Assembly (NCBI RefSeq): GCF_023734775.1
Contig: NZ_AP025732.1
Coordinates: 186,001 to 250,000, forward strand
From: Nostoc cf. commune SO-36
GTDB lineage: Bacteria; Cyanobacteriota; Cyanobacteriia; Cyanobacteriales; Nostocaceae
Direction: 5' to 3'
Length of the DNA stretch: 64,000 bases
Part shown: piece by piece, positions 1 to 64,000 of the stretch
How positions within the stretch are numbered: the stretch's first letter is position 1
How the letters are laid out: each line of letters opens with the position of its first letter
Made by a program: the position numbers and the translations under genes
The notes under the pieces: model-generated
What the model saw: only the letters and a program-made list of their open reading frames with translations
Told to the model about the DNA's origin: nothing
The model's database searches: none

Positions 1-2
1 GG

Positions 3-197
3 CTGTTTTCATCGACTGAGGTGGCTGTTGCCGTAGTCGAGTTTGGTGTACCTGTTAACGGTGATGACCAAGAGAATAAAGTCATTACCATCAGCGCTAC
101 GCCTGTACAAAAAGTTCCTGAAGAACGAATCCCACCACGGCGAATCCAAGTTTGCATAATGCCTCATCTTTTAAACTACGCAAAAATGATGAAGTGA
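3..197 (+). CDS. C-terminal end of an unrecognised protein (partial)
   Basis: A frame open from the left edge of the window runs to a TGA at 195-197 and encodes the last 64 residues of a protein whose start lies outside. The segment is Val/Glu-rich, then has a proline/arginine stretch (VPEERIPPRRIQV) near the end. I do not recognise the family. The coding call rests only on the open frame and balanced composition. The last part after ATG 159 is less protein-like, so a frameshift near the end cannot be excluded. Confidence 0.35.
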   Translation: MFSSTEVAVAVVEFGVPVNGDDQENKVITISATPVQKVPEERIPPRRIQVCIMPHLLNYAKMMK

Positions 198-653
198 AGC
201 AATTTTCTGGAAAACTACAAATTTCCAAAGTGACTTCTAACTTCTTGTCAAGGATTTACGCAATTCATCCGCTAAAGCTTCTCAAGATAAGTCCTAAGTT
301 AATCCGCATCCAATTTGTCTTTTGTCCTTGGTTAAATGATGATTCCTAACTTAATAACCAATGACCAATAACTAATTAACAAGGACAACCTTTAAAAAAA
401 TCTGTCATTTAAATGCCTAAATGCAAAGTTTCCCCGTATTAATATTTGCATTTGTGATTTCACACAGAAATTGTCAGAATTTACGCTTATTTTTTGGACA
501 AATTGTTGAATGTCCTCTTCTATATTTTATTTTAATTTCAGTAATTCCGACTCCGAAGATTCCCAGCATAAAATCTTGCTGGGAATCACTTAATTGTCTT
601 GATTTGTTGTTATTTATGATTTTAACTAAATTGCCTTATGGCTGCTTCACCTA
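198..653. other. Intergenic region, no gene seen
   Basis: AT-rich spacer between the partial left-edge gene and the convergent L,D-transpeptidase. A short inverted repeat around 555-587 (CCCAGCA...TGCTGGG) could form a hairpin, but no T-run follows it directly. I see no convincing small gene. Confidence 0.4.
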
Positions 654-1190
654 CTATTTCTGGATAACTACTGGCGTGCCTATGGATGCCCACTGGAATA
701 GCCATTTAGCATGTTTAGGTGCGAGATTCACACAGCCGTGGCTGACTGGAGTACCAAACCTTTTATGCCAGTAAGCACCGTGAATACCGTAGTTGCCTTG
801 GTAAAACATCGCATGAGGAACGTTAGGGACGTCGTAGCCATTCCCGCGCATTCGCGTAGTTTTTAACTTGGATTGAATATTAAAAGTACCAACAAGAGTG
901 GGAGTAGATTTTTTGCCAGAGGAAATAGCACTTCCATAAACCACTCTGTCACCTTCCCAAGCTATTAACCGTTGCTTTGAAAGATCAATTTGAATCCAGC
1001 GCTTATCTGATTTTTGTAATGTCTGGATTGTTTGTGCAATTACTTTATTTTTGGAATTCGCCCAAACTTCAGTAGTTCCGGTAGTAGTAAAAACACTTAC
1101 GGACAGTGCTGTACCAGTGAGGAGTATTTTTAAGCGACGCACCCAGTCAGGAGAAATTAGTTTTTTCATTTTAGATACACTCACACTCAA
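654..1190 (-). CDS. L,D-transpeptidase (YkuD domain), exported
   Basis: YkuD-family L,D-transpeptidases cross-link peptidoglycan stem peptides through a catalytic cysteine in the periplasm. The C-terminal half carries the signature: YGIHGAYWHKRFG followed by SHGCVNL, with catalytic Cys and His. The N-terminus has a signal peptide (KKLISPDWVRRLK then a hydrophobic stretch to about residue 45). The 178-residue frame opens with GTG at 1190; the ATG seven codons in, at 1169, gives a cleaner signal peptide (MKKLISPDW) and is my preferred start. Neither start has a strong Shine-Dalgarno. The gene stands alone, next to eda on the same strand. At about 170 residues it is the size of minimal single-domain cyanobacterial YkuD proteins. 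Confidence 0.88.
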   Translation of the reverse strand: MSVSVSKMKKLISPDWVRRLKILLTGTALSVSVFTTTGTTEVWANSKNKVIAQTIQTLQKSDKRWIQIDLSKQRLIAWEGDRVVYGSAISSGKKSTPTLVGTFNIQSKLKTTRMRGNGYDVPNVPHAMFYQGNYGIHGAYWHKRFGTPVSHGCVNLAPKHAKWLFQWASIGTPVVIQK

Positions 1191-1282
1191 ATCATGGGGT
1201 CTTGAGAAACTTATCAGTTTTCACCTTTATTTCCCTATCTATTACTTTAATAGACGTGAACTTTTAATGATTTGATTCTAAG

Positions 1283-1915
1283 TTAACTTAACTGTTGTAT
1301 CAGCTTTTTTGCCCCAGATGCGATCGCTTCCCAATTTCTCTCTGTGACAAGCTTTTTGGGAAATAATTCCCCGCTCAAACCGACAGCGATCGCTCCGGCT
1401 TGCAAAAATTCTTTGGCATTTTCCAGAGTCACGCCGCCAGTAGGAATTAAGGGAATCTGACCTAGTGGCCCTTGCAAACTTTTGATATAATCAGCCCCTC
1501 CCACTGCTTGCACGGGAAACACTTTTACACAACTAGCGCCCTGACTCCAAGCGGTAACAATTTCTGTAGGAGTTAACGCTCCGGGTATAATAGGCACATT
1601 TTGTTCTTGTGCTGCTTGAATCATTGCCGGATCAACGTGGGGTGTGAAGAGGAATTGCGCCCCAGATGCGATCGCTTCTTGCAACTGTTGCACATTGAAT
1701 AGCGTACCAGTGCCAATGATACACGCTGGTAATTCCGAACGTAGTTGACTGATTAATTCCCCAGCGCGATCGCTATTCCAGGTAATCTCAATTAACTGCA
1801 TTCCCCCAGATGCTACAGCCGTTGCCATTTGCTGCCCCACTTCGATTTTAGAGGCGCGAATAACTGCGATCGCTCGGTGTTTTTGCAGCTGTGATAACCA
1901 AATTTGATTAGACAT
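1283..1915 (-). CDS. eda: Bifunctional 4-hydroxy-2-oxoglutarate / KDPG aldolase
   Basis: Class I aldolase that cleaves 2-keto-3-deoxy-6-phosphogluconate to pyruvate and glyceraldehyde 3-phosphate (Entner-Doudoroff pathway) and, in the bifunctional family, 4-hydroxy-2-oxoglutarate. The 210-residue product is full length. Visible signatures are RASKIEVGQQMA near the start, the catalytic Glu region IEITWNS, GTGTLF, the PGALTPTE loop and the Schiff-base lysine in CVKVFPVQ, ending with the TGGV phosphate-binding loop. ATG at 1915. No partner enzyme of the pathway lies beside it. Function is assigned from family motifs only. Confidence 0.92.
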   Translation of the reverse strand: MSNQIWLSQLQKHRAIAVIRASKIEVGQQMATAVASGGMQLIEITWNSDRAGELISQLRSELPACIIGTGTLFNVQQLQEAIASGAQFLFTPHVDPAMIQAAQEQNVPIIPGALTPTEIVTAWSQGASCVKVFPVQAVGGADYIKSLQGPLGQIPLIPTGGVTLENAKEFLQAGAIAVGLSGELFPKKLVTERNWEAIASGAKKLIQQLS

Positions 1916-2145
1916 TTTGACTGGGAATTAGGGACTGGGAGCTAGGGATTGAGACTAGAGAATAGTTTTCACTCTAGTAAATACCTAATTTTCAATACTA
2001 ATACCCACTCCCCAACCCCAATGCCCTTAAAACTTGCTTATTGCATCAAGCTATGAGATATTACATACAAATAGCATTAAGTCTATCGACTTGCCGTAGT
2101 TTAAAATTAGATGCTTCAGCGTTTGGGTCTAAAGGAGTAATTAAA

Positions 2146-2391
2146 ATGACAATTACACAACAAAATACATCAGCATCCTTACCAATCACCATTCATGGTT
2201 CCGAAAGCGTCGATATAGCTTGCCTATGGAAGCTTGTGCGACTAGATCCAAATGGATTTTGGCTGCCCACTAAGGCATATACAACGATTCTGGGCGTTAT
2301 GCTGCTGACCTTGATAAGTCTGATTTTCTTAAGTATCCATTGGTCTTACCGCAGACTATTCCCATTTATTGGCACTGATCATAAAAAATAA
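2146..2391 (+). CDS. Small single-pass membrane protein, unknown function
   Basis: An 81-residue protein starting at ATG 2146, preceded by a good Shine-Dalgarno (AAAGGAG, 8 bases upstream); the frame is open back to 2041 but lacks such a signal there. The first half is polar (MTITQQNTSASLP), then WKLVRLDPNGFWLPTKAY leads into one hydrophobic helix (TILGVMLLTLISLIFLSI) and a basic tail. I do not recognise the family. A Rho-independent terminator lies about 160 bases downstream, at 2555-2591. Confidence 0.6.
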   Translation: MTITQQNTSASLPITIHGSESVDIACLWKLVRLDPNGFWLPTKAYTTILGVMLLTLISLIFLSIHWSYRRLFPFIGTDHKK

Positions 2392-2554
2392 AAAGCTAGA
2401 CATTAAATTGCGTAGTCCATCGTCTCAATCACCTGATTTTGCTTCCTTTACATTACTTTAGAGACAGTCTCTAAAAACTCAGCTTAATTCTTCTAGTAGA
2501 GGAGAGAGCTTATTAAAAATGCATATACTGCAAATACCAAGCAATAGTTTGATA

Positions 2555-2591
2555 AGCCCCTAGTTGAAGACCTACTAGGAGCTTTTTTTTT
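2555..2591 (+). terminator. Rho-independent terminator
   Basis: AGCCCCTAG pairs with CTAGGAGCT (2555-2563 with 2575-2583, one mismatch) and is followed by eight T. It ends transcription coming from the small membrane protein or a short transcript. Confidence 0.75.
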
Positions 2592-2820
2592 GATTGACTA
2601 TCTACCTCAATTGGGTTAAGGATCAAAAAAGCTAGGCTCCTAGTCTCAGCATTCCAGGTATTGCAGTAGCAGTTCTTGGTGCAATTGTCGCAGTTTTCTT
2701 GTGGAACTTATTAACCAACCGCAGTGCTGTATAGCTGTATAAAAATAAAATTGCGGACAATGAGCTAGAAAGATTTAGCAAATTCATTTAACTATTTTTA
2801 ACTGTGAATTAAATTAAAAA

Positions 2821-2860
2821 AATAGCGTCGCCCTAATTATAGGTAGGCGTTATTTTTTTG
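2821..2860. terminator. Terminator, possibly bidirectional
   Basis: AATAGCG(T)C pairs with GGCGTTATT using G-U wobble, followed by seven T on the plus strand and preceded by a run of A (T on the minus strand). It sits just downstream of the minus-strand HEPN gene, so it probably ends that operon. Confidence 0.6.
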
Positions 2861-2916
2861 ATTATTTTGCAATAAAATAATTTGGTTAAAGGAAAATTTA
2901 TTAAATTCACCCCATT

Positions 2917-3969
2917 TCAAACGTATAATTGATATAAACGCAATCCTTTTTTAGCATCCATATCAAATTTCAAACCAACTTCCATTCCCGTAGTTGTTTT
3001 TGCTTCATTAACTGAGATATCATTCATCTGAATACTCTTAATAGTGGCCAAATAGCAGCAAGATGACCCTTCACTAACTAGGAAAAGGCTGTTTCCGACC
3101 AATAAAGTCGTTTCCTCAACCTTTGCTATTCCAGCCTCATGCTTCTTAAACCATTCAGTAATTCTACCAACCTCCTTGGCTTGACCTATTGATTTTTTAC
3201 GTTCAATAACTTTATAAGTAACCAACTCAGTAAGTGCTTGACATAAAGTCTCAACAAAGTCACATAATTCTAACAGTGCATTAGAAGCTAGAACATCGTC
3301 GGGAGATCCGTGTGCTGCGTCGTTACGATAGCTAATTAATTCGTTGAGTTCGCCTTCTGCTGTGTTTTCATTTCCTCTGATCTCCTGTACAAAATACTTA
3401 ACGGCTCTATGTTTTTCTACCCAGCCCCATGAATTTGGTATGCCTGCTTCTGTCAACATTTTCTCTAAGGCTTCTTTACGTAAATTTTGTTCATGGAAGA
3501 GAAAGGCATCTGGCAATAACTCATATTCTTTTTCACCAATAGCTCCATGAAATAACCCGCGAATAACTTCTTCAATAGAGAGGTGTTTATATCTGTTTTT
3601 CCTCAAATCAAGTAATAATCTTCCTACGCCTATCTGGTAAGTATTTCGTATTGTTTCTTCTAGCTCTGAATAACGCGAAAACAATCCTGGCAGAAGTACT
3701 AACCAGTCACGAACTAAGTCTTCAACAAAACGCTCATAGATGGCGTACAACCGCGTGACTACAGCACAGTGATCGTAAACTCGCCACTCTATTACCTTGG
3801 GGATATCCTGTATGAGTGTGCCAAGAATTAATTCTGTATCTTCATTCCATTCTTGTTTTACTAAAGCAGACGCACCAAAGGAAATTTGCCTTAGTCTATC
3901 ATTGGTTTTGATAATCGCACGTACAGTAGAAATATTTACTTTTACTGTGATCAAAAGATCCTGAAACAT
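2917..3969 (-). CDS. MAE_28990/MAE_18760-like HEPN nuclease
   Basis: A 350-residue protein with a HEPN motif near residue 215, YRNDAAHGSPDD, which fits R-x4-H, the metal-independent RNase signature of HEPN toxins and defence effectors. The N-terminal half is helical, with conserved-looking segments (RLYAIYERFVEDLVRDWL; RKNRYKHLSIEEVI) as in MAE_28990-type HEPN proteins. The C-terminal 80 residues look like a separate beta-rich domain. It starts seven bases after the stop of the DUF262 gene, so the two are co-transcribed. The family is known in biological-conflict contexts beside DUF262/ParB-like proteins; that this protein cuts RNA is inferred from the motif. Confidence 0.7.
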   Translation of the reverse strand: MFQDLLITVKVNISTVRAIIKTNDRLRQISFGASALVKQEWNEDTELILGTLIQDIPKVIEWRVYDHCAVVTRLYAIYERFVEDLVRDWLVLLPGLFSRYSELEETIRNTYQIGVGRLLLDLRKNRYKHLSIEEVIRGLFHGAIGEKEYELLPDAFLFHEQNLRKEALEKMLTEAGIPNSWGWVEKHRAVKYFVQEIRGNENTAEGELNELISYRNDAAHGSPDDVLASNALLELCDFVETLCQALTELVTYKVIERKKSIGQAKEVGRITEWFKKHEAGIAKVEETTLLVGNSLFLVSEGSSCCYLATIKSIQMNDISVNEAKTTTGMEVGLKFDMDAKKGLRLYQLYV

Positions 3970-3975
3970 CGCTTT

Positions 3976-5145
3976 TTACTCTGCGATGATTTTGGACAAC
4001 ATATTGTCGAATAATTTGATTCTATTCTCGACATCAGTTTTGATTCTTTCACCACCTGTAAATAATTTTGATGTATCTTCTCTAAGCAATCTCTTTGTAT
4101 CTTCAATTACTTTAGACTTACGCACAATTAGAATATGTGCATTTGCCAAATGTCTACTAAATCCAACCATAACAGCATCGTAATAGGCTTTATATGCCTT
4201 ATCTTTCCAAGTATCAGATTCTATATCTAAAGGCTTGAATAAATTTTCTGCATAGATTTCGTGAGCTAAATTTATTGTTTGAATAAAAATATTTTTGAGA
4301 ATTTTAATATCTTCATCCGAGAACTTCATACTTTTAATCATATATAGGTCAAGAAAACCCTGCATTCCTCTACGAAAATCTTCTACATGACGTAAGGCAA
4401 AAAAGCGAAGTACTAATTCGGCATCTTCCATCTTTTTGTATAGGTTATTTTCAACAAGTTCCTCAGGTTTATTTATAGGAATTTCCCACGCCTCTGTAAA
4501 TATAGAATTAGTTGTCAAATTAAGTAATAATTCATTGAATTTACCATAATATAAACAGTTACGTACTTCTTGGCGACTTAATTCAACGCCTCCAGTGTTC
4601 AGACGCTCAAATGCAAGCTGTTTCAGAAGCAGCGCTTCTTCAGGATTAGATGCTGACTCTGTAATCAAAACTATAGATGATATAGAGCGACGATCAATCC
4701 CTGCTTTTATTTTTGCCGGGAGAGTGGCGTAGGTACGTCCATTCAGCTCTGGCCAAAGTTCAAGTCCTGTTAATTTTAAACGGTTCTCGTAAAAATTCCG
4801 AAGGGCAGTAATTCTTTGTTGACCATCCATTACTTCATAAAAATTAAACTCTTTTTCGTAAAGAACGATTGGAGGAACAGGAATGTTGATCAAAAACGAC
4901 TCTATTAATCTGGATTGCTTCTTTTCATCCCAACGCAGCCTTCTCTGGTAGAAAGGTTGTACATCCATATACCCAGGCTTCTTTAGTGCTTCGACAAAGC
5001 TAGGCAGCTTTTCACGGTTCATTTCGGTGAGTATTCTTTGCTCTCCAGACTCATACTTTTCGTTGATTTCGATCTCAGACATTTTGGCACGGTGTCTGGA
5101 AGGAGATTCTTCCCACATTTTTTCTTCAGTTGGTGCAAGTTGCAT
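3976..5145 (-). CDS. DUF262 (GmrSD N-terminal-type, DGQQR) protein
   Basis: A 389-residue protein whose first half is a DUF262/ParB-like nucleotide-binding domain: YQRRLRWDEKKQSRLIESFLINIPVPPIVL, then VMDGQQRITALRNFY, the diagnostic DGQQR motif, and later FERLNTGGVELSRQEVRNCLYY. In GmrSD-type systems this domain binds or hydrolyses nucleotides and gates a nuclease. Here the nuclease half (DUF1524 HNH) is absent and a separate HEPN gene follows after six bases, so the effector appears to have been swapped. ATG at 5145 has a GGAGG Shine-Dalgarno about 10 bases upstream. The operon is flanked by intergenic DNA on both sides, as expected of a mobile defence cassette. Confidence 0.8.
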   Translation of the reverse strand: MQLAPTEEKMWEESPSRHRAKMSEIEINEKYESGEQRILTEMNREKLPSFVEALKKPGYMDVQPFYQRRLRWDEKKQSRLIESFLINIPVPPIVLYEKEFNFYEVMDGQQRITALRNFYENRLKLTGLELWPELNGRTYATLPAKIKAGIDRRSISSIVLITESASNPEEALLLKQLAFERLNTGGVELSRQEVRNCLYYGKFNELLLNLTTNSIFTEAWEIPINKPEELVENNLYKKMEDAELVLRFFALRHVEDFRRGMQGFLDLYMIKSMKFSDEDIKILKNIFIQTINLAHEIYAENLFKPLDIESDTWKDKAYKAYYDAVMVGFSRHLANAHILIVRKSKVIEDTKRLLREDTSKLFTGGERIKTDVENRIKLFDNMLSKIIAE

Positions 5146-5288
5146 TGACTACATCCTCCACAAGAGCGGCATGATTAAATATAGTTAAATCTGCTGAATA
5201 TAGCCTAGCGCTTCTTGATGCGTCAAAATTGTCTTCATATTAAATATTTGTTATACTAGTTCAATAAATAGCTTTAGGGGTGTTAGTA

Positions 5289-5444
5289 ATGGAGATAATC
5301 TACTCTACTTTAAAAGCAGTTTATGGCAAAGTTGTATTAAACTTAGCTGAGTATAAATACGCTATAACTTACAGCTTTCGTAAAATTTTCAATAACTTGC
5401 ACTGGTCGCTGTACATGAACCGACAATGTTTCGTTAAGCTGTAA
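5289..5444 (+). CDS. Possible small protein, 51 residues
   Basis: ATG 5289 to TAA 5444, preceded by AGGGG eight bases upstream. The product begins MEIIYSTLKAVYGKVVLNLAE and has no recognised domain. It ends in the sequence GTAAGCTGTAAGCGCT, whose core is also found upstream of the second metallophosphoesterase copy. It could be real or chance. Confidence 0.3.
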   Translation: MEIIYSTLKAVYGKVVLNLAEYKYAITYSFRKIFNNLHWSLYMNRQCFVKL

Positions 5445-5474
5445 GCGCTATGATTAAAGTTTATTGAACGTCTT

Positions 5475-6305
5475 ATGCATTGGTTGTTATCTGGGCCGTT
5501 GAGTACAGAGGAATTGACGGTTAACATTGCAGGGTTGGCTGCATCGTTACAAGGTAAGAGGCTGGTGCAGTTGTCAGATTTTCACTACGATGGTTTGCGG
5601 CTGTCGGAAGATATGCTAGAAAGAGCGATCGCAGTTACTAATGAAGCTGAACCAGATTTAATTTTATTAACTGGTGACTACGTAACCGATGATCCGGCAT
5701 CGATTCACCCACTAGTACTTCGACTCAAACATCTGCAAAGTCGCAGTGGTATCTATGCTGTTCTTGGCAATCACGATATCTATTACAAACACGCAAAAGC
5801 AGAAGTTACAGCAGCTCTTACTAGCATTGGAATTCACGTCCTTTGGAACGAAATTGCTTATCCATTAGGAAAAGAATTGCCACTTGTTGGATTAGCGGAT
5901 AGTTGGTCACAAGAATTCAACCCTGAACCCGTTATGAACCAGCTAAACTCCGACACACCCTGCATTGTTTTATCCCACAACCCAGATACTGCGGAGATAT
6001 TACAGGCATGGCGAGTCGATTTACAATTATCTGGTCATACTCACGGTGGTCAAATAGTGATTCCCGGAATTGGCCCTGTGGTGTTGCTTTACGATAAGCT
6101 TGCAGAAAAAATACCCAGAAAAGTACGCCGTTTAGTGCCATTTTTGGAAACAAATGTTTCTGTAGTCAGCCATTGGGAATGGGCGCAGGGTTTCCATCGG
6201 ATAGGAAAAAATCAGTTATATGTTAATCGTGGTTTGGGAACTTACCTCCCAGGACGTTTATTTTGCCGCCCAGAAGTTACTATAATTACGCTACAAAGTG
6301 AGTAG
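5475..6305 (+). CDS. Metallophosphoesterase, YkuE-like (copy 1, intact)
   Basis: A 276-residue calcineurin-fold phosphoesterase with all metal-binding motifs in order: SDFHYDG (D-x-H), LLTGDYVTDD (GD), LGNHDIYY (GNHD), LSHNPD and LSGHTHGGQ (GHTH). The family binds two metal ions; YkuE-like members act near the membrane on phosphoesters or lipid A-type pyrophosphates. Substrate here is unknown. ATG 5475 starts MHWLLSGPL; the frame is open a little upstream without a better start, and an upstream ATG at 5450 is out of frame. It is followed after 96 bases by a second, closely similar copy that is frameshifted, so this is the working member of a tandem duplication. Confidence 0.85.
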   Translation: MHWLLSGPLSTEELTVNIAGLAASLQGKRLVQLSDFHYDGLRLSEDMLERAIAVTNEAEPDLILLTGDYVTDDPASIHPLVLRLKHLQSRSGIYAVLGNHDIYYKHAKAEVTAALTSIGIHVLWNEIAYPLGKELPLVGLADSWSQEFNPEPVMNQLNSDTPCIVLSHNPDTAEILQAWRVDLQLSGHTHGGQIVIPGIGPVVLLYDKLAEKIPRKVRRLVPFLETNVSVVSHWEWAQGFHRIGKNQLYVNRGLGTYLPGRLFCRPEVTIITLQSE

Positions 6306-6401
6306 GTAATTCAATCAACTAATTTTATCTGGAGTAAATGACATAAATTATTGCATTTTATCAAGTTACATTTTTATTTTTGGTAAGCTGTAAGCGCTGG
6401 T

Positions 6402-7257
6402 ATGAGGAGTATCGGTTGTCTTATGCATTGGTTGTTTACGGGACATTTAAGAGTAGATAAAATAACGGTTAAGATTGCAGAGCTTCCTGCATCTTTACAA
6501 GGTAGCGACGTTAGTGCAATTGTCAGATTTTCACTACGATGGTTTGCGGCTGTCGGAAGATATGCTAGAAAAAGCGATCGCAGTTACTAACGAAGCTGAA
6601 CCGGATTTAATTTTATTAACTGGTGACTACGTAACTGATGATCCCACCCCAATTCACCAATTGGTGCATCGACTCAAACATCTGCAAAGTCGCTGTGGTA
6701 TTTATGCCGTACTTGGGAACCACGATATCTATTACAGTCACTCAAAAGCAGAAGTTACACAGGCCTTAACTAGCATTGGGGTGCATGTGCTTTGGAATGA
6801 AATCGCTTATCCACTAGGAAAAGAATTACCACTCGTTGGGCTAGCTGATTATTGGTCACAGGAATTTTACCCTGCACCAGTCATGAATCAACTAGACTTG
6901 GTTACACCGCGCATTGTTTTATCCCATAACCCAGATACAGCCACGATATTGCAACAATGGCGGGTAGATTTGCAACTATCTGGTCATACCCACGGTGGTC
7001 ACATCGTAATTCCATGCATTGGCCCTCTAGTACTCTATTATAAAAAGTTACTCAAACAAATTCCCAAAAAATTGCGGCGTTGGGTAACATTTTTCTTGGG
7101 AGACTGTTCTAAAGTAGTGCGATATTGGGAGTGGGCGCAAGGATTTCACAAGGTAGAAAAAAATCAACTATATGTCAATCGTGGTTTAGGAACTTATAAA
7201 CCAGGACGTTTATTTTGTCCGCCAGAAGTGACTGTAATTACCTTAATTAGTGATTAA
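6402..7257 (+). pseudogene. Metallophosphoesterase copy 2, frameshifted
   Basis: Tandem duplicate of the 5475-6305 gene. ATG 6402 or 6426 (MHWLFTGHLRVDKITVK, matching copy 1) leads to the PASLQG segment, after which the frame shifts: between LQG and VQLSDFHYDG copy 2 has 22 bases where copy 1 has 21, near 6503-6524. Downstream the frame is intact through GDYVTDD, GNHD and GHTHGGH to TAA 7257. An alternative TTG start at 6475 could give a 260-residue protein lacking the first strand, so loss of function is not certain. Similarity to copy 1 is very high at the DNA level in the metal-binding core, which points to recent duplication or gene conversion. Confidence 0.8.
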
Positions 7258-7775
7258 CAATTTTGAACTTTTGAATTACAAAGCAGAAACCGCCTGAAAC
7301 TGCGATGGATAAATGTCAGCAGCTTGGGGCGGTTTCTTGAAGATTAGAGAATTCAGGATTAACTAACTCAAACTAAGGTGGACAGCATTGGCAATCGCTC
7401 TACTCAGAATTGCACATCCTTATATTCCAACTAGGTAGGCATTTTCTGACTGTGCGTTCTAAAACCTCCAAAACAACTCATTGGACTTAAGGCAAAAACA
7501 CATTCAATGGATGCCACAACCAAAGGAGCGAGCGCAAGAACATTAGAGCAGGAGGCACAGGCTCTAACTTGAAAGTTTTTGTTTAACTTTTAACTTGTTT
7601 GTACCTTGCTTTTAATCTAGCATTGTGTTTTGGTAAGCTACAAGACACGTTTACTAAAGTTGAATACCATTAATTTATCGAAACAATTCAGAAATATTCC
7701 TTAAAAAATCTCCCACTTGTTATGTATTAGTGTAAACACCAACATTATCAAGTGGGGGCTGAAAGTTCAGAATCG
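7258..7775. other. Intergenic region with a weak hairpin
   Basis: Between convergent genes. GAAACCGCC at 7286 pairs perfectly with GGCGGTTTC at 7328, with a long loop, and could end transcription of the phosphoesterase pair although no T-run follows. Nothing else was recognised. Confidence 0.4.
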
Positions 7776-8516
7776 TTATTGACCAGAACCGCCTGTACTA
7801 CTATCACCTGCGGTAGAAGAACCGCTATTAGATGTACTGTTTGACTGATCTACTCCTTGAGGTGGGGTAGTTTTAGAGCTACCACTTTTCGTACTTGGCG
7901 CAACAGTATTACTAGTTGGAGTCGTCGGGTTTTGTGTCACTTTAGGGGTTGGCTGCGTTGCAGAAGGCGCTTTTTGTGCCGCAGGCTGCTGCTGCTGAGG
8001 GGGAATAGTAATGTTAATATCCGGCTGGCGAGGTGCAGCTGGAGGTATAATCTGCTGTTGTGGAACAGAAACAGGCACAGGAACAGGTACAGCTACTTCC
8101 CTGGTTCTTTCGATTATCGTCGTTTGTGGTTGAGGAGAAGCACTAGGAGTTGGACTACTCTTACTTGGTACAGGAACCAGGACTGGCACAGTAGTGTTAA
8201 CAGCTGCGTTATTCTGCTGGTTGAAGTACCAAACCCCACCTATAACCAAACTAAGCAGGGAAGTAATAATAATACCTAACACCAAACCACCACTAGCATT
8301 GTTTTCATCACGCTGGGCTAAATCAGCTTGCTGATTGCCACGCTCAGTATTTCGACCTTGTACATAACCGTTGGTGTAAGAGTTAGGATTAGCTGCGTTG
8401 TTTTTGACTGTTTCAGTGGTTCGCGTCAAGTCAGTGTGAGTATTACCATTAACATCAGTGTAAGATTCTTGCTTGATCTCACTGTTTTTGCTTTCGGGTT
8501 CATTGGGAATAGACAT
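7776..8516 (-). CDS. Single-pass membrane protein with proline/serine-rich tail
   Basis: A 246-residue protein from ATG 8516 (MSIPNEPESKNSE); the open frame reaches TTG 8552, but a GAGGAG Shine-Dalgarno precedes the ATG. Residues 1-75 are polar and Asn/Thr-rich, followed by one transmembrane helix (GLVLGIIITSLLSLVIGGVWYF) and then a long low-complexity tail rich in Pro, Val, Gln, Ser and Thr (VPVPVPVSVPQQQ; PPQQQQPAAQK). This layout suggests a cytoplasmic N-terminus and an extended periplasmic tail that spans the wall. I do not recognise a named family. A hairpin region lies downstream. Confidence 0.6.
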   Translation of the reverse strand: MSIPNEPESKNSEIKQESYTDVNGNTHTDLTRTTETVKNNAANPNSYTNGYVQGRNTERGNQQADLAQRDENNASGGLVLGIIITSLLSLVIGGVWYFNQQNNAAVNTTVPVLVPVPSKSSPTPSASPQPQTTIIERTREVAVPVPVPVSVPQQQIIPPAAPRQPDINITIPPQQQQPAAQKAPSATQPTPKVTQNPTTPTSNTVAPSTKSGSSKTTPPQGVDQSNSTSNSGSSTAGDSSTGGSGQ

Positions 8517-8810
8517 AGCTGTTGATTTCACTCCTCGATATAATGTTGACAAACTAAAGCTTTGTAAAAACCAGAGGTTTTAATGAGTTGGAAAAGGTAT
8601 GTTGCTGATGAATATTGAGTTTTATTTGCTACTCAACTGTTGGTAGCTCTCAGCATAACCTCTGAGATCAGCAAGTGGCTATATCTGTAGGAAGTTAATG
8701 TTTAATCAAGAGAAAGAGTATCCCAATGATGGATGTTCTTAAGCTGTCAACTGATGGATTGATAAAAAATCTGGCAATTTGCTTCAATTCTCTAAATTTT
8801 TAATTTGTTG

Positions 8811-10278
8811 TTAAATATGGCATCGCCAAAGCTTAATGGTCATATCTCGGCTACCGCTAACCAAAGTTTTGCCATCAGGACTGAAAGCGACAGAGTTAAC
8901 CCAATCTGAATGGTTATCCAGCGTGTAAAGTTCTTGTCCTGTATTGACATCCCATAGCTTCACAGTACAATCTGCACTACCACTAACAAGATGCTGACCA
9001 TCGGGACTAAAAGCGATCGCACAAACATAGCTGCGATGTCCAGTAAGTGTGTTAGTTAGCTTACTTGTATTGATATTCCATAACTTGATAGTCTGGTCAT
9101 AACTGCTACTAGCTAAAATTTGTCCATCAGGGCTAATGGCGACACACATCACCCAACCTGAATGCCCGTTGAGAGTTTGCAGCAGTTTGTTACTCTTCAA
9201 ATTCCACAGCTTAATGGTATTATCCGCACCGCCACTTACAAAAATCTGTTGTTTTGGGCAAATAGCAAGGGAGTAAACTAAGCCAGAATGACCTTTGAGG
9301 ACTTGCAGTAATTGTCCCATCTCTATATGGGAAACCTTGATAGTAGTATCTGTACCGCCACTCAGGATAGTCTGATCATCTGGACTAATGATTACAGAAA
9401 AAACTGGGGTTGAATGTACTTTGAGTGTCTTGAGTAATTTACCTGTAGACAGTTGCCAAATCATTATGCTGCTGTCATCACTGCCACTAACCAGAGTTTG
9501 GCTATCTGGGCTAAAGGCTAGGCATCTTACCCATTTTGTATGACTAGTGAGAGTATGTAGTAATTTACCTGTGTCGAGATGCCAAATCTTGATAGTATTG
9601 TCACTACTTCCACTAGCCAAAGTTTGCCCATTTGGACTGATTGCAGTTGTAAAAACCGAGTTTAGATGAGTAAGAGTGTTTACACATTTCCACAGTGAAG
9701 GTTGACACTATGATTCAGGTGGTTTTAGCGGTGGCGATGCAGGCTTGGGTGGTGGTGGCGGCGTTGGTGGTTTTGACGGTGGCGATGTAGGTTTGGGTGG
9801 TGCTTTTTTCTGTTTCAGTTCCAGTTCACTGGCATTTTTTAAATCTGACTTGGCCCTATTTTCATATCCTAGTTTCGAGCAAGCAAGCCCTCGGTATTTA
9901 TAGGCTTCAAAGTATTTGGGGTTGAGACGAATTGCTTGGGTAAAGTCTTCTATTGCTTCAGTATATTTTCCTCTTTGAGCTTTCTCCATGCCCAGTTTGT
10001 AGAAACTTTCAGCATTGGATGGAGTGAAATCAATTTTGGTGCAAGTGGAAGCAGATTGATTTGTCTGGCTTGGCTGATAAGACTTTAGCCTTGCATAAGC
10101 TTGATTGATTTCTTTGATTTTTTCTTCTGCTTCTCGCTTTTGCTGCGGTTCAAGAAAACAAATCTGGATGCCAAGTCTTAGCCATCTGGCGGTAAGCTTG
10201 CTTGACTTGATCGGCAGATGCATCTGGTTTTAATCCAAGGATATCGTAAACATGATTTATATCAAGGCGATCGCTCAT
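8811..10278 (-). pseudogene. J-domain - TPR - WD40 repeat protein, broken by a frameshift and an in-frame TAG
   Basis: ATG 10278 begins a J domain (MSDRLDINHVYDILGLKP ... WHPD) that hits TGA about 45 codons in. A one-base shift near 10160-10175 (TTTGTTTTCTTG) restores the frame, continuing with EAEEKIKEINQAYARLKS, two TPR-like helices (FYKLGMEKAQRGKYTEAIEDF) and a proline-rich linker (PPTPPPPPKP). TAG 9708-9710 then interrupts, but the same frame continues directly into seven WD40 blades (KLWNLKSNKLLQTLNGHSGWV and similar) to 8811. The TPR and WD40 pieces are exactly in frame, so this was one protein. J-TPR and WD40 fusions of this kind are common in filamentous cyanobacteria and are thought to be scaffolds. 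The intact J-TPR paralogue upstream (10489-11022) supports the reconstruction. Confidence 0.82.
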
Positions 10279-10488
10279 ACTAAGAAATCAGCAGCAAATC
10301 TTACTACACTTAGTATTCCCAAGTATAAGTAGTATCTAACTCAAGGTATGGTGTCGCCCTCTAAAGCGTCTTAAACTATATTCGCTTCTTATCTCCAACG
10401 CCGATTTAGCCGCAATATCTTTTTAATACCCCGACAAAATCTTTCTACCAGAGGTCTAGGTTGGGATACATATCTAGCCGATCGCGAT

Positions 10489-12166
<1,678 letters not shown>

Positions 12167-12199
12167 AACTACTGCTATAATTATATATGCTTCGCAGTT

Positions 12200-12273
12200 G
12201 GGGTTGTAGCTCAGTTGGATAGAGCGGACGCCTCCTAAGCGTCAGGTCGTGCGTTCGAATCGCACCAGTCCCG
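12200..12273 (+). tRNA. tRNA-Arg (anticodon CCT)
   Basis: Full cloverleaf of 74 bases: acceptor GGGGTTG with CAGTCCC, D arm GCTC/GAGC, anticodon stem GACGC/GCGTC around loop CTCCTAA, giving anticodon CCT (AGG codons), T arm GTGCG TTCGAAT CGCAC, discriminator G. No CCA is encoded. Confidence 0.95.
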
Positions 12274-12392
12274 TTGTCTCAAGAGAGTTATATAGCAATA
12301 AGCAATTCGTAAGTTAACACAGATGTGCTAACCCACCTTGTTTGTGCCTGATTGAAACGAGAATCACTGTATAAAGTGGCTAGAACCCTTTG

Positions 12393-12554
12393 ATGAATCG
12401 TCTGAGACAGGTTAGGATAATCCATCAATTAGAGGAAAAAACTCCAGACACGCTTAATCGCGCTTTAGCGCAGAAATCAAGAAAATTTATATTTGGGCAG
12501 ATTACGGAGGAGTTTGCTAATCTACTATCAATTGTTGTTTTTCTTTTAGTTTAG
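12393..12554 (+). CDS. Possible small protein, 53 residues
   Basis: ATG 12393 to TAG 12554 encodes MNRLRQVRIIHQLEEKTPD..., basic and helical at first, ending in a short hydrophobic stretch (LLSIVVFLLV). No clear Shine-Dalgarno. Its helix-then-hydrophobic layout looks protein-like but I recognise no family. It lies between tRNA-Arg and the YdcF gene; the rest of that spacer holds nothing recognised. Confidence 0.3.
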   Translation: MNRLRQVRIIHQLEEKTPDTLNRALAQKSRKFIFGQITEEFANLLSIVVFLLV

Positions 12555-12629
12555 AGAAAATTTTGGACTGAGTAAATAAAGTTATTGAGCCTTGAATAAG
12601 CTACTCTTTACAGGTAAATCTTTCGTTTT

Positions 12630-13160
12630 ATGGCTTTTGTCCTACCATTAATCACTTGGTGGGGATACAAAGAAGTACAAAACCAATTTGTACAGCCGCA
12701 AGCAGTTGTAGTGTTGGGTGGTTCAACGAAACATTTAGAGCGAGAGAAGTTTACAGCAAAATTCGTCCGTGAGCATCCAAATATACCCATTTGGATCACA
12801 GGCGGCAGCCCACGTACATTCACCCAACGAGTGTTTACCAAAGCTGGTGTTGATCCCAAACGTTTACACTTTGATTATGAAGCAGTAGATACAGTTACTA
12901 ATTTTACCACCTTGGTGGATGATTTAAATGCTCGCGGCATCAAGAGCGTTTATTTGATTACTTCAGACTTCCACATGCGCCGGGCTTGTGTCATCGGCGA
13001 AATTATTTTGGGTAGTAGGGGTATTTATTTAAAACCAGTACCAGTCCCTTCAGAAAAACCGCCTGAATCTATCGAAAAATCTATTCGTGATGGAGCTAGA
13101 GCCATAATTTGGTTAGCAACTGGCTACACTGGTGTAGATGCCGCTAAGAATAAGCGGTAA
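12630..13160 (+). CDS. YdcF/ElyC family (DUF218) protein
   Basis: A 176-residue DUF218 protein. Motifs: AVVVLGGSTKHLEREKFTAKFV (nucleotide-like binding loop), IPIWITGGSP, the acidic DYEAVDTVTNF segment, and YLITSDFHMRRA, which matches the family's S-x-x-H-x-x-R motif. One N-terminal hydrophobic segment (MAFVLPLITWWGY) probably anchors it. DUF218 proteins such as SanA and ElyC act in envelope homeostasis; substrate is unknown. ATG 12630 is used; the N-terminal membrane segment is shorter than in many homologues, so the true start could lie upstream if a frameshift has removed it. Confidence 0.8.
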   Translation: MAFVLPLITWWGYKEVQNQFVQPQAVVVLGGSTKHLEREKFTAKFVREHPNIPIWITGGSPRTFTQRVFTKAGVDPKRLHFDYEAVDTVTNFTTLVDDLNARGIKSVYLITSDFHMRRACVIGEIILGSRGIYLKPVPVPSEKPPESIEKSIRDGARAIIWLATGYTGVDAAKNKR

Positions 13161-13768
13161 ATCATACCCCTTTTGGATTTTTGAATTGAAAATTTTCCGA
13201 CTCAGAAGGTTTATCGATTAGAAACAAGATAAACTATTCTGGTTTTCAATTGTATCATTTATTGGCATTTGCATTTTTGTCAACACAGACAAATTTAAGA
13301 GAACTAATGCCAATAATCTTGATATTAACTCAGTAATAATAGACACATCAAAGAGTATTGCGAATTAGTGGGACGAATAAAAACTGACGTTCTTAGGGAA
13401 TTGATTAGAAGTCTGAAGATGAAGACAAAACCTTCCTAAGCTGTTACGCATTTAAATTGAACATTTACGTGAAGGCTGATGACTGATAACCATTAGCCGT
13501 CAACGACCGTAAAGAGTGTTTATACAATCTAGGCGCTACATCAGCTTAGAAGTGCGTAGCTCTAAACCCCATTTTTCGGTAACACTAACCTTCAAAGCAA
13601 TTAACAACTTTTCCTCATTTGTTTCCTTGGTACAAACTTTACATCTACCAGAAATTTAAGCGACGGCTTGGGCTACTCAAATCTATCTCTGTAGTTCCAG
13701 AAAAAAACGCCCCAAGTCCTCCCACAATTTGATACCCTAGCTTAAACAGATTTGAGAAAAATTAAAGC
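13161..13768. other. Intergenic region, no gene seen
   Basis: About 600 bases upstream of guaB3, AT-rich, without a convincing open frame, hairpin or RNA motif. It presumably holds the guaB3 promoter. Confidence 0.4.
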
Positions 13769-14930
13769 GTGGAAATTCAACTTGGGCGGGGAAAAACAGC
13801 TCGCAGAGCTTACGGAATAGATGAAATTGCTCTAGCCCCCGGTAACAGAACACTAGACCCCAGTTTGGCAGATACTAAATGGCGGATTGGCAATATTGAG
13901 CGAGAAATCCCGATAATTGCCAGTGCAATGGATGGTGTAGTAGATGTTCGCATGGCTGTACGTTTGTCACAGTTAGGAGCATTAGTGTCCTCAACTTAGA
14001 GGGGATTCAAACTCGCTATGCTGACCCAGAGCCAATATTAGATCGGATTACCTCTGTGGGTAAAGATGAATTTGTTGCTCTGATGCAAGAACTCTATGCC
14101 GAACCAATAAAACCGGAATTAATTGAACAACGTATTCAGGAAATTAAACAACAAGGTGGCATTGCGGCGGTGAGTGCGACTCCAGCCGGTGCAAGTAAAT
14201 ACGGTGAGGCGGTGGCAAAAGCTGGAGCAGATTTATTTTTTGTACAGGCTACGGTAGTTTCTACTGCACATCTGTCACCAGAGTCTTTAGTACCACTTGA
14301 TTTAGCAGAATTTTGCCGTTCCATGCCCATCCCCGTGGTGTTGGGGAATTGCGTAACTTATGAAGTTACTTTGAATTTGTTAAAAGCTGGGCGGCTGGGG
14401 TACTGGTGGGAATTGGGCCTGGTGCTGCTTGTACTTCTCGTGGGGTGTTGGGTGTTGGTGTACCACAGGCGACTGCGATCGCAGATTGTGCAGCAGCACG
14501 AGATGATTACTACAAGGAAACTGGCAACTATATTCCCATCATCGCTGATGGCGGTTTAATCACCGGTGGCGACATTTGTAAATGCATCGCCTGTGGTGCT
14601 GATGGTGTGATGATTGGTTCCCCCTTTGCCAGAGCCGCAGAAGCTCCAGGACGAGGTTATCATTGGGGTATGGCTACTCCCAGCCCAGTATTGCCCCGTG
14701 GCACCCGCATTCGTGTTGCCACCACTGGCAGTCTAGAGCAAATACTCATTGGGCCAGCAGGGCTAGATGATGGCACTCACAATCTTTTAGGAGCCTTAAA
14801 GACGAGCATGGGCACTTTAGGAGCTAAAAACATTAAAGAAATGCAGCAAGTGGAAGTTGTGATTGCGCCTTCGCTATTAACCGAGGGTAAAGTTTACCAA
14901 AAAGCTCAACAGTTGGGTATGGGGAAATAG
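13769..14930 (+). pseudogene. guaB3: GuaB3 family IMP dehydrogenase-related protein, two frameshifts
   Basis: Three frame segments together give the full cyanobacterial GuaB3 sequence (about 387 residues): GRGKTARRAYGIDEIALAPG ... ASAMDGVVDVRMAVRLSQLGAL (13769-13986), LNLEGIQTRYADPEPIL ... VTYEVTLNLLKAG (to about 14392), then GIGPGAACTSRGVLGVGVPQATA ... [14 protein letters not shown]. The (beta/alpha)8 IMPDH fold and the CTSRGV active-site loop with its cysteine are present. Both breaks are loss of one G: TTAGTGTC where TTAGGTGTC is expected (near 13987), and GCTGGGCGG for GCTGGGGCGG (near 14390). The start is GTG 13769. The position before Yfr1 and trxA matches other cyanobacteria. Single G losses in an otherwise perfect gene suggest sequencing error as readily as decay. 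Confidence 0.85.
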
Positions 14931-14986
14931 AATTGGGGCATGGGGCATGGGGCATGAGGCAGTGATGGGAGAATTCCTAACTCAGC

Positions 14987-15060
14987 AATCCCCAATCCCC
15001 AATCCCCAATGCCCAATGCCCAATGCCCAATCCCCAATGCCCAATGCCCAATTCCCAATT
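14987..15060. repeat. Heptanucleotide tandem repeat (STRR type)
   Basis: About ten copies of CCCAATC / CCCAATG in tandem, preceded by GGGGCAT repeats at 14932-14957. Short tandemly repeated heptamers of this kind are typical of Nostoc and Anabaena genomes. They lie between guaB3 and Yfr1. Confidence 0.85.
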
Positions 15061-15130
15061 CTTCAATAAATCTTTCCAGACCCCTAAACAATTGCTGGAA
15101 AAATCCGATATCTCACCTACAATAGAGATA

Positions 15131-15198
15131 GCGGAGACGAATGTTTCCGTTCACTCCTCACACCACACTCCGCCCGGACTACTGTTCGGGCGGTTCCT
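15131..15198 (+). ncRNA. yfr1: Yfr1 small regulatory RNA
   Basis: The ultraconserved Yfr1 core ACTCCTCACAC is at 15153-15163, unpaired between two hairpins: CGGAGAC (15132-15138) with GTTTCCG (15143-15149), and the 3' terminator CCGCCCG (15170-15176) with CGGGCGG (15187-15193), followed by TTCCTTA. Length (about 65 bases), two-stem architecture and position just upstream of trxA and downstream of a guaB gene all match published Yfr1. Yfr1 acts in trans, pairing through the CU-rich core with mRNAs such as those of porin-type outer membrane proteins. Confidence 0.92.
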
Positions 15199-15319
15199 TA
15201 TGTTTATTTATAAATTTTAGAGCTTCTTTGCAAATGTACACCCTCGCACTGCCAAGCTGAGGTTTTTGCTATGGTAGAATTTTCACCAAGCTCAGATATT
15301 ATTGGCGAAGGTTTTAGGC

Positions 15320-15643
15320 ATGTCAACAGCCGCACAAGTTACCGATTCTAGTTTCAAGCAAGAAGTACTCGACAGCAAGGTACCCGTTTTAGTTGACTTT
15401 TGGGCACCCTGGTGCGGACCATGCCGTATGGTAGCTCCTGTTGTTGATGAAATCTCCGAACAGTATAAAGGTCAAATAAAGGTCGTAAAAGTCAACACGG
15501 ATGAAAATCCTAATGTTGCCAGTCAGTACGGCATTCGCAGCATTCCCACGTTAATGATTTTTAAGGAGGGACAAAAAGTGGACATGGTGGTCGGTGCTGT
15601 GCCTAAAAGTACATTAGCTTCCACCCTCGAAAAGTATCTTTGA
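15320..15643 (+). CDS. trxA: Thioredoxin (m-type)
   Basis: A 107-residue thioredoxin, start ATG 15320 (MSTAAQVTD); the open frame reaches TTG 15302 but that extension is not conserved. The redox site [10 protein letters not shown] lies near residue 32, the cis-proline loop is [13 protein letters not shown], and the ending is LEKYL. It reduces target disulfides, taking electrons from ferredoxin-thioredoxin reductase or NTR. It follows Yfr1 by about 120 bases. Confidence 0.96.
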
Positions 15644-15712
15644 AACTCAATCGGTAATAAAATCCCCTTGAGTTATCCATGTTGTTCTAACATTAGGTTA
15701 ATTTTTATAAAC

Positions 15713-15749
15713 AAGTTTGAGAGGCGCGAATTTCTCGTCTTTCAAACTT
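15713..15749. terminator. Terminator-like hairpin between trxA and marC
   Basis: AAGTTTGA (15713-15720) pairs perfectly with TCAAACTT (15742-15749), with an inner GAG/CTC pair, between two convergent genes. Weak T-rich flank on each side, so it may serve both. Confidence 0.5.
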
Positions 15750-15792
15750 ATTTACATTTGTATACAGTTTCAGAGTATTTTTTAGGAGTTTT

Positions 15793-16385
15793 CTAGCTCA
15801 AAAATAACTCCCTAATTCCCGTACTACCAATTTCTACTGCTAGCGCCGCCAACAGAAAGCCCAAAAGTTGAGTCACAATTACTCCACCTTCTGCACCAAT
15901 CCACTGGTCAATCAGATTTGCTAAACGCAAAATCAACCAAGTGATCAGCATTGCCCCTAAGATACCCACCGCCACGGCAATATGCGGACTCTGTGATTTC
16001 GACATCAGCAACATCACCGTCGTCAAAGTCCCCGGCCCCGCTAGTAGTGGTAAAGCTAGTGGAGTAATTGCGACATCGCGTCCTTCTTCAATAATTGGCT
16101 GATCTAATTCTCCCCGCAGCATTTTCAAAGCAATTAACAGCAACAATAGCCCTCCTGCTACTCGCAAAGAGCCGATACTGATTTCCAAGTAATTTAAAAT
16201 TACTTGTCCTGCAAAGGCAAATAGCAAAAGAACTGCGATCGCAACGATAATTGCTTTATCTATAACTTTGTTCTTTGGTCTGGCATCATCCCCTTAGTCA
16301 AAACTAAAACAATCGGTATATTGCCCACAGCATCAGCCAAGACAAACACAGCGATAAATGTTTGAATGAGAATAGAAGTATCCAC
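15793..16385 (-). pseudogene. MarC family integral membrane protein, one frameshift
   Basis: GTG 16385 starts MDTSILIQTFIAVFVLADAVGNIPIVLVLTKGMMPDQR, the conserved MarC N-terminus (ADAVGNIP), which then runs into TAG. Restoring one A near 16265 (AGAACAAAG for AGAAACAAAG) continues KVIDKAIIVAIAVLLLFAFAGQVIL and on through the remaining helices (PLALPLLAGPGTLTTVMLL; LTWLILRLANLIDQWIG) to 15793. MarC/YhgN proteins are six-helix membrane proteins of unclear transport role. The piece 15793-16227 alone would lack the first helix. The single loss in an A-run could be a sequencing error. Confidence 0.8.
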
Positions 16386-16582
16386 AGCAGACAGCTTTTA
16401 TCAAGGTTTGATCACAACCTAATCTTTATCTTGCTCAGTTTGCTATAACCCAGAGGAAGATTAAAACCAGTCTGTTAAAAAAAGCAACGCTGGCGCATTT
16501 GTAATTAAGTTCCAGAGATGTTGAAGTAGCGATATATTTTGATAATCTCTTTTCCATAAATCAACTGTTCGTTGTTGAATCT

Positions 16583-17395
16583 ATGAAGTCTTATTTAGCC
16601 GCCGCTATTCAATTGACAAGTGTGCCCGATCTACACAAAAATTTGGCTCAGGCAGAAGAATTAATAGAGCTTGCCGTGCGTCAAGGTGCTGAATTGGTAG
16701 GCTTGCCAGAAAACTTTTCCTATATGGGAGAAGAAAAAGATAAACTCGCACAAGGTGATGCGATCGCTATTGAAAGTGAAAAATTTCTCAAAAAAATGGC
16801 CCAACGCTTTCAAGTTACGATCTTGGGCGGCAGCTTTCCCCTTCCTGTAGACAATACAGGCAAAGTTTATAACACCACTCTACTCATTGACCCAAACGGT
16901 CAAGAACTTTCCCGCTACTACAAAGTACACCTATTTGATGTTGATGTCCCTGATGGCAACACCTATCGGGAATCCAGCACGGTTGTGGCTGGTACGCAAC
17001 TACCACCCGTCCATTTTTCAGAAAAACTTGGTAATTTAGGGCTTTCCATTTGTTATGATGTCCGCTTCCCTGAACTGTATCGTCATCTCGCAGATAAGGG
17101 AGCTGATGTTATCTTTATTCCCGCCGCCTTTACTGCCTTTACTGGCAAAGACCACTGGCAAGTACTATTACAAGCCAGAGCCATCGAGAATACCGCCTAC
17201 GTCATTGCTCCTGCCCAAACAGGCAATAACTACGCCCGTCGTCTAACCCACGGCCATGCCGTTATTATCGACCCCTGGGGTGTAATTTTAGCCGATGCTG
17301 GGGAAAAACCAGGAATTGCGATCGCAGAAATCAAGCCAACTAGGTTAGAACAAGTCCGCCGTCAAATGCCATCTTTACAACATCGGGTGTTCTAG
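16583..17395 (+). CDS. Carbon-nitrogen hydrolase (Nit-type amidase)
   Basis: A 270-residue nitrilase-superfamily enzyme with the Glu-Lys-Cys triad: Glu43 in LVGLPENFSYMGEE, Lys in YYKVHLFDVD and Cys in LSICYDVRFPELYR. These sequences match the Nit1/NIT2-like branch, whose members remove deaminated glutathione or omega-amides. ATG 16583 (MKSYLAAAIQLTS) is the natural start. It is alone on the plus strand. Exact substrate is inferred from the branch, not shown. Confidence 0.88.
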   Translation: MKSYLAAAIQLTSVPDLHKNLAQAEELIELAVRQGAELVGLPENFSYMGEEKDKLAQGDAIAIESEKFLKKMAQRFQVTILGGSFPLPVDNTGKVYNTTLLIDPNGQELSRYYKVHLFDVDVPDGNTYRESSTVVAGTQLPPVHFSEKLGNLGLSICYDVRFPELYRHLADKGADVIFIPAAFTAFTGKDHWQVLLQARAIENTAYVIAPAQTGNNYARRLTHGHAVIIDPWGVILADAGEKPGIAIAEIKPTRLEQVRRQMPSLQHRVF

Positions 17396-17479
17396 GGATT
17401 GGGGATTGGGGACACGGAGAGCAATACCGCGCTTATGTATGAATGAATATAGGGCTTCTCGAATGGAAGCAATATTTTG

Positions 17480-17567
17480 ACCTCTCTCCAAACCTCTCTC
17501 CTAAAAGGAGAAAGGCTTTGAATTTTGCTCCCCTTCCCTTGCAGGGAAGGGGCTGGGGGTTAGGTCT
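17480..17567. repeat. Dispersed palindromic repeat
   Basis: Contains nested hairpins: CTCTCCTaaaAGGAGA at 17496-17512 and CCCCTTCCCTTGCAGGGAAGGGG at 17530-17552, with pyrimidine-rich outer arms (GACCTCTCTCC ... GGGGGTTAGGTC). Repeats reading ACCTAACCCCCAGCCCCTTCCC are widespread in Nostoc genomes between genes. With the terminator at 17606, it fills most of the gap 17396-17697. Confidence 0.7.
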
Positions 17568-17605
17568 GTGTATATTCCATTCAATAAAGAACTGCTACAA
17601 AACAA

Positions 17606-17627
17606 AAACCGGGTGTTTACCCGGTTT
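17606..17627 (-). terminator. Rho-independent terminator of fba
   Basis: Perfect 9-bp stem AAACCGGGT / ACCCGGTTT with a GTTT loop; on the minus strand it is followed by a T-run. It lies about 70 bases beyond the stop of the aldolase gene. Confidence 0.85.
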
Positions 17628-17697
17628 CTGACAACATTCAAATCCTCAGTTTTTAGGAGCATAGTAGCACTATGCACCGATTTATTTGTTATCAAAA

Positions 17698-18777
17698 TTA
17701 AACTTTAGCAGCTGCTTTGGTGACAACGTTGAGTTCACCTTTAGCATACTTAGCAGCAAAATCTTCCAAAGAAATTTGCTTAATCTTGCTTGCGTTACCA
17801 GCTGTGCCAAATTGCTGATAGCGTTCAGCACAAACCTTCTGCATGTATGTAATAGAAGGCTTGAGGAAGTGACGGGGGTCAAACTCCTCTGGTTTTTTAG
17901 CCAAAGCTTCACGTACAGCAGCAGTAATTGCCAAACGGTTATCGGTGTCGATGTTTACTTTACGTACACCACTCTTAATACCTTTTTGGATTTCTTCTAC
18001 AGGTACACCGTAGGTTTCAGGAATTGCACCACCATACTGGTTAATCAGTGCAAGCAAATCTTCTGGTACAGAGGATGAACCGTGCATTACCAAGTGGGTG
18101 TTAGGCAAACGGCGGTGAATTTCTTCAATGCGGCTGATTGCCAAAATTTCGCCAGTCGGCTTGCGGGTAAACTTGTAAGCGCCGTGGCTTGTGCCGATAG
18201 CAACAGCCAAAGCATCTACTTGGGTTGCTTCTACAAAGTCAACAGCTTCATCGGGGTCGGTTAACAGTTGAGAGTGGTCGAGTGTACCTTCAAAGCCGTG
18301 ACCATCTTCAGCTTCACCAGCACCAGTTTCTAGAGAACCCAAACAACCGAGTTCACCTTCAACACTTACACCCAAAGCATGAGCTACATTTACAACTTCG
18401 CGGGTAACATTGACGTTGTACTCGAAGCTAGCGGGAGTTTTAGCATCAGCTTCTAAAGAACCATCCATCATCACGCTGGTGAAGTTGTTCTTGATTGCTG
18501 AGTAGCAGGTAGCAGGAGCATTCCCATGATCTTGGTGCATGACAATGGGAATGTGAGGATAGGTTTCTACCGCAGCCAAAATCAGGTGGCGGAGGAAGTT
18601 TTCGCCAGCATAAGCACGAGCGCCGCGTGAAGCTTGCAAAATTACGGGGCTATCTGTCTCTACAGCAGCCTTCAGGATCGCCTGAATCTGCTCCAAATTG
18701 TTAACGTTGAAAGCTGGGATGCCGTAACCGTTTTCAGCTGCGTGATCCAACAGCAGCCGCAGTGGTACAAGCGCCAT
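17698..18777 (-). CDS. fba: Class II fructose-1,6-bisphosphate aldolase
   Basis: A 359-residue class II (zinc) aldolase that interconverts fructose 1,6-bisphosphate (or sedoheptulose 1,7-bisphosphate) with triose/tetrose phosphates in the Calvin cycle and glycolysis. Signatures: [11 protein letters not shown] at the N-terminus, zinc-site [57 protein letters not shown] (zinc His) and [16 protein letters not shown] 18777 has an AGGAGGAC Shine-Dalgarno. The terminator at 17606-17627 ends the transcript. Cyanobacterial homologues carry the symbol cbbA or fbaA. Confidence 0.97.
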
Positions 18778-19082
18778 AGATAGTCCTCCTAATGTGGTTG
18801 TCAGCTAGTCGGTCTGAGAGAAGCGTAATCATTACGCTAAATCTTAAGAGTTTTTTCAACTTATAGGAAATTATAACTAGTGTCGTGTATCTATGTTGAA
18901 AAAGTTTACGCCATAGTTACTATAAATATGTTCTATACTCCTGTACTATGCGCCATAGTTGCTCTGTATTGCTGTAGATTTAGTTACCCTACAATTAGTA
19001 GCTCTAGTAGCCCAGTATCCCAAATGGTCATTTGAAAGCGATCGCACTCCTAACTATTTTGGCAAATCTACAAGCGCTCGCA
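18778..19082. other. Intergenic region upstream of fba
   Basis: The likely fba promoter region. Two copies of CGCCATAGTT (18910 and 18950 areas) lie about 40 bases apart and may be a direct-repeat protein site; otherwise nothing recognised. Confidence 0.35.
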
Positions 19083-19772
19083 TCAGGTAAAAGCCGCTAA
19101 TCTCTCAACAAATGCTGCGTGTTCAGGAGATTGCAAACCTGTTTGTAAAACTGCCAACACGGACTGCATATTCCCCGCTAATAATTCTGCAACCCCCAAC
19201 CACAACCCTGGAAAAACTTGACTTCGCAGAATACCGTTACTATCAGCAGCCAACTCTACATACTCACCCTGTTCCAAATAGAACCAAGTCAATTTTTGAT
19301 CGAGTACTTGCCAGACGATATATTCTTTGACTCCATTGCGACGATAGGCTTGTTTTTTAGCGTGGAGGTCGATGGCAACACTACTAGCAGCAATTTCGAC
19401 AATTAACTCTGGTGCGCCTTCAATATAATCATCGTCACTCAGCCTTGCTTGACCACCCGCTTCTGGATTGATTAGAAGTACAGCATCTGGTTGAGGTTCG
19501 TTATCTAAGTCTAAGCGCACAGTGGGTTCTACTCCCAAAGCTACACCAGGTGTTGCGACTTCGTAAGTACCGAGCCATGTAAGAATCCAACCATGCGGTT
19601 GACCATGACTTCTAAAACGCAAGGCAGCAGGCATATAGACAATTCCCTCAATCAATTCGGCTTTTTTCAAGTTAGGCATGGCGTTGTAGCGACGCTCAAA
19701 TTCATAAAGGTTGAGTTTGTCGCCATTTTCCAAAAGGGGAATTGTCCAATGCTGTGGAATTGTTTTTACCAT
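19083..19772 (-). CDS. Uma2 family (DUF820) putative endonuclease
   Basis: A 229-residue PD-(D/E)XK-fold protein of the Uma2 type, present in dozens of copies in filamentous cyanobacteria. Visible motifs: LKKAELIEGIVYMP (catalytic Glu region), LDNEPQPDAVLLI (Asp), GAPELIVEIAASS (E-x-A) and DLHAKKQAYRRNGVKEYIVW (Lys region). Biological role is unknown; a mobile or selfish nuclease role has been suggested for the family. ATG 19772. Confidence 0.88.
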   Translation of the reverse strand: MVKTIPQHWTIPLLENGDKLNLYEFERRYNAMPNLKKAELIEGIVYMPAALRFRSHGQPHGWILTWLGTYEVATPGVALGVEPTVRLDLDNEPQPDAVLLINPEAGGQARLSDDDYIEGAPELIVEIAASSVAIDLHAKKQAYRRNGVKEYIVWQVLDQKLTWFYLEQGEYVELAADSNGILRSQVFPGLWLGVAELLAGNMQSVLAVLQTGLQSPEHAAFVERLAAFT

Positions 19773-19873
19773 GATAATGGTGCTTGGGATTAGTCTATGC
19801 CTATCCTACCGAATTGCAGAAATTTCTTGAATGCTGCGATCGCGTTCTTTAACTTAATAATATGTTGATTTTA

Positions 19874-19945
19874 TGGGTCGCCCGGGATTCGAACCCGGAA
19901 CTAATCGGTTAAAAGCCGAGTACTCTACCGTTGAGTTAGCGACCC
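19874..19945 (-). tRNA. tRNA-Lys (anticodon TTT)
   Basis: 72-base cloverleaf on the minus strand: acceptor GGGTCGC/GCGACCC, anticodon stem CTCGG/CCGAT around loop CTTTTAA, giving anticodon TTT, T arm CCGGG TTCGAAT CCCGG. No CCA encoded. Confidence 0.95.
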
Positions 19946-20006
19946 TTTCGCTGCATTTCGCAACTTTGCAATCATAGCATATACATCTATAGATTTGTAA
20001 AGGGGT

Positions 20007-20876
20007 TTAGAAAAAATTAGCAGTCAACCTTATAGATGCTGTATGGCTAGCTCCTGGTGCTAACACAGTCAAGTTATCACCAGTATTGAGAGAATTACGG
20101 GTGGCACTCCACGGTTCTAGACAGTAGAATTCTTTGCCTTTGACTGTCCAAAATACCAGGTAGGTAGAGAAATCATCATAATCCAAGGTGAGTTTTAACT
20201 TCCGGCTGCCATCTATCGCAGTGGCCGATTTACTCGTTAGCTGTCCAAAAGCAAAATCAATTTCATCACGGCTAAAGTCAAAAATTGCCATCAAAAGAGT
20301 GAAATTCCTTAGTTTGATTATCTTGATACTGCTTTGAAGGAATTTCAACCTCTAACTGAGTTTATCACCACACAGAAAGTAGGGATGGAAACCAGCCGAA
20401 AAAGGCATTGGTGTGGATGACAAGTTTTTATACTGCTGGCGGACTTCTAAGGTATTACCTTGAAGTTTGTAGGTAAAAGCCAGTTGAAAATCAAAAGGAT
20501 AAACTGCCTTAGTTTGCTCATTGCTATCAAGAACGACAGTGAGACTAGCTTTATCTCCAGTTTCTTGTTCTCTTACTTTCCAAGGCAATTCACGGGCAAA
20601 ACCGTGTTGTTTGAGAGTATATTGCTGCCCGTTGTGAGTGTAAGTATTATCTGGTAGATTGCCACAAATAGGAAACAAAATTGGATTCCCACCCCTGACA
20701 CTCAACTCAGGATGAGTAAAGCGTTCAGTGTCCAGGTAGAAAATTTCTTGTCCTTGAATGCGCCAACGGGTGATGATACCGCCGCGTTCGGGTACGACTT
20801 CCAATTGAGAACTAGCGGCTTCATCAGAAAGAATATAGGTCTTGTATTGTTGCTGTTGAACTGCAATGCTAAACAC
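20007..20876 (-). pseudogene. Aldose 1-epimerase family protein, two compensating frameshifts
   Basis: The N-terminal 174 residues (20352-20876) include VVPERGGIITRWRIQGQEIFYLD, RGGNPILFPICGNLPDN and AGFHPYFLCGDK, the galactose mutarotase fold. One A missing near 20357 (GATAAACTC for GATAAAACTC) brings a TAG; reading on in the shifted frame gives QLEVEIPSKQYQDNQTKEFHSFDGNF, and one extra T in a T5 run near 20283 returns to the original frame for FDFSRDEIDFAFGQL to the end (LTANFF). The two pieces are therefore in the same frame around a 70-base shifted stretch. Homopolymer indels that cancel strongly suggest base-calling error. Predicted role: anomer interconversion of a hexose or hexose 6-phosphate. 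Confidence 0.8.
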
Positions 20877-20964
20877 AAATTTTAGTCCTGGGTATAGGGA
20901 TAGTTAGGAGTTGTGAGTTAGGAGTTAACAATTTATAACTTCTAACTCCTAACTCCTAACTTTG

Positions 20965-21927
20965 TTATTCGTCTTCTGCAAACACAAAACGATATAACTC
21001 GCTAGGGTCTGGTTCGGGGCTGCTTTCGGCGAACTTAACCGCTTCGTCGATTACATCCTGAATTTTACGATCAATGGCTTTGATTTCTCCCTCATCCGCT
21101 AAATTTTGCTCCACCAAATAAGCTGCCAACTTCTTAATTGGGTCACGGGCGAACCAAAATTCTTTCTCCGCCTTGCTTCGCATTTCATCTGGGTCAGCCA
21201 AGGAGTGACCACGGAAGCGGTAAGTAAGCGCCTCAATTAATGTTGGCCCCTCACCTGCACGGGCACGGGCTACAGCTTCTTGGGCCACGGCTCGAACTGC
21301 TAGTACATCCATGCCATCTACTTCCACGCCTACCATGTTAAATGCACTAGCTTTTTTATAAATCTCTGGCTGAGAAGTGGCTCGTTCGTGAGACATCCCA
21401 ATGGCCCACTTATTATTTTCGACTACAAAAAGAATGGGCAGTTTCCATAGGGCTGCCATATTTAGCGTCTCGAAAAACTGACCGTTATTAGCTGCACCGT
21501 CGCCAAAAAAGCAAGCCGTTACTTGGTCAGCATTTTTATCTCCTAAGACTTCGCGGCGGTACTTGCTTTGAAAAGCTGCTCCAGCTGCTACAGGAATTCC
21601 CTCAGCCACAAAAGCATAGCCACCCAGCAAGCGATGTTCAGCAGAAAACATGTGCATGGAACCACCGCGCCCTTTGCTGCAAACCTGTAGCTTGCCAAAT
21701 AATTCTGCCATTACCTCTCTTGCTGGTACTCCCGCACTGAGAGCATGAACGTGGTCGCGGTAAGTACTACAAACGTAATCTTCACCCGGTCGCATTGACT
21801 GCACAACACCACTGCAAACGGCTTCTTGACCGTTGTACAAATGGACAAAACCAAACATTTTGCCTCTGTAGTACATTTCAGCGCACTTGTCTTCAAACAA
21901 GCGCCCTAATACCATGTCCTCATACAA
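20965..21927 (-). CDS. pdhA: Pyruvate dehydrogenase E1 component, alpha subunit
   Basis: E1-alpha of the pyruvate dehydrogenase complex, which decarboxylates pyruvate with thiamine diphosphate. Motifs: [26 protein letters not shown], the ThDP-binding [31 protein letters not shown] and the phosphorylation-loop-like [16 protein letters not shown]. The visible frame opens at TTG 21927 (YEDMVLGRL), but the conserved cyanobacterial N-terminus MVQERTLPTFNP...[11 protein letters not shown] is encoded just upstream from ATG 22000, separated by one extra A near 21985 (CGTAACTTT for CGTACTTT). The real gene is therefore 20965-22000 with either a sequencing error or a +1 frameshift. The E1-beta and E2 genes are not nearby, as is usual in cyanobacteria. 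Confidence 0.92.
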
Positions 21928-22000
21928 CCGTAACCCTTCTTCCTTAGTAATGTGCGTAGTAGCAGGATTAAAAGTGGGTAAAGTTACGCTCTTGAACCAT

Positions 22001-22764
22001 TATTTTTGAGTATCCCTGTTGTACAAGTTAAAAGTTACGGTCTTAAATAAGTTGGTCTGATAACACTTCAGCTTTTAACAGGCTAGCGTTTGCATGACTC
22101 AACAATCAAACTTTATTTATGCACCAAAAAAGGGTCTTAGGGAATAGCTGAATTTTTAATTGCTAGTTTTTAGCTTTTCAGTCCATGTCCCGTGAGGATT
22201 TGACTTTAACGGCAATATCTGCTGTTTTGAGTCTTTCTCTCACTATTCCCCTTCATAGACTAGCAATCAAGATATACTGCTTTCTGCATATCCATTAACA
22301 ATTTAAAAAAAGGAGGCAAAAATCCATATACCTAAATAGGTAATTGTAATTAAAGGTTAATTATGATATGATTTTTTCCTCTAGTTATCATGGTCAATCC
22401 CCAATAGTAGTATTTTTGTTACTTTCTGGTGGGAAAGTCCCAAAAAAATCAATCATCAATAGATTCTTCCAACCACAACAATTATGCCGTAATTAAAAAC
22501 GGTAGTTGTGGTTTGTGCTATCGAAGGCTGATAATAGTTGTGTTAAACAAAAATACTAAGAATTAAGACAAAAAATTGAGCCTTTCTAGGCGAAAGCAAA
22601 AAATTAATACTAGAATGTGACTCAAAATTTCGGGAAGGTACAAAACAAGTTGTTGCAATATACACTTGTAGAGTAAATTCTATACGGCATTGTTATGGCA
22701 CGGTTTTACAGGCCTGGAACGCTCTAGGTGAATTATGTTGATCACGGTGCAGGGGAAGTAGGCT
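22001..22764. other. Long intergenic region between divergent pdhA and ftn2
   Basis: 760 bases holding the two divergent promoters. An inverted motif at 22482-22510 (CACAACAATTATGCCG ... CGGTAGTTGTG) could form a hairpin. A GGAGG-like sequence near 22312 is not followed by a usable ORF. Nothing else recognised. Confidence 0.4.
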
Positions 22765-25052
22765 GTGCGAATTCCGCTAGATTACTACCGAATTTTAGGA
22801 CTACCGTTAGCGGCAAGTGAAGAACAATTGCGGCAGGCATATAGCGATCGCATTGTACAATTGCCTCGACGTGAGTATTCTCAGGCAGCAATTTCTTCTC
22901 GTAAACAACTCATAGAAGAAGCTTACGTGGTTTTATCAGATCCAAAACAACGCAGTACCTACGATCATCTCTATCTTGCCCACGCCTATGACCCTGATAA
23001 CCTTGCTGCTGCCGCAGTAGCAAAGGAAAATCGTCCAGAAAGCACCAAAAGGGGTAGCGACATTCAGAGTCTAGGTATCGATATTACCCAAGACGAATTA
23101 GTTGGTGCTTTATTGATTTTGCAAGAGTTGGGGGAATACGAACTTGTATTGAAACTAGGTCGTCCCTACCTGGTAAATAAAAATGGTGCTACAAGTGCAA
23201 GAAAGGGCAATAATTTAGCAGACGAAGAAATACACCAAAGTGCTGAACATCCAGATGTTGTCCTCACTGTTGCCCTTGCCTGTCTAGAATTAGGTCGTGA
23301 ACAGTGGCAGCAAGGTCACTATGAAAATGCCGCCATATCCCTAGAAACTGGTCAAGAACTGCTAGTACGCGAAGGGTTGTTTTCTAGTGTACAGGCAGAA
23401 ATTCAGGCTGATCTTTACAAATTGCGACCATATCGAATTTTGGAGTTGTTGGCATTACCTCAAGAAAAGACTGCCGAACGAAACCAAGGCTTGGAATTAT
23501 TGCAAAATCTCTTAGAAGATCGTGGCGGGATTGATGGCACAAACAATGACGACTCTGGTTTAAATATAGATGACTTTCTGCGATTTATCCAGCAGTACGC
23601 ACCCATTTAACAGTCGCGGAACAGCACAAGTTATTTGAAGCTCAAAGCAAACGCAATTCTGCTGTTGCCACTTACTTGGCTGTTTATGCCTTGATAGCAC
23701 GGGGATTTGCTCAACGGCAACCTGCTTTAATTCGTCAAGCAAGGCAAATGCTTATGCGTCTGGGCAAGCGTCAAGATGTACATTTAGAACAGTCGCTATG
23801 TGCATTACTCTTGGGACAAACTGAAGAAGCAACTCGTGTTTTAGAACTTAGTCAAGAATACGAAGCTTTAGCTTTTATTCGGGAAAAATCTCAAGACTCT
23901 CCAGATTTGTTACCGGGGTTGTGTCTATATGCAGAACAGTGGTTGCAACACGAAGTATTTCCCCATTTTCGAGATTTAGCAAACCAACAAGCCTTTCTAA
24001 AAGATTACTTTGCTAATCAACAGGTGCAAGCTTATTTAGAAGCACTGCCAACGGATGCAGAAACAACTAATGAATGGGCTGTAGTTAATACCCAATATTT
24101 TCCGCAGGCGAAGACAAAGAATTCTCCTTTTCTTAACAATTCAGCTAGGACTACAGGGCAATCTAACAACAGCAGAACACCTGACCTAGATTTGCCAGAA
24201 ACACCCGAATATTCAAACTTCTCACCACCAATATGGAATTCATCTGAGAGTGTAAAATCAGATGTTCCTGCTGCCGAACGGATGAGCAGAGGCACTAATC
24301 AGCATTTAAATGGTTCAGGTAAAACGGTCGCACCCGGCCATAACCAAAAGCGTCGGCGGAGAAAACCTACTCCATCTGCTAGCCGAGAGCGTATACCAGA
24401 TAATCGTCCTCATTCTCGTCGTCCCCGACGGCGGCGAACTTTTGCTAACACCATCGAAGGGAAAACACGGCTGGTATGGAGAGTGTTTATTTCTTTGGTT
24501 AGTCTATTAGTTTTCTGGGTGTTAGTTACAACAACTTTTGGATGGTTAAAAAATCTGTTTTTTCCTACGTCAACTCCGCGTGGTTCAGAGTTGTTTATAC
24601 AGATAAATCAACCACCAATATCTATTCCTGATCCAAATGGTAAACCACAAGCAACAGATGGGCCTTTAACAAATGCAACGGCAGAGGAAGTTATTCGGAC
24701 TTGGTTCTCGATCAAAGCCGCAGCTTTAGGGCCCAATCATGAGATTAATAATTTAGATCAGATTTTAACTGGTTCAGCTTTATCTCAATGGCGGCTGATT
24801 GCTCAACAGTATCGGTCAGACAATCGCTACGGCAAGTATGACCATAGCTTGAAGATAGAATCTGTTGAGAAAATTGATTTATTTGCAGATCGTGCCGCAG
24901 TGCAAGCTACGGTTAAGGAAGTGGCACAGTTCTATGAAAATGGTCAGTTTCAAAGGTCTTCTAACGATAATTTGCGAGTTCGGTATGATTTGATTAGAGA
25001 ACGAGGTAAATGGCGTATTCAGAGTACATCTGTTGTGAATCAGATAATCTAA
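22765..25052 (+). pseudogene. ftn2: Cell division protein Ftn2/ZipN (ARC6 homologue), one frameshift
   Basis: GTG 22765 starts MRIPLDYYRILGLPLAA, a J-like domain (EEAYVVLSDPKQRSTYDHLYLAHAYD), followed by a helical repeat region. After DDFLRFIQQ the frame is lost (stop at 23610); adding one T near 23598 gives LRTHLTVAEQHKLFEAQSKRNSAVATYLAVYALIARGFAQRQP and continues in the second frame. That part has an Arg-rich stretch (RRRRKPTPSASRERIP), one transmembrane helix (VFISLVSLLVFWVLVTTTFGW) and the C-terminal IMS/DUF4101 domain (AEEVIRTWFSIKAAALGPNHEI ... SVVNQII). Ftn2/ZipN is a central, essential cyanobacterial divisome protein that anchors FtsZ at the membrane, so a real null is unlikely and a missing base is the simpler view. 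Confidence 0.88.
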
Positions 25053-25063
25053 TCAGATAAAAC

Positions 25064-25096
25064 CAATTCGCAATTCGCAATTCGCAATTCGCAATT
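25064..25096. repeat. Heptamer tandem repeat CAATTCG (STRR)
   Basis: Nearly five tandem copies of CAATTCG immediately after the ftn2 stop codon, of the short tandem heptamer class found throughout Nostocales. Confidence 0.85.
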
Positions 25097-25103
25097 AATT
25101 CAG

Positions 25104-25128
25104 CCACCCACAAGGGGTGGGGTTTTTA
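25104..25128 (+). terminator. Rho-independent terminator of ftn2
   Basis: CCACCC pairs with GGGTGG around ACAAG, followed by GGTTTTT. It sits 50 bases after the ftn2 stop. The rest of the gap to 25549 is AT-rich with no recognised element. Confidence 0.75.
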
Positions 25129-25549
25129 CCTACCTTGAGAAAACTTGGATTTTTTCGCCCACCAGGGGCGAGGTTTTGAACCTAGCTTTTTCTGATAAAG
25201 TGGAACTATTAAAACCCTTAGCTGCATAGCAGCTTAAACAGTTTTGATTTTCCTTTTTTACCCCAGTTTTCCTTCTTAACACTCGTAAACTAAAACCACT
25301 CTCATCCCAAAACCATATTTGATAAAGCTTTTGACAATTTACCGTATCTTTTTTTACATTTAATCACCCGTAACCTAAAAATTTAAATTTTGCTGAGAAA
25401 TCTGTAAGAAGTTTCTAAGGAAAATCTTAGTTTTTTAGAGATCAATCCTTATCTATTCATAATTCTTAGATGAATTATTTAAGCAATAATCAGTTTAAAG
25501 TTCAAGCCAAGAGCTATATTGCTAATTGATGCACTGAGGAATTGAAATC

Positions 25550-26080
25550 ATGAAATTAAGATATTTATTAATACTGGGCTTGTCTTCTCTTGTCATGGTT
25601 GGCTGCGTCCGCGAAGTATCAAAGAACCAGGCTAATGAAAGTCCTATAGCTGTGAATGCCTCTGTTCCCGTGTCTTCAACTCAGGCGAAACCGTTAGCCA
25701 AGTCAGCACAATCTCCAGATTCAACTGCTATGAATTCAGGTACATTTGTTTCTGGAGAACATACAACTCAAGGGAAAGTTCGTATTACCACTAAAGACGG
25801 CAAATCATTTCTAGAGCTTGATGAGTCATTTAAGACTTCTGAATCAGGGCCAGATTTAGTAGTAATTTTACATCGTTCAGATAACGTAACTAATTCAACT
25901 AAGCCACCATCATATCCTTTAAAAAACGGAGATTATTTTATCCTAGCTCCGTTGCAAAAATATAGTGGCGCTCAAACATATTCTATTCCGCAAAACATCA
26001 ATTTAGCAGACTACAAATCCATCGCTATCTGGTGTCGCAAGTTTAATGCTACTTTTGGCGCTGCCAGTTTGAGTCAGTAA
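25550..26080 (+). CDS. DM13-domain lipoprotein
   Basis: A 176-residue lipoprotein: the signal peptide ends at a lipobox VMVGC (Cys near residue 19), followed by a Ser/Ala-rich linker and a DM13 domain from about residue 65 (SGTFVSGEHTTQGKVRI ... SGPDLVVILHRSDNVT ... YKSIAIWCRKFNATFGAASL). The conserved Cys in IWCRKFN is the hallmark of DM13, a domain proposed to act in electron transfer or redox reactions at the envelope. ATG 25550 has GAGGAATTG upstream. Confidence 0.85.
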   Translation: MKLRYLLILGLSSLVMVGCVREVSKNQANESPIAVNASVPVSSTQAKPLAKSAQSPDSTAMNSGTFVSGEHTTQGKVRITTKDGKSFLELDESFKTSESGPDLVVILHRSDNVTNSTKPPSYPLKNGDYFILAPLQKYSGAQTYSIPQNINLADYKSIAIWCRKFNATFGAASLSQ

Positions 26081-26123
26081 ATATTAACCAAGAACTTAAA
26101 AATCAATCATCAGGAGAAACTTT

Positions 26124-26174
26124 ATGAAACTAGAAGGAAAAGTTGCCCTAGTAACTGGGAATTCCAGAAAGTGA
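26124..26174 (+). pseudogene. N-terminal remnant of a short-chain dehydrogenase (SDR)
   Basis: A good Shine-Dalgarno (CAGGAG) precedes ATG 26124, which encodes MKLEGKVALVTGNSRK and stops. This is the start of a classical SDR (beta-1 strand and TGxxxG loop), and nothing resembling the rest of an SDR follows. It is a deletion remnant upstream of the amylase gene. Confidence 0.65.
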
Positions 26175-26376
26175 CAGAAGAGGGGTATGTGCGAGGAGGA
26201 TTACAATTTAACTACGTGAGTTCAACGAAGCTACAAAATATATACTTATTTCTTGCTCCCTATTTTCTTAAGTATTTCTTCCAGATTTTCGGAACTAAAT
26301 CGCATGAAAAATTCCGAATTGCCAGCAATATCCACTGTAGCTTTATCAAAGGTGATATTTACAGGCATAACGATAT

Positions 26377-27855
<1,479 letters not shown>

Positions 27856-27896
27856 AAAATACCGAAATTTACAGAGATTGATACGAAATTTAACTA

Positions 27897-27938
27897 CGCT
27901 CATGAATAGATTTGTTGCACAAATACTATTCATGAGCG
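27897..27938. repeat. Near-perfect 42-bp palindrome
   Basis: CGCTCATGAATAG at 27897-27909 is complementary to CTATTCATGAGCG at 27926-27938, and the inner ATTTGT/ACAAAT also pairs around a TGC loop, with a single A bulge. It lies 42 bases after the amylase stop. There is no T-run, so it may be a processing site, a protein-binding site or a repeat rather than a classic terminator. Confidence 0.75.
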
Positions 27939-28041
27939 CATAGACACTGATACTATTGGCGAAAGTGTTACAAAAGCACATACATAAGTATTACGATTAA
28001 AAGATGCAACAACAGATTGAAGGTTTGAGCTTAAGTAATAC

Positions 28042-28326
28042 TTGTATTTACGAATATATAGTAGATTCGCCAACAGTATCAGCAGTCGAATAGAAACTTA
28101 CTCTCAGGAATTGATTAGCCGACCGATAGTCCGAGAGTACACCGTTAGAGCGCACAAGCGGGAAATTCATACTCGCGTTTTTAACTTTGTATGTAAGCAG
28201 TGTGAGCAACTGACTCAAAGAGAAACCTTTGCTGTCCAACCGCTCTACTGTGAGCAATACCGTCCACCACAAGCACCCAAGCAATCGAAAATAGTCCTTA
28301 TATCTATTCTTAATAATTTGGCATAA
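28042..28326 (+). CDS. Possible small zinc-ribbon-like protein
   Basis: An open frame from TTG 28042 to TAA 28326 (94 residues; true start uncertain). The middle reads [44 protein letters not shown], which looks like a C-x2-C ... C-x2-C ribbon whose last Cys is Tyr here. The product is basic overall. The antisense frame over the same bases is also open and one of the two must be chance; the cysteine pattern favours the plus strand. The rest of the gap 27856-28041 holds the palindrome. Confidence 0.4.
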
Positions 28327-28387
28327 CAAGTACTGAAGAGCAAAAAATATAGTATTATCTATTTTTTAATACAGAAATATTATCACA

Positions 28388-29089
28388 ATGCGGATTTTGG
28401 TGGTCGAAGATGATGTTCAGCTAGCAGAGATGCTGATGGAAGCCCTGACTGACCGTCAATATGTGGTAGATATAGCCCAAGATGGAGAGGAAGCATGGGA
28501 TTGCATCAAAGTGCTGGAATATGATTTGGTGGTGCTAGATATTACCTTACCCAAGTTAGATGGTGTAAGTTTTTGTCAACGCTTGCGATCGCCTACATCA
28601 AGGCATAGTTTATCACGCAACATTACAATACCTGTACTCATGTTAACAGCACGCGATACCCTTGGTGACAAAATTACCGGGTTGGATGCTGGGGCAGATG
28701 ATTATATGGTTAAACCTTTTGAAATGCCAGAGCTAATGGCCCGTGTTCGCGCACTCTTGCGCCGCAATAGTGCCGCAACATCTTCTTCAGATTTTGGTTG
28801 GGGTAGTTTGCGTTTAAATTCCAGCACTTATGAAGTCACATACGCTGACCACCCTTTACATCTAACACCTAAAGAATTTGCTCTTTTAGAACTAATGGTT
28901 TCTAGCGGTCGGCGGGTGCTAAGTCGAGCCGGAATTATTGAGCGCATTTGGTCACTTGACGACCCTCCGAGCGAAGAAACTGTTAAGTCTCACATTAAAA
29001 GTTTACGGTATAAACTTAAAGACATAGGTGCTGCCGATGATTTTATTGAGACAGTTCATGGATTGGGCTATCGCTTAAAGCAGCTTTAG
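28388..29089 (+). CDS. OmpR/PhoB-type response regulator
   Basis: A 233-residue two-component regulator: receiver domain 1-120 with phospho-acceptor Asp51 (VVLDITLPKLDG), Thr and Lys switch residues (LMLTARD; MVKPF), and a C-terminal winged-helix DNA-binding domain (LTPKEFALLELMVSSGRRVLSRAGIIERIWS ... VHGLGYRLKQL). No kinase gene is adjacent, so it is an orphan here. It is closely similar in its first 230 residues to the multidomain regulator at 42688-44520. ATG 28388. Confidence 0.93.
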   Translation: MRILVVEDDVQLAEMLMEALTDRQYVVDIAQDGEEAWDCIKVLEYDLVVLDITLPKLDGVSFCQRLRSPTSRHSLSRNITIPVLMLTARDTLGDKITGLDAGADDYMVKPFEMPELMARVRALLRRNSAATSSSDFGWGSLRLNSSTYEVTYADHPLHLTPKEFALLELMVSSGRRVLSRAGIIERIWSLDDPPSEETVKSHIKSLRYKLKDIGAADDFIETVHGLGYRLKQL

Positions 29090-29250
29090 AAAACTAACCG
29101 ATTTCTACCTTATATTTGCCCTTTATCTCCACAACTCATTGTTATATTTCAATTACATTACTGAAATTAACCTCTTCTTTTACATTAGAACACTATTATT
29201 CTTCAAATCAATTTAACTATTGGTTTGGAGAATTTTAATTTTTATCTAAA

Positions 29251-29479
29251 CAGAATTCAGGAGTCAGGAGTCAGAAAACAGGTATGAATTCTGTACGAGT
29301 GGCGGATAGCGTAGCGTTAGCGAGTATTTTCGAGTCGCGTCTGAATAAACGGGTTTAAAATCCCCACCAAATTTTCAATTGGTGGTCTTAAAGATGCTCG
29401 ATAGCACAGCGTTAGCGAGTCCGCGTTCGCGCAGCGTCTCGTAGAGAGCGTCTTGATTCTGACTCCTGAATTCTTCTTC
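29251..29479 (+). mobile_element. MITE-like element (copy 1), no transposase
   Basis: Bounded by GAATTCAGGAGTCAG at the left and CTGACTCCTGAATTC at the right (15-bp inverted ends). The inside has GC-rich REP-like motifs (GCGTAGCGTTAGCGAGT; GCGCAGCGTCTCGTAGAGAGCG) and a central hairpin CCACCAAATTTTCAATTGGTGG. A longer, related copy in the opposite orientation is at 61320-61620. It carries no coding capacity, so it would need a transposase in trans. It fills much of the gap 29090-29589. Confidence 0.7.
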
Positions 29480-29589
29480 AAGAGTAACCGATTTCTCACC
29501 GATATTTAACCGAGATTTCAACTTCTAAAATGTAGCATCTTGGAACGAAAGCATTTTGTTAAGTTTATTTCAGTTTTAAGGAAATTTTT

Positions 29590-29811
29590 ATGCCCCGTTT
29601 TCCAATAAATATTTCCAATATTGTTATTACCAATAAAGAGTATCGCAAGCTTAGAGCTTATGCAGTATATCATCAAATATCAATTGATGAAGCAATACGA
29701 TTATTAATTGATTCTCTTCCAGAATGCTCTCAAAATAACAAAGAATTAAGTATAAGCCATTCGGTTATCTTTCCTAGAAGGTTTTTACACGTTTCTTTCG
29801 ATGATAGGTAA
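29590..29811 (+). CDS. Small protein with ribbon-helix-helix-like segment
   Basis: A 73-residue protein from ATG 29590 with AAGGAAA upstream. The sequence ISNIVITNKEYRKLRAYAVYHQISIDEAIRLLIDSL resembles a CopG/ribbon-helix-helix fold (a short strand then two helices), as in antitoxins or small regulators. No toxin partner is present. It ends 51 bases before the sucrose-phosphate synthase gene. The assignment is a fold guess only. Confidence 0.5.
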   Translation: MPRFPINISNIVITNKEYRKLRAYAVYHQISIDEAIRLLIDSLPECSQNNKELSISHSVIFPRRFLHVSFDDR

Positions 29812-29862
29812 CTTAATAAATAATTTTTCCTCCAAGTTACCTAGTTGTGAATTTTTGTACTA

Positions 29863-31317
29863 GTGAATTTTGATTATGAATACTTTGCTTCTTTAAATTT
29901 AGTTAAGTCTCTAGAAAATTCTGCTTCAGAAACACCAAATTCTCAACCCATTTATGCCCTAATTTCAGTTCATGGCGACCCGACAGCTGAAATTGGTAGA
30001 GAAGGGGCAGGTGGTCAAAATGTCTACGTGCGAGAATTAGGGTTAGCATTAGCAAAACGTGGTTGTCAGGTTGATATGTTTACCCGACGCGAACACCCCA
30101 ATCAAGAAGAAATTGTGGAATTAGCACCAGGGTGTCGCACAATTCGTTTAAATGCTGGGCCAGCAGAATTCATTACTAGAAACGATTTATTTGAATATTT
30201 ACCAGAATTTGTAGAAGCTTGGCTGAATTTTCAAAAGCGAACAGGACGCAGCTATGCGTTGATTCACACTAATTATTGGCTTTCTGCTTGGGTAGGATTG
30301 GAACTTAAATCTCGATTGGGACTACCTCAAGTTCATACCTATCATTCTATAGGGGCAGTTAAATACGGTAATATGGAAAATCCGCCGCAGATTACTGCCA
30401 TTCGTAATTGTGTGGAGAGGGCAATTTTAGAACAAGCAGATTATGTAATATCCACCAGCCCTCAAGAAGCGGAAGATTTACGTCAGTTAATTTCGCAACA
30501 TGGACGTATTAAAGTTATTCCCTGCGGAATTAATACTGAACACTTTGGTTCTGTCAGTAAAGAAGTTGCTCGCCAACAGTTGGGAATTGCTTCAGATTCT
30601 CAGATAATCTTGTATGTAGGACGTTTTGACCCCCGCAAGGGAGTTGAAATCTTAGTAAGAGCTTGCGCCAATTTGCTTTCAGGATTTCAACTTTATCTAG
30701 TTGGTGGTAGCCGTGAAGATGGAGCAGACTTTCAAGAACAACTACGCATTCAAGCTTTGGTGAAAGAACTGGGATTGGAAGCAGTTACAGTTTTCACCGG
30801 ACGCATTTCTCAAGCGCTGTTACCTGCTTATTACGCCGCAGGGGATATCTGCGTTGTACCGAGTTACTACGAACCTTTTGGCTTAGTTGCAATTGAAGCA
30901 ATGGCAGCAGGAACGCCTGTAATTGCTAGTAATGTGGGAGGATTGCAGCATACGGTTGTGCATGGTGAAACTGGACTTTTGGTTCCTCCTCGTGATTCTA
31001 CAGCATTGGCGATCGCTATTCATAGCGTATTACAAAACCCGACTCTAAAACAAAGCTATGGCAATGCTGCACAAAATTGGGTTCAGTCTCGTTTTAGCAC
31101 TCAGGGAGTTGCTGCCCAAGTTCACGAACTCTATCAATCTTTAACACTTGATACATTTGTTCAAGAAATTATTCGAACTAAAAAGTTAACTCCAGATTTG
31201 GAAAAGCAAATCCAAACTTTGTTAAAGTCAAAAGCTTTAAAATCTAGTGAAATTAAATCTCTAGAAAAATTGATTGACTCCTTTGATAACGGTATTGTGC
31301 AGTGGGCAACCAGTTAA
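29863..31317 (+). CDS. GT4 glycosyltransferase, probable sucrose-phosphate synthase
   Basis: A 484-residue GT4 enzyme, GTG start 29863. Early motifs ISVHGDPTAEIGREGAGGQNVYVRELGLALAKRG and the donor-site YVGRFDPRKGVEIL and EPFGLVAIEAMAAGTPVIASNVGG (E-x7-E) fit sucrose-phosphate or sucrose synthases. The N-terminal regulatory domain of plant-type sucrose synthase is absent, as in minimal cyanobacterial SPS. The next gene is a sucrose-phosphate phosphatase-like HAD protein, which supports sucrose synthesis from UDP/ADP-glucose and fructose 6-phosphate, a common osmolyte route in Nostocales. The last 60 residues are a Lys-rich extension (FVQEIIRTKKLTPDLEKQIQ). Alternative: another GT4 sugar transferase. 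Confidence 0.75.
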   Translation: MNFDYEYFASLNLVKSLENSASETPNSQPIYALISVHGDPTAEIGREGAGGQNVYVRELGLALAKRGCQVDMFTRREHPNQEEIVELAPGCRTIRLNAGPAEFITRNDLFEYLPEFVEAWLNFQKRTGRSYALIHTNYWLSAWVGLELKSRLGLPQVHTYHSIGAVKYGNMENPPQITAIRNCVERAILEQADYVISTSPQEAEDLRQLISQHGRIKVIPCGINTEHFGSVSKEVARQQLGIASDSQIILYVGRFDPRKGVEILVRACANLLSGFQLYLVGGSREDGADFQEQLRIQALVKELGLEAVTVFTGRISQALLPAYYAAGDICVVPSYYEPFGLVAIEAMAAGTPVIASNVGGLQHTVVHGETGLLVPPRDSTALAIAIHSVLQNPTLKQSYGNAAQNWVQSRFSTQGVAAQVHELYQSLTLDTFVQEIIRTKKLTPDLEKQIQTLLKSKALKSSEIKSLEKLIDSFDNGIVQWATS

Positions 31318-31422
31318 ATGAAATCATATTCCCTACAGAATCACATTCTAGCCGCTTTTCTCAACTGCATATTTTGAAAATTTCCGATCAAGACTGTACT
31401 GTTTTAGTGAGAACAAGCAAAT

Positions 31423-32195
31423 ATGAAACTGCTTTTGGTTATTGAATTAGATAATACCTTGGTTGGTAACAATCGAGCTATTACTGCTTTAAACCAAAGG
31501 CTAGAAGCTATACGCAATCAGATTTACTTAGTCTATGTTACTGGTCGCTCTTATACTTCTAGTCGTCGGGTGATAACAAAAGCACAGCTTTTGAAACCCG
31601 ATTATTTAATCGCTAGTCTAGGTACTGAAATTTATCAACAGGGTGTGCTTTTAGAAAAGATTGGTCAAATCAAATCTCAAAAGATTGGGATAGAGATGCA
31701 GTCTGGACAATTGCTAGCTACTTTCCTGCACTAATACCTCAACCCGACAGCGAACAAACCCCCTATAAATTAAGCTTTTGGCTAGATATGGATGCGCCAC
31801 TTGAGGTTATCCATGATTTGCAGGATTTGTTAACTTTTACTGGATTGCAGGCTGAGGTGATTTTCAGCAATGAGCGAGACGTTGATATCATACCCAAGAA
31901 CAGTAACAAAGGTGAAGCAACTGCATATCTGCAAGAATTGCTGCAAGCGCAATTAGATGCAACCATTATCTGTGGAGGTTCTGGAAATGACATCAGTTTA
32001 TTTCAACAGCCATCAGCTGGGATTATCGTTGCTAATGCCCAAACGGAACTTCTATGGTGGTATTACAAGACACATTACCCTTGGCACTTTTTAGCTCACT
32101 ACCCTGGTGCTGCGGGTATTCTTGAAGGATTGATTTATTTTAATATTTTACCATTTCCTAACAGTTGGAGGGCGATGGGCTACGCTCCACCATAG
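31423..32195 (+). pseudogene. Sucrose-phosphate phosphatase-like HAD protein, one frameshift
   Basis: ATG 31423 starts MKLLLVIELDNTLVGN, with D-x-D-type HAD motif I altered to E-x-D (IELDNT), then LVYVTGRSYTSSRRVI (motif II Thr) and YLIASLGTEIYQ. After KSQ the frame is lost; one extra A near 31683 (CAAAAAGATTGG) gives DWDRDAVWTIASYFPALIPQPD and continues through DIIPKNSNKGEATAYL (Lys, motif III) and GGSGNDISLFQQPSAGIIVANAQ (motif IV) to TAG 32195. The fold and order are those of S6PP. The E in place of the nucleophile Asp (expected DLDNT) would be inactivating if real. The stop is reached inside a REP-like palindrome. Confidence 0.75.
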
Positions 32196-32228
32196 GCGAT
32201 GGTCTCCGACCGACCGGAGGTCATCGCA
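32185..32228. repeat. REP-like palindrome at the 3' end of the phosphatase gene
   Basis: GCGATGGTCTCCG is nearly complementary to CGGAGGTCATCGC, forming a GC-rich hairpin that overlaps the last codons of the upstream gene. Similar GC-rich palindromes occur elsewhere in the window. Confidence 0.6.
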
Positions 32229-32263
32229 ACCTATTCAAAATTAAATTTGAATGTAAAAAATTG

Positions 32264-32292
32264 CCCCGCACTTAGCTTATATAAATGCGGGG
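32264..32292 (-). terminator. Terminator of the PRC-barrel gene
   Basis: CCCCGCA pairs with TGCGGGG; on the minus strand it is followed by CAATTTTTT. It lies 30 bases past the stop of the PRC-barrel/DUF2382 gene. Confidence 0.75.
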
Positions 32293-32321
32293 ATATTTCA
32301 TTGGCAGTTATTCAAAGTCAT

Positions 32322-33188
32322 TTAGCTTTTTCTCTCATGCAACCGCTCATCATTGGTATTAATGTCTAATTCCTCACGACGAACAGTACCTTCGGCTTCA
32401 ACTGTATCCTGTTCAACTACTTTCTTAATTTTCACTTCCTCACGCAAAACCGCTTCCTTCTGAATATCAGGGGTTTCTTCATAAATGTCCATCCGAGTAA
32501 CTTCTCCTTCACGGAAGTTAGCCTCAGTAGGCGATACAGTTCTACCAGCTTCGTTTGGAGTAGTACGTTCAATGATTACGCGTTCTTTTTCAACTGGCAC
32601 AGCAACTCTCGCCGTCTGAGTTTCAACGTGTTTGCCAACAGATACTTCTCCTGTCTTAATACGAGATTTATTGGCAACTAAACGTTCTTCGTATAGTTTC
32701 AGATTTTGATGATCCTGCTGATTCATATCGTAAAGATTTGGTTCATCTTCATACGTATATGTATTGCGATCGCTAGAGGCTGGTGGAGCATCTACAGGTG
32801 TTGAGGTACTTAAAGGTGCTTGTCTTACTGGAGTACGATAAACTCCACGCACCTGTTCCTCATAATCGTAATCAATCTGTTCCAAATCATTAAAATCTGG
32901 TAAACTTTCTACTTGCTCCTTCGTCAACCCAATAGCATATACGCGCCGATTGCTATAGCCGATTCGAGAACGCCCAATTGGTAACAATACTTGTCTACCA
33001 AAGAACCAAAAACCTGTGTCAACAACTAAATAGCGGAAATGACCCGAATCATCTACCAAGATGTGTTTGACAGTCCCAACTTTATCGTCATCTATGTCTG
33101 AATAGACATCAAAATCTCTAACTTCATAGTTATCAAAATCTGCATCACCATAGTTACCAGCAAAGTCTTCCAGTTTATATAAAGCCAT
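32322..33188 (-). CDS. PRC-barrel and DUF2382 protein (AvaK-like)
   Basis: A 288-residue protein: an N-terminal PRC-barrel (VRDFDVYSDIDDDKVGTVKHILVDDSGHFRYLVVDTGFW, residues 20-75), a Pro/Ser linker and a C-terminal DUF2382/YsnF-type domain (LVANKSRIKTGEVSVGKHVETQTARVAVPVEKERVIIERTTP). This layout matches AvaK, the akinete marker protein of Anabaena, and related stress proteins. ATG 33188 has AGGAGGAAAAAG upstream. A PRC-only paralogue is at 53504-54010. Function is unknown; related proteins rise in desiccation, cold or akinetes. Confidence 0.85.
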   Translation of the reverse strand: MALYKLEDFAGNYGDADFDNYEVRDFDVYSDIDDDKVGTVKHILVDDSGHFRYLVVDTGFWFFGRQVLLPIGRSRIGYSNRRVYAIGLTKEQVESLPDFNDLEQIDYDYEEQVRGVYRTPVRQAPLSTSTPVDAPPASSDRNTYTYEDEPNLYDMNQQDHQNLKLYEERLVANKSRIKTGEVSVGKHVETQTARVAVPVEKERVIIERTTPNEAGRTVSPTEANFREGEVTRMDIYEETPDIQKEAVLREEVKIKKVVEQDTVEAEGTVRREELDINTNDERLHERKS

Positions 33189-33412
33189 ATTCTTTTTCCT
33201 CCTACATCTATATTTACAATTGTAAAGATATAATTTTTTACTCCTTCTTTCTCAAGAAAGATATTAATGTCTAAAAAATCATTACTCTGGAATTAATGGG
33301 TTTTAAAAACTAGGCTTAATCAAACTAAAAGTAAACCTCTGCATAAGATTATAGAGGCTTACAACTAATTTTTTAGACTTGAAATCAGCAAAACTCTTCG
33401 AGGAATTCGTAC

Positions 33413-34327
33413 TTATTGAGCATTTTGTTTGTTGACAGGAGTACGAACAATATACTGATTGGCAGGTAAATTAATAGCAATTGGTTCTATCTTTCCTTGG
33501 GAAACTAAAGTTTGATAAACTAAAGCTGTAATCTCTCCTCTAGTTGCAGGTTTACTTGGATTAAGAACTTTAGGTTTTGGATAGTTGACCACTATATTTG
33601 CTTTAGTTGCAGCTGCTACATCTCCAATTGCATATTGCGGAATATTATTGGCATCTGCGTAAGTGTTAGTAATAATAAATGAGGCAGGATGGTTAAGGTT
33701 TACAGCATTAGCTGCTACGGCTGGGGCTTGTGATATTAATAAAGGCTGCATCAAAGCACTAAATGCAAACGGCATAAAAATACGTCTTTTTACAGGTTTT
33801 TGTGCGGTTTTTTGAGGAACTACTCTCTGCATGACTGTGGGTACACTAACTGCTGATGTACCAGTAGTTAGATTCAGTCCTTTGTTTAAAGCAACTATAG
33901 CCTCAACCTTAGAAACCGATTGATTGGGACGAAAGTATCCACCAGGATAACCTGTCATAAATCCTTGTTGATAAGCTTCTTCAATGGGACGAGTAGCCCA
34001 ATAGTTTGTAGGAACATCCTTATATACAGCACCACTTTGTATCTGGCGAGTTGCTGGTTGGTCAAAAGCTTTACGAATAATTGCTGCAAACTCATCTCGG
34101 TCTACTGGCTGTTCTGGTCGAAATGTACCATCAGGATATCCAGTTACAATATTTCTTGCAGCCAAACCTTGAATAAATGGCTGTGCCCAGTAATTAGATT
34201 GAACATCGCTAAAGGTAGTTGTAGGGGAAGATTGAGCAGATGTTTCTAATGCTCCAACTGCAAGTACTGTTAAATTTAAAGTTAGTAAAGATATACCTGC
34301 TGACACTAACTTAATTAATTGTGTCAT
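33413..34327 (-). CDS. S-layer homology (SLH) domain exported protein
   Basis: A 304-residue protein from ATG 34327 (MTQLIKLVSAG; AGGGGG upstream) with a signal peptide. It has two clear SLH motifs: FSDVQSNYWAQPFIQGLAARNIVTGYPDGTFRPEQPVDRDEFAAII (about 43-90) and YKDVPTNYWATRPIEEAYQQGFMTGYPGGYFRPNQSVSKVEAIVAL (about 107-155), and a third divergent copy near the C-terminus (YADANNIPQYAIGDVAAATKANIVVNYPKPK). SLH domains bind secondary wall polymers or peptidoglycan, so it is a surface or envelope-tethered protein. It lies downstream of the 34392-34408 repeat site. Confidence 0.88.
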   Translation of the reverse strand: MTQLIKLVSAGISLLTLNLTVLAVGALETSAQSSPTTTFSDVQSNYWAQPFIQGLAARNIVTGYPDGTFRPEQPVDRDEFAAIIRKAFDQPATRQIQSGAVYKDVPTNYWATRPIEEAYQQGFMTGYPGGYFRPNQSVSKVEAIVALNKGLNLTTGTSAVSVPTVMQRVVPQKTAQKPVKRRIFMPFAFSALMQPLLISQAPAVAANAVNLNHPASFIITNTYADANNIPQYAIGDVAAATKANIVVNYPKPKVLNPSKPATRGEITALVYQTLVSQGKIEPIAINLPANQYIVRTPVNKQNAQ

Positions 34328-34391
34328 GATTCGTGCCCCCTGTTCTCTCAATTATTTATTATTTCTAATACTTCAATAGTTACTAACAAAT

Positions 34392-34408
34392 AGTGGAGAT
34401 TTAGTGGA
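34392..34408 (-). promoter_or_regulatory. Shared TCCACT direct repeat (site 1), before the SLH gene
   Basis: On the minus strand, TCCACTAAATCTCCACT: two TCCACT half-sites 11 bp apart, 65-80 bases upstream of the SLH start. It matches five other sites in the window. Confidence 0.55.
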
Positions 34409-34907
34409 GAAGTTCCTCTTACAGCTTAAAATACTACTAAAGACTGACTATACTTATTACTTTAGGTATAGATAACGCAACAATGAAAATATTAAAAATG
34501 TTAATGTTTTAATAAGGGCTTATGTGAATAGAAGAATTCTATAGCAATCTTATTTTAGTGGTGAAAAATATAAATTAGGAAACGAACCGCCAAGGAAAGA
34601 AAAAAGAGATATATAATTTTCACGAATGATTTAGGACTGCTATAAATCTAAGTAATAAAAATATAGCAGAGTTCTCCACGGCTTTTCCACTATTTAGATT
34701 TAATCTAAGTCTCAAACGATAAATTAATGAAATTTTCTTTATCTAACTTTTTTTGCTACCTTAACTATCAGTTATTTTACTATGTACCAATTTTGCGGAT
34801 AAAAATCAAGTGTTAATTGAGTATGAGATACATTTTTTAAAAAATCTTTCTTTGGGTAGTAGAGTTATTGTCTCAAAAAGCAAGATGGTTAGCGGCAGGA
34901 GGGTAGA
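34409..34907. other. AT-rich divergent promoter region
   Basis: Together with 34352-34408 this forms a 556-base spacer between the divergent SLH and DUF389 genes. Apart from the two repeat sites, it is AT-rich with no gene seen. Confidence 0.4.
34675..34691 (+). promoter_or_regulatory. Shared TCCACT direct repeat (site 2), before the DUF389 operon
   Basis: TCCACGGCTTTTCCACT: half-sites 11 bp apart, 217 bases upstream of the DUF389 start. Confidence 0.55.
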
Positions 34908-36191
34908 ATGCGTCAACTCATTATTCAAGTACCACGGGGAAATGGAAAAGCTGTTATCGATATTGCCAAATCTCATAACGGCACGAATCTGGCTCGATTA
35001 GAAGGAAATGCAGAAGAACCGATTGATGTAGTAATTGTTCACGTTTCTAATGGAGAAGTAGGCAAAGTTTTGGAGAAGTTGCAAGACTTGCCCAAAGTAC
35101 AAATTACGCTCATACCAACTGGTGTGATGACTCTGCAACCCCCTACATCGGAAGCGCCGCAACAAGTTATAAATGTGGAAGAACGCAGTCCGATTGAGAT
35201 TTTTCTTTCTGGTTTGCAAAGTGTTGGCTCTTGGCGAGGCTTTCTTGGTTATGCAGCACTGGCAGGCTTTGTAGTCTGGATTGGCTTGTATACCAATACA
35301 GCCTATTTGCTGGTGGCGGCGATGCTGATTGCACCCTTTGCAGGCCCAGCAATGAATACAGCGATCGCTACTGCATGGGGCGATCGCAAACTCTTAGGAC
35401 GGAGTATTCTACGGTATTTTTCTGCCTTAACAGTCACCATTGCCACTACCTGGCTACTTAGCCTAATATTACGGCAAGAAATTCCCACCAGTTTAATGGT
35501 AGATAGCAGTCAGGTTTCAGCAGTGGCAGTGCTTGTGCCATTGGCAGCCGGAGCCGCAGGCGCGCTCAACTTGGTTCAATCAGAACGGAGTAGTTTAGTA
35601 TCTGGGGCAGCGACAGGAATGCTAGTTGCCGCTTCTTTAGCTCCACCTGCGGGAATTGTGGGTATGGCAAGTGCAATTGGCAGATGGGACATGGTAATTT
35701 CGCAGCTATTCGTACTGTTTTTGCAACTATGCGGGATTAATTTTTCAGCAGCGCTCTTGTTCCGAGTATTCGGGCTGTCTGCTCAAGGAACTCGCTATGG
35801 GCGTGGTAAAAAACGGGTATTTTTTTCTACCTTAGTGATCACTGTCATAGCATTGGCAGGTTTACTGACTTGGCAATTTTCTCATTCTCCCAATTTACAA
35901 CGCTCTAGCCTTGCTCAACGTGCTAACGCCCAAGTTCAGAAAACTGTAGAGCAAGTTGGTTTAGCAAAATTAGTCGAGTCGAATGTGCGCTTTACACGAT
36001 CCAATATTGAAGGGCAGGATACCCTGCTATCTGTTGTTTATGTACAGCGTCAACCGGGAGTTACAGCGTCTAGTGAAGAAATACGCGATCGCCTCACCCA
36101 ATCAATTCAAACCCAATTATTGAAACAGGACTTAAATGTGACACCTTTAGTTGATGTCAACGTGCTAGAAACCCCTGCTAATAAACAATAA
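34908..36191 (+). CDS. DUF389 integral membrane protein
   Basis: A 427-residue protein with a cytoplasmic N-terminal part (MRQLIIQVPRGNGKAVIDIAK ... LPKVQITLIPTGVMTLQPP), five or six membrane helices in the DUF389 core (LVAAMLIAPFAGPAMNTAIATAWGD, the family signature), then GAAGALNLVQSERSSLVSGAATGMLVAASLAPPAGIVG, and a soluble C-terminal region. DUF389 proteins are of unknown transport function. ATG 34908 has GGAGGG 4 bases upstream. It is the first gene of a same-strand run with an ion channel, MscS, DUF2254 and a YjdF-like gene. The upstream site 2 may control the run. Confidence 0.88.
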   Translation: MRQLIIQVPRGNGKAVIDIAKSHNGTNLARLEGNAEEPIDVVIVHVSNGEVGKVLEKLQDLPKVQITLIPTGVMTLQPPTSEAPQQVINVEERSPIEIFLSGLQSVGSWRGFLGYAALAGFVVWIGLYTNTAYLLVAAMLIAPFAGPAMNTAIATAWGDRKLLGRSILRYFSALTVTIATTWLLSLILRQEIPTSLMVDSSQVSAVAVLVPLAAGAAGALNLVQSERSSLVSGAATGMLVAASLAPPAGIVGMASAIGRWDMVISQLFVLFLQLCGINFSAALLFRVFGLSAQGTRYGRGKKRVFFSTLVITVIALAGLLTWQFSHSPNLQRSSLAQRANAQVQKTVEQVGLAKLVESNVRFTRSNIEGQDTLLSVVYVQRQPGVTASSEEIRDRLTQSIQTQLLKQDLNVTPLVDVNVLETPANKQ

Positions 36192-36205
36192 AACCAAAAA
36201 TTACG

Positions 36206-36262
36206 AATTACGTTAGCGAAGCGGTAGCGTTCGCGCAGCGTCTCGTAGAGAGGAACGAGCGT
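36206..36262. repeat. REP-like repeat
   Basis: A GC-rich segment (CGTTAGCGAAGCGGTAGCG then GCGCAGCGTCTCGTAGAGAG) between flanking ATTACGAATTA copies. The same core is in the MITE-like elements. Confidence 0.6.
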
Positions 36263-36279
36263 CATTACGAATTAATACT

Positions 36280-37095
36280 ATGAGTAGTTCAAAGCTTTCA
36301 GAAAAACAAGCCCTAGAAAGAGAACGTAATGAAGTCTTGCAACAGTTGGAAGATTGGCTAGAAATTCCAACGCTGGTGCTGGGCTTTGTATGGCTAGCAC
36401 TATTCATCATCGAGATCATCTGGGGATTAAACTCTTTACTGGAAGCCTTTAGCATCACTATTTGGATTATTTTTATATTAGATTTTCTACTTAAACTAGC
36501 GATCGCTCCTCATAAACCTGACTATATCAAAAGCAACTGGCTAACAGCTATTTCTTTGGTGTTACCAGCGCTGCGTACTTTTCGGATTATACGGGTGGTA
36601 CGGATATTAAGAACAGCACGGGTTGTGCGAGGGCTACAACTGTTGCGAGTTATGACTCGTGCTAACCGAGGAATGCGGGTTTTAGGAGCAAGTATTAGCC
36701 GTCGAGGGTTTGGTTATGTTGTGGCGTTAACTGCGATCGTTACTTTAATAGGATCAGCAGGGATGTATGCGTTTGAAAACGAAGTTCCTGTGGAATCAGG
36801 ATTGCATAACTACGGCACTGCTTTATGGTGGACAGCAATGCTAATGACAACGATGGGTTCTGACTATTCGCCCAAAACGCCCGAAGGTCGGGTGCTTTGT
36901 TTTTTCTTAGCGTTATATGCGTTTGCCGTGTTTGGTTATGTCACTGCAACTCTGGCAACGTTTTTTATCGGTCGTGATGCCGATGATGACGAAGCAGAGT
37001 TAGCTGGAGCGAAATCGATTCAAATGCTTCAGAGTGAAATCGCAGCATTGCGCGGGGAAATTCAAGAATTATTGCATCAAAATTCTGAGCGTTGA
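36280..37095 (+). CDS. Voltage-gated ion channel family protein
   Basis: A 271-residue six-helix channel. S4-like basic helix: LRTFRIIRVVRILRTARVVRG, with an Arg every third residue. S5 and S6 flank a pore loop ALWWTAMLMTTMGSDYSPKTPEGRVL. The pore reads TTMGSDY where K+ channels have TVGYGD, so the selectivity filter is degenerate and the ion cannot be assumed to be potassium. The C-terminus has a short coiled coil (IQMLQSEIAALRGEIQELLHQ), probably for tetramerisation. ATG 36280; no strong Shine-Dalgarno, because the REP-like insertion lies just upstream. It is in the DUF389-to-YjdF run. Confidence 0.85.
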   Translation: MSSSKLSEKQALERERNEVLQQLEDWLEIPTLVLGFVWLALFIIEIIWGLNSLLEAFSITIWIIFILDFLLKLAIAPHKPDYIKSNWLTAISLVLPALRTFRIIRVVRILRTARVVRGLQLLRVMTRANRGMRVLGASISRRGFGYVVALTAIVTLIGSAGMYAFENEVPVESGLHNYGTALWWTAMLMTTMGSDYSPKTPEGRVLCFFLALYAFAVFGYVTATLATFFIGRDADDDEAELAGAKSIQMLQSEIAALRGEIQELLHQNSER

Positions 37096-37127
37096 CGTTA
37101 GCAAAAATTACTTAGTGAGGAAAGTTT

Positions 37128-38135
37128 ATGAATGCAGAAATCTCGACAGCTTGGGATAAGATTCAAAGCATGATAAATGGTTTCATAGCTTTGCTACCAA
37201 ACATTGTCTTAGGATTAATTGTCTTCATCTTATTTTTGTTTATTGCTAGCAGAATTAAAATACTGGTCAAGCGGTTAACTCGTAATCGTCGTTCTGCGCG
37301 AAATCTGGGACTAGTACTAGGAAGGTTAGCACAAGGGCTAACAATTTTGATTGGGTTGTTTATCGCCCTTTCTATTGTGATTCCTACATTTAGAGCCGGT
37401 GATTTGATACAACTTTTGGGAATTAGTGGTGTTGCAATTGGTTTTGCTTTCCGCGATATTTTGCAAAACTTCTTAGCTGGAATTTTAATTCTGCTGACTG
37501 AACCTTTTCAAATTGATGACCAAATTGTTTTTAAAGGCTTTGAAGGAACGGTCGAAAATATTGAAACACGCGCAACAACAATCAGAACTTATGACGGTCG
37601 GCGGATTGTCATTCCGAACTCGGAATTGTTTACTAATTCGGTAACTGTAAACACTGCCTTTGAAAATCGGCGATTAGAATACGATGTCGGCATTGGCTAT
37701 GGCGATGACATTGACCATGCCAAGCAGTTAATGCTAGACGCAATGCTTAGTGTAAATGAAGTTTTAAAAGATCCGGTTCCTGATGTACTAGTAATGGAAC
37801 TTGCCGAAAGCACTGTTAACATCCGTGTGCGTTGGTGGGTTCATCCACCACGACGCGCAGATAATCTTATTTCGCGGGATAAAGTGATTACTGCAATTAA
37901 GAAAACGCTCGTTGCAAACGGCATTGATTTGCCCTTCCCAACTCAACAAATTCTGTTCCACGACCAGACCGAAGAGACAGATGGAAACCGTTCCCGTCAG
38001 CGTGAAGGTTGGCCATCTGGTAAAGGTGAAGTACCGAAGCCTCGCCGCATCAGCGATTCACTCAGGTTACTTGCTCAAGCACACTCCTCACAAGATAACA
38101 ACGGTAAAGTAGATTCTCAAACCAACGAACAATGA
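37128..38135 (+). CDS. Small-conductance mechanosensitive channel (MscS family)
   Basis: A 335-residue MscS-type channel: three N-terminal hydrophobic segments, with the pore helix and hinge in LLGISGVAIGFAFRDILQNFLAGILILLTEPFQIDD, the conserved beta domain GTVENIETRATTIRTYDGRRIVIPNSELFTNSV, and an alpha/beta C-terminal domain. It releases osmolytes on hypo-osmotic shock. The last 60 residues are polar and likely disordered (TEETDGNRSRQREGWPSGK). ATG 37128 has GAGGAAAG upstream. Its stop overlaps the start of the DUF2254 gene by four bases (ATGA), so they are translationally coupled. Confidence 0.93.
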   Translation: MNAEISTAWDKIQSMINGFIALLPNIVLGLIVFILFLFIASRIKILVKRLTRNRRSARNLGLVLGRLAQGLTILIGLFIALSIVIPTFRAGDLIQLLGISGVAIGFAFRDILQNFLAGILILLTEPFQIDDQIVFKGFEGTVENIETRATTIRTYDGRRIVIPNSELFTNSVTVNTAFENRRLEYDVGIGYGDDIDHAKQLMLDAMLSVNEVLKDPVPDVLVMELAESTVNIRVRWWVHPPRRADNLISRDKVITAIKKTLVANGIDLPFPTQQILFHDQTEETDGNRSRQREGWPSGKGEVPKPRRISDSLRLLAQAHSSQDNNGKVDSQTNEQ

Positions 38136-39481
38136 GAAATGTCAAGATAAGCAAACTGTGGGATCAACTCCACTCAAGTTACTGGTTCATACCGGCGGTT
38201 ATGGCGGTGTTAGCTATTGCTTTAGCTTTCACAATGCTTTCTCTTGACCGCACAGGCAAAGTAGACATTGATTATTGGTGGGTTTACGGTGGTGGAGCAG
38301 ATGGAGCGCGATCGCTGTTAGGATCGGTTGCAGGTTCGATGATTAGCGTTGCTGCTACAGCTTTTTCAATTACAATTGTGGCACTTCAGTTGGCTGCTTC
38401 CAATTTCGGGCCGCGACTTCTGCGTAACTTTATGCAGGATACAGGTAATCAAATTGTACTAGGCACATTTATTGGTACGTTCATCTACTGCTTGTTCGTA
38501 CTGCGGACAATTCAGGGAGAGGGAGATGGATACGAACAGTATGTGCCACAACTTTCGGTTACAGTCGGCACTTTACTGGCAATTATTAGCATTGGTGTAT
38601 TAATTTATTTTATCCATCATGCTTCAACAATAATTCAGGCATCTTACGTAATCCAAAATGTTAGTGAGGATTTACATTCAGCAATTAAGCGGCTATTTCC
38701 AGAAAAAATTGGGCATGGTGAACCAGAACATAGACAAGGAGTTGAAGAAATTCCCATGTCTTTTGAGGAGGAAGCTTTACCAATTCGATCGAATGGAACT
38801 GGTTATTTACAAGCAATTGATAATGGAGAATTGATGGAAATTGCTTGTAAACATAATTTGCTAGTACGCCTTAAGGTTAGACCGGGGAAATTTCTAATTC
38901 AAGGTAGCGATTTAGCCTTGGTTTTTCCTGGGAAAAAAGTAAATAAAAAACTTACCAAACAAATTAATGATGCTTTTATTTTGGGCAAAGAACGTACAGA
39001 ACAACAGGATATAGAGTTTCCAATCGATCAATTAGTAGAAATTGCTCTGCGTGCCATTTCCCCTGGAATAAACGATCCATTTACTGCAATTCGCTGTATT
39101 GACCGAATTAGCGCAGGGCTGTGCCACTTAGTTCAAAGAGATTTCCCTTCGCCCTACCGCTATGATAAAAATAACAAATTGCGCTTCATTGCCAAAGGAG
39201 TCGATTTTCAAGGATTGGTTGAGCGTGCTTTTAACCAAATTCGGCAGTATGGAAAGTCGGATGCAGGAGTAACTATTCGTTTGTTAGAAGCTATAGCTGC
39301 AATTGCTACTTACACCAATAATTCTAAATATCAAGCAAGCCTGCGCCATCATGCTGACATGATTTTACAAGATAGCCGTGAAGGACTATCACAAGAACAA
39401 GACCGCAAAGATGTAGAAGAGAGTTATTATCAGGTCATTAAAAATTTAAATAATGATGACAATAATAAGGATTGGGATTAA
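38132..39481 (+). CDS. DUF2254 membrane protein
   Basis: A 449-residue protein with four N-terminal membrane helices (SSYWFIPAVMAVLAIALAF; GSVAGSMISVAATAFSITIVALQLAASNFGPRLLRNFM; GTFIGTFIYCLFVLRT; LSVTVGTLLAIISIGVLIYFI) and a large soluble domain (ERTEQQDIEFPIDQLVEIALRAISPGINDPFTAIRCIDRIS). These are the DUF2254 hallmarks; function is unknown. It overlaps the MscS gene by four bases, so the two proteins probably act together in membrane or osmotic stress. Confidence 0.9.
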   Translation: MRNVKISKLWDQLHSSYWFIPAVMAVLAIALAFTMLSLDRTGKVDIDYWWVYGGGADGARSLLGSVAGSMISVAATAFSITIVALQLAASNFGPRLLRNFMQDTGNQIVLGTFIGTFIYCLFVLRTIQGEGDGYEQYVPQLSVTVGTLLAIISIGVLIYFIHHASTIIQASYVIQNVSEDLHSAIKRLFPEKIGHGEPEHRQGVEEIPMSFEEEALPIRSNGTGYLQAIDNGELMEIACKHNLLVRLKVRPGKFLIQGSDLALVFPGKKVNKKLTKQINDAFILGKERTEQQDIEFPIDQLVEIALRAISPGINDPFTAIRCIDRISAGLCHLVQRDFPSPYRYDKNNKLRFIAKGVDFQGLVERAFNQIRQYGKSDAGVTIRLLEAIAAIATYTNNSKYQASLRHHADMILQDSREGLSQEQDRKDVEESYYQVIKNLNNDDNNKDWD

Positions 39482-39525
39482 TCAGAATATTGGCGTTTTA
39501 GATTAATATTTTTGAGGTAATAATT

Positions 39526-40151
39526 ATGAAAAGTCTGAACTGGAAAGGTTATCGAATTATCGCATGGATAGGACAGGCTGTACTAACAATTTTTGTCATA
39601 GTCGCAGCAGTTCAAGGTAAGTGGTCTAATGCTTTGGGTCTTGCATTGTTTCTTGTTTTATCCTTTGTGTTTGTCATCCGAGATGATAAATTACCCACTT
39701 TATTTGATTTTTTGTTTGTCTTAGCTGCATTGCTCAATGCTACTGGTTGGGTATGGAATTTATTTGGTATGCCAGGCCCCTATGACGAGATTGTTCATGC
39801 TTATACGACTTCTGCAATTACCCTAGCACTTAGTTTTTTAGTCTATGGTTCAATGTTGAATATATTTCGGAATCATACAGTTTTGTATTTAGTGACAATT
39901 ACTAGTTTTGGAATTGCTATTGGTGCTTTGTGGGAAGTCACAGAATGGTCTGCTGGTAAATTCTTAATACCCAAGTAATTGAAAGCTTGGATGACACCAT
40001 TATTGATTTAGTTATGGACACTCTCGGTGCTGGATTAGCAGCTTTAATTAGCCTTTGGGCGTTACGAAATTGGACTAATCGTCATACAGATGCAACTAAT
40101 GGACAAACTGAGACAATAGATAGCTACTTTCTTGTAAACCAGAAGATTTAG
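39526..40151 (+). pseudogene. YjdF-like (DUF2238-type) membrane protein, one frameshift
   Basis: ATG 39526 starts MKSLNWKGYRIIAWIGQ, then four or five helices with YDEIVHAYTTSAITLALSFLVYG and GALWEVTEWSAGKF. TAA at 39976 follows after a T lost near 39967; one base added continues NTQVIESLDDTIIDLVMDTLGAGLAALISLWALRNW to TAG 40151. The acidic/His motifs (D-E-x-x-H; E-x-x-E) and DTIIDLVMDTLGA fit the YjdF-type family of unknown function. It follows DUF2254 by 44 bases and is probably the last gene of that run. Confidence 0.72.
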
Positions 40152-40278
40152 AACCTTGAATTTGATTTATATCATTGGCGAAAGTAGGAGTTGCAAAAAG
40201 CGTTGCTGCCAACAAAAGCGTGGTTGAAACAATAGGTAATTTCTGCCATCGATAACTATAATTAGATTTCCTGATCAC
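40096..40278 (-). CDS. Possible small exported protein
   Basis: A 60-residue frame on the minus strand from GTG 40278 with a convincing signal peptide (QKLPIVSTTLLLAATLFATPTFA, cleavage before ND) but only about 25 mature residues. It overlaps the 3' end of the YjdF-like gene antisense. The Shine-Dalgarno is poorly placed. It may be the intact start of a longer decayed gene. The rest of the spacer to 40645 holds a partial TIR-like piece (TCTGACTCCTG at 40432) and nothing else. Confidence 0.4.
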   Translation of the reverse strand: MIRKSNYSYRWQKLPIVSTTLLLAATLFATPTFANDINQIQGSKSSGLQESSYLLSQFVH

Positions 40279-40645
40279 ATCCTTGCAATATTACTAATTA
40301 CTATCTACAGCAGTTTGCAACTCAGTGAAGTAACAAATTAGATTTGAATGACAAAGATCAATGCTGCTATAACCTTATAAGGGTATCTTTGCCATTCCGA
40401 TAGTGTTGCGTAGCAAAAGCTATTCTAACTTCTGACTCCTGTAAGCCGTGGCCTTGTAGTAGGCTATTCTGCTGTATATATTTGCATCTAACTATAGATA
40501 ATCATAATTTTCATAAAATAGCATCTGTTTTAAGAAATAGAAAATACTCCTCCAAGGGATATAAATTTAGTAATTTATATCGGATAGAGCGCAAGCAAGT
40601 ATCCAGATAACACATTAGAAAATGAGTTATTGTAGTAAAAATTCA

Positions 40646-41680
40646 TTATCGATGATTATTTTCCTGCCAGTTATTAAGTACATCCTCTACCAAAACTTCT
40701 TTTACCCAAATTTGTAATACAATTACTAAAGGTATAGCAAGAAATACACCTAAAAAACCAAAAAAGCTCCCAAAAAAGACTACTGCTACTAAAGTCACTG
40801 CTGGCAAAAGAGATGCTTGGCTTTTCATAACTAAAGGCATTATAACGAAACTTTCAACTTGCTGAATTACGAAATACAAAGCTATAACAGCGGCGATTTT
40901 CCAAGGTTCTCCACTTAATGCTAGCAGTGCAGGCGGAATCACACTCAAGGTTGGCCCAAAATTTGGGATAAATTCTAAAAATCCTGCCAAAATAGCATTA
41001 ACTAATGGCAATGGTATTCCTAAAATCAACAGCCCAATATAGCTCAATGTTGCAATGAGCAGCATAGTCAGGAGCGTGCCTTTTATCCAGCCAGTCAACG
41101 AGACTGCACACTTATTTAGAATGTCATCAACTCGTCGACGATAAAAAGCAGGGAATAGCATTATAAATCCCTGTCGATAGGGCGAGGGATTGACTAATAA
41201 CATGATGGTAAGAGCTACAAAAAGCAGCAAAGCTAAAATAATAGAAAGCGAGTTACTGACCAAGCTAAAAAAGTTGTTTATTAACCGATTTAACCAATCT
41301 TGTAAACCTTGAGTCAGATACCTAAGCCCCTGAATATTTTCTAATAGTTGGTCAGGAATTACATTTTGTAACCAGTTATTCCACGATCGCAACCGTTCTA
41401 GTCCTATAGGCATAATATTAGCAAATTGTTGCAATTGGTCAATAAAACGTGGCACAATCAGTACAAAAAAACCGACCAAAATGACCAATAAAAGAACAAC
41501 TGTTATAGCAACTGCAATTCCTCGCTTGATACGAAATCTTTGAAAAAAACTCACTAGTTGATTTAGGACTGTAGCTAAAACTACTGCTGCAAATACCACC
41601 AAAAGTATTTGCCGAATTTGCCACAAAATGTAAAGAGATATAACAAGAGCGAGAAACCCGATTAATTGTCCGAATCGCAC
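40646..41680 (-). CDS. AI-2E family transporter (PerM-type permease)
   Basis: A 344-residue, eight-helix membrane protein of the AI-2 exporter/PerM family. Signature segments: RFGQLIGFLALVISLYILWQI, the conserved ILAGFLEFIPNFGPTLSVIPPALLAL, and the C-terminal PLVMKSQASLLPAVTLVAVVFFGSFFGFLGVFLAIPLVIVLQIWVKEV. Many cyanobacterial members have no proven link to AI-2; some act in Na+/H+ exchange or general efflux. ATG 41680. It stands alone. Confidence 0.9.
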   Translation of the reverse strand: MRFGQLIGFLALVISLYILWQIRQILLVVFAAVVLATVLNQLVSFFQRFRIKRGIAVAITVVLLLVILVGFFVLIVPRFIDQLQQFANIMPIGLERLRSWNNWLQNVIPDQLLENIQGLRYLTQGLQDWLNRLINNFFSLVSNSLSIILALLLFVALTIMLLVNPSPYRQGFIMLFPAFYRRRVDDILNKCAVSLTGWIKGTLLTMLLIATLSYIGLLILGIPLPLVNAILAGFLEFIPNFGPTLSVIPPALLALSGEPWKIAAVIALYFVIQQVESFVIMPLVMKSQASLLPAVTLVAVVFFGSFFGFLGVFLAIPLVIVLQIWVKEVLVEDVLNNWQENNHR

Positions 41681-41878
41681 AAGCAGCCCCCACTTTTTGT
41701 TATTTACAGCTATTTTTCTGAGTTTAATTACTTCAACATAGCTGTATCGCTATATTTAAAAAGCCACTAAAAGACTGATTTTTCAAGACCAACGATATAT
41801 CTATCTGGGGACAGAATTTAGGTGTTTTATAAGAGACTAATCTGAAATAAGCAACCCTTGAAGGCTGTACTCATAAAA

Positions 41879-42040
41879 ATGCAAAAACCACGCCCCAGTA
41901 ATATATTGATACGTGCCTTCGTATTGATTTTTGTCAGTTTAGCTATCTTCGTGATTGGCTCAATATTCTTTAACTTGAGCAAACAATTTCAAGAAAGCCC
42001 TGAAAGTATTGAAGAGCCGGAACAGGGATTATTGAAGTAA
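41879..42040 (+). CDS. Small single-pass membrane protein
   Basis: A 53-residue protein from ATG 41879 (the frame opens at TTG 41858). A basic N-terminus (MQKPRPSN) leads into one hydrophobic helix (ILIRAFVLIFVSLAIFVIGSIFF) and an acidic tail (ESPESIEEPEQG). The positive-inside pattern supports a real membrane peptide. Family unknown. It lies 60 bases before the truncated serine hydrolase gene. Confidence 0.5.
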   Translation: MQKPRPSNILIRAFVLIFVSLAIFVIGSIFFNLSKQFQESPESIEEPEQGLLK

Positions 42041-42100
42041 TACAGTAGGAACCTCAGCAGCTAAGACTTATCTAAGTAGTAGGGTTAGTAAATTTGCATC

Positions 42101-42616
42101 ATGTATAAACCGATTAAGTTCATTTGTTGGGCATTGATAGGCATTCTATTTTTTTCGATGTCCGGCTTGCCTAGCTTGGCTAGAGATGTAAATGTACCCA
42201 AATTCCCGCTTTCAGAACCTCAACAGCAGCAACCAACCGAACCAAAGCAGCCTGTAATCACATCTCCTACTGCACCGGGATTAAGTAATCCCCAGGAATT
42301 TGAAGGCTTTGTAGACAAAATCATCAATGAAGAAATATCAAAGTCTCATGTTCCTGGTGCAGCCATTTTTGTGGTTAAAGATGGGAAACTATTTTTTGCT
42401 AAGGGCTATGGTTACGCGAACGTAAAAAAAAACATACCAGTTGTCATAGATAAACCTTTGTTTCGCGTAGCTTCCCTTTCCAAGTTATTTACAGCTACAG
42501 CAGCAATGCAGTTGTACAACGGGGAAAGCTTGATTTGGATGCTGATATTAATAAATACAGCCGTTGAATATGGGGCGGAGTACATTTCTCCAGCCACCCC
42601 CGCCGCCTTTAACTGA
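42101..42616 (+). pseudogene. Beta-lactamase-fold serine hydrolase, truncated and frameshifted
   Basis: ATG 42101 encodes a signal peptide (FICWALIGILFFSMSGLPSLA), a Pro/Gln linker, and the start of a class C beta-lactamase-like domain (VDKIINEEISKSHVPGAAIFVVKDGKLFFAKGYGYAN) with the active-site SxxK (RVASLSKLFTATAAMQL). After YNGE the frame is shifted: one base earlier the DNA reads GKLDLDADINKY, the expected continuation, and then stops. The remaining 250 or more residues of such proteins (YxN and HxG motifs) are absent. It cannot be a working hydrolase. Confidence 0.75.
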
Positions 42617-42687
42617 TGATTTGGCTGTTGTTGTGGGTTATTCATATATTTGGTTATTTTATTTACTAAAGCTATGTTTCTAACTAG

Positions 42688-44520
42688 TTATCTTCGTTTG
42701 ACACAGTTCAATATACGGGTGATTAGTTGTGAGTTCTTAGCAGTTTTGCTCACACAATCATCGGCTCTGATCGCAAATAGTTGCTCAACAATATCTGCTG
42801 ATAAATTATCAACCAGAAACAGTACTGGTAAAAATTTCCAGTACGGATCGTTACGTACTACCTGACAAAGTTCAATGCCATTGATATGAGGCATTTCCAC
42901 ATCTAAAATTAGCAAATCTGGAGAAAATTCTGTCAGAGTATCCCAGAAGTAGCGTGGATCTTCAAGAGTTTTTAGAGTAAATCCTAAAGCTTCTAAAAAT
43001 TGTTGTATAACAATTAATGTCTATGGATCATCGTCTACAACCATGATTCTCGCTTTAGTAATACGAGTTTGCTGTAAAACATGGGCTACTGACTCCAAAA
43101 TTTCGTTAGGAGGCATGGATTTTTGTAAAAAAGCACGTCCGCCAGATCGTGCAACTTCTAGGCGTAAGCGAAGCCCGCCGCAGGCATCACTAAAATTATC
43201 TCGCTCTGTAAAAACTAACACAGGTATTTGTGGCGTTGGCGTTTCGCCTACCGTAGGTGTTTGCTGAGATAATTCTCTTATTAATTTCAAGCTGTCTTTC
43301 TCAATATCAAGATCGAGTAGCACCACATCGGGATTTAAAGATGGGATTATACTTCTGGCGGCGGCGATATTAGTAGCAATCTTAACTTGTAGTTCCTGAT
43401 TCTCAGCCTCCTTTATCAATCCCTCAACTACTTGTTGATCATTACTAATTACTAATAGTAGATTTTGGGTTTGTTCAACCGGGGTTTTTTCTAGCTCTCG
43501 TTGCAACTCCATCAAGAGCTTATCTAAATAAAAACATTTAGCTTGGCTAATAAATTTTTGAGTTTGAAATAAATCTTCTATCTCGTTGGCTAATAACGAA
43601 CCTTTTGGAAAGCCAAAGCTACCCAAGGAACCAGCTAGCTTGTGAGCTTCTTGCTCTGCTTTTTGCCGCACTTGAGTATCAAGTGTACCTTTTCTTAAAG
43701 CATCAGCTGCTAGTTTCAATACTGCAATGCGCGAACCAACCTTAGCTTTGAAATTTTCCCGCTCTTGAGCAATGGCTGTTAGTAGAATTTGCTGCTGTTT
43801 TAAATCTGTTTCCGGCTCATGTATCTGACAACTTTGCTCATCATCTAGAGCTTTTAAACGATAACCCATTCCATAGACAGTTTCTATAAAATCATAGTTA
43901 GCACCTGCGGCTTTTAGCTTTTGCCGTAAACTTTTAATATGAGATTTAATCGTATTTTCTTCAGGTGGATCTTTTTCAGCACTCCAAAGTTGATCTACAA
44001 TGGCACTCCGGCTAAAGATGCGCTGGTTGTTGCGTAAAAAAAGGTCTAAAAGGCTAAATTCTTTTGCTGTTAAATTTAGTGTAATATCTGCATAAGTCAC
44101 TTCACAAGTACTAGGATCGAGACGCAAGGCTCCCCATTCCAAAACAGGAGGTAAAGAAGTATTTCCTCGACGTAATAAAGCACGAATCCGAGCTGATAAC
44201 TCTTGAAAATCAAATGGTTTGACTACATAATCATCTGCTCCGGCATCTAAACCGATAACTTTATCAGTTTTAGTGTCTTTTGCCGTTAAAAGCAGAATCA
44301 GCATTTGATAACCTGACTGCCGTAATTGCCGACAAAGACTTATGCCATCTAGTTTTGGCAGAACAATATCTAACACAATCAGGTCATAGTTACAGACATT
44401 AACCAATTCCCAACCGGCTTCACCATCAGCAGCAATATCAACCACATAATTTTGTTTGGTAAGATATCTTGCTACAGCTTGAGCAAGCAAATCATCGTCT
44501 TCAACCAACAGAATTCTCAT
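42688..44520 (-). pseudogene. Multidomain response regulator (REC-wHTH-HPt-REC-REC) with an in-frame TAG
   Basis: From ATG 44520 (MRILLVEDDD): receiver with Asp51 (VLDIVLPKLDG), winged-helix DNA-binding domain (LTAKEFSLLDLFLRNNQRIF ... YGMGYRLKAL, 125-230), an HPt domain with phosphotransfer His (EAHKLAGSLGSFGF), a second receiver (VVLLDLDIEKDS) and the beginning of a third (IMVVDDDP). TAG 43021-43023 stops it there, but the same frame continues (TLIVIQQFLEALGFTLKTLEDP ... LLILDVEMPHINGIELC) to 42688, so a Gln codon probably mutated. The intact product ending at 43021 would have 499 residues. The second receiver contains repeat-derived insertions (TPTVGETPTP; GGLRLRLEVARSGG). Confidence 0.85.
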
Positions 44521-45032
44521 GAAAATGTTTGCTTGTAGAAGCAACCCTGAGCGCTGTAATCAAATTTATATAACTTAGGTTATGCCCTTTTCAGTTTTAT
44601 ATGGCATCTATCAAAGGCAAGGTTTAAGCAACAGATTCGCTCGGTCTCACCTATTTTGATAAAACTTTCTACTTGAGGCTATTACAAGTCAGGACAGTAG
44701 AAAACCCGGTAGTAATGTAGCATTAACAGAGCGATACTGATCCAGTCTAGAGCGAAAACATGACGAACTTGCGATAGTTGAGCAGTTATTTACCTCAAGA
44801 GTTAAGTAAACCGAATTAATTACACAATGTCATTGCGATCGCTCGCAATGACAATAAATATTTTTGTTCATCTAATTACCAATAGCTATGGTATGATTAC
44901 GTAGGATGTCGTTTGACTAACAGCCGCACCAGTGATACATCATCGATTTTGTTAAAGTGCGATCGCGTCTCAGTCAGCAATTCAAAAAAACATCTATCGC
45001 AATCATTTTCCAAATGGCTATTACAATCTTTT
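44521..45032. other. Intergenic region with a possible PP2C-like C-terminal remnant
   Basis: On the minus strand, 44917-45048, a start-less frame reads CFFELLTETRSHFNKIDDVSLVRLLVKRHPT before a stop, similar to the D-D-x-S-L end of PP2C/SpoIIE-type phosphatases. It overlaps the end of the porin-like gene. The rest of the spacer is AT-rich with HIP1 sites. Confidence 0.35.
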
Positions 45033-45665
45033 TTACAACCCAGTAAAGTTGTAACCTACTCCGATCATCAGCCCGACATCCGTTTCATCTAAAAATGCCG
45101 CATTCACGCCTGCTGTTGCCGTGAGGTTAGTATTTAAAGGAACATCTACGCCACCAGATAAAAGCAGGCCAACGTCTGCATCATCACTAGTTTCAATCGC
45201 TATGCCAGCCCCAACGTATGGTGCTATAGCGAATGTATCTTCAAAAGCATCTGCTGTCCGAAAGTTAAAGTCATAGGTGAGAGGAAGCAAAATAACGGGG
45301 TCGTCCTCAATGGCCACAGATGGACGTACAGATAAGGTACGCGTCAGCCCAATTTTGCTGATTACCATAAAGCTACCTTCACCTATAGCTGAATCACCGC
45401 CTAAACCAATGTTGCCAGCAACTCCAATATAGCTGGAGCCACCACGGGTAGTTCGACCTGGAGCAACATCTACTTGCGCCACCTCAGCAGAAGTTTTAGA
45501 AGCAGGTTGTGTTGCTTGGGGAATCAAATCGGCTGCTGTTGTTGAAATTTTACCGGGAGTCGATGTCGATACAGTTTGTGCTTGAGCAGATAATCCACTT
45601 CCAAGCATTGTGATTGTGGAGAAAATAAACAACGCAGAAAATCGTTGTAACCATGTACTATTCAT
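45033..45665 (-). CDS. Outer-membrane beta-barrel protein (porin-like)
   Basis: A 210-residue exported protein: signal peptide (FSALFIFSTITMLGSGLSAQAQ), a Thr/Ala-rich linker, then alternating hydrophobic strands rich in Gly and aromatic residues (SYIGVAGNIGLGG; FAIAPYVGAGIAIETSDD; TATAGVNAAFLDETDVGLMIGVGYNFTGL), ending near an aromatic, as in small outer-membrane barrels. No named family recognised. ATG 45665. The TCCAC direct repeat (site 3) lies about 180 bases upstream. Confidence 0.75.
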   Translation of the reverse strand: MNSTWLQRFSALFIFSTITMLGSGLSAQAQTVSTSTPGKISTTAADLIPQATQPASKTSAEVAQVDVAPGRTTRGGSSYIGVAGNIGLGGDSAIGEGSFMVISKIGLTRTLSVRPSVAIEDDPVILLPLTYDFNFRTADAFEDTFAIAPYVGAGIAIETSDDADVGLLLSGGVDVPLNTNLTATAGVNAAFLDETDVGLMIGVGYNFTGL

Positions 45666-45841
45666 TTTTCAAATTTCCAAATAATTTTGCATGAAGGAAT
45701 CAGGCATTGAAAAGCAATCTAATATGCAACCAAATTGCTGTTACTTTCCTAACTGATTCAAGCTGATGTCAGCCAACTTTATTAACTGTATGGATAACAC
45801 CAGTTCTCGCTTGAATTACACTTTTGAAGTTATCTATGAAA

Positions 45842-45858
45842 AGTGGAAAACTTGTGGA
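45842..45858 (-). promoter_or_regulatory. Shared TCCACT direct repeat (site 3), before the porin-like gene
   Basis: On the minus strand TCCACAAGTTTTCCACT: half-sites 11 bp apart, about 180 bases upstream of ATG 45665 and just beyond the 3' end of the hybrid kinase gene. Confidence 0.55.
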
Positions 45859-45882
45859 TTTGAGCAATATTTACAAAATTGC

Positions 45883-48015
45883 TCAGAGTTTACCAGACAT
45901 TTTACCCAGGCTGGCAACAACGGCAATTAATTCAGCTGCTCTAACTGGTTTCGCAACATGTAGCTGAAACCCTGCTGCTAATGCCTCCTTGTAATCTTCT
46001 ACCCTGGCATATCCCGTCAGTGCAAGAGCAGGAATTCGCCCGCCTTGTTCTGCTTCAATTTCTCTGATTTTACGCATCAGCGCGTAGCCATCCTCGTCTG
46101 GCATCCCAATGTCGCTGATTAACACATCTGGATGTAATTCTTCTAGTGCTTTAAGTGCCTGTCTTGTGGAGCTAAAAGTACTAACTTTCGCTCCACACTC
46201 TTCGAGTACTGCGGTAATCCACTGCCGCACATCCGCCTCGTCATCTACAACCAGCACTTGCAAGTTGGTTAAGAGGTTGGGGGATGAGGGGGATGAGGGA
46301 GATGGGGGAGATGAGGCGGAAAGACTTTCTTCTCTGCTTTCTTCTAAAATGGGCAACTTGACTGTAAATGTTGCACCTTGCCCTATTCCTTGGCTTTGGG
46401 CTTGGATTGTGCCACCATGTAGTTCTACCACATGACGGGCGATCGCTAGCCCTAAACCTAATCCTTTATCTGACCGAGTATGACTGCTATCTGCTTGGCA
46501 AAAGCGCTCAAATACATGAGGTAGAAAGTCAGCACTGATACCTTTACCCGTATCACTTACTTGAATTTGAACATAGCTAGGAATTGAGGGTTGGGAAAAC
46601 TCTTCCCCACTCCCTACTCCCGTTCGGCTACGCTCACGGCAAGCCCACTCCCTACTCCCTATTTCCTTTGACAACCGCACCTTAATTCGTCCATCATTGG
46701 GTGTAAATTTAATTGCATTGGTGAGTAGATTTAACACAACTTGTTGCAAGCGATCTGAATCACCCGAAATTTTTTCTATTGAAGTATCAAGTATAGTTTC
46801 AATTTGAATACTCTTAGCATCTGCCAGTGATTGTACAACCTCGATCGCGTCTGTAATTACTCCTACTAAATCTACCAAATCAATAGAGAGTGAAAGTTCT
46901 CCTCTAACAATCCGCGAAATATCAAGTAAGTCTTCAATAAGTTGCATTTGCAAATTAGCATTGCGTTCGATTATCTCCAATGCAAGAGTTACTTTAGCTT
47001 CATCTAGCGCACCCGTTTGCAACATTCCCGCCCAACCGATAATTGCAGTCATGGGGGTACGTAATTCATGAGAAACTATTGCTAAAAATTCGTCTTTGGA
47101 ACGGTTTGCGGCTTCTGCTGCACTTTGTGCCGCTTCGCTAACGGCACGTGCAGCTTGTTCTCGTAGCAACAGTTGTTCTTTTTCTTCTTCAACTTGTTTG
47201 CGCTCAGTAATATCTTGCATAATTTTAGAGAATCCGCGCAGATTTCCATTTTCATCTCGTAAAGGTGTGATTACACAATGCGCCCAGAAAAATGTACCAT
47301 CCTTACGGAGATGCCAACGATTTTCTTTAAAAAAACCTTCAGTTACGGCTTTTGTTAATACTTGTTGTGGTTGTCCACGCTCAATTGCTTCTGGTGAAAA
47401 AATTCGCTCAAAAGGTTGACCAATAATTTCTGCTTCTTGATAGCCTAAAATACGTTCGGCTCCAATATTCCAACTGGTAAAGTTACCGTTTGGATCTAAC
47501 ATAAAAATTGCGTAATTAGTTACTCCTTCTATTAGCAATCGATAACGTTCTTCGCTTTGGCGCAGACTGTCTTGAATTTGACGTAAACACTCGTAATTAT
47601 CCTGGGCGGCTCGCGCGTTTTTTTGAGCTTGCGATCGCGCCTGGCGCAGTGCGGAGTTAAGTAAGCTAATCAACAATGCTACTAACACAAACTGAAGCAA
47701 CCCCACCGCACTGAACCCACTAACAGCCAGAGAATAAAAAGGGGGCAAGAGGAAGTAGGCGCAGACTATAGCAGACAAAAAAGTTGCCAACAGCCCTGGG
47801 TTTAAGCCACCATACCAGGAACTAACCATGACAGCAGCTAAAAACAGTGGGTAAATAGAATTCAGCCTGTGTAGCTGCCATAGAAGCAGTGTCAACAGTA
47901 AAGCTAGTAAAACCGTTAAGAATGCAATGCTGTAGCGTTGTAGTTGCGAGAATCGCCGTTCCCGGAGCGTTCCGTAGGGAAGGCGGGGCAAAGCCCATCG
48001 TGTCAATCTCCACAT
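45883..48015 (-). CDS. Hybrid sensor histidine kinase / response regulator
   Basis: A 710-residue hybrid kinase: an N-terminal membrane-integral sensor of four helices (residues about 30-120, KdpD/DUF4118-like), a coiled coil, a PAS domain (150-275), HisKA with phospho-acceptor His316 (AIVSHELRTPMTAIIGW), HATPase_c (NLLTNAIKFTPNDG; DTGKGI; GLGLGLAIARHVV) and a C-terminal receiver (VLVVDDEADVRQW; DVLISDIGMPDEDG). Two insertions look repeat-derived: REWACRERSRTGVGSGEEF between the N and G1 boxes, and SSPPSPSSPSSPN before the receiver. ATG 48015. The phosphorelay target is unknown; the CheY-like gene at 48199 is divergent and near. Confidence 0.9.
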   Translation of the reverse strand: MWRLTRWALPRLPYGTLRERRFSQLQRYSIAFLTVLLALLLTLLLWQLHRLNSIYPLFLAAVMVSSWYGGLNPGLLATFLSAIVCAYFLLPPFYSLAVSGFSAVGLLQFVLVALLISLLNSALRQARSQAQKNARAAQDNYECLRQIQDSLRQSEERYRLLIEGVTNYAIFMLDPNGNFTSWNIGAERILGYQEAEIIGQPFERIFSPEAIERGQPQQVLTKAVTEGFFKENRWHLRKDGTFFWAHCVITPLRDENGNLRGFSKIMQDITERKQVEEEKEQLLLREQAARAVSEAAQSAAEAANRSKDEFLAIVSHELRTPMTAIIGWAGMLQTGALDEAKVTLALEIIERNANLQMQLIEDLLDISRIVRGELSLSIDLVDLVGVITDAIEVVQSLADAKSIQIETILDTSIEKISGDSDRLQQVVLNLLTNAIKFTPNDGRIKVRLSKEIGSREWACRERSRTGVGSGEEFSQPSIPSYVQIQVSDTGKGISADFLPHVFERFCQADSSHTRSDKGLGLGLAIARHVVELHGGTIQAQSQGIGQGATFTVKLPILEESREESLSASSPPSPSSPSSPNLLTNLQVLVVDDEADVRQWITAVLEECGAKVSTFSSTRQALKALEELHPDVLISDIGMPDEDGYALMRKIREIEAEQGGRIPALALTGYARVEDYKEALAAGFQLHVAKPVRAAELIAVVASLGKMSGKL

Positions 48016-48070
48016 TTTCTATTACTTTTGGTCTATTACTTCTGGTTATGCCATCTGTTTATTAAACTTC

Positions 48071-48087
48071 TACTCTAGTTTTCCACT
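48071..48087 (+). promoter_or_regulatory. Shared direct repeat (site 4), before the CheY-like gene
   Basis: TACTCTAGTTTTCCACT: the second half-site is exact, the first fits TNCNCT, 11 bp apart, 112 bases upstream of the start. Confidence 0.5.
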
Positions 48088-48198
48088 TTCAAGTTTTACC
48101 ATTAAAAATTAATCTTAAGAGGATGGTAGTTTTAAACAATGCCCCTCATTACATTGGAAGAATTAAAGCACTAAGTAATAATAATTTAAAACAGGAAG

Positions 48199-48579
48199 AT
48201 GATAACGATGACCTCTAAGCAAATCTTAGTTATTGATGATGATGATGACATCCGTCAATTGATTCAGACTTGTCTAGAAATAATGGGGGGCTGGGAGGTG
48301 TTGACTGCTACTTCAGGTAATCAAGGATTATCCTTAGCTCAGTCATCTCAACCCGATGCCATACTTTTGGACGTAATGATGCCTGACATGGATGGTTTGA
48401 CAACTTTTCAAAAACTACAGGCTAATCAAACAACTAAACATATACCTGTAATTTTGCTTACAGCTAGAGGACGCAGTAATAACGAACATCTATTCAGTAA
48501 TCTAGGTATCAAAGGCATAATTAGTAAACCATTTAATCCTCAGAAACTAGCTGTTCAAGTAGCAGCAGCCTTGAGCTAA
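48199..48579 (+). CDS. CheY-like response regulator
   Basis: A 126-residue stand-alone receiver: acidic pocket VIDDDDDIRQ, phospho-acceptor Asp in AILLDVMMPDMDG, Thr in VILLTARG and Lys in ISKPFNPQKL. No output domain, so it acts by protein contact. ATG 48199 (MITMTSKQIL) or ATG 48208; the AGGAAG sequence sits too close to the first, so 48208 is possible. It is divergent from the hybrid kinase and has its own repeat site (site 4). Confidence 0.9.
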   Translation: MITMTSKQILVIDDDDDIRQLIQTCLEIMGGWEVLTATSGNQGLSLAQSSQPDAILLDVMMPDMDGLTTFQKLQANQTTKHIPVILLTARGRSNNEHLFSNLGIKGIISKPFNPQKLAVQVAAALS

Positions 48580-48971
48580 AGTATATTACAAAATCTGGTG
48601 TTTCCAGTTTAGCTATTCCTAAATTATTGATGGGAATTTAGGTGACAGAGATAGGATTACTGTAGTCTCTCCACTTTAGGATAGATTTGCTTAAAAAAAA
48701 GTCTATCTATAGTTTTGGTAGTCTCTTTCTTAAGTCGTAGTTTTTTCCGAAAATACATATCCTCCACTAGTTTTCCACTTTTACTCTCTAAATTTATAAC
48801 TAAATCAATAAATATTAGTTCTGAAGTCAAGATAAATTCTTTTCAGTAAAGCAACTAATACTTCAAGAAGTAAATACATTAATTGGTGAGGTGAGTTTTA
48901 TCATATAGATTGAAATCAAACTCTAATTTACTAGATTTACTTAAAATATCTACTTAGGGAGTAAAGTATAT
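48580..48971. other. AT-rich upstream region of the DUF3611 gene
   Basis: About 390 bases without a gene. It holds site 5 of the shared direct repeat and AT-rich DNA; nothing else recognised. Confidence 0.4.
48763..48779 (+). promoter_or_regulatory. Shared TCCACT direct repeat (site 5), before the DUF3611 gene
   Basis: TCCACTAGTTTTCCACT: two exact half-sites 11 bp apart, 193 bases upstream of ATG 48972. This is the cleanest copy. Confidence 0.6.
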
Positions 48972-49535
48972 ATGATAAATAATTTAGAATCACTTTCACA
49001 TCCACCAAGCAAACAAAAATTTGCTGCTACATTGCGTTTAGTAAGTCGAATTAGTTTCTGGGTGCAATTAGTACTTGGTGGTATTTCTGGCATTGCTGTA
49101 TTGTTGGCGTGTTTTAGCCGTAACGTTACGACAAGCAGTTCAGGTATAGGCTTTGGCATATTTTTGGCTATTGTTGGTATTTTATTGCTGTGCTTTCGAG
49201 TCTATTGGGCTTTCCGTTATCGAAAAATGGCTAAACTTTTACAAACGCCAAATTCTGACAACCATCCCAAGAAGGAAGACGTAATTCAAAATTTGCGAAT
49301 CGGATTGCTCGTGAGTTTGCTAGGGTTATTAATAGCTTTCATTGCTTCGGAAGTGACCGTTATAATCGTATTGAGTAAAGCAGTAGCACAACCTCAAGGT
49401 GTCGCATTGTATCAACCAGAAAATGTAATTCGTTCCTTAGATATTTTTGTAATTTTAGCAAATATTAATGTGATTGGCGCTCACTTTTTTGGAGGGATTA
49501 CTTCTCTTGGTCTACTCTATTGGTTAGAAGAGTAA
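48972..49535 (+). CDS. DUF3611 family membrane protein
   Basis: A 187-residue protein with four helices: RISFWVQLVLGGISGIAVLLACFSR, GFGIFLAIVGILLLCFRVYWAFRYRKM, LRIGLLVSLLGLLIAFIASEVTVIIVLSKAV and the C-terminal DIFVILANINVIGAHFFGGITSLGLLYWL. The length and the NINVIGAHFFG signature fit DUF3611, found in cyanobacteria and chloroplasts. Function unknown. ATG 48972 with AGGGAG upstream. The repeat site 5 suggests stress co-regulation with its neighbours. Confidence 0.88.
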   Translation: MINNLESLSHPPSKQKFAATLRLVSRISFWVQLVLGGISGIAVLLACFSRNVTTSSSGIGFGIFLAIVGILLLCFRVYWAFRYRKMAKLLQTPNSDNHPKKEDVIQNLRIGLLVSLLGLLIAFIASEVTVIIVLSKAVAQPQGVALYQPENVIRSLDIFVILANINVIGAHFFGGITSLGLLYWLEE

Positions 49536-49625
49536 TAGGTGCAGTATTGATTTGATTTTGCTAGCTATTACTATAGAAGTACTAACCTATATCTAAAGTA
49601 TTATTTGCTAAATGTATTACAATTC

Positions 49626-49642
49626 TGCTCTACTTTTCCACC
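49626..49642 (+). promoter_or_regulatory. Shared direct repeat (site 6), before the exported protein gene
   Basis: TGCTCTACTTTTCCACC: half-sites fit TNCNCT and TCCACC, 11 bp apart, 197 bases upstream of ATG 49839. The 300-base spacer holds nothing else recognised. Confidence 0.5.
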
Positions 49643-49838
49643 ATTGAGATATAACCTAAAAATACAGACTGTCTGTTTTCATTCTCCTCTTTGGTTGAGC
49701 TGCTCAACTTTCCCTAAGCCTAAAAGATTATTGCAAAAATAGTAAAAGGCTAACTAAAAGTATTCTCTAATTTTTCACTAGATGTCATTATTTGAATTTT
49801 CAAATAACAAGCAAAAATGAAGCCGTCAGGAGGTAGTC

Positions 49839-50489
49839 ATGTACAAGTTAAATCATTCTTCTTTAAAAGAAGTTGGATTGCTAGGAACAATGTTTGGAAC
49901 TTTGTTAGTCGGGTTCTCTGCAATTACTCAATCAGCAGTAGCACAGCCGCGAATTTCCCAACTTAATCCTTGTCCTAGAATTTTCTACGAAGAACCACAC
50001 AATAATCGAGTTATGGTTCCAGCAGGATGTCCACCAAATGCTGCAACTTTAAGATTGGGAGGACAACAAGGAACTACTGGTTCCCAGAGTATTATGGTTC
50101 CTGCATATCCTATGAATGGAAGACGCACAAATGTTAATGTTATACAACCACCTGCTCCAGAAAGTCGGCAAAGTGCGATCGCAAATATCACACCAACAGC
50201 AGGTACAGTCGATGTGAAATTGAAAAATAACACTAACGCTGGTATTTCTTATCAAGCAATTGGTCAGACCCAACCTCGATATCTTGCAGGTGGACAAGAA
50301 TTTGTCTTACGAAACTTACCAACACCCATCAGTATTACCTTAGTACGTCAAGATGGTGGACTGCTTAAAGTTATGCCCACATCTACCTCTGAAGGGACAC
50401 TCGCAGTCTCGTTAGATGAAACAACCAATTTCGATGACAATCAAGGTGTATTGAGAATTCAAAAAGATGGTCAAGTCTTTTTGAATTAA
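49839..50489 (+). CDS. Exported protein of unknown function
   Basis: A 216-residue protein. Signal peptide: EVGLLGTMFGTLLVGFSAITQSAVAQ. The mature part begins with a Cys/Pro segment (NPCPRIFYEEPHNNRVMVPAGCPPN, two cysteines that could pair), a Gln/Pro-rich linker, and a C-terminal beta-rich domain (GTVDVKLKNNTNAGISYQAIGQTQPRYLAGGQEFVLRNLPTPISITLV). I do not recognise a family. ATG 49839 has AGGAGG 6 bases upstream. It is controlled by site 6 if that motif is functional. Confidence 0.7.
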   Translation: MYKLNHSSLKEVGLLGTMFGTLLVGFSAITQSAVAQPRISQLNPCPRIFYEEPHNNRVMVPAGCPPNAATLRLGGQQGTTGSQSIMVPAYPMNGRRTNVNVIQPPAPESRQSAIANITPTAGTVDVKLKNNTNAGISYQAIGQTQPRYLAGGQEFVLRNLPTPISITLVRQDGGLLKVMPTSTSEGTLAVSLDETTNFDDNQGVLRIQKDGQVFLN

Positions 50490-50668
50490 TATCACCGCAA
50501 AAATGTTGAACGCCTTAAAACGCTCATTACAACAAATCGAAAGTTTTATGGTCGTTCAATAATATCAGGTTCAGTTAAAAAATTATCACTAAGACTGATG
50601 TAAAAGCTTTTGAATAATAAGTCATGATCTGAACTTGATATCTAGTCAACCCAAACGGAAATTTTGAA

Positions 50669-51473
50669 ATGATCAACTTTATGCAAACTAAATGGAGTTC
50701 TAAAGGAACAATTGCTCTAGCAATATCTGCAATGCTGCTTGGAAGTTGTACCAACAACTTAGATCAACAAGCCGGAGTACCAGAAACTAATGTGACTACA
50801 GAAGAAGTCGCAGACAATGCAAACGAACTCATTGGTAAAACTGTAACAATTAGAAGTACACCCGTCAGAAAATTGGGGCCGTCAACTTTCACAATTGCCG
50901 ATAAGCAATTTTTTAGCGCTCAACCAATTTTAGTTGTAAATGCTTCGGGCAAAACTTTCACCCTGCCTACTGACTCAAATACACCAATTCAAGCGACAGG
51001 CCCAGTTCGTAACTTTGTGATTGCAGATATTAATCGAGATTACAACTTGGGCTTAGATCCAAACTTGTACAAAGAGTACGAAACCCAACCCGCAATTATT
51101 GCTCAATCGCTTGCACTTGCTCCTAAACCAGGTGAACTTACCACAAACCCCAGCCTATACTACGGCAAAAACATAGCCGTAACAGGTGAAGTGGAAAAAT
51201 ATCAGAAATGCCAATTCCTTCACCTTAGACGAAGACAAATTATTTGGTGGGCAAGACTTGTTAGTGATCCGTGCTGGTACTCCAAAAGGAGTTGTCAATG
51301 AAGGTGAGAAAGTTGCAGTCACAGGTGTGTTACGTCCGTTTGTTTTAGCTGAACTAGAACGAGACTATGACCTGCAATGGGATTTAACTTTACAAAAGCA
51401 GCTAGAAGTAGAATACAGCAATAAACCTGTATTCGTTGCAACAGAGGTATATCCCTCAGCAATTCCACAATAA
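50669..51473 (+). pseudogene. Lipoprotein with two OB-like repeats, one frameshift (paralogue A)
   Basis: From ATG 50669: lipobox LLGSC, then two similar domains. The first (GKTVTIRSTPVRKLGPSTFTIADKQFFSAQPILVVNASG ... ATGPVRNFVIADINRDYNL) is followed by EYETQPAIIAQSLALAPKPGELTTNP, then a second (VAVTGVLRPFVLAELERDYDLQWDL). An extra T near 51200 (GAAAAATATCAG) shifts the frame; removing it gives EKIRNANSFTLDEDKLFGGQDLLVIRAG, aligned with the intact paralogue at 51544. Its role is unknown; the OB-like fold suggests binding of a small ligand or nucleic acid in the periplasm. Confidence 0.72.
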
Positions 51474-51543
51474 AATATTCTACAGCATTGTCTATCAGGA
51501 AAATTTTTCATAAATAGCCTCAAGATAAATAAGAATAAAGGTA

Positions 51544-52341
51544 ATGAGTGACAATTCTCAAAGGGGAAATTTCTTACAGGCGTTAGGTCAAGCAGGGGTA
51601 TTAGTTTTCCTGGTAGCGATCGCTCTGATAGTTAGAAGTTGTAGCTTTTTTGACGAAAAGGCAACTATCACTAACACATCTGAAATTACTGAGAACACTG
51701 ACGAATTTATGGGTAACTCTGTAACAATTAAAAGCAGAGTAATTCAGAAAGTTGGTTCGAGTTCATTTACGGTTAGTGATGCACGCTTCTTTCGTGGTGA
51801 ACCTCTTGTAGTTGTTAATGCTTCAGGTGTGCCTTTTAATCTGCCATCTGACCAAAATATCAAAATTCAAGTTACTGGTCAGGTTCGTAATTTAGTAATT
51901 CCCAAGATTGAGCAAGAGTTTAATCTCAATATGCAGGATGAATATTACAAAGATTACATCAATAAACCTGCAATCATTGCTCGATACCTTGTATTAGCGC
52001 CTGAACCTGGCCAAATAACACAACGTCCCGAACAATATTATCGTCGTCAAGTTGCAGTTACGGGGGAAGTGGACAATATCCGCAGTCCGGTTTTACTGAC
52101 GCTAGATGAAAACCAATTGTTTGGTGGGCAAGATTTGTTAGTTTTATTAAAAGCACCGCCCAAAGTAGCAATAAATCAGGATCAGACAGTATCGATAACA
52201 GGTGAAGTTCGTCCTTTTGTAATTGCTGAAATTGAGAAAGAATACAATTTTACCTGGGATCTAAATGTAAAAAGAGAGTTAGAGGCTGAGTATAGCAACA
52301 GACCTGTTTTAGTTGCTGAAACTATATATCATCCTTCTTAG
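51544..52341 (+). CDS. Membrane-anchored protein with two OB-like repeats (paralogue B)
   Basis: A 265-residue paralogue of the preceding gene, intact. The N-terminus is a signal anchor (AGVLVFLVAIALIVRSCSFF, with a Cys at the end of the helix that could be a lipobox variant). Two repeats: GNSVTIKSRVIQKVGSSSFTVSDARFFRGEPLVVVNASG ... VTGQVRNLVIPKIEQEF, and QVAVTGEVDNIRSPVLLTLDENQLFGGQDLLVLL ... ITGEVRPFVIAEIEKEYNFTWDL. Each ends with V-x-F-V-I-A/P-x-I-E-x-(D/E)-Y. ATG 51544, 70 bases after paralogue A. Function unknown. Confidence 0.75.
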   Translation: MSDNSQRGNFLQALGQAGVLVFLVAIALIVRSCSFFDEKATITNTSEITENTDEFMGNSVTIKSRVIQKVGSSSFTVSDARFFRGEPLVVVNASGVPFNLPSDQNIKIQVTGQVRNLVIPKIEQEFNLNMQDEYYKDYINKPAIIARYLVLAPEPGQITQRPEQYYRRQVAVTGEVDNIRSPVLLTLDENQLFGGQDLLVLLKAPPKVAINQDQTVSITGEVRPFVIAEIEKEYNFTWDLNVKRELEAEYSNRPVLVAETIYHPS

Positions 52342-52394
52342 GAATTCTCAGTTTGTCATAGCTGTCTTAAATGCTGTAATTTCTGTGAGGTTTT

Positions 52395-52535
52395 ATGGAT
52401 ATCCTCAACAAAGCATTTCTCAACCTACGAACAATTAAACTTCGACGGTTTTTAGGATCGCTGCGTGTAAAGTTGCACCTCTACGGGTTTGAACCGCAAC
52501 AAGTCTCGGTGGACGGTAATGAAGTTTTTAATTAG
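52395..52535 (+). CDS. Possible small protein, 46 residues
   Basis: ATG 52395 with GTGAGG four bases upstream encodes MDILNKAFLNLRTIKLRR..., ending FEPQQVSVDGNEVFN. Basic helix, then a polar end. No family recognised; between paralogue B and the M48 protease. Confidence 0.4.
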   Translation: MDILNKAFLNLRTIKLRRFLGSLRVKLHLYGFEPQQVSVDGNEVFN

Positions 52536-52626
52536 GGACAATGCTTGGATATAGAGAAGTTTGAGCAAGTTCTCTGGCTGGGAATGTTCACCAATTTTGA
52601 ACATCGTAGTTAACTTGAATCAGCTT

Positions 52627-53463
52627 ATGTCAAATTCTTTCTCTTTTATTTATCGCCGCTGGTTGTATTTATTTCTCTCAGTTTTAGTAGCGATTGGTAT
52701 TGGTGTGGGTTCTCCTCAAAGAAGCCAAGCAATTTCATTGTTTGACCTCTTGAATCAAGGAATCCAAATATTTCAGCTATCCACTATTTCTGATCGAGAA
52801 GAAGTCCAACTAGGCAAGCAGATTAATCAACAGTTAGTTAATAGTGAAATTCAGCTTTATCGCAATCAAAATGTGAATCGCTATGTCAACCAAGTTGGTC
52901 AACAATTGGCAGCAAATAGCACTCGCCCTGATATTCCTTATACATTTCAGGTAGTTCAGGATGAGAGTGTAAATGCCTTTGCCACGATGGGAGGCTATGT
53001 TTATGTCACTACCGGATTGCTAAAAGCCGCAGATAATGAAGCTCAATTAGCCAGCGTTATCGCTCACGAAATTGGTCATATTGCTAGTCGGCATTCAATA
53101 GAACAGATGCGACAAAGAGCGATCGCTCGTGGTTTTGCTACAGTAGCCGGATTAGAGCGTAGTACAGCAGTTCAGATTGGTGTGGATTTGGCATTACGGC
53201 GTCCCAATAGTCGCCAAGATGAATTTGAAGCCGATCAAAGAGGACTGAGGACTTTAGGACGTGCTGGTTATGCTCAGTCTGCCATGATTGCTTTTATGCA
53301 AAAGTCACTCCAACAGCGATCGCTGCCGACGTTTTTGAGTACTCATCCCGCAACAAGCGATCGCATTACCGCCTTAAGAAGTGATATTAATTCTCAAAAA
53401 GCTTATAGAGGTGGCGGTTTAAACAATGCTGCTTATGAGGCAAAAATTCGACCTTTAAGTTAG
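52627..53463 (+). CDS. M48 family metalloprotease
   Basis: A 278-residue protease from ATG 52627 (MSNSFSFIYRRWLYLFL; the frame opens at TTG 52561). N-terminal signal anchor, then a BepA/Oma1-type peptidase M48 domain: VNRYVNQVGQQLAANS, NAFATMGGYVYVTTGLLKAA, zinc site IAHEIGHIASRHS (HExxH) and the third ligand Glu in DEFEADQRGLRTLGRAGY. It is periplasmic or membrane-attached and probably degrades misfolded envelope proteins. It lies in the middle of the envelope gene cluster. Confidence 0.9.
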   Translation: MSNSFSFIYRRWLYLFLSVLVAIGIGVGSPQRSQAISLFDLLNQGIQIFQLSTISDREEVQLGKQINQQLVNSEIQLYRNQNVNRYVNQVGQQLAANSTRPDIPYTFQVVQDESVNAFATMGGYVYVTTGLLKAADNEAQLASVIAHEIGHIASRHSIEQMRQRAIARGFATVAGLERSTAVQIGVDLALRRPNSRQDEFEADQRGLRTLGRAGYAQSAMIAFMQKSLQQRSLPTFLSTHPATSDRITALRSDINSQKAYRGGGLNNAAYEAKIRPLS

Positions 53464-53503
53464 TTAATCATAAGATTAAACAGTTTTTACAGGAGGAAAA
53501 AAC

Positions 53504-54010
53504 ATGGCTTTGTACAAACTTGACGAATACAATCCCAACTACAACGATGAAATTTTTAATGGTAATGACATTAAAAATTTTGATGTTTACGCCGATGATG
53601 ACAGGGTTGGCTCTGTTGTCAACATATTAGTTGATGAAAATGATGGACGTTTCCGTTATTTCATCATTGATACAGGCTTTTGGATTTTCGGTAAACAAGT
53701 ATTGCTCCCGGTGGGTTTAGCTAGTCTTGACTATGAGAAGAAACATCTTTTTGTTCCTAAACTGACCAAAGAGCAAGTAAAAAATCTACCTGAATTTAGC
53801 GAAGATTTAGCAATCGATAATGATTATGAAGAGAAAGTTAGAGGGGTTTACCGACCTTTAGTGCCATCAGTAATGCCGGGTATGTTAGGTATTCCTGCTC
53901 TTTATAATTACACGCTAGAGCCTTACTTTTACGAACTGAACGATCCCAACTTCAGAACCTATGAAGAAAACCTGAGAAATGGGAGAAATCCAAACAGAGC
54001 AAAAATTTGA
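53504..54010 (+). CDS. PRC-barrel protein
   Basis: A 168-residue paralogue of the PRC-barrel half of the 32322-33188 protein: FDVYADDDRVGSVVNILVDENDGRFRYFIIDTGFWIFGKQVLLPVGLAS, then DYEEKVRGVYRPLVPS. The DUF2382 half is absent, replaced by a short tail (YFYELNDPNFRTYEENLR). ATG 53504 has AGGAGGAAAAA upstream, the same ribosome-binding sequence as the paralogue, so the duplication included the leader. It is 40 bases after the M48 gene. Confidence 0.85.
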   Translation: MALYKLDEYNPNYNDEIFNGNDIKNFDVYADDDRVGSVVNILVDENDGRFRYFIIDTGFWIFGKQVLLPVGLASLDYEKKHLFVPKLTKEQVKNLPEFSEDLAIDNDYEEKVRGVYRPLVPSVMPGMLGIPALYNYTLEPYFYELNDPNFRTYEENLRNGRNPNRAKI

Positions 54011-54028
54011 TCAGAGGATGATAAATTT

Positions 54029-54409
54029 ATGAATACTCGATTTATGCGCTCAATAATTTTACCATTGGGCTTAATTTCTGCATTGTTTTTGGGGATGTTA
54101 CCCTTTAGTTTTGCACCTGCTAAGGCGCAGACAACCTCAATTACAGGTAGGCTTTCAAAATACTCTCCTGTGAGAGCTCCTTTTCTTACGCCTGGATCTC
54201 GCGGACAGCCTGTGAGAGATGTGCAAGCTGTCCTGAAATATTTAGGATTTTATAACGGAGCTATTGATGGTATTTATGGCCCTAGAACTGCTACAGCAGT
54301 AGCTACCTTTCAGCGATCGCAAAGATTGGTTGGTGATGGTAGGGTAGGAGCGCTGACGTGGCAAGCTTTACGCAGTAGTATACCACCCGTGCGTCGTCGT
54401 GCTTTCTAA
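54029..54409 (+). CDS. Peptidoglycan-binding (PG_binding_1) exported protein
   Basis: A 126-residue protein: signal peptide (IILPLGLISALFLGMLPFSFAPAKAQ) followed by a short linker and one PG_binding_1 domain (LTPGSRGQPVRDVQAVLKYLGFYNGAIDGIYGPRTATAVATFQRSQRLVGDGRVGALTWQAL). It binds the wall non-catalytically. ATG 54029, 18 bases after the PRC-barrel gene, in the same transcriptional unit. Confidence 0.9.
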   Translation: MNTRFMRSIILPLGLISALFLGMLPFSFAPAKAQTTSITGRLSKYSPVRAPFLTPGSRGQPVRDVQAVLKYLGFYNGAIDGIYGPRTATAVATFQRSQRLVGDGRVGALTWQALRSSIPPVRRRAF

Positions 54410-54418
54410 CAAATCAAA

Positions 54419-54556
54419 ATGTTACCCAAGGAACTGCAACCATCAAAAATAATCTTTGGTGGAACAGCGATCGCTGGCATATTTTTTGGTGTATTTCCAA
54501 TTATTTATCCGTTGCAACTGCTTGGTATAATTGGCTCAAGCGGCGCTTCAGGTTAA
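54419..54556 (+). CDS. Possible small membrane protein, 45 residues
   Basis: ATG 54419 encodes MLPKELQPSKIIFGGTAIAGIFF..., one hydrophobic helix (AIAGIFFGVFPIIYPLQLLGIIGSS). It starts 9 bases after the peptidoglycan-binding gene, so it may be co-translated. Family unknown. Confidence 0.4.
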   Translation: MLPKELQPSKIIFGGTAIAGIFFGVFPIIYPLQLLGIIGSSGASG

Positions 54557-54614
54557 TAAATATAGTGTAGAGAGCAGTTTCATCTTTCTGAATTCTAAAT
54601 AGTTGCTATGCCGT

Positions 54615-55569
54615 ATGACACTACCCAATCCACCCTTAGAACCAATTAAACAACCAGGTAAAGAAATAACTTCTCTCCCTTGGTTTGAGCGACTAGCACG
54701 ATTAGGATACGCAGCAAAAGGTGTTGTTTACTTTATTATTGGTTTATTAGCAACTCAAGCAGCCATTGGTTCTGGTGGTAAAACCACAAATACAACTGGT
54801 GCGTTAAAGGCAATTGTTGTCCAACCTTTTGGAAAATTTTTGCTAGGTATCGTTACCCTCGGAATTATTGGGTACGTACTTTGGCGTTTAGTTCAGACGT
54901 TTTTTGATCCTGAAAAAAGTGGAAAACCAATTAATGTTAAACGAATTGCCCAACGCATTGGTTATGCTATCAGTGCTTTAGGTTATACAGGTTTGGCTTT
55001 GACATCTGTAAAGCTGATTATGGGTTCAGTCGTTGGCGATAGCGATTCAACTGAGGATTGGACAATATATATCTTGGCTCAACCCCTTGGGCGATGGCTA
55101 GTAGCACTGGCAGGGATGATGGTAGTTAGTGTTGGTCTTTCTTACCTTTACAGCGCTTCCCGCTATTATGCAATACAGCTTTTCTTATTGCCTCTCTCCT
55201 AACATAGCTTTTAGCTTTGAGGATGTACCTCATAGCTGCCGGAAGTGCTGTATAAAGCGTACAAAGGCAAATTCTGTTACCATTTAAAACTTTCTCAAAT
55301 GAGTCTAACTGAGCAAAATTGGGTCAGTGCGTATGGGTAGATTTGGCATTGCTGCCCGTGGCATTGTTTTTGGCATTATCGGCATTTTCTTGATGCTGGC
55401 GGCAATTCAATCTGATGGCACTCAGGCTAGAGGGTTGGGTGGTGCATTAGCAGTTCTGACACAACACCCCTTTGGTCTTTGGCTTCTGGGTATAGTGGGT
55501 TTGGGTTTGATTGCTTATGGCATCTATTCAGGAATAGAGGCTCGCTATCGGCATATTGCTAATTTATAA
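54615..55569 (+). pseudogene. DUF1206 membrane protein, broken by an insertion and a frameshift
   Basis: ATG 54615 (MTLPNPPLEPIKQPG). DUF1206 proteins have three repeats of an approximately 65-residue two-helix unit: RLGYAAKGVVYFIIGLLATQAAIG, then RIGYAISALGYTGLALTSVKLI, then (after the break) GRFGIAARGIVFGIIGIFLMLAAIQSDG. Between the second and third, the reading frame continues LYKAYKGKFCYHLKLSQMSLTEQNWVSAYG (55243-55331) after about 85 extra bases (55158-55240) that do not belong to the gene and contain a small palindrome (TGAGGATGTACCTCA). A further frameshift near 55333 is needed. It is degraded. Confidence 0.75.
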
Positions 55570-55669
55570 TTTTTAACGCAATCGCTAATTTTTGCTGCAT
55601 TTGTAAAGCTGGTTATTTTGCCATTAATTGCTCAACTTTATAACTAATTATCCTGGTCAGTTTAGTATT

Positions 55670-55828
55670 TTATCCAAAGTTACCAATATTTTTGCAAAAA
55701 TACCATAGTTGAGAACCTACTGCTGCTGCTAATATTAACAGCAATGAACCTAAAGTAGTCCAAATCAGTGATATTTCTGGAGTTAAGTGAAATACATAAA
55801 TTGGCTCATTACGAGTTGCTGTATTCAT
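55670..55828 (-). CDS. Small single-pass membrane protein
   Basis: ATG 55828 to TAA 55670 encodes 52 residues: a polar start (MNTATRNEPIYVFHLTPE) and one clear transmembrane helix (LIWTTLGSLLLILAAAVGSQLWYF). It looks like a genuine small membrane peptide; family unknown. It is on the same strand as the alpha/beta hydrolase genes, 92 bases downstream of them. Confidence 0.5.
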   Translation of the reverse strand: MNTATRNEPIYVFHLTPEISLIWTTLGSLLLILAAAVGSQLWYFCKNIGNFG

Positions 55829-55919
55829 AATTATTGCTAATTATTAACCCTTTTTTTTCAGATTAATAGTATTTAGTGTTTATTTCATCATTCTGTAGGT
55901 TTACCTAGCTTCAAAATCC

Positions 55920-57561
55920 TTATTTGAACGCTTCTTGTAGCTGTTCAGATGTCAAAGATTTTATTAAACTTAACGGTAGTGGTTGCTGACTAATTGTATT
56001 AACGTAATCTGGACTCAAGTAGGGAAGGTAACTTGACTGTTGGGCAACATACGTTTCAAAAAATGGAACACTCAAAGCTTTAACATAACGACGTGCCAAG
56101 GCTGGACTTGAACCGATTACCTGTGTAGGAACGGGTACGGCGGCATTTGGTGATTCTGCAATAGTAGAAAAGTGTGTGCCGCCATTGATGAGTGCTAAAT
56201 ACTTGTTTGGAGTTGTTAGCCAAGTAAAAGGCTTAATTTGCTCTGTTAAAGCTGGAGCAACAGTATCAGAACTACCAGATACAATCATCACCGGAATTTT
56301 GATTTGGCTGAGGCTAGCTTGACCAAAAATACTGCTAACAACTGGATCAATAGCAATTGCTGCTTTTATCCTGGGGTCAGATAAGTTGTATTGAGCTTTT
56401 GGTAAATTGACCGCCAAACATTGAAGTAGAAGCGAAACATTTAACGTGTTTTCCAAAGCTGGACAGTCGGCTTTCAGTTGCTCAAAATTAATCTTTGCAC
56501 CCGCCAATGCTAATGCCGTATATCCACCAAATGATTGTCCTACTACACCAACTTGTTCTAAATTTAAACGTCCCCTAAATGTTGAATTAGACTTTGATAA
56601 ACCAGTGAGTTCATCTAGTAAGAATTTAATATCTAAAGGTCTGTCAATTAGTTCTCTAGGATTGGTAACTCTATCTGCTATACCTGCTAATAATGCTTGT
56701 ATTTGTTGTGAATTACTGCCAGGATGTTCTGGAACAGCAACCACAAAACCATAAGAAGCCAGATGTTCAGCTAGATACGCAAAACTTGTTCTGTCGGAAC
56801 CAAGCCCGTGCGAAATGACAATTATTGGACGAGGAGTTTGAGCAATTGGAAGATAAATATCAGCAGGAAAAGTCCGATTACGCGATAGGTCATTAAGTGT
56901 GATAGTTTGCTTGAAGAAACGAAAACTTCCGTTTTTTCCTAAATCCATCAATGGAACAGTATTAAGTGTAGAAACTGTAATTACCTCTTGTTGGGATTGT
57001 TGGTTAACTAGTGCTAGCTGCATTTTGAGTTTGATTGACTAAATTTTTGTAATGCCTCTGCAATTGCCAAACTCTGGTTCAAGTTAATTGAAATTGCACT
57101 TGCTGGAAACTTGCTTAATACATTTAAAAGCGTAAAATCTTTTTGATCTGCGGCTGACAAATCAGTGCTGCACGAATTGCATAAAACCCTGATAAGTTAG
57201 ATTCTGTCTGAATAACTTTCCCTAAGTTTTGTAATAATCGTTCGCCAATGGGCGTATAAAGGAACTGTGAAACTTCTACTTGATTTAGGGGAATGCGAGT
57301 TAGCAAAACTTTCCGCAGTTGAGCTAGTTGGTTTTTGTCTAGATACTTTCTATATGCAGCTAAATTATTGTCCACTTTGCCTGTTCTAGCATAGGTTTCG
57401 AGTGAACTAATTGGGATAGACCTTTCTAAAACACCGTAATTAAATCTTATCCGCTCTGCACCTAAAGCCTGATTTGCAGTTAATGTAGGTAGCAACCCTA
57501 TACTAAAAATTCTCAAAGCCAATTTCAGCCAAACAGTTTGTTTCTTTATAGGTTTAGTCAT
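55920..57561 (-). pseudogene. DUF1400 alpha/beta hydrolase, two frameshifts
   Basis: ATG 57561 encodes a signal peptide and the DUF1400 domain (AERIRFNYGVLERSIPISSLETYARTGKVDNNLAAYRKYL ... FLYTPIGERLLQNLG). One T missing near 57160 shifts the frame; the next stretch reads LSAADQKDFTLLNVLSKFPASAISINLNQSLAIAEALQKF. One A missing near 57018 shifts it again into the alpha/beta hydrolase domain: IVISHGLGSDRTSFAYLAEHL, VGVVGQSFGGYTALALAGA (nucleophile elbow G-x-S-x-G) and a late His (GGTHFSTI), to TAA 55920. The joined protein (about 545 residues) is a typical cyanobacterial exported lipase/dienelactone-hydrolase-like enzyme. Both losses are in homopolymers. Confidence 0.82.
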
Positions 57562-57584
57562 TATATATCACTTGAAACACTACA

Positions 57585-58376
57585 TTAAGCAACGCTAAAA
57601 TTAGCGGATAATAAAATTTGAAAGAGATTAATATCTCTTTCAACTAAACAAGCATGACCGCTATGGGGTAAAGTTATTACCTGAGAATTAGAAAAAATAT
57701 TATTTAAACGTTTAACCTCTGCTTCTGAAGGCAAAAGTCGGTCATTTTTACTAGCAATTAGTAAGACAGGTTGAGTAATTTGAGATAATTTATTTTCATC
57801 AATATTAAATTCTCTCATCAGAGATAGTCGTTGATTAGCAGTTTCTTTTGGTGCAGAACTGGTAGATTTTGAAAGAGCAATGCTAGCAGCAGGCGAAATT
57901 TGACTTAAATTAGCTAGAAAAGGCAAAGATAAAAACGAAGAAATTTTATAAAAGAATTGAGGTGTGTAAGGAAACAAAAGTGAACCTAAATTTAGCCAAG
58001 GGACTCGATGAAATGAAGAAGCAGAATTAATTAAAATAATCTTGGTAAATAGTTGAGGATATTTTTCTAATATTTTGAGCGCCAAACAACCACCGAATGA
58101 TTCACCGCAAAGATAAACAGGCGAACGCGGTACTTTTTCTAGTTCTATCTTGGTTAAAGATACTACTTGTTCTGTCATTTGATCCCAACTTGTTAGCTCA
58201 TCAGGAGGAATTACAAAGCAACGTACATCAAAAGCAGCTTCTAAACCTGCTGTTTGAATATACATCAATTCCTTTCCAGTCTCATCCATTCCAGGTAGAA
58301 ATACTAAAAGTGGATAATTAGGGTTAGAAAACTGGGTAGTTAAAAAATAAGGCTGACTACGAATTTTAGATGGCAT
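57585..58376 (-). CDS. Alpha/beta fold hydrolase
   Basis: A 263-residue cytoplasmic hydrolase: oxyanion region LVFLPGMDETGKELMYIQ, nucleophile elbow YLCGESFGGCLALKI, acidic residue in LLIASKNDRLLPSEAE and catalytic His in TLPHSGHACLVERD. Without a signal peptide. ATG 58376. It lies 23 bases upstream of the DUF1400 hydrolase gene and may be co-transcribed with it. Substrate unknown; the layout is that of esterases and acyltransferases of the same superfamily. Confidence 0.85.
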   Translation of the reverse strand: MPSKIRSQPYFLTTQFSNPNYPLLVFLPGMDETGKELMYIQTAGLEAAFDVRCFVIPPDELTSWDQMTEQVVSLTKIELEKVPRSPVYLCGESFGGCLALKILEKYPQLFTKIILINSASSFHRVPWLNLGSLLFPYTPQFFYKISSFLSLPFLANLSQISPAASIALSKSTSSAPKETANQRLSLMREFNIDENKLSQITQPVLLIASKNDRLLPSEAEVKRLNNIFSNSQVITLPHSGHACLVERDINLFQILLSANFSVA

Positions 58377-58439
58377 GATTAAACTAATATTGATAATGGA
58401 AGCTATATCTATTTAAATTCATAACTAATATAAATATGG

Positions 58440-59729
58440 CTAAATTAACTCGGAATCAATTCTACTTATTTTTCCAATTTCTTGCGTATTAATATCATTA
58501 TTACCTGCTTGCAAACACTCCTGTTCACTTTGACTAGTTAAACGTAAATTGAGTAAACTGGCAACCCACCCAGCCGTCAATCCTTGGAGTAAAACTGTCA
58601 TCATTATTGTTAAAAATACCAAGGCTTTAATTGAATCACCGCCATTAATACCCTGTTTTGTAAGTGAAACTGCAAATAATGAAGCTAAAGAAGCAGCTAC
58701 AATTCCACGGGGAGCAACCCAAGATAAAAATAACTGCTGTTGCCAGTTTAAATCTTGATTCCAGGTAGATATTAAAATGTTAATAGGACGTATTATCAGC
58801 ATCAGCGCTAGAACTGCCAGAACACTACCCCAACCCAAAGCGAAAATACTGGCAATTGATAAGTCTGCTGCTAATAGAATGAACAAAACTGAATTGGCTA
58901 AAATACTTAACTGTTCATTAAACCCACGTAGTAAAAGCTCCGAAGGCAGGTTACTAGCTCTTAAAACTATCCCCATGACTACAGCAACCACTAGACCAGA
59001 CTCACCACGTAGCGCCTGTGCCAAACTAAATAAACCCCAGACACTAGCTAAAACAACTAAATTTTTTAACTCTTGAGACAAGAATTGATCCTGTTTGAGA
59101 AGTTGGGATAGCAACCAGCCTCCACCTACACCAATAATTATGCCTAGACCCAAACGTAAAACTAGACCCTTAATTAAAATGAGAGGCTCCACATTTCCAC
59201 TCAACACAAAATGAAGCACGATTACAGCCAAAATTGCACCAATTGGATCGATAAAAACCCCCTCTCCTTCTAAAAGTGTTGAGACTTGTTTTTCTACACT
59301 AATTTGCTTGAGGAGGGGATTAATAACTGTTGGGCCTGTCACAACTACTAAAGAGGCATATAGAAAAGCAATTGGCCAAGGAAATTCACTTAGCCAGTGT
59401 GCAGCTATTGCAGCCCCCGTTAAGGTAATTAGTACTCCCAAAGTGACAAGATTACGAAGGCTTGTAGAAACTTCTTTTAACTCTCCTAACTGTAGATTTA
59501 AACCACCCTCGAATAAAATCACCGCTACTAACAGCGAAACCAGAACTTCTAAACCAACACCCAATAATGATGGATCTAAAAAATCAAAACCATCTCGCCC
59601 CAGAAGAATCCCGAACAGAAGTAGCAAGACAATACTAGGAATGTGAAAATAACCAGCTAAAACTTGAGCAGCAATACCAGCTACAACCGTTACACTTATC
59701 AAAATAGTAATAGGCAAAGATTCTTCCAT
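58440..59729 (-). CDS. Cation:proton antiporter (CPA1/NhaP type)
   Basis: A 429-residue antiporter from ATG 59729 (MEESLPITILISVTVV; an in-frame ATG at 59774 adds 15 residues). About 12 helices; signature segments IPSIVLLLLFGILLGRDG, VAVILFEGGLNLQLGEL, VVVTGPTVINPLLKQI (half-broken ion-binding helix), GVFIDPIGAILAVIVLHFVL (in place of the N-D/D-D motif there is IDP) and SWVAPRGIVAASLASLFAVSL. It should exchange Na+ or K+ for H+. The last 30 residues are polar and short; there is no C-terminal TrkA domain. It stands alone in the stress region. Confidence 0.88.
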   Translation of the reverse strand: MEESLPITILISVTVVAGIAAQVLAGYFHIPSIVLLLLFGILLGRDGFDFLDPSLLGVGLEVLVSLLVAVILFEGGLNLQLGELKEVSTSLRNLVTLGVLITLTGAAIAAHWLSEFPWPIAFLYASLVVVTGPTVINPLLKQISVEKQVSTLLEGEGVFIDPIGAILAVIVLHFVLSGNVEPLILIKGLVLRLGLGIIIGVGGGWLLSQLLKQDQFLSQELKNLVVLASVWGLFSLAQALRGESGLVVAVVMGIVLRASNLPSELLLRGFNEQLSILANSVLFILLAADLSIASIFALGWGSVLAVLALMLIIRPINILISTWNQDLNWQQQLFLSWVAPRGIVAASLASLFAVSLTKQGINGGDSIKALVFLTIMMTVLLQGLTAGWVASLLNLRLTSQSEQECLQAGNNDINTQEIGKISRIDSELI

Positions 59730-59848
59730 AAAAAATTTAAGTCGTGCTGTACAACCTCCTATAATTAAAATCAAAAACCATCAGCAAGTAGGGTAACTTG
59801 CTGATGTCAAAAAAGTTCTTAGTTCACAATACAACCTTGACAAAGACT

Positions 59849-61078
59849 CTAAACATTAGCTAAAGCTGCTCCAGGGACTAATTCTACCTTCACCCAACCT
59901 GGTTGCCGTTGGTCAAATGCCTTATATGCATCAATAGCTGACATTAGCGGCTCGACCTGTGTTAAGACTTTTGTGGGGTCTACTGTGCCATTACGAACCA
60001 AATCCACCAACGTAGGAATATATTTGCGGTGATTACAATTGCCCATGTTGATTGTGAGATTTTTGTTCATTGCTGTGCCGATGGGAAAGAAATTATGGGT
60101 GGGGGGATAAACTCCAATAATTGAGAGTGTACCAGCTTTGGCTAATGCTTGAACTGCCCACTCTAATACTTGAGAAGGAGCATTACCTGGATGCCAATTG
60201 CCGTTTTGAGGATTGGTTTTAGGGGCAATTTGTTGTAACTGTTGTTGAAATTGTTGTGCTTCTTGTCGTGCTTTTTTGGCTGCTGGGCCACTGTCAGGAG
60301 CATTAGCATCTACACCAACTGCATCGATCGCTCTATCCACACCAACTCCTCCAGTTAGTTCGCGGATTGCTTCAATTGGATCTTCGGCATTATAGTCAAT
60401 GATTTCTGCACCCAAATCACGCGCCATTTCTAAACGTGAGGGAATTGTATCCACTGCAATGATGCGTCCTGCACCGAATAATCTGGCGCTAACGATCGCA
60501 AACTGCCCAACAGGGCCACAGCCAAATATGGCAACTGTATCCCCTGGTGTGATCTCTGCAATATCGGCTCCAAAGTATGCCGTAGGGAAGATGTCAGACA
60601 ACAGAATTGCTTGGTCGTCTGTAACCTCTTTTGGTAATTTTACTAACCCTGCATTGGCATAAGGAATTCGAGCATATTCCGCCTGCAATCCATCAAAGGG
60701 GCCTGCTGCTTCTGGGCCTCCAAAAAAAGCTGTCCCGGCGTTATGCCCGTGGGGATTGGCGTTATCACATTGAGCGTGATATCCTGTGCGGCAGTAACAA
60801 CAGTAGCCGCAGGCAATTGTCGAGGGAACGACAACGCGATCGCCTATTTTCAAATTCCGTACATTGGAGCCAATCTCTTCAACAATACCAACGCCTTCAT
60901 GTCCCAGAATTGTACCGGGTTTCATTCCCGTGAATGTTCCACGAATCATGTGTAAATCCGTGCCACAAATTGCACTAGAGGTCAGCCGAATAATGGCATC
61001 AGTTAGTTCTTTAATTTTTGGTTCTGGTACGTTATATAATCGAATATCTCCGATTCCGTGAAAAACAACCGCTTTCAT
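59849..61078 (-). CDS. Zinc-dependent alcohol dehydrogenase (glutathione-independent formaldehyde dehydrogenase-like)
   Basis: A 409-residue medium-chain dehydrogenase: catalytic zinc CGTDLH and GHEGVGIVEEIG, structural zinc C-x2-C-x2-C-x7-C (CGYCCYCRTGYHAQC), NAD-binding GCGPVGQFAIVSARLFGAGRIIAVD, and the long insertion (PDSGPAAKKARQEAQQFQQQ) characteristic of formaldehyde-dismutase-like members. Full length. It would oxidise formaldehyde or other small aldehydes or alcohols with NAD. ATG 61078, GGAGTACTCACC upstream. Exact substrate inferred from the family. Confidence 0.88.
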   Translation of the reverse strand: MKAVVFHGIGDIRLYNVPEPKIKELTDAIIRLTSSAICGTDLHMIRGTFTGMKPGTILGHEGVGIVEEIGSNVRNLKIGDRVVVPSTIACGYCCYCRTGYHAQCDNANPHGHNAGTAFFGGPEAAGPFDGLQAEYARIPYANAGLVKLPKEVTDDQAILLSDIFPTAYFGADIAEITPGDTVAIFGCGPVGQFAIVSARLFGAGRIIAVDTIPSRLEMARDLGAEIIDYNAEDPIEAIRELTGGVGVDRAIDAVGVDANAPDSGPAAKKARQEAQQFQQQLQQIAPKTNPQNGNWHPGNAPSQVLEWAVQALAKAGTLSIIGVYPPTHNFFPIGTAMNKNLTINMGNCNHRKYIPTLVDLVRNGTVDPTKVLTQVEPLMSAIDAYKAFDQRQPGWVKVELVPGAALANV

Positions 61079-61319
61079 GGTGAGTACTCCTAATTCATGA
61101 GGTTTACATTTCAGACAAAAATGAGTAGCTTGTGTTTTTAGCTACTAAAAAACACGAGAAAATATATATGCAATAGAGTCAAGAAATCTTGTATCCAAAT
61201 TATTTTTTGATGGATAGCTTCAGCAGACAATTGAGCTTATTTTGGGCTACATGACATACGCACTTAAAAATTATGGTATCGATATTGCTATAGTTTCTTA
61301 TCGTCCTTTAGATGGAGTT
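61079..61319. other. Spacer with a possible interrupted ORF
   Basis: Upstream of the dehydrogenase. On the plus strand ATG 61249 encodes MTYALKNYGIDIAIVSYRPLDGVE and runs straight into the MITE-like element at 61320, so the element may have cut an ORF. Low support. Confidence 0.3.
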
Positions 61320-61620
61320 GAAGAAGAATTCAGAAGTCAGAATGGGCTAAACGCCCCGCTACCGCTAACAGGAGTCAGAATCAAGACGCTCTCTACGAGA
61401 CGCTAAAAGCGAACGCGGACTCACTATCAGTCGGGGGTTCATACCCGCGACTGATAGCGTAGCGTTAGCGAGTCCACGAGCGTCTTGAAGACCACTAAAT
61501 TTTCAATTTAGTGGGAGTCTAAACCCGGTTATTCAGACGCTCCTGCGTCGCTAACGCTGCGCTATCCGCCAATCGTACAAAATTCATGTTTGTTTTCTGA
61601 CTCCTGACTCCTGAATTCTG
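61320..61620 (-). mobile_element. MITE-like element (copy 2), no transposase
   Basis: Inverted relative to copy 1 at 29251-29479 and about 70 bases longer. Ends GAATTCAGAAGTCAG and CTGACTCCTGAATTC; inner modules shared with copy 1: GACGCTCTCTACGAGACGC, CGTAGCGTTAGCGAGTC and the central hairpin CCACTAAATTTTCAATTTAGTGG. No coding capacity. The two copies share the whole left end when aligned in the same orientation. Confidence 0.72.
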
Positions 61621-61704
61621 TTCGATAAATTGTGGATAGCAATGCAATGTCAGGCAAAGAAACTGGAAGCAATAGCAAACTTTTTAATAGGATCATGGTT
61701 AATA

Positions 61705-61731
61705 GCGATCGCTCCGTCGGAAGCGATCGCT
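61705..61731. repeat. Palindrome made of two HIP1 octamers
   Basis: GCGATCGCTCCG and GGAAGCGATCGC form a near-perfect hairpin from two GCGATCGC sites. Confidence 0.6.
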
Positions 61732-61757
61732 AGTAATCCAAGTTGCTAATTAGTTAA

Positions 61758-61919
61758 ATTATCTTAGGTATACTAAGCACAGACGCCGAAGAACTGCGAG
61801 GGGAACTACTGGCAATTGAAGCTGATACCTACGCTGAGTTTGTCCGCGCAGGTAAGTTAAATAAAGAACTTTCACCTTTTTTGCAAACAAACTATGACAG
61901 AGGAGATGAGAGAGAATAA
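61758..61919 (+). pseudogene. C-terminal remnant of a Na+/H+ antiporter-like protein
   Basis: A frame without a start, just after a stop, reads DAEELRGELLAIEADTYAEFVRAGKLNKELSPFLQ and ends at TAA 61919. This matches the soluble C-terminal segment found after the last helix of some cyanobacterial CPA antiporters. The membrane part is absent, so it is a fragment. Confidence 0.5.
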
Positions 61920-62025
61920 TTGACCCACATGACTTTATGCTGGGCAAAATTCAAAGTGGAGGCACTGGCTAATTAGTCCAGAAACTTAATCTAACCCGAA
62001 GTTTCGGGTTAGTGGTAATTCATGC

Positions 62026-62265
62026 TCAATCCTCATTCCGTAACTGCCAGACTGCACCAAAAGCGGCCCCAGCCCCAGCTAACAATCCAGTACTCATACC
62101 TTGGATAGTTTTTTGGAACGGATCTTGGGTTAGGCACTCACTTGTAACTTTGCTGTCTCCCAGGCAGAGACTACTTTCTGCCCAACCAGCAGTACCTCCT
62201 AAAATTACACCAGTTATACTACAGGAAACAATTAGCAGTAAAAGACGTTGTGTTTTTCTAGCCAT
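62026..62265 (-). CDS. Small exported or membrane protein
   Basis: A 79-residue protein, ATG 62265. N-terminal hydrophobic segment (RLLLLIVSCSITGVILGGTAGWA, signal-peptide-like), a middle with two cysteines (SLCLGDSKVTSECLTQDP), and a second Gly/Ala-rich hydrophobic segment (GMSTGLLAGAGAAFGAVWQL). Family not recognised. Confidence 0.6.
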   Translation of the reverse strand: MARKTQRLLLLIVSCSITGVILGGTAGWAESSLCLGDSKVTSECLTQDPFQKTIQGMSTGLLAGAGAAFGAVWQLRNED

Positions 62266-62653
62266 AGATGGATGTTTTACTCAATTTTGTATTTTAGAAT
62301 TTACAGTGGCTAAATATGTGAATAAATTAGTCTAGATAAAGAATTTTAGATTTTTCTAGAGTTAAGCCACTGTTTAATCGGTCTGCTTTAGCAAAATTTC
62401 AAATCTAAAATTATGTCAAAAGTTAGAGATTTTAATACACTCTCAACTACTTTACACATGTATGCAGCAAATGTCAGCTGGTTTCGGGCTAACGAGGGCA
62501 ACTTAATAGGGTTCGCATAAGATAAGTTGCCTGTCGATAGCCTTTGTAGAGACGTAGCGTTACATAGTCTTTACACACCATAAAATTCCGTTTGAAACCC
62601 GTTAGCCTCGGCGTAGTCGGTGAGTTGCTACCTACTGATGCTCAGAAAAGCAT
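62266..62653. other. Intergenic region, no gene seen
   Basis: Between sppA (minus) and the small exported protein (minus). GGGCTAACG at 62488 and CGTTAGCC at 62597 form a wide inverted repeat. Nothing else recognised. Confidence 0.35.
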
Positions 62654-64000
62654 TTACTCAATCTTCAAGTTGAAAGGCAAGCGGGCGTAAACTCCCTGTG
62701 GATCGTTCATCTTTTGCAGAATCTCTACTTCTTGTTGCAATTTCTGAAATTCAGTGGTGAGGGGATTGGCTGATTTGAGTGGCGTCCCCTCAATCCCGAA
62801 AGCAGTCCGCACCTCTTCTGTTGCACGCCCAAAAAAGCGTTCTCCGAAGCTGCTTGTGCGAGGATATTCTTGCACTTCCCAGTCTTCTCCTAGTTTCGCC
62901 TCTTTGACAGCATAAGCGATCGCACTATTTAAACCACCAATTTCATCTACCAAACCAATTTCCTTCGCTGCTACACCCGACCAAACCCGTCCTTGGGCAA
63001 TTTCTGCTACCTTTTGTTCTGGGAGTTTGCGACCTTGAGAAACTTTATTCAGAAACATATTATAAATTCGGTTAACACTGCGCTGATAAAGCGCTAACTC
63101 TTGGGGCGATTTCGGACGCGAAACTGTTTGACTATCAGCATAGGTTCCAGTTTTTACCGAATCCCAGGTGATGCCATTATCATTAGCCAGCTTTTCACCA
63201 TTGAACAACACCCCAAATACACCTATTGAGCCTGTAATGGTATTTGGTTCGGCAAAAATGCGATTTGAGTCGCTAGCAATCCAATAACCACCAGAAGCGG
63301 CGATATCACCCATTGAGACTACAACTGGTTTCGCTTTGCGAGTTAATTTCACTTCTCGCTGCATGACTTCAGATGCAGTAGCGCTACCACCGGGACTATT
63401 AATTCGTAATACAACAGCCTTTACATCCTTATCTTGTCGGAGTTTGTTGAAGATTTTGGCAAAGCGATCGCCTCCTACTTGCCCATCTTCTCCTTTACCA
63501 TCGACAATTTCACCCTCAGCATAAACAACGGCAATTTGATTTTTTGAACTACGTTCTACACCCAAAGATTTGCCGGAAACTTCTGCGTAGCTATTCAGGG
63601 TAATTTGTCGGAATGTTTTGTCTTCTTTATCAGTATCTGTCAACTTTTTCAGGTCAGTTACCACTTCATCTGGGTATTGTACTTGATCAACTAAACCGCT
63701 AGTTTTGGCTTCTGTGGCTTCCAGTAGCGCCTGATTATCTGCGATCGCTTGCAATTTATTAGGTGCAAGTTTCCGACTTGCGCCCACAGTAGTGCGCCAC
63801 TCTCCCCAAACATCATCTAACAATTTCTGAGTTTGTTCGCGGTTTTCTGGACTCAATTTAGTGAGAAGAAACGGTTCAACGGCTCCCTTAAATTTCCCTA
63901 CCCGCACGACTTGAACACCAATGCCATATTTCTGCAATGCTCCCGCTAAGAACATCGGTTGTGAACTTAAACCGTTAACTTCCATCATTCCTAGAGGATT
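62654..64000 (-). CDS. sppA: Signal peptide peptidase SppA, 67K type (5' end outside the window)
   Basis: A frame open to the right edge, coding the C-terminal 448 residues of a long-form SppA. The first half has the Lys general-base region (VVRVGKFKGAVEPFLLTKLSPENREQ), the second half the core VLRINSPGGSATASEVMQREVKL and nucleophile Ser in VVSMGDIAASGGYWIASDSNRI, then NTITGSIGVFGVLF. It degrades cleaved signal peptides at the membrane (or photosynthetic antenna in cyanobacteria, where SppA1 has been linked to phycobilisome turnover). The frame continues upstream of the apparent ATG 63988 (NPLG), so the protein starts outside the window. Ends at 62654. Confidence 0.92.
   Translation of the reverse strand, partial: NPLGMMEVNGLSSQPMFLAGALQKYGIGVQVVRVGKFKGAVEPFLLTKLSPENREQTQKLLDDVWGEWRTTVGASRKLAPNKLQAIADNQALLEATEAKTSGLVDQVQYPDEVVTDLKKLTDTDKEDKTFRQITLNSYAEVSGKSLGVERSSKNQIAVVYAEGEIVDGKGEDGQVGGDRFAKIFNKLRQDKDVKAVVLRINSPGGSATASEVMQREVKLTRKAKPVVVSMGDIAASGGYWIASDSNRIFAEPNTITGSIGVFGVLFNGEKLANDNGITWDSVKTGTYADSQTVSRPKSPQELALYQRSVNRIYNMFLNKVSQGRKLPEQKVAEIAQGRVWSGVAAKEIGLVDEIGGLNSAIAYAVKEAKLGEDWEVQEYPRTSSFGERFFGRATEEVRTAFGIEGTPLKSANPLTTEFQKLQQEVEILQKMNDPQGVYARLPFNLKIE

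What the first reader, a model, noticed from the sequence alone, without database searches (positions are those of the whole stretch)
34392..49642. Six genes share an 11-bp-spaced direct repeat (TNCNCT-N5-TCCAC[T/C]) in their upstream regions
Sites 34392-34408 (minus), 34675-34691, 45842-45858 (minus), 48071-48087, 48763-48779 and 49626-49642 all carry a TCCAC(T/C) half-site preceded by a TNCNCT-type half-site exactly 11 bp upstream, often with T-runs between. They precede the SLH protein, the DUF389/channel/MscS/DUF2254 run, the porin-like protein, the CheY-like regulator, DUF3611 and an exported protein, and all are in intergenic DNA in the orientation of the gene. Eleven-bp spacing puts both half-sites on one face of the helix, as for tandem response-regulator sites. 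I do not recognise it as a named operator. The neighbouring genes look like an envelope/osmotic stress set, so this may be the operator of an undescribed local regulon, perhaps under the orphan regulators at 28388 or 42688.
Basis: partly seen in the sequence, partly recalled or inferred. Interest (0 to 1): 0.82.

Follow-up and report, generated by a model that had tools for sequence, protein, structure and literature searches.

The report
Pho-box-like operator in cyanobacterial envelope genes
Six promoters in this cyanobacterial genome share a double DNA landing site that recurs, beside one particular pair of signalling genes, in dozens of other cyanobacteria; it looks like the switch of a so far undescribed programme for cell-envelope genes, though binding by the regulator has not been shown.

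Summary
In detail: six exact 11-bp-period repeats lie where stated (mean 0.53 in 100 shuffles, largest 3). A second fixed element was missed: TAnnnT begins 9 bp downstream in 5 of 6 sites, TA in all six. Two 8-bp boxes, a 3-bp linker and 10 bp to TAN3T is the published E. coli pho-box geometry (PMC1906773, passage), with other letters: TTCTCCAC-nAG-TTTTCCAC-N10-TAnnnT.

In 36 stretches the site precedes 17 of 23 PRC, 14 of 19 SLH, 12 of 17 CheY and 8 of 13 exported-protein genes, against 29 of 375 other ORFs (stretches chosen around clusters). It tracks one response regulator: 39 of 40 genomes of the window's family with the 43021-44544 orthologue have at least 3 sites, against 14 of 177 without, eight of these with a TCCCC sister motif. 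A hybrid kinase (45883-48015) lies close by, so the regulator is no orphan.

Best reading: activator box and promoter of a phosphorelay regulon for envelope genes. Binding, activation and signal are inferred. A sister regulator with one changed base-contact residue goes with TCCCC sites. Not found in print in the searches named.

The parts
34377..34408 (-). site 1: 17-mer 34392-34408 plus N9 plus TAACTA (34377-34382), upstream of the SLH gene
34675..34706 (+). site 2: 17-mer 34675-34691 plus N9 plus TAATCT (34701-34706), upstream of the DUF389 / ion channel / MscS / DUF2254 run
45827..45858 (-). site 3: 17-mer 45842-45858 plus N9 plus TAACTT (45827-45832), upstream of 45033-45665
48071..48102 (+). 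site 4: 17-mer 48071-48087 plus N9 plus TACCAT (48097-48102), upstream of the CheY-like gene
48763..48794 (+). site 5: 17-mer 48763-48779 plus N9 plus TAAATT (48789-48794), upstream of the DUF3611 gene
49626..49657 (+). site 6: 17-mer 49626-49642 plus N9 plus TAACCT (49652-49657), upstream of an exported protein
43021..44544 (-). proposed regulator: OmpR/PhoB-type response regulator, REC - Trans_reg_C - Hpt - REC; a further C-terminal REC piece continues in another frame at 42712-43035
45883..48015 (-). proposed sensor: hybrid histidine kinase, DUF4118 - PAS - HisKA - HATPase - REC
28388..29089 (+). second OmpR/PhoB-type response regulator (REC - Trans_reg_C), paralogue with the same recognition-helix core KSHIKSLR; possible co-regulator
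33413..34351 (-). SLH-domain protein, predicted target (an in-frame ATG lies at about 34327)
34908..36191 (+). DUF389 membrane protein, predicted first gene of a target operon
36280..39481 (+). ion channel (36280-37095), MscS channel (37128-38135), DUF2254 protein (38132-39481), predicted operon members
45033..45665 (-).
48199..48579 (+). CheY-like single receiver domain, predicted target, possible feedback component
48972..49535 (+). DUF3611 protein, predicted target
49839..50489 (+). exported protein of a family with members in 12 other genomes among the loci
50669..54010 (+). genes following the exported protein: two related lipoprotein-like ORFs (50669-51301, 51544-52341), M48 peptidase (52561-53463) and PRC-like protein (53504-54010); homologues stand beside sites in other genomes

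Best explanation
The element is a PhoB-type activator box joined to a -10 element. Two 8-bp boxes (TTCTCCAC and TTTTCCAC) 11 bp apart bind, head to tail on one face of the helix, a dimer of the OmpR/PhoB-type response regulator 43021-44544; the dimer occupies the place of a -35 box and brings RNA polymerase to the TAnnnT hexamer 10 bp further on. The regulator is charged by the nearby hybrid kinase 45883-48015 through a relay (kinase His, kinase REC, the Hpt fused to the regulator, the regulator's first REC). The output is a clustered set of envelope, channel and proteolysis genes (SLH, PRC/DUF2382, DUF389-channel-MscS-DUF2254, DUF3611, exported proteins, and in relatives HtrA- and M48-type peptidases) and a CheY-like protein that may drain phosphate as feedback. 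Shown here: the composite motif, its recurrence before the same gene families, its placement, and its association with this regulator and kinase. Inferred: binding, activation, the direction of the relay, the role of CheY, and a signal such as envelope or water stress.
For: Composite structure: 93 sites chosen by second half plus -10 alone; 90 of 93 have TNCNC at period 11, 0-5 at the other periods from 5 to 19 except 32 at 14 (TTC before TCC). 98 sites chosen by the 17-mer alone; 90 of 98 have TAnnnT at offset 9, at most 12 at any other offset from 3 to 21. Placement: 96 of 98 outside ORFs; 146 of 147 in the 113 stretches of the genome-contig scan. Gene choice, misses included: a site (2 mismatches allowed) within 500 bp upstream on the gene's strand for 17 of 23 PRC, 14 of 19 SLH, 12 of 17 CheY, 8 of 13 exported, 7 of 11 DUF3611, 3 of 4 DUF389, 3 of 4 HtrA-type genes, against 29 of 375 other ORFs; 19 of 19 kinase genes have a site in the same interval pointing away from them. 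Flanks of these sites are unrelated (0.27-0.32 identity upstream, 0.31-0.39 downstream). Co-occurrence: order sample, 13 of 13 genomes with the full-length kinase (1107-1311 bits; next family 739) have 3 or more sites, 3 of 230 others; the pattern came from the window only and five of the 13 (G017, G119, G135, G148, G175) were not in the kinase alignment. Family: regulator orthologue 39 of 40 against 14 of 177 (Fisher 5e-30, kinship ignored). Domains. Geometry of the E. coli pho box: PMC1906773, passage; PhoB boxes overlap the -35: PMC3348028, passage. Recognition helix: KS[H/Y]IKSLR in 31 of 33 regulator loci; Y or W replaces the S in regulators linked to TCCCC sites, at the position of PhoB R201, a base-contacting residue by PMC3264566, passage (the residue matching is mine).
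Against: No binding or expression data. The 36 stretches were chosen around motif clusters or kinase genes, so placement, offset and gene-choice counts are not from a random sample, and the window is one of them; genomes are related, so p-values overstate. The high identity of the 17-mers themselves (0.85-0.93) is partly built in, because they were picked as exact pattern matches. Exceptions: G254 keeps four clustered sites but has neither regulator orthologue (best 438 bits) nor kinase; G359 keeps one site without them; G423 and G317 have the regulator but no full-length kinase; G322 has the pair but only 2 sites. G317's 22 sites are mostly a variant. Kinase and regulator are not always neighbours: of 38 family genomes with both, 30 within 5.5 kb, three at 9-31 kb (G275, G304, G401), G405 about 660 kb apart, four on different contigs. 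Seven of 60 sites lie farther than 50 kb from the kinase. 5 of 17 CheY, 5 of 19 SLH and 6 of 23 PRC genes lack a site. L366 has G for S in the helix and L329's print was cut. In the CheY promoters of G043 and G175 the -10 is shifted by one. The window's own regulator frame is broken near its end, a sequencing error or partial decay. No site precedes kinase (0 of 19) or larger regulator genes (0 of 18) on their own strand, so direct autoregulation is not seen.
Confidence: 0.76

Rival explanations
1. The sites are read mainly by the 28388-type response regulator, or by both regulators together.
For: Its recognition-helix core KSHIKSLR is the same as that of the 43021 regulator. In G254 and G359, which lack the 43021 orthologue, a 28388-type gene with the same core lies about 19 and 6 kb from TCCAC sites; it is also about 10 kb from sites in G256 and G258.
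Against: In the 20 stretches (8 genomes) the only matches to 28388 were the 43021 orthologues themselves, in 7 stretches, at 52-56% identity, while sites are dense there; the 43021 orthologue goes with the sites in 39 of 40 genomes. A genome-wide count for 28388 orthologues was not made.
Confidence: 0.13
2. The regulator represses: it covers the -35 region and blocks polymerase rather than recruiting it.
For: The boxes lie over the -35 position in the six window sites and in the 90 of 98 sites with the fixed -10.
Against: With a 17-bp spacer the bases at the -35 place read ACGAGT in the column counts and match TTGACA at 2 of 6, so the promoter should be weak without help; the spacing to the -10 is the one published for PhoB sites.
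Confidence: 0.05
3. The motif is the promoter of an alternative sigma factor (a -35 and -10 pair), and the direct repeat is incidental.
For: Two boxes at constant distance before genes of a stress-like set.
Against: The first box keeps the 11-bp period in 90 of 93 sites selected without it; a TAnnnT -10 is of housekeeping type; a response regulator tracks the sites. Sigma genes were not searched for.
Confidence: 0.04
4. The sites are copies of a repeat or mobile element, or chance similarity, without regulatory role.
For: Several copies lie close together in one region.
Against: Flanks are unrelated (0.27-0.32 identity upstream), and the same gene families follow the site in different genera far more often than other ORFs do.
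Confidence: 0.02

Closest known systems
E. coli pho box / PhoB
   Same: two 8-bp direct repeats with a 3-bp linker, 10 bp before TAN3T/A (PMC1906773, passage), overlapping the -35 (PMC3348028, passage); the regulator has the same receiver plus winged-helix make-up
   Different: box sequence TTYTCCAC, linker nAG; the regulator carries a fused Hpt and further receivers and scores below the PhoB cut-off (204.7 against 296.2); no phosphate genes among the identified targets
SphR Pho box of cyanobacteria
   Same: 8-bp tandem repeats with a 3-bp linker in cyanobacteria (PMC1906773, passage)
   Different: SphR consensus is CTTAACCT in at least three repeats; here TCCAC and two repeats
Cpx envelope stress system (CpxA/CpxR), targets and box by recall
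   Same: two-component control of periplasmic peptidases and envelope proteins, tandem half-sites
   Different: regulator is far below the CpxR model (139.2 against 341); the sensor is a hybrid kinase with DUF4118; box differs
RppA of cyanobacteria
   Same: best NCBIfam model for both window regulators (233.3 and 218 bits)
   Different: both are below the 250-bit cut-off; that RppA has no Hpt is recalled
TCCCC sister motif (found here)
   Same: same 11-bp period and -10 distance, CheY-like and DUF3592 genes downstream, a linked regulator of about 778 aa in four genomes
   Different: half-site TCCCC; helix residue Y or W instead of S; no orthologue of this kinase at E 1e-230 in those genomes

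Membership tests
PhoB-type (OmpR/PhoB) operator | two direct repeats with an 11-bp period | tested here: met
   90 of 93 sites selected without the first half
PhoB-type (OmpR/PhoB) operator | repeats end 10 bp before a TAN3T -10 hexamer | tested here: met
   TAnnnT at offset 9 after the 17-mer (10 bp after the 8-bp box) in 90 of 98 sites, 5 of 6 in the window
PhoB-type (OmpR/PhoB) operator | A/T-rich 3-bp linker as in E. coli | tested here: not met
   linker is mostly nAG or nAC (column counts)
PhoB-type (OmpR/PhoB) operator | a linked response regulator with receiver and winged-helix domain | tested here: met
   Response_reg and Trans_reg_C; co-occurrence 39 of 40
PhoB-type (OmpR/PhoB) operator | the regulator binds the box and activates | not testable with these tools
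   no binding or expression data
SphR/PhoB phosphate regulon | CTTAACCT boxes, PhoB equivalog score, phosphate genes downstream | tested here: not met
   box sequence; PhoB model 204.7 below 296.2; identified downstream families
RppA regulator | score above the NCBIfam NF041734 cut-off | tested here: not met
   233.3 and 218 against 250
CpxR envelope stress regulator | score above the NCBIfam CpxR cut-off | tested here: not met
   139.2 against 341
Envelope stress response (works like) | periplasmic or membrane peptidases among the targets | tested here: inconclusive
   a site lies before 3 of 4 HtrA-type and 3 of 7 M48 genes in the stretches; in the window M48 is only a distal gene
KdpD/KdpE system | KdpD sensor with its own N-terminal domains | tested here: not met
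   only DUF4118 is shared; Pfam lists no KdpD domain and the kinase is a hybrid

The most novel reading that the evidence does not exclude
Cyanobacteria carry a family of paralogous Hpt-bearing PhoB-type regulators, each with its own Pho-box-like operator of fixed geometry, in which one residue of the recognition helix (the PhoB R201 position) sets the half-site: Ser reads TCCAC, Tyr or Trp reads TCCCC. The TCCAC branch runs a patchily distributed island of envelope genes that serves survival on land.
Probability: 0.35. Interest if true: 0.75.

Novelty: new member of a known kind. Interest (0 to 1): 0.62.

Why it matters
It gives a complete, testable regulon (operator, promoter, regulator, sensor, targets) to a set of genes many of which are only 'domains of unknown function', in cyanobacteria whose record titles include desert, lichen and soil strains. 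The sister TCCCC system makes operator specificity of PhoB-type regulators testable by a single residue. The motif can be used to look for further target genes in other genomes of the order.

Tried and rejected
Wrong-spacing search: N4 instead of N3 by my mistake; kept as a negative control; mis-spaced pattern, no use. A loose 3-mismatch search in the window was not significant.

Literature: OrrA of Nostoc flagelliforme was considered as the regulator; in PMC13131328 a search for six terms found no 'binding motif', 'direct repeat', 'consensus' or 'Hpt' and three passages on OmpR, and nothing ties OrrA to these sites. Searches for the gene set and for related regulators gave nothing relevant in the papers listed (only the top 10-15 of each were seen) and no paper at all. 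The search for motif letters found 64 papers with at least one of four strings; the ten listed are unrelated and hold neither 16-mer; the other 54 were not seen.

Considered and rejected: KdpDE, SphR, RppA, CpxR membership, alternative sigma promoter, repeat element. The kinase alone as marker was replaced by the regulator, because G423 and G317 have the regulator without the full kinase. The four hits of the genome-contig scan outside the usual groups (L137 Saprospiraceae, L142 SZAS-4, L146 Obscuribacterales, L202 Paludibacter) are intergenic but were not followed; by my estimate (no call) about two chance hits are expected in that collection. No structure prediction was made; the helix argument rests on sequence only. 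A phylum sample of 339 genomes found the regulator (E 1e-155) only in G000 and G017, which says little, since few genomes of the rich families were drawn.


Full report
Observation. TNCNCN6TCCACY matches exactly these six places in 64 kb; 100 dinucleotide shuffles average 0.53 with a largest count of 3. Aligning the sites downstream showed an unreported feature: TAnnnT begins exactly 9 bp after the 17-mer in five sites, and TAACTA stands there in the sixth. TAnnnT occurs at 72 of 1866 local positions, so five of six at one offset is far beyond chance even allowing for the offsets looked at.

Own genome. The composite pattern TNCNCTN2TTTTCCACTN9TAACNT with up to 3 mismatches gives 12 hits in 7,408,262 bases: the six window sites and six others, not studied; its reversed control gives 11, so 3-mismatch hits elsewhere are at background. 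All five hits with 2 or fewer mismatches lie in the window; the control has none at that level. The pattern derives from the sites, so this shows only that close copies are confined to 15 kb.

Relatives. In 243 genomes of the order the same pattern (2 mismatches) hits 92; most have one or two scattered hits. Sixteen have three or more (the reversed control reaches three or four in four genomes), and in many of the sixteen the hits are packed into some tens of kilobases. Fetched clusters show the window's gene order in outline: SLH gene, response regulator, hybrid kinase, site, CheY, DUF3611, site, PRC, exported protein. Pfam places SLH-fasciclin, a serine hydrolase of the beta-lactamase family, trypsin-PDZ, DUF3267, M48, DUF1206, PRC/DUF2382 and Yip1 proteins among the neighbours.

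Which regulator. A profile of nine kinases (A1) finds the full-length kinase (1107-1311 bits) in 13 of 243 order genomes, plus a cut-short second copy in G197 (1062 bits); the next hits, of 739 bits or less, mostly lack the DUF4118 part. All 13 have three or more sites; of 230 others three do (G049, G129, G152), with hits on different contigs. In 217 genomes of the window's family the kinase (E at most 1e-230) is in 39, of which 38 have three or more sites. A profile of eight regulators (A3) gives orthologues of 542 bits or more in 40 genomes, with 506 bits next (E limit 1e-145); 39 of 40 have three or more sites (G322 has two), against 14 of 177 without (Fisher 5e-30, kinship ignored). Of those 14, eight (G338, G351, G354, G359, G360, G362, G384, G439) have chiefly TCCCC sites, G342 is 72% complete and has the kinase, G246, G280, G201 and G329 have scattered poor matches, and G254 is a true exception with four clustered TCCAC sites. 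G423 and G317 have the regulator without a full-length kinase. Of 38 family genomes with both genes, 30 have them within 5.5 kb, three at 9-31 kb (G275, G304, G401), one about 660 kb apart (G405) and four on different contigs (G322, G343, G344, G402) (positions).

Structure of the motif. In 36 stretches (the window and 35 fetched; 693,019 bases, 73.4% coding; chosen around motif clusters or kinase genes) 98 exact 17-mers occur, 96 outside ORFs of 100 aa or more; 90 of 98 have TAnnnT at offset 9, at most 12 at any other offset. Selecting by the second half and -10 only gives 93 sites, 90 with TNCNC at period 11 (57 with TCCAC), and shows the unit TTCTCCAC-nAG-TTTTCCAC.

Targets, misses included. 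With 2 mismatches allowed, a site lies within 500 bp upstream on the gene's strand for 17 of 23 PRC, 14 of 19 SLH, 12 of 17 CheY, 8 of 13 exported-protein, 7 of 11 DUF3611, 3 of 4 DUF389, 3 of 4 HtrA-type, 3 of 7 M48, 4 of 7 serine hydrolase and 6 of 27 lipoprotein-like genes, against 29 of 375 other ORFs of 100 aa or more; for 0 of 19 kinases and 0 of 18 larger regulators; 19 of 19 kinases have a site there that points away from them. In the promoters picked by an exact 17-mer (12 CheY, 10 SLH, 12 PRC, 7 exported) the flanks are at 0.27-0.32 identity upstream and 0.31-0.39 downstream; the 0.85-0.93 of the 17-mer itself is partly built in by the selection.

Range. An exact scan of the GTDB collection returned 113 stretches with 147 sites, 146 outside ORFs. 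The record titles are nearly all cyanobacteria, among them Nostoc, Calothrix, Scytonema, Fischerella, Chlorogloeopsis, Gloeocapsopsis and Aliterella; four are two Bacteroidota and two records (SZAS-4, Obscuribacterales) that I take, by recall, for non-photosynthetic relatives.

Mechanism. E. coli PhoB boxes are 8-bp repeats with a 3-bp linker, 10 bp before TAN3T/A (PMC1906773, passage), overlap the -35 (PMC3348028, passage), and models support strict spacing to the core promoter (PMC10294691, passage). The element here has this geometry with other letters, and the bases at the -35 place do not resemble TTGACA. I infer an activator that stands in for the -35. The regulator has receiver, winged helix and Hpt; the kinase is a hybrid with a receiver: a His-Asp-His-Asp relay within two proteins is the simplest reading. 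A CheY-like protein is among the most regularly marked targets and may be a feedback sink. The signal is unknown; the target families suggest envelope or osmotic stress.

The second regulator and the sister motif. The 28388 regulator has the same helix core KSHIKSLR. In G359 and G254, which lack the main regulator, 28388-type genes with that core lie about 6 and 19 kb from the remaining TCCAC sites, so it may read the same boxes. Four regulators of about 778 aa linked to TCCCC sites, 3-25 kb away (G254, G439, G351, G360), have KSHIK[YW]LR, and the corresponding gene in G354, G359 and G384 has Y. By my matching, helped by the alignment to regX3, the changed residue is PhoB R201, one of four base-contacting residues (PMC3264566, passage). 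This is correlation in few lineages. The own genome has one close TCCCC match, at C1:541208.

These are inferences.

Print. The papers listed (top of each list only), the empty, and the passages read show no description of this motif or regulon; the library lacks most subscription papers, so this is not proof.

Noticed in passing
G354, G351, G338, G360, G439, G254 loci L308-L311, L378-L384; own genome G000:C1:541208 (L388): Sister motif TCCCCTAGTTTTCCCCGATT-N6-TAATCT of the same geometry, before CheY-like, DUF3592, cupin and unknown genes, with a response regulator of about 778 aa 3-25 kb away in four genomes.
   Followed up: partly
window 42712-43035 (-): The last receiver domain of the regulator 43021-44544 lies in another frame; most orthologues in the family have open frames of about 580-680 aa. 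Sequencing error or decay.
   Followed up: partly
window 50669-51473: The lipoprotein-like gene 50669-51301 is also continued in another frame (matches at 50693-51262 and 51201-51470).
   Followed up: partly
window 42101-42616: Short ORF matching only the first 71 positions of the beta-lactamase/serine hydrolase family; a member of about 685 aa follows a site in relatives (L073, L084, L090).
   Followed up: no
L073 14901-15647: A protein with a weak eCIS_core domain match lies directly behind a relaxed site in G161.
   Followed up: no
G317: 22 sites, mostly of a variant like TACCCAAGTTTTGCACAATTG, spread over many contigs in a genome with the regulator but without the full-length kinase.
   Followed up: no
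G022, G049: A further related motif TTCCCTAGTTTTTCACTTTT in one other family of the order.
   Followed up: no
window 5475-7257: Two adjacent related ORFs of a family that also stands beside sites in other genomes; a homologue, L075:4193-5113, matches calcineurin-like phosphoesterases.
   Followed up: no
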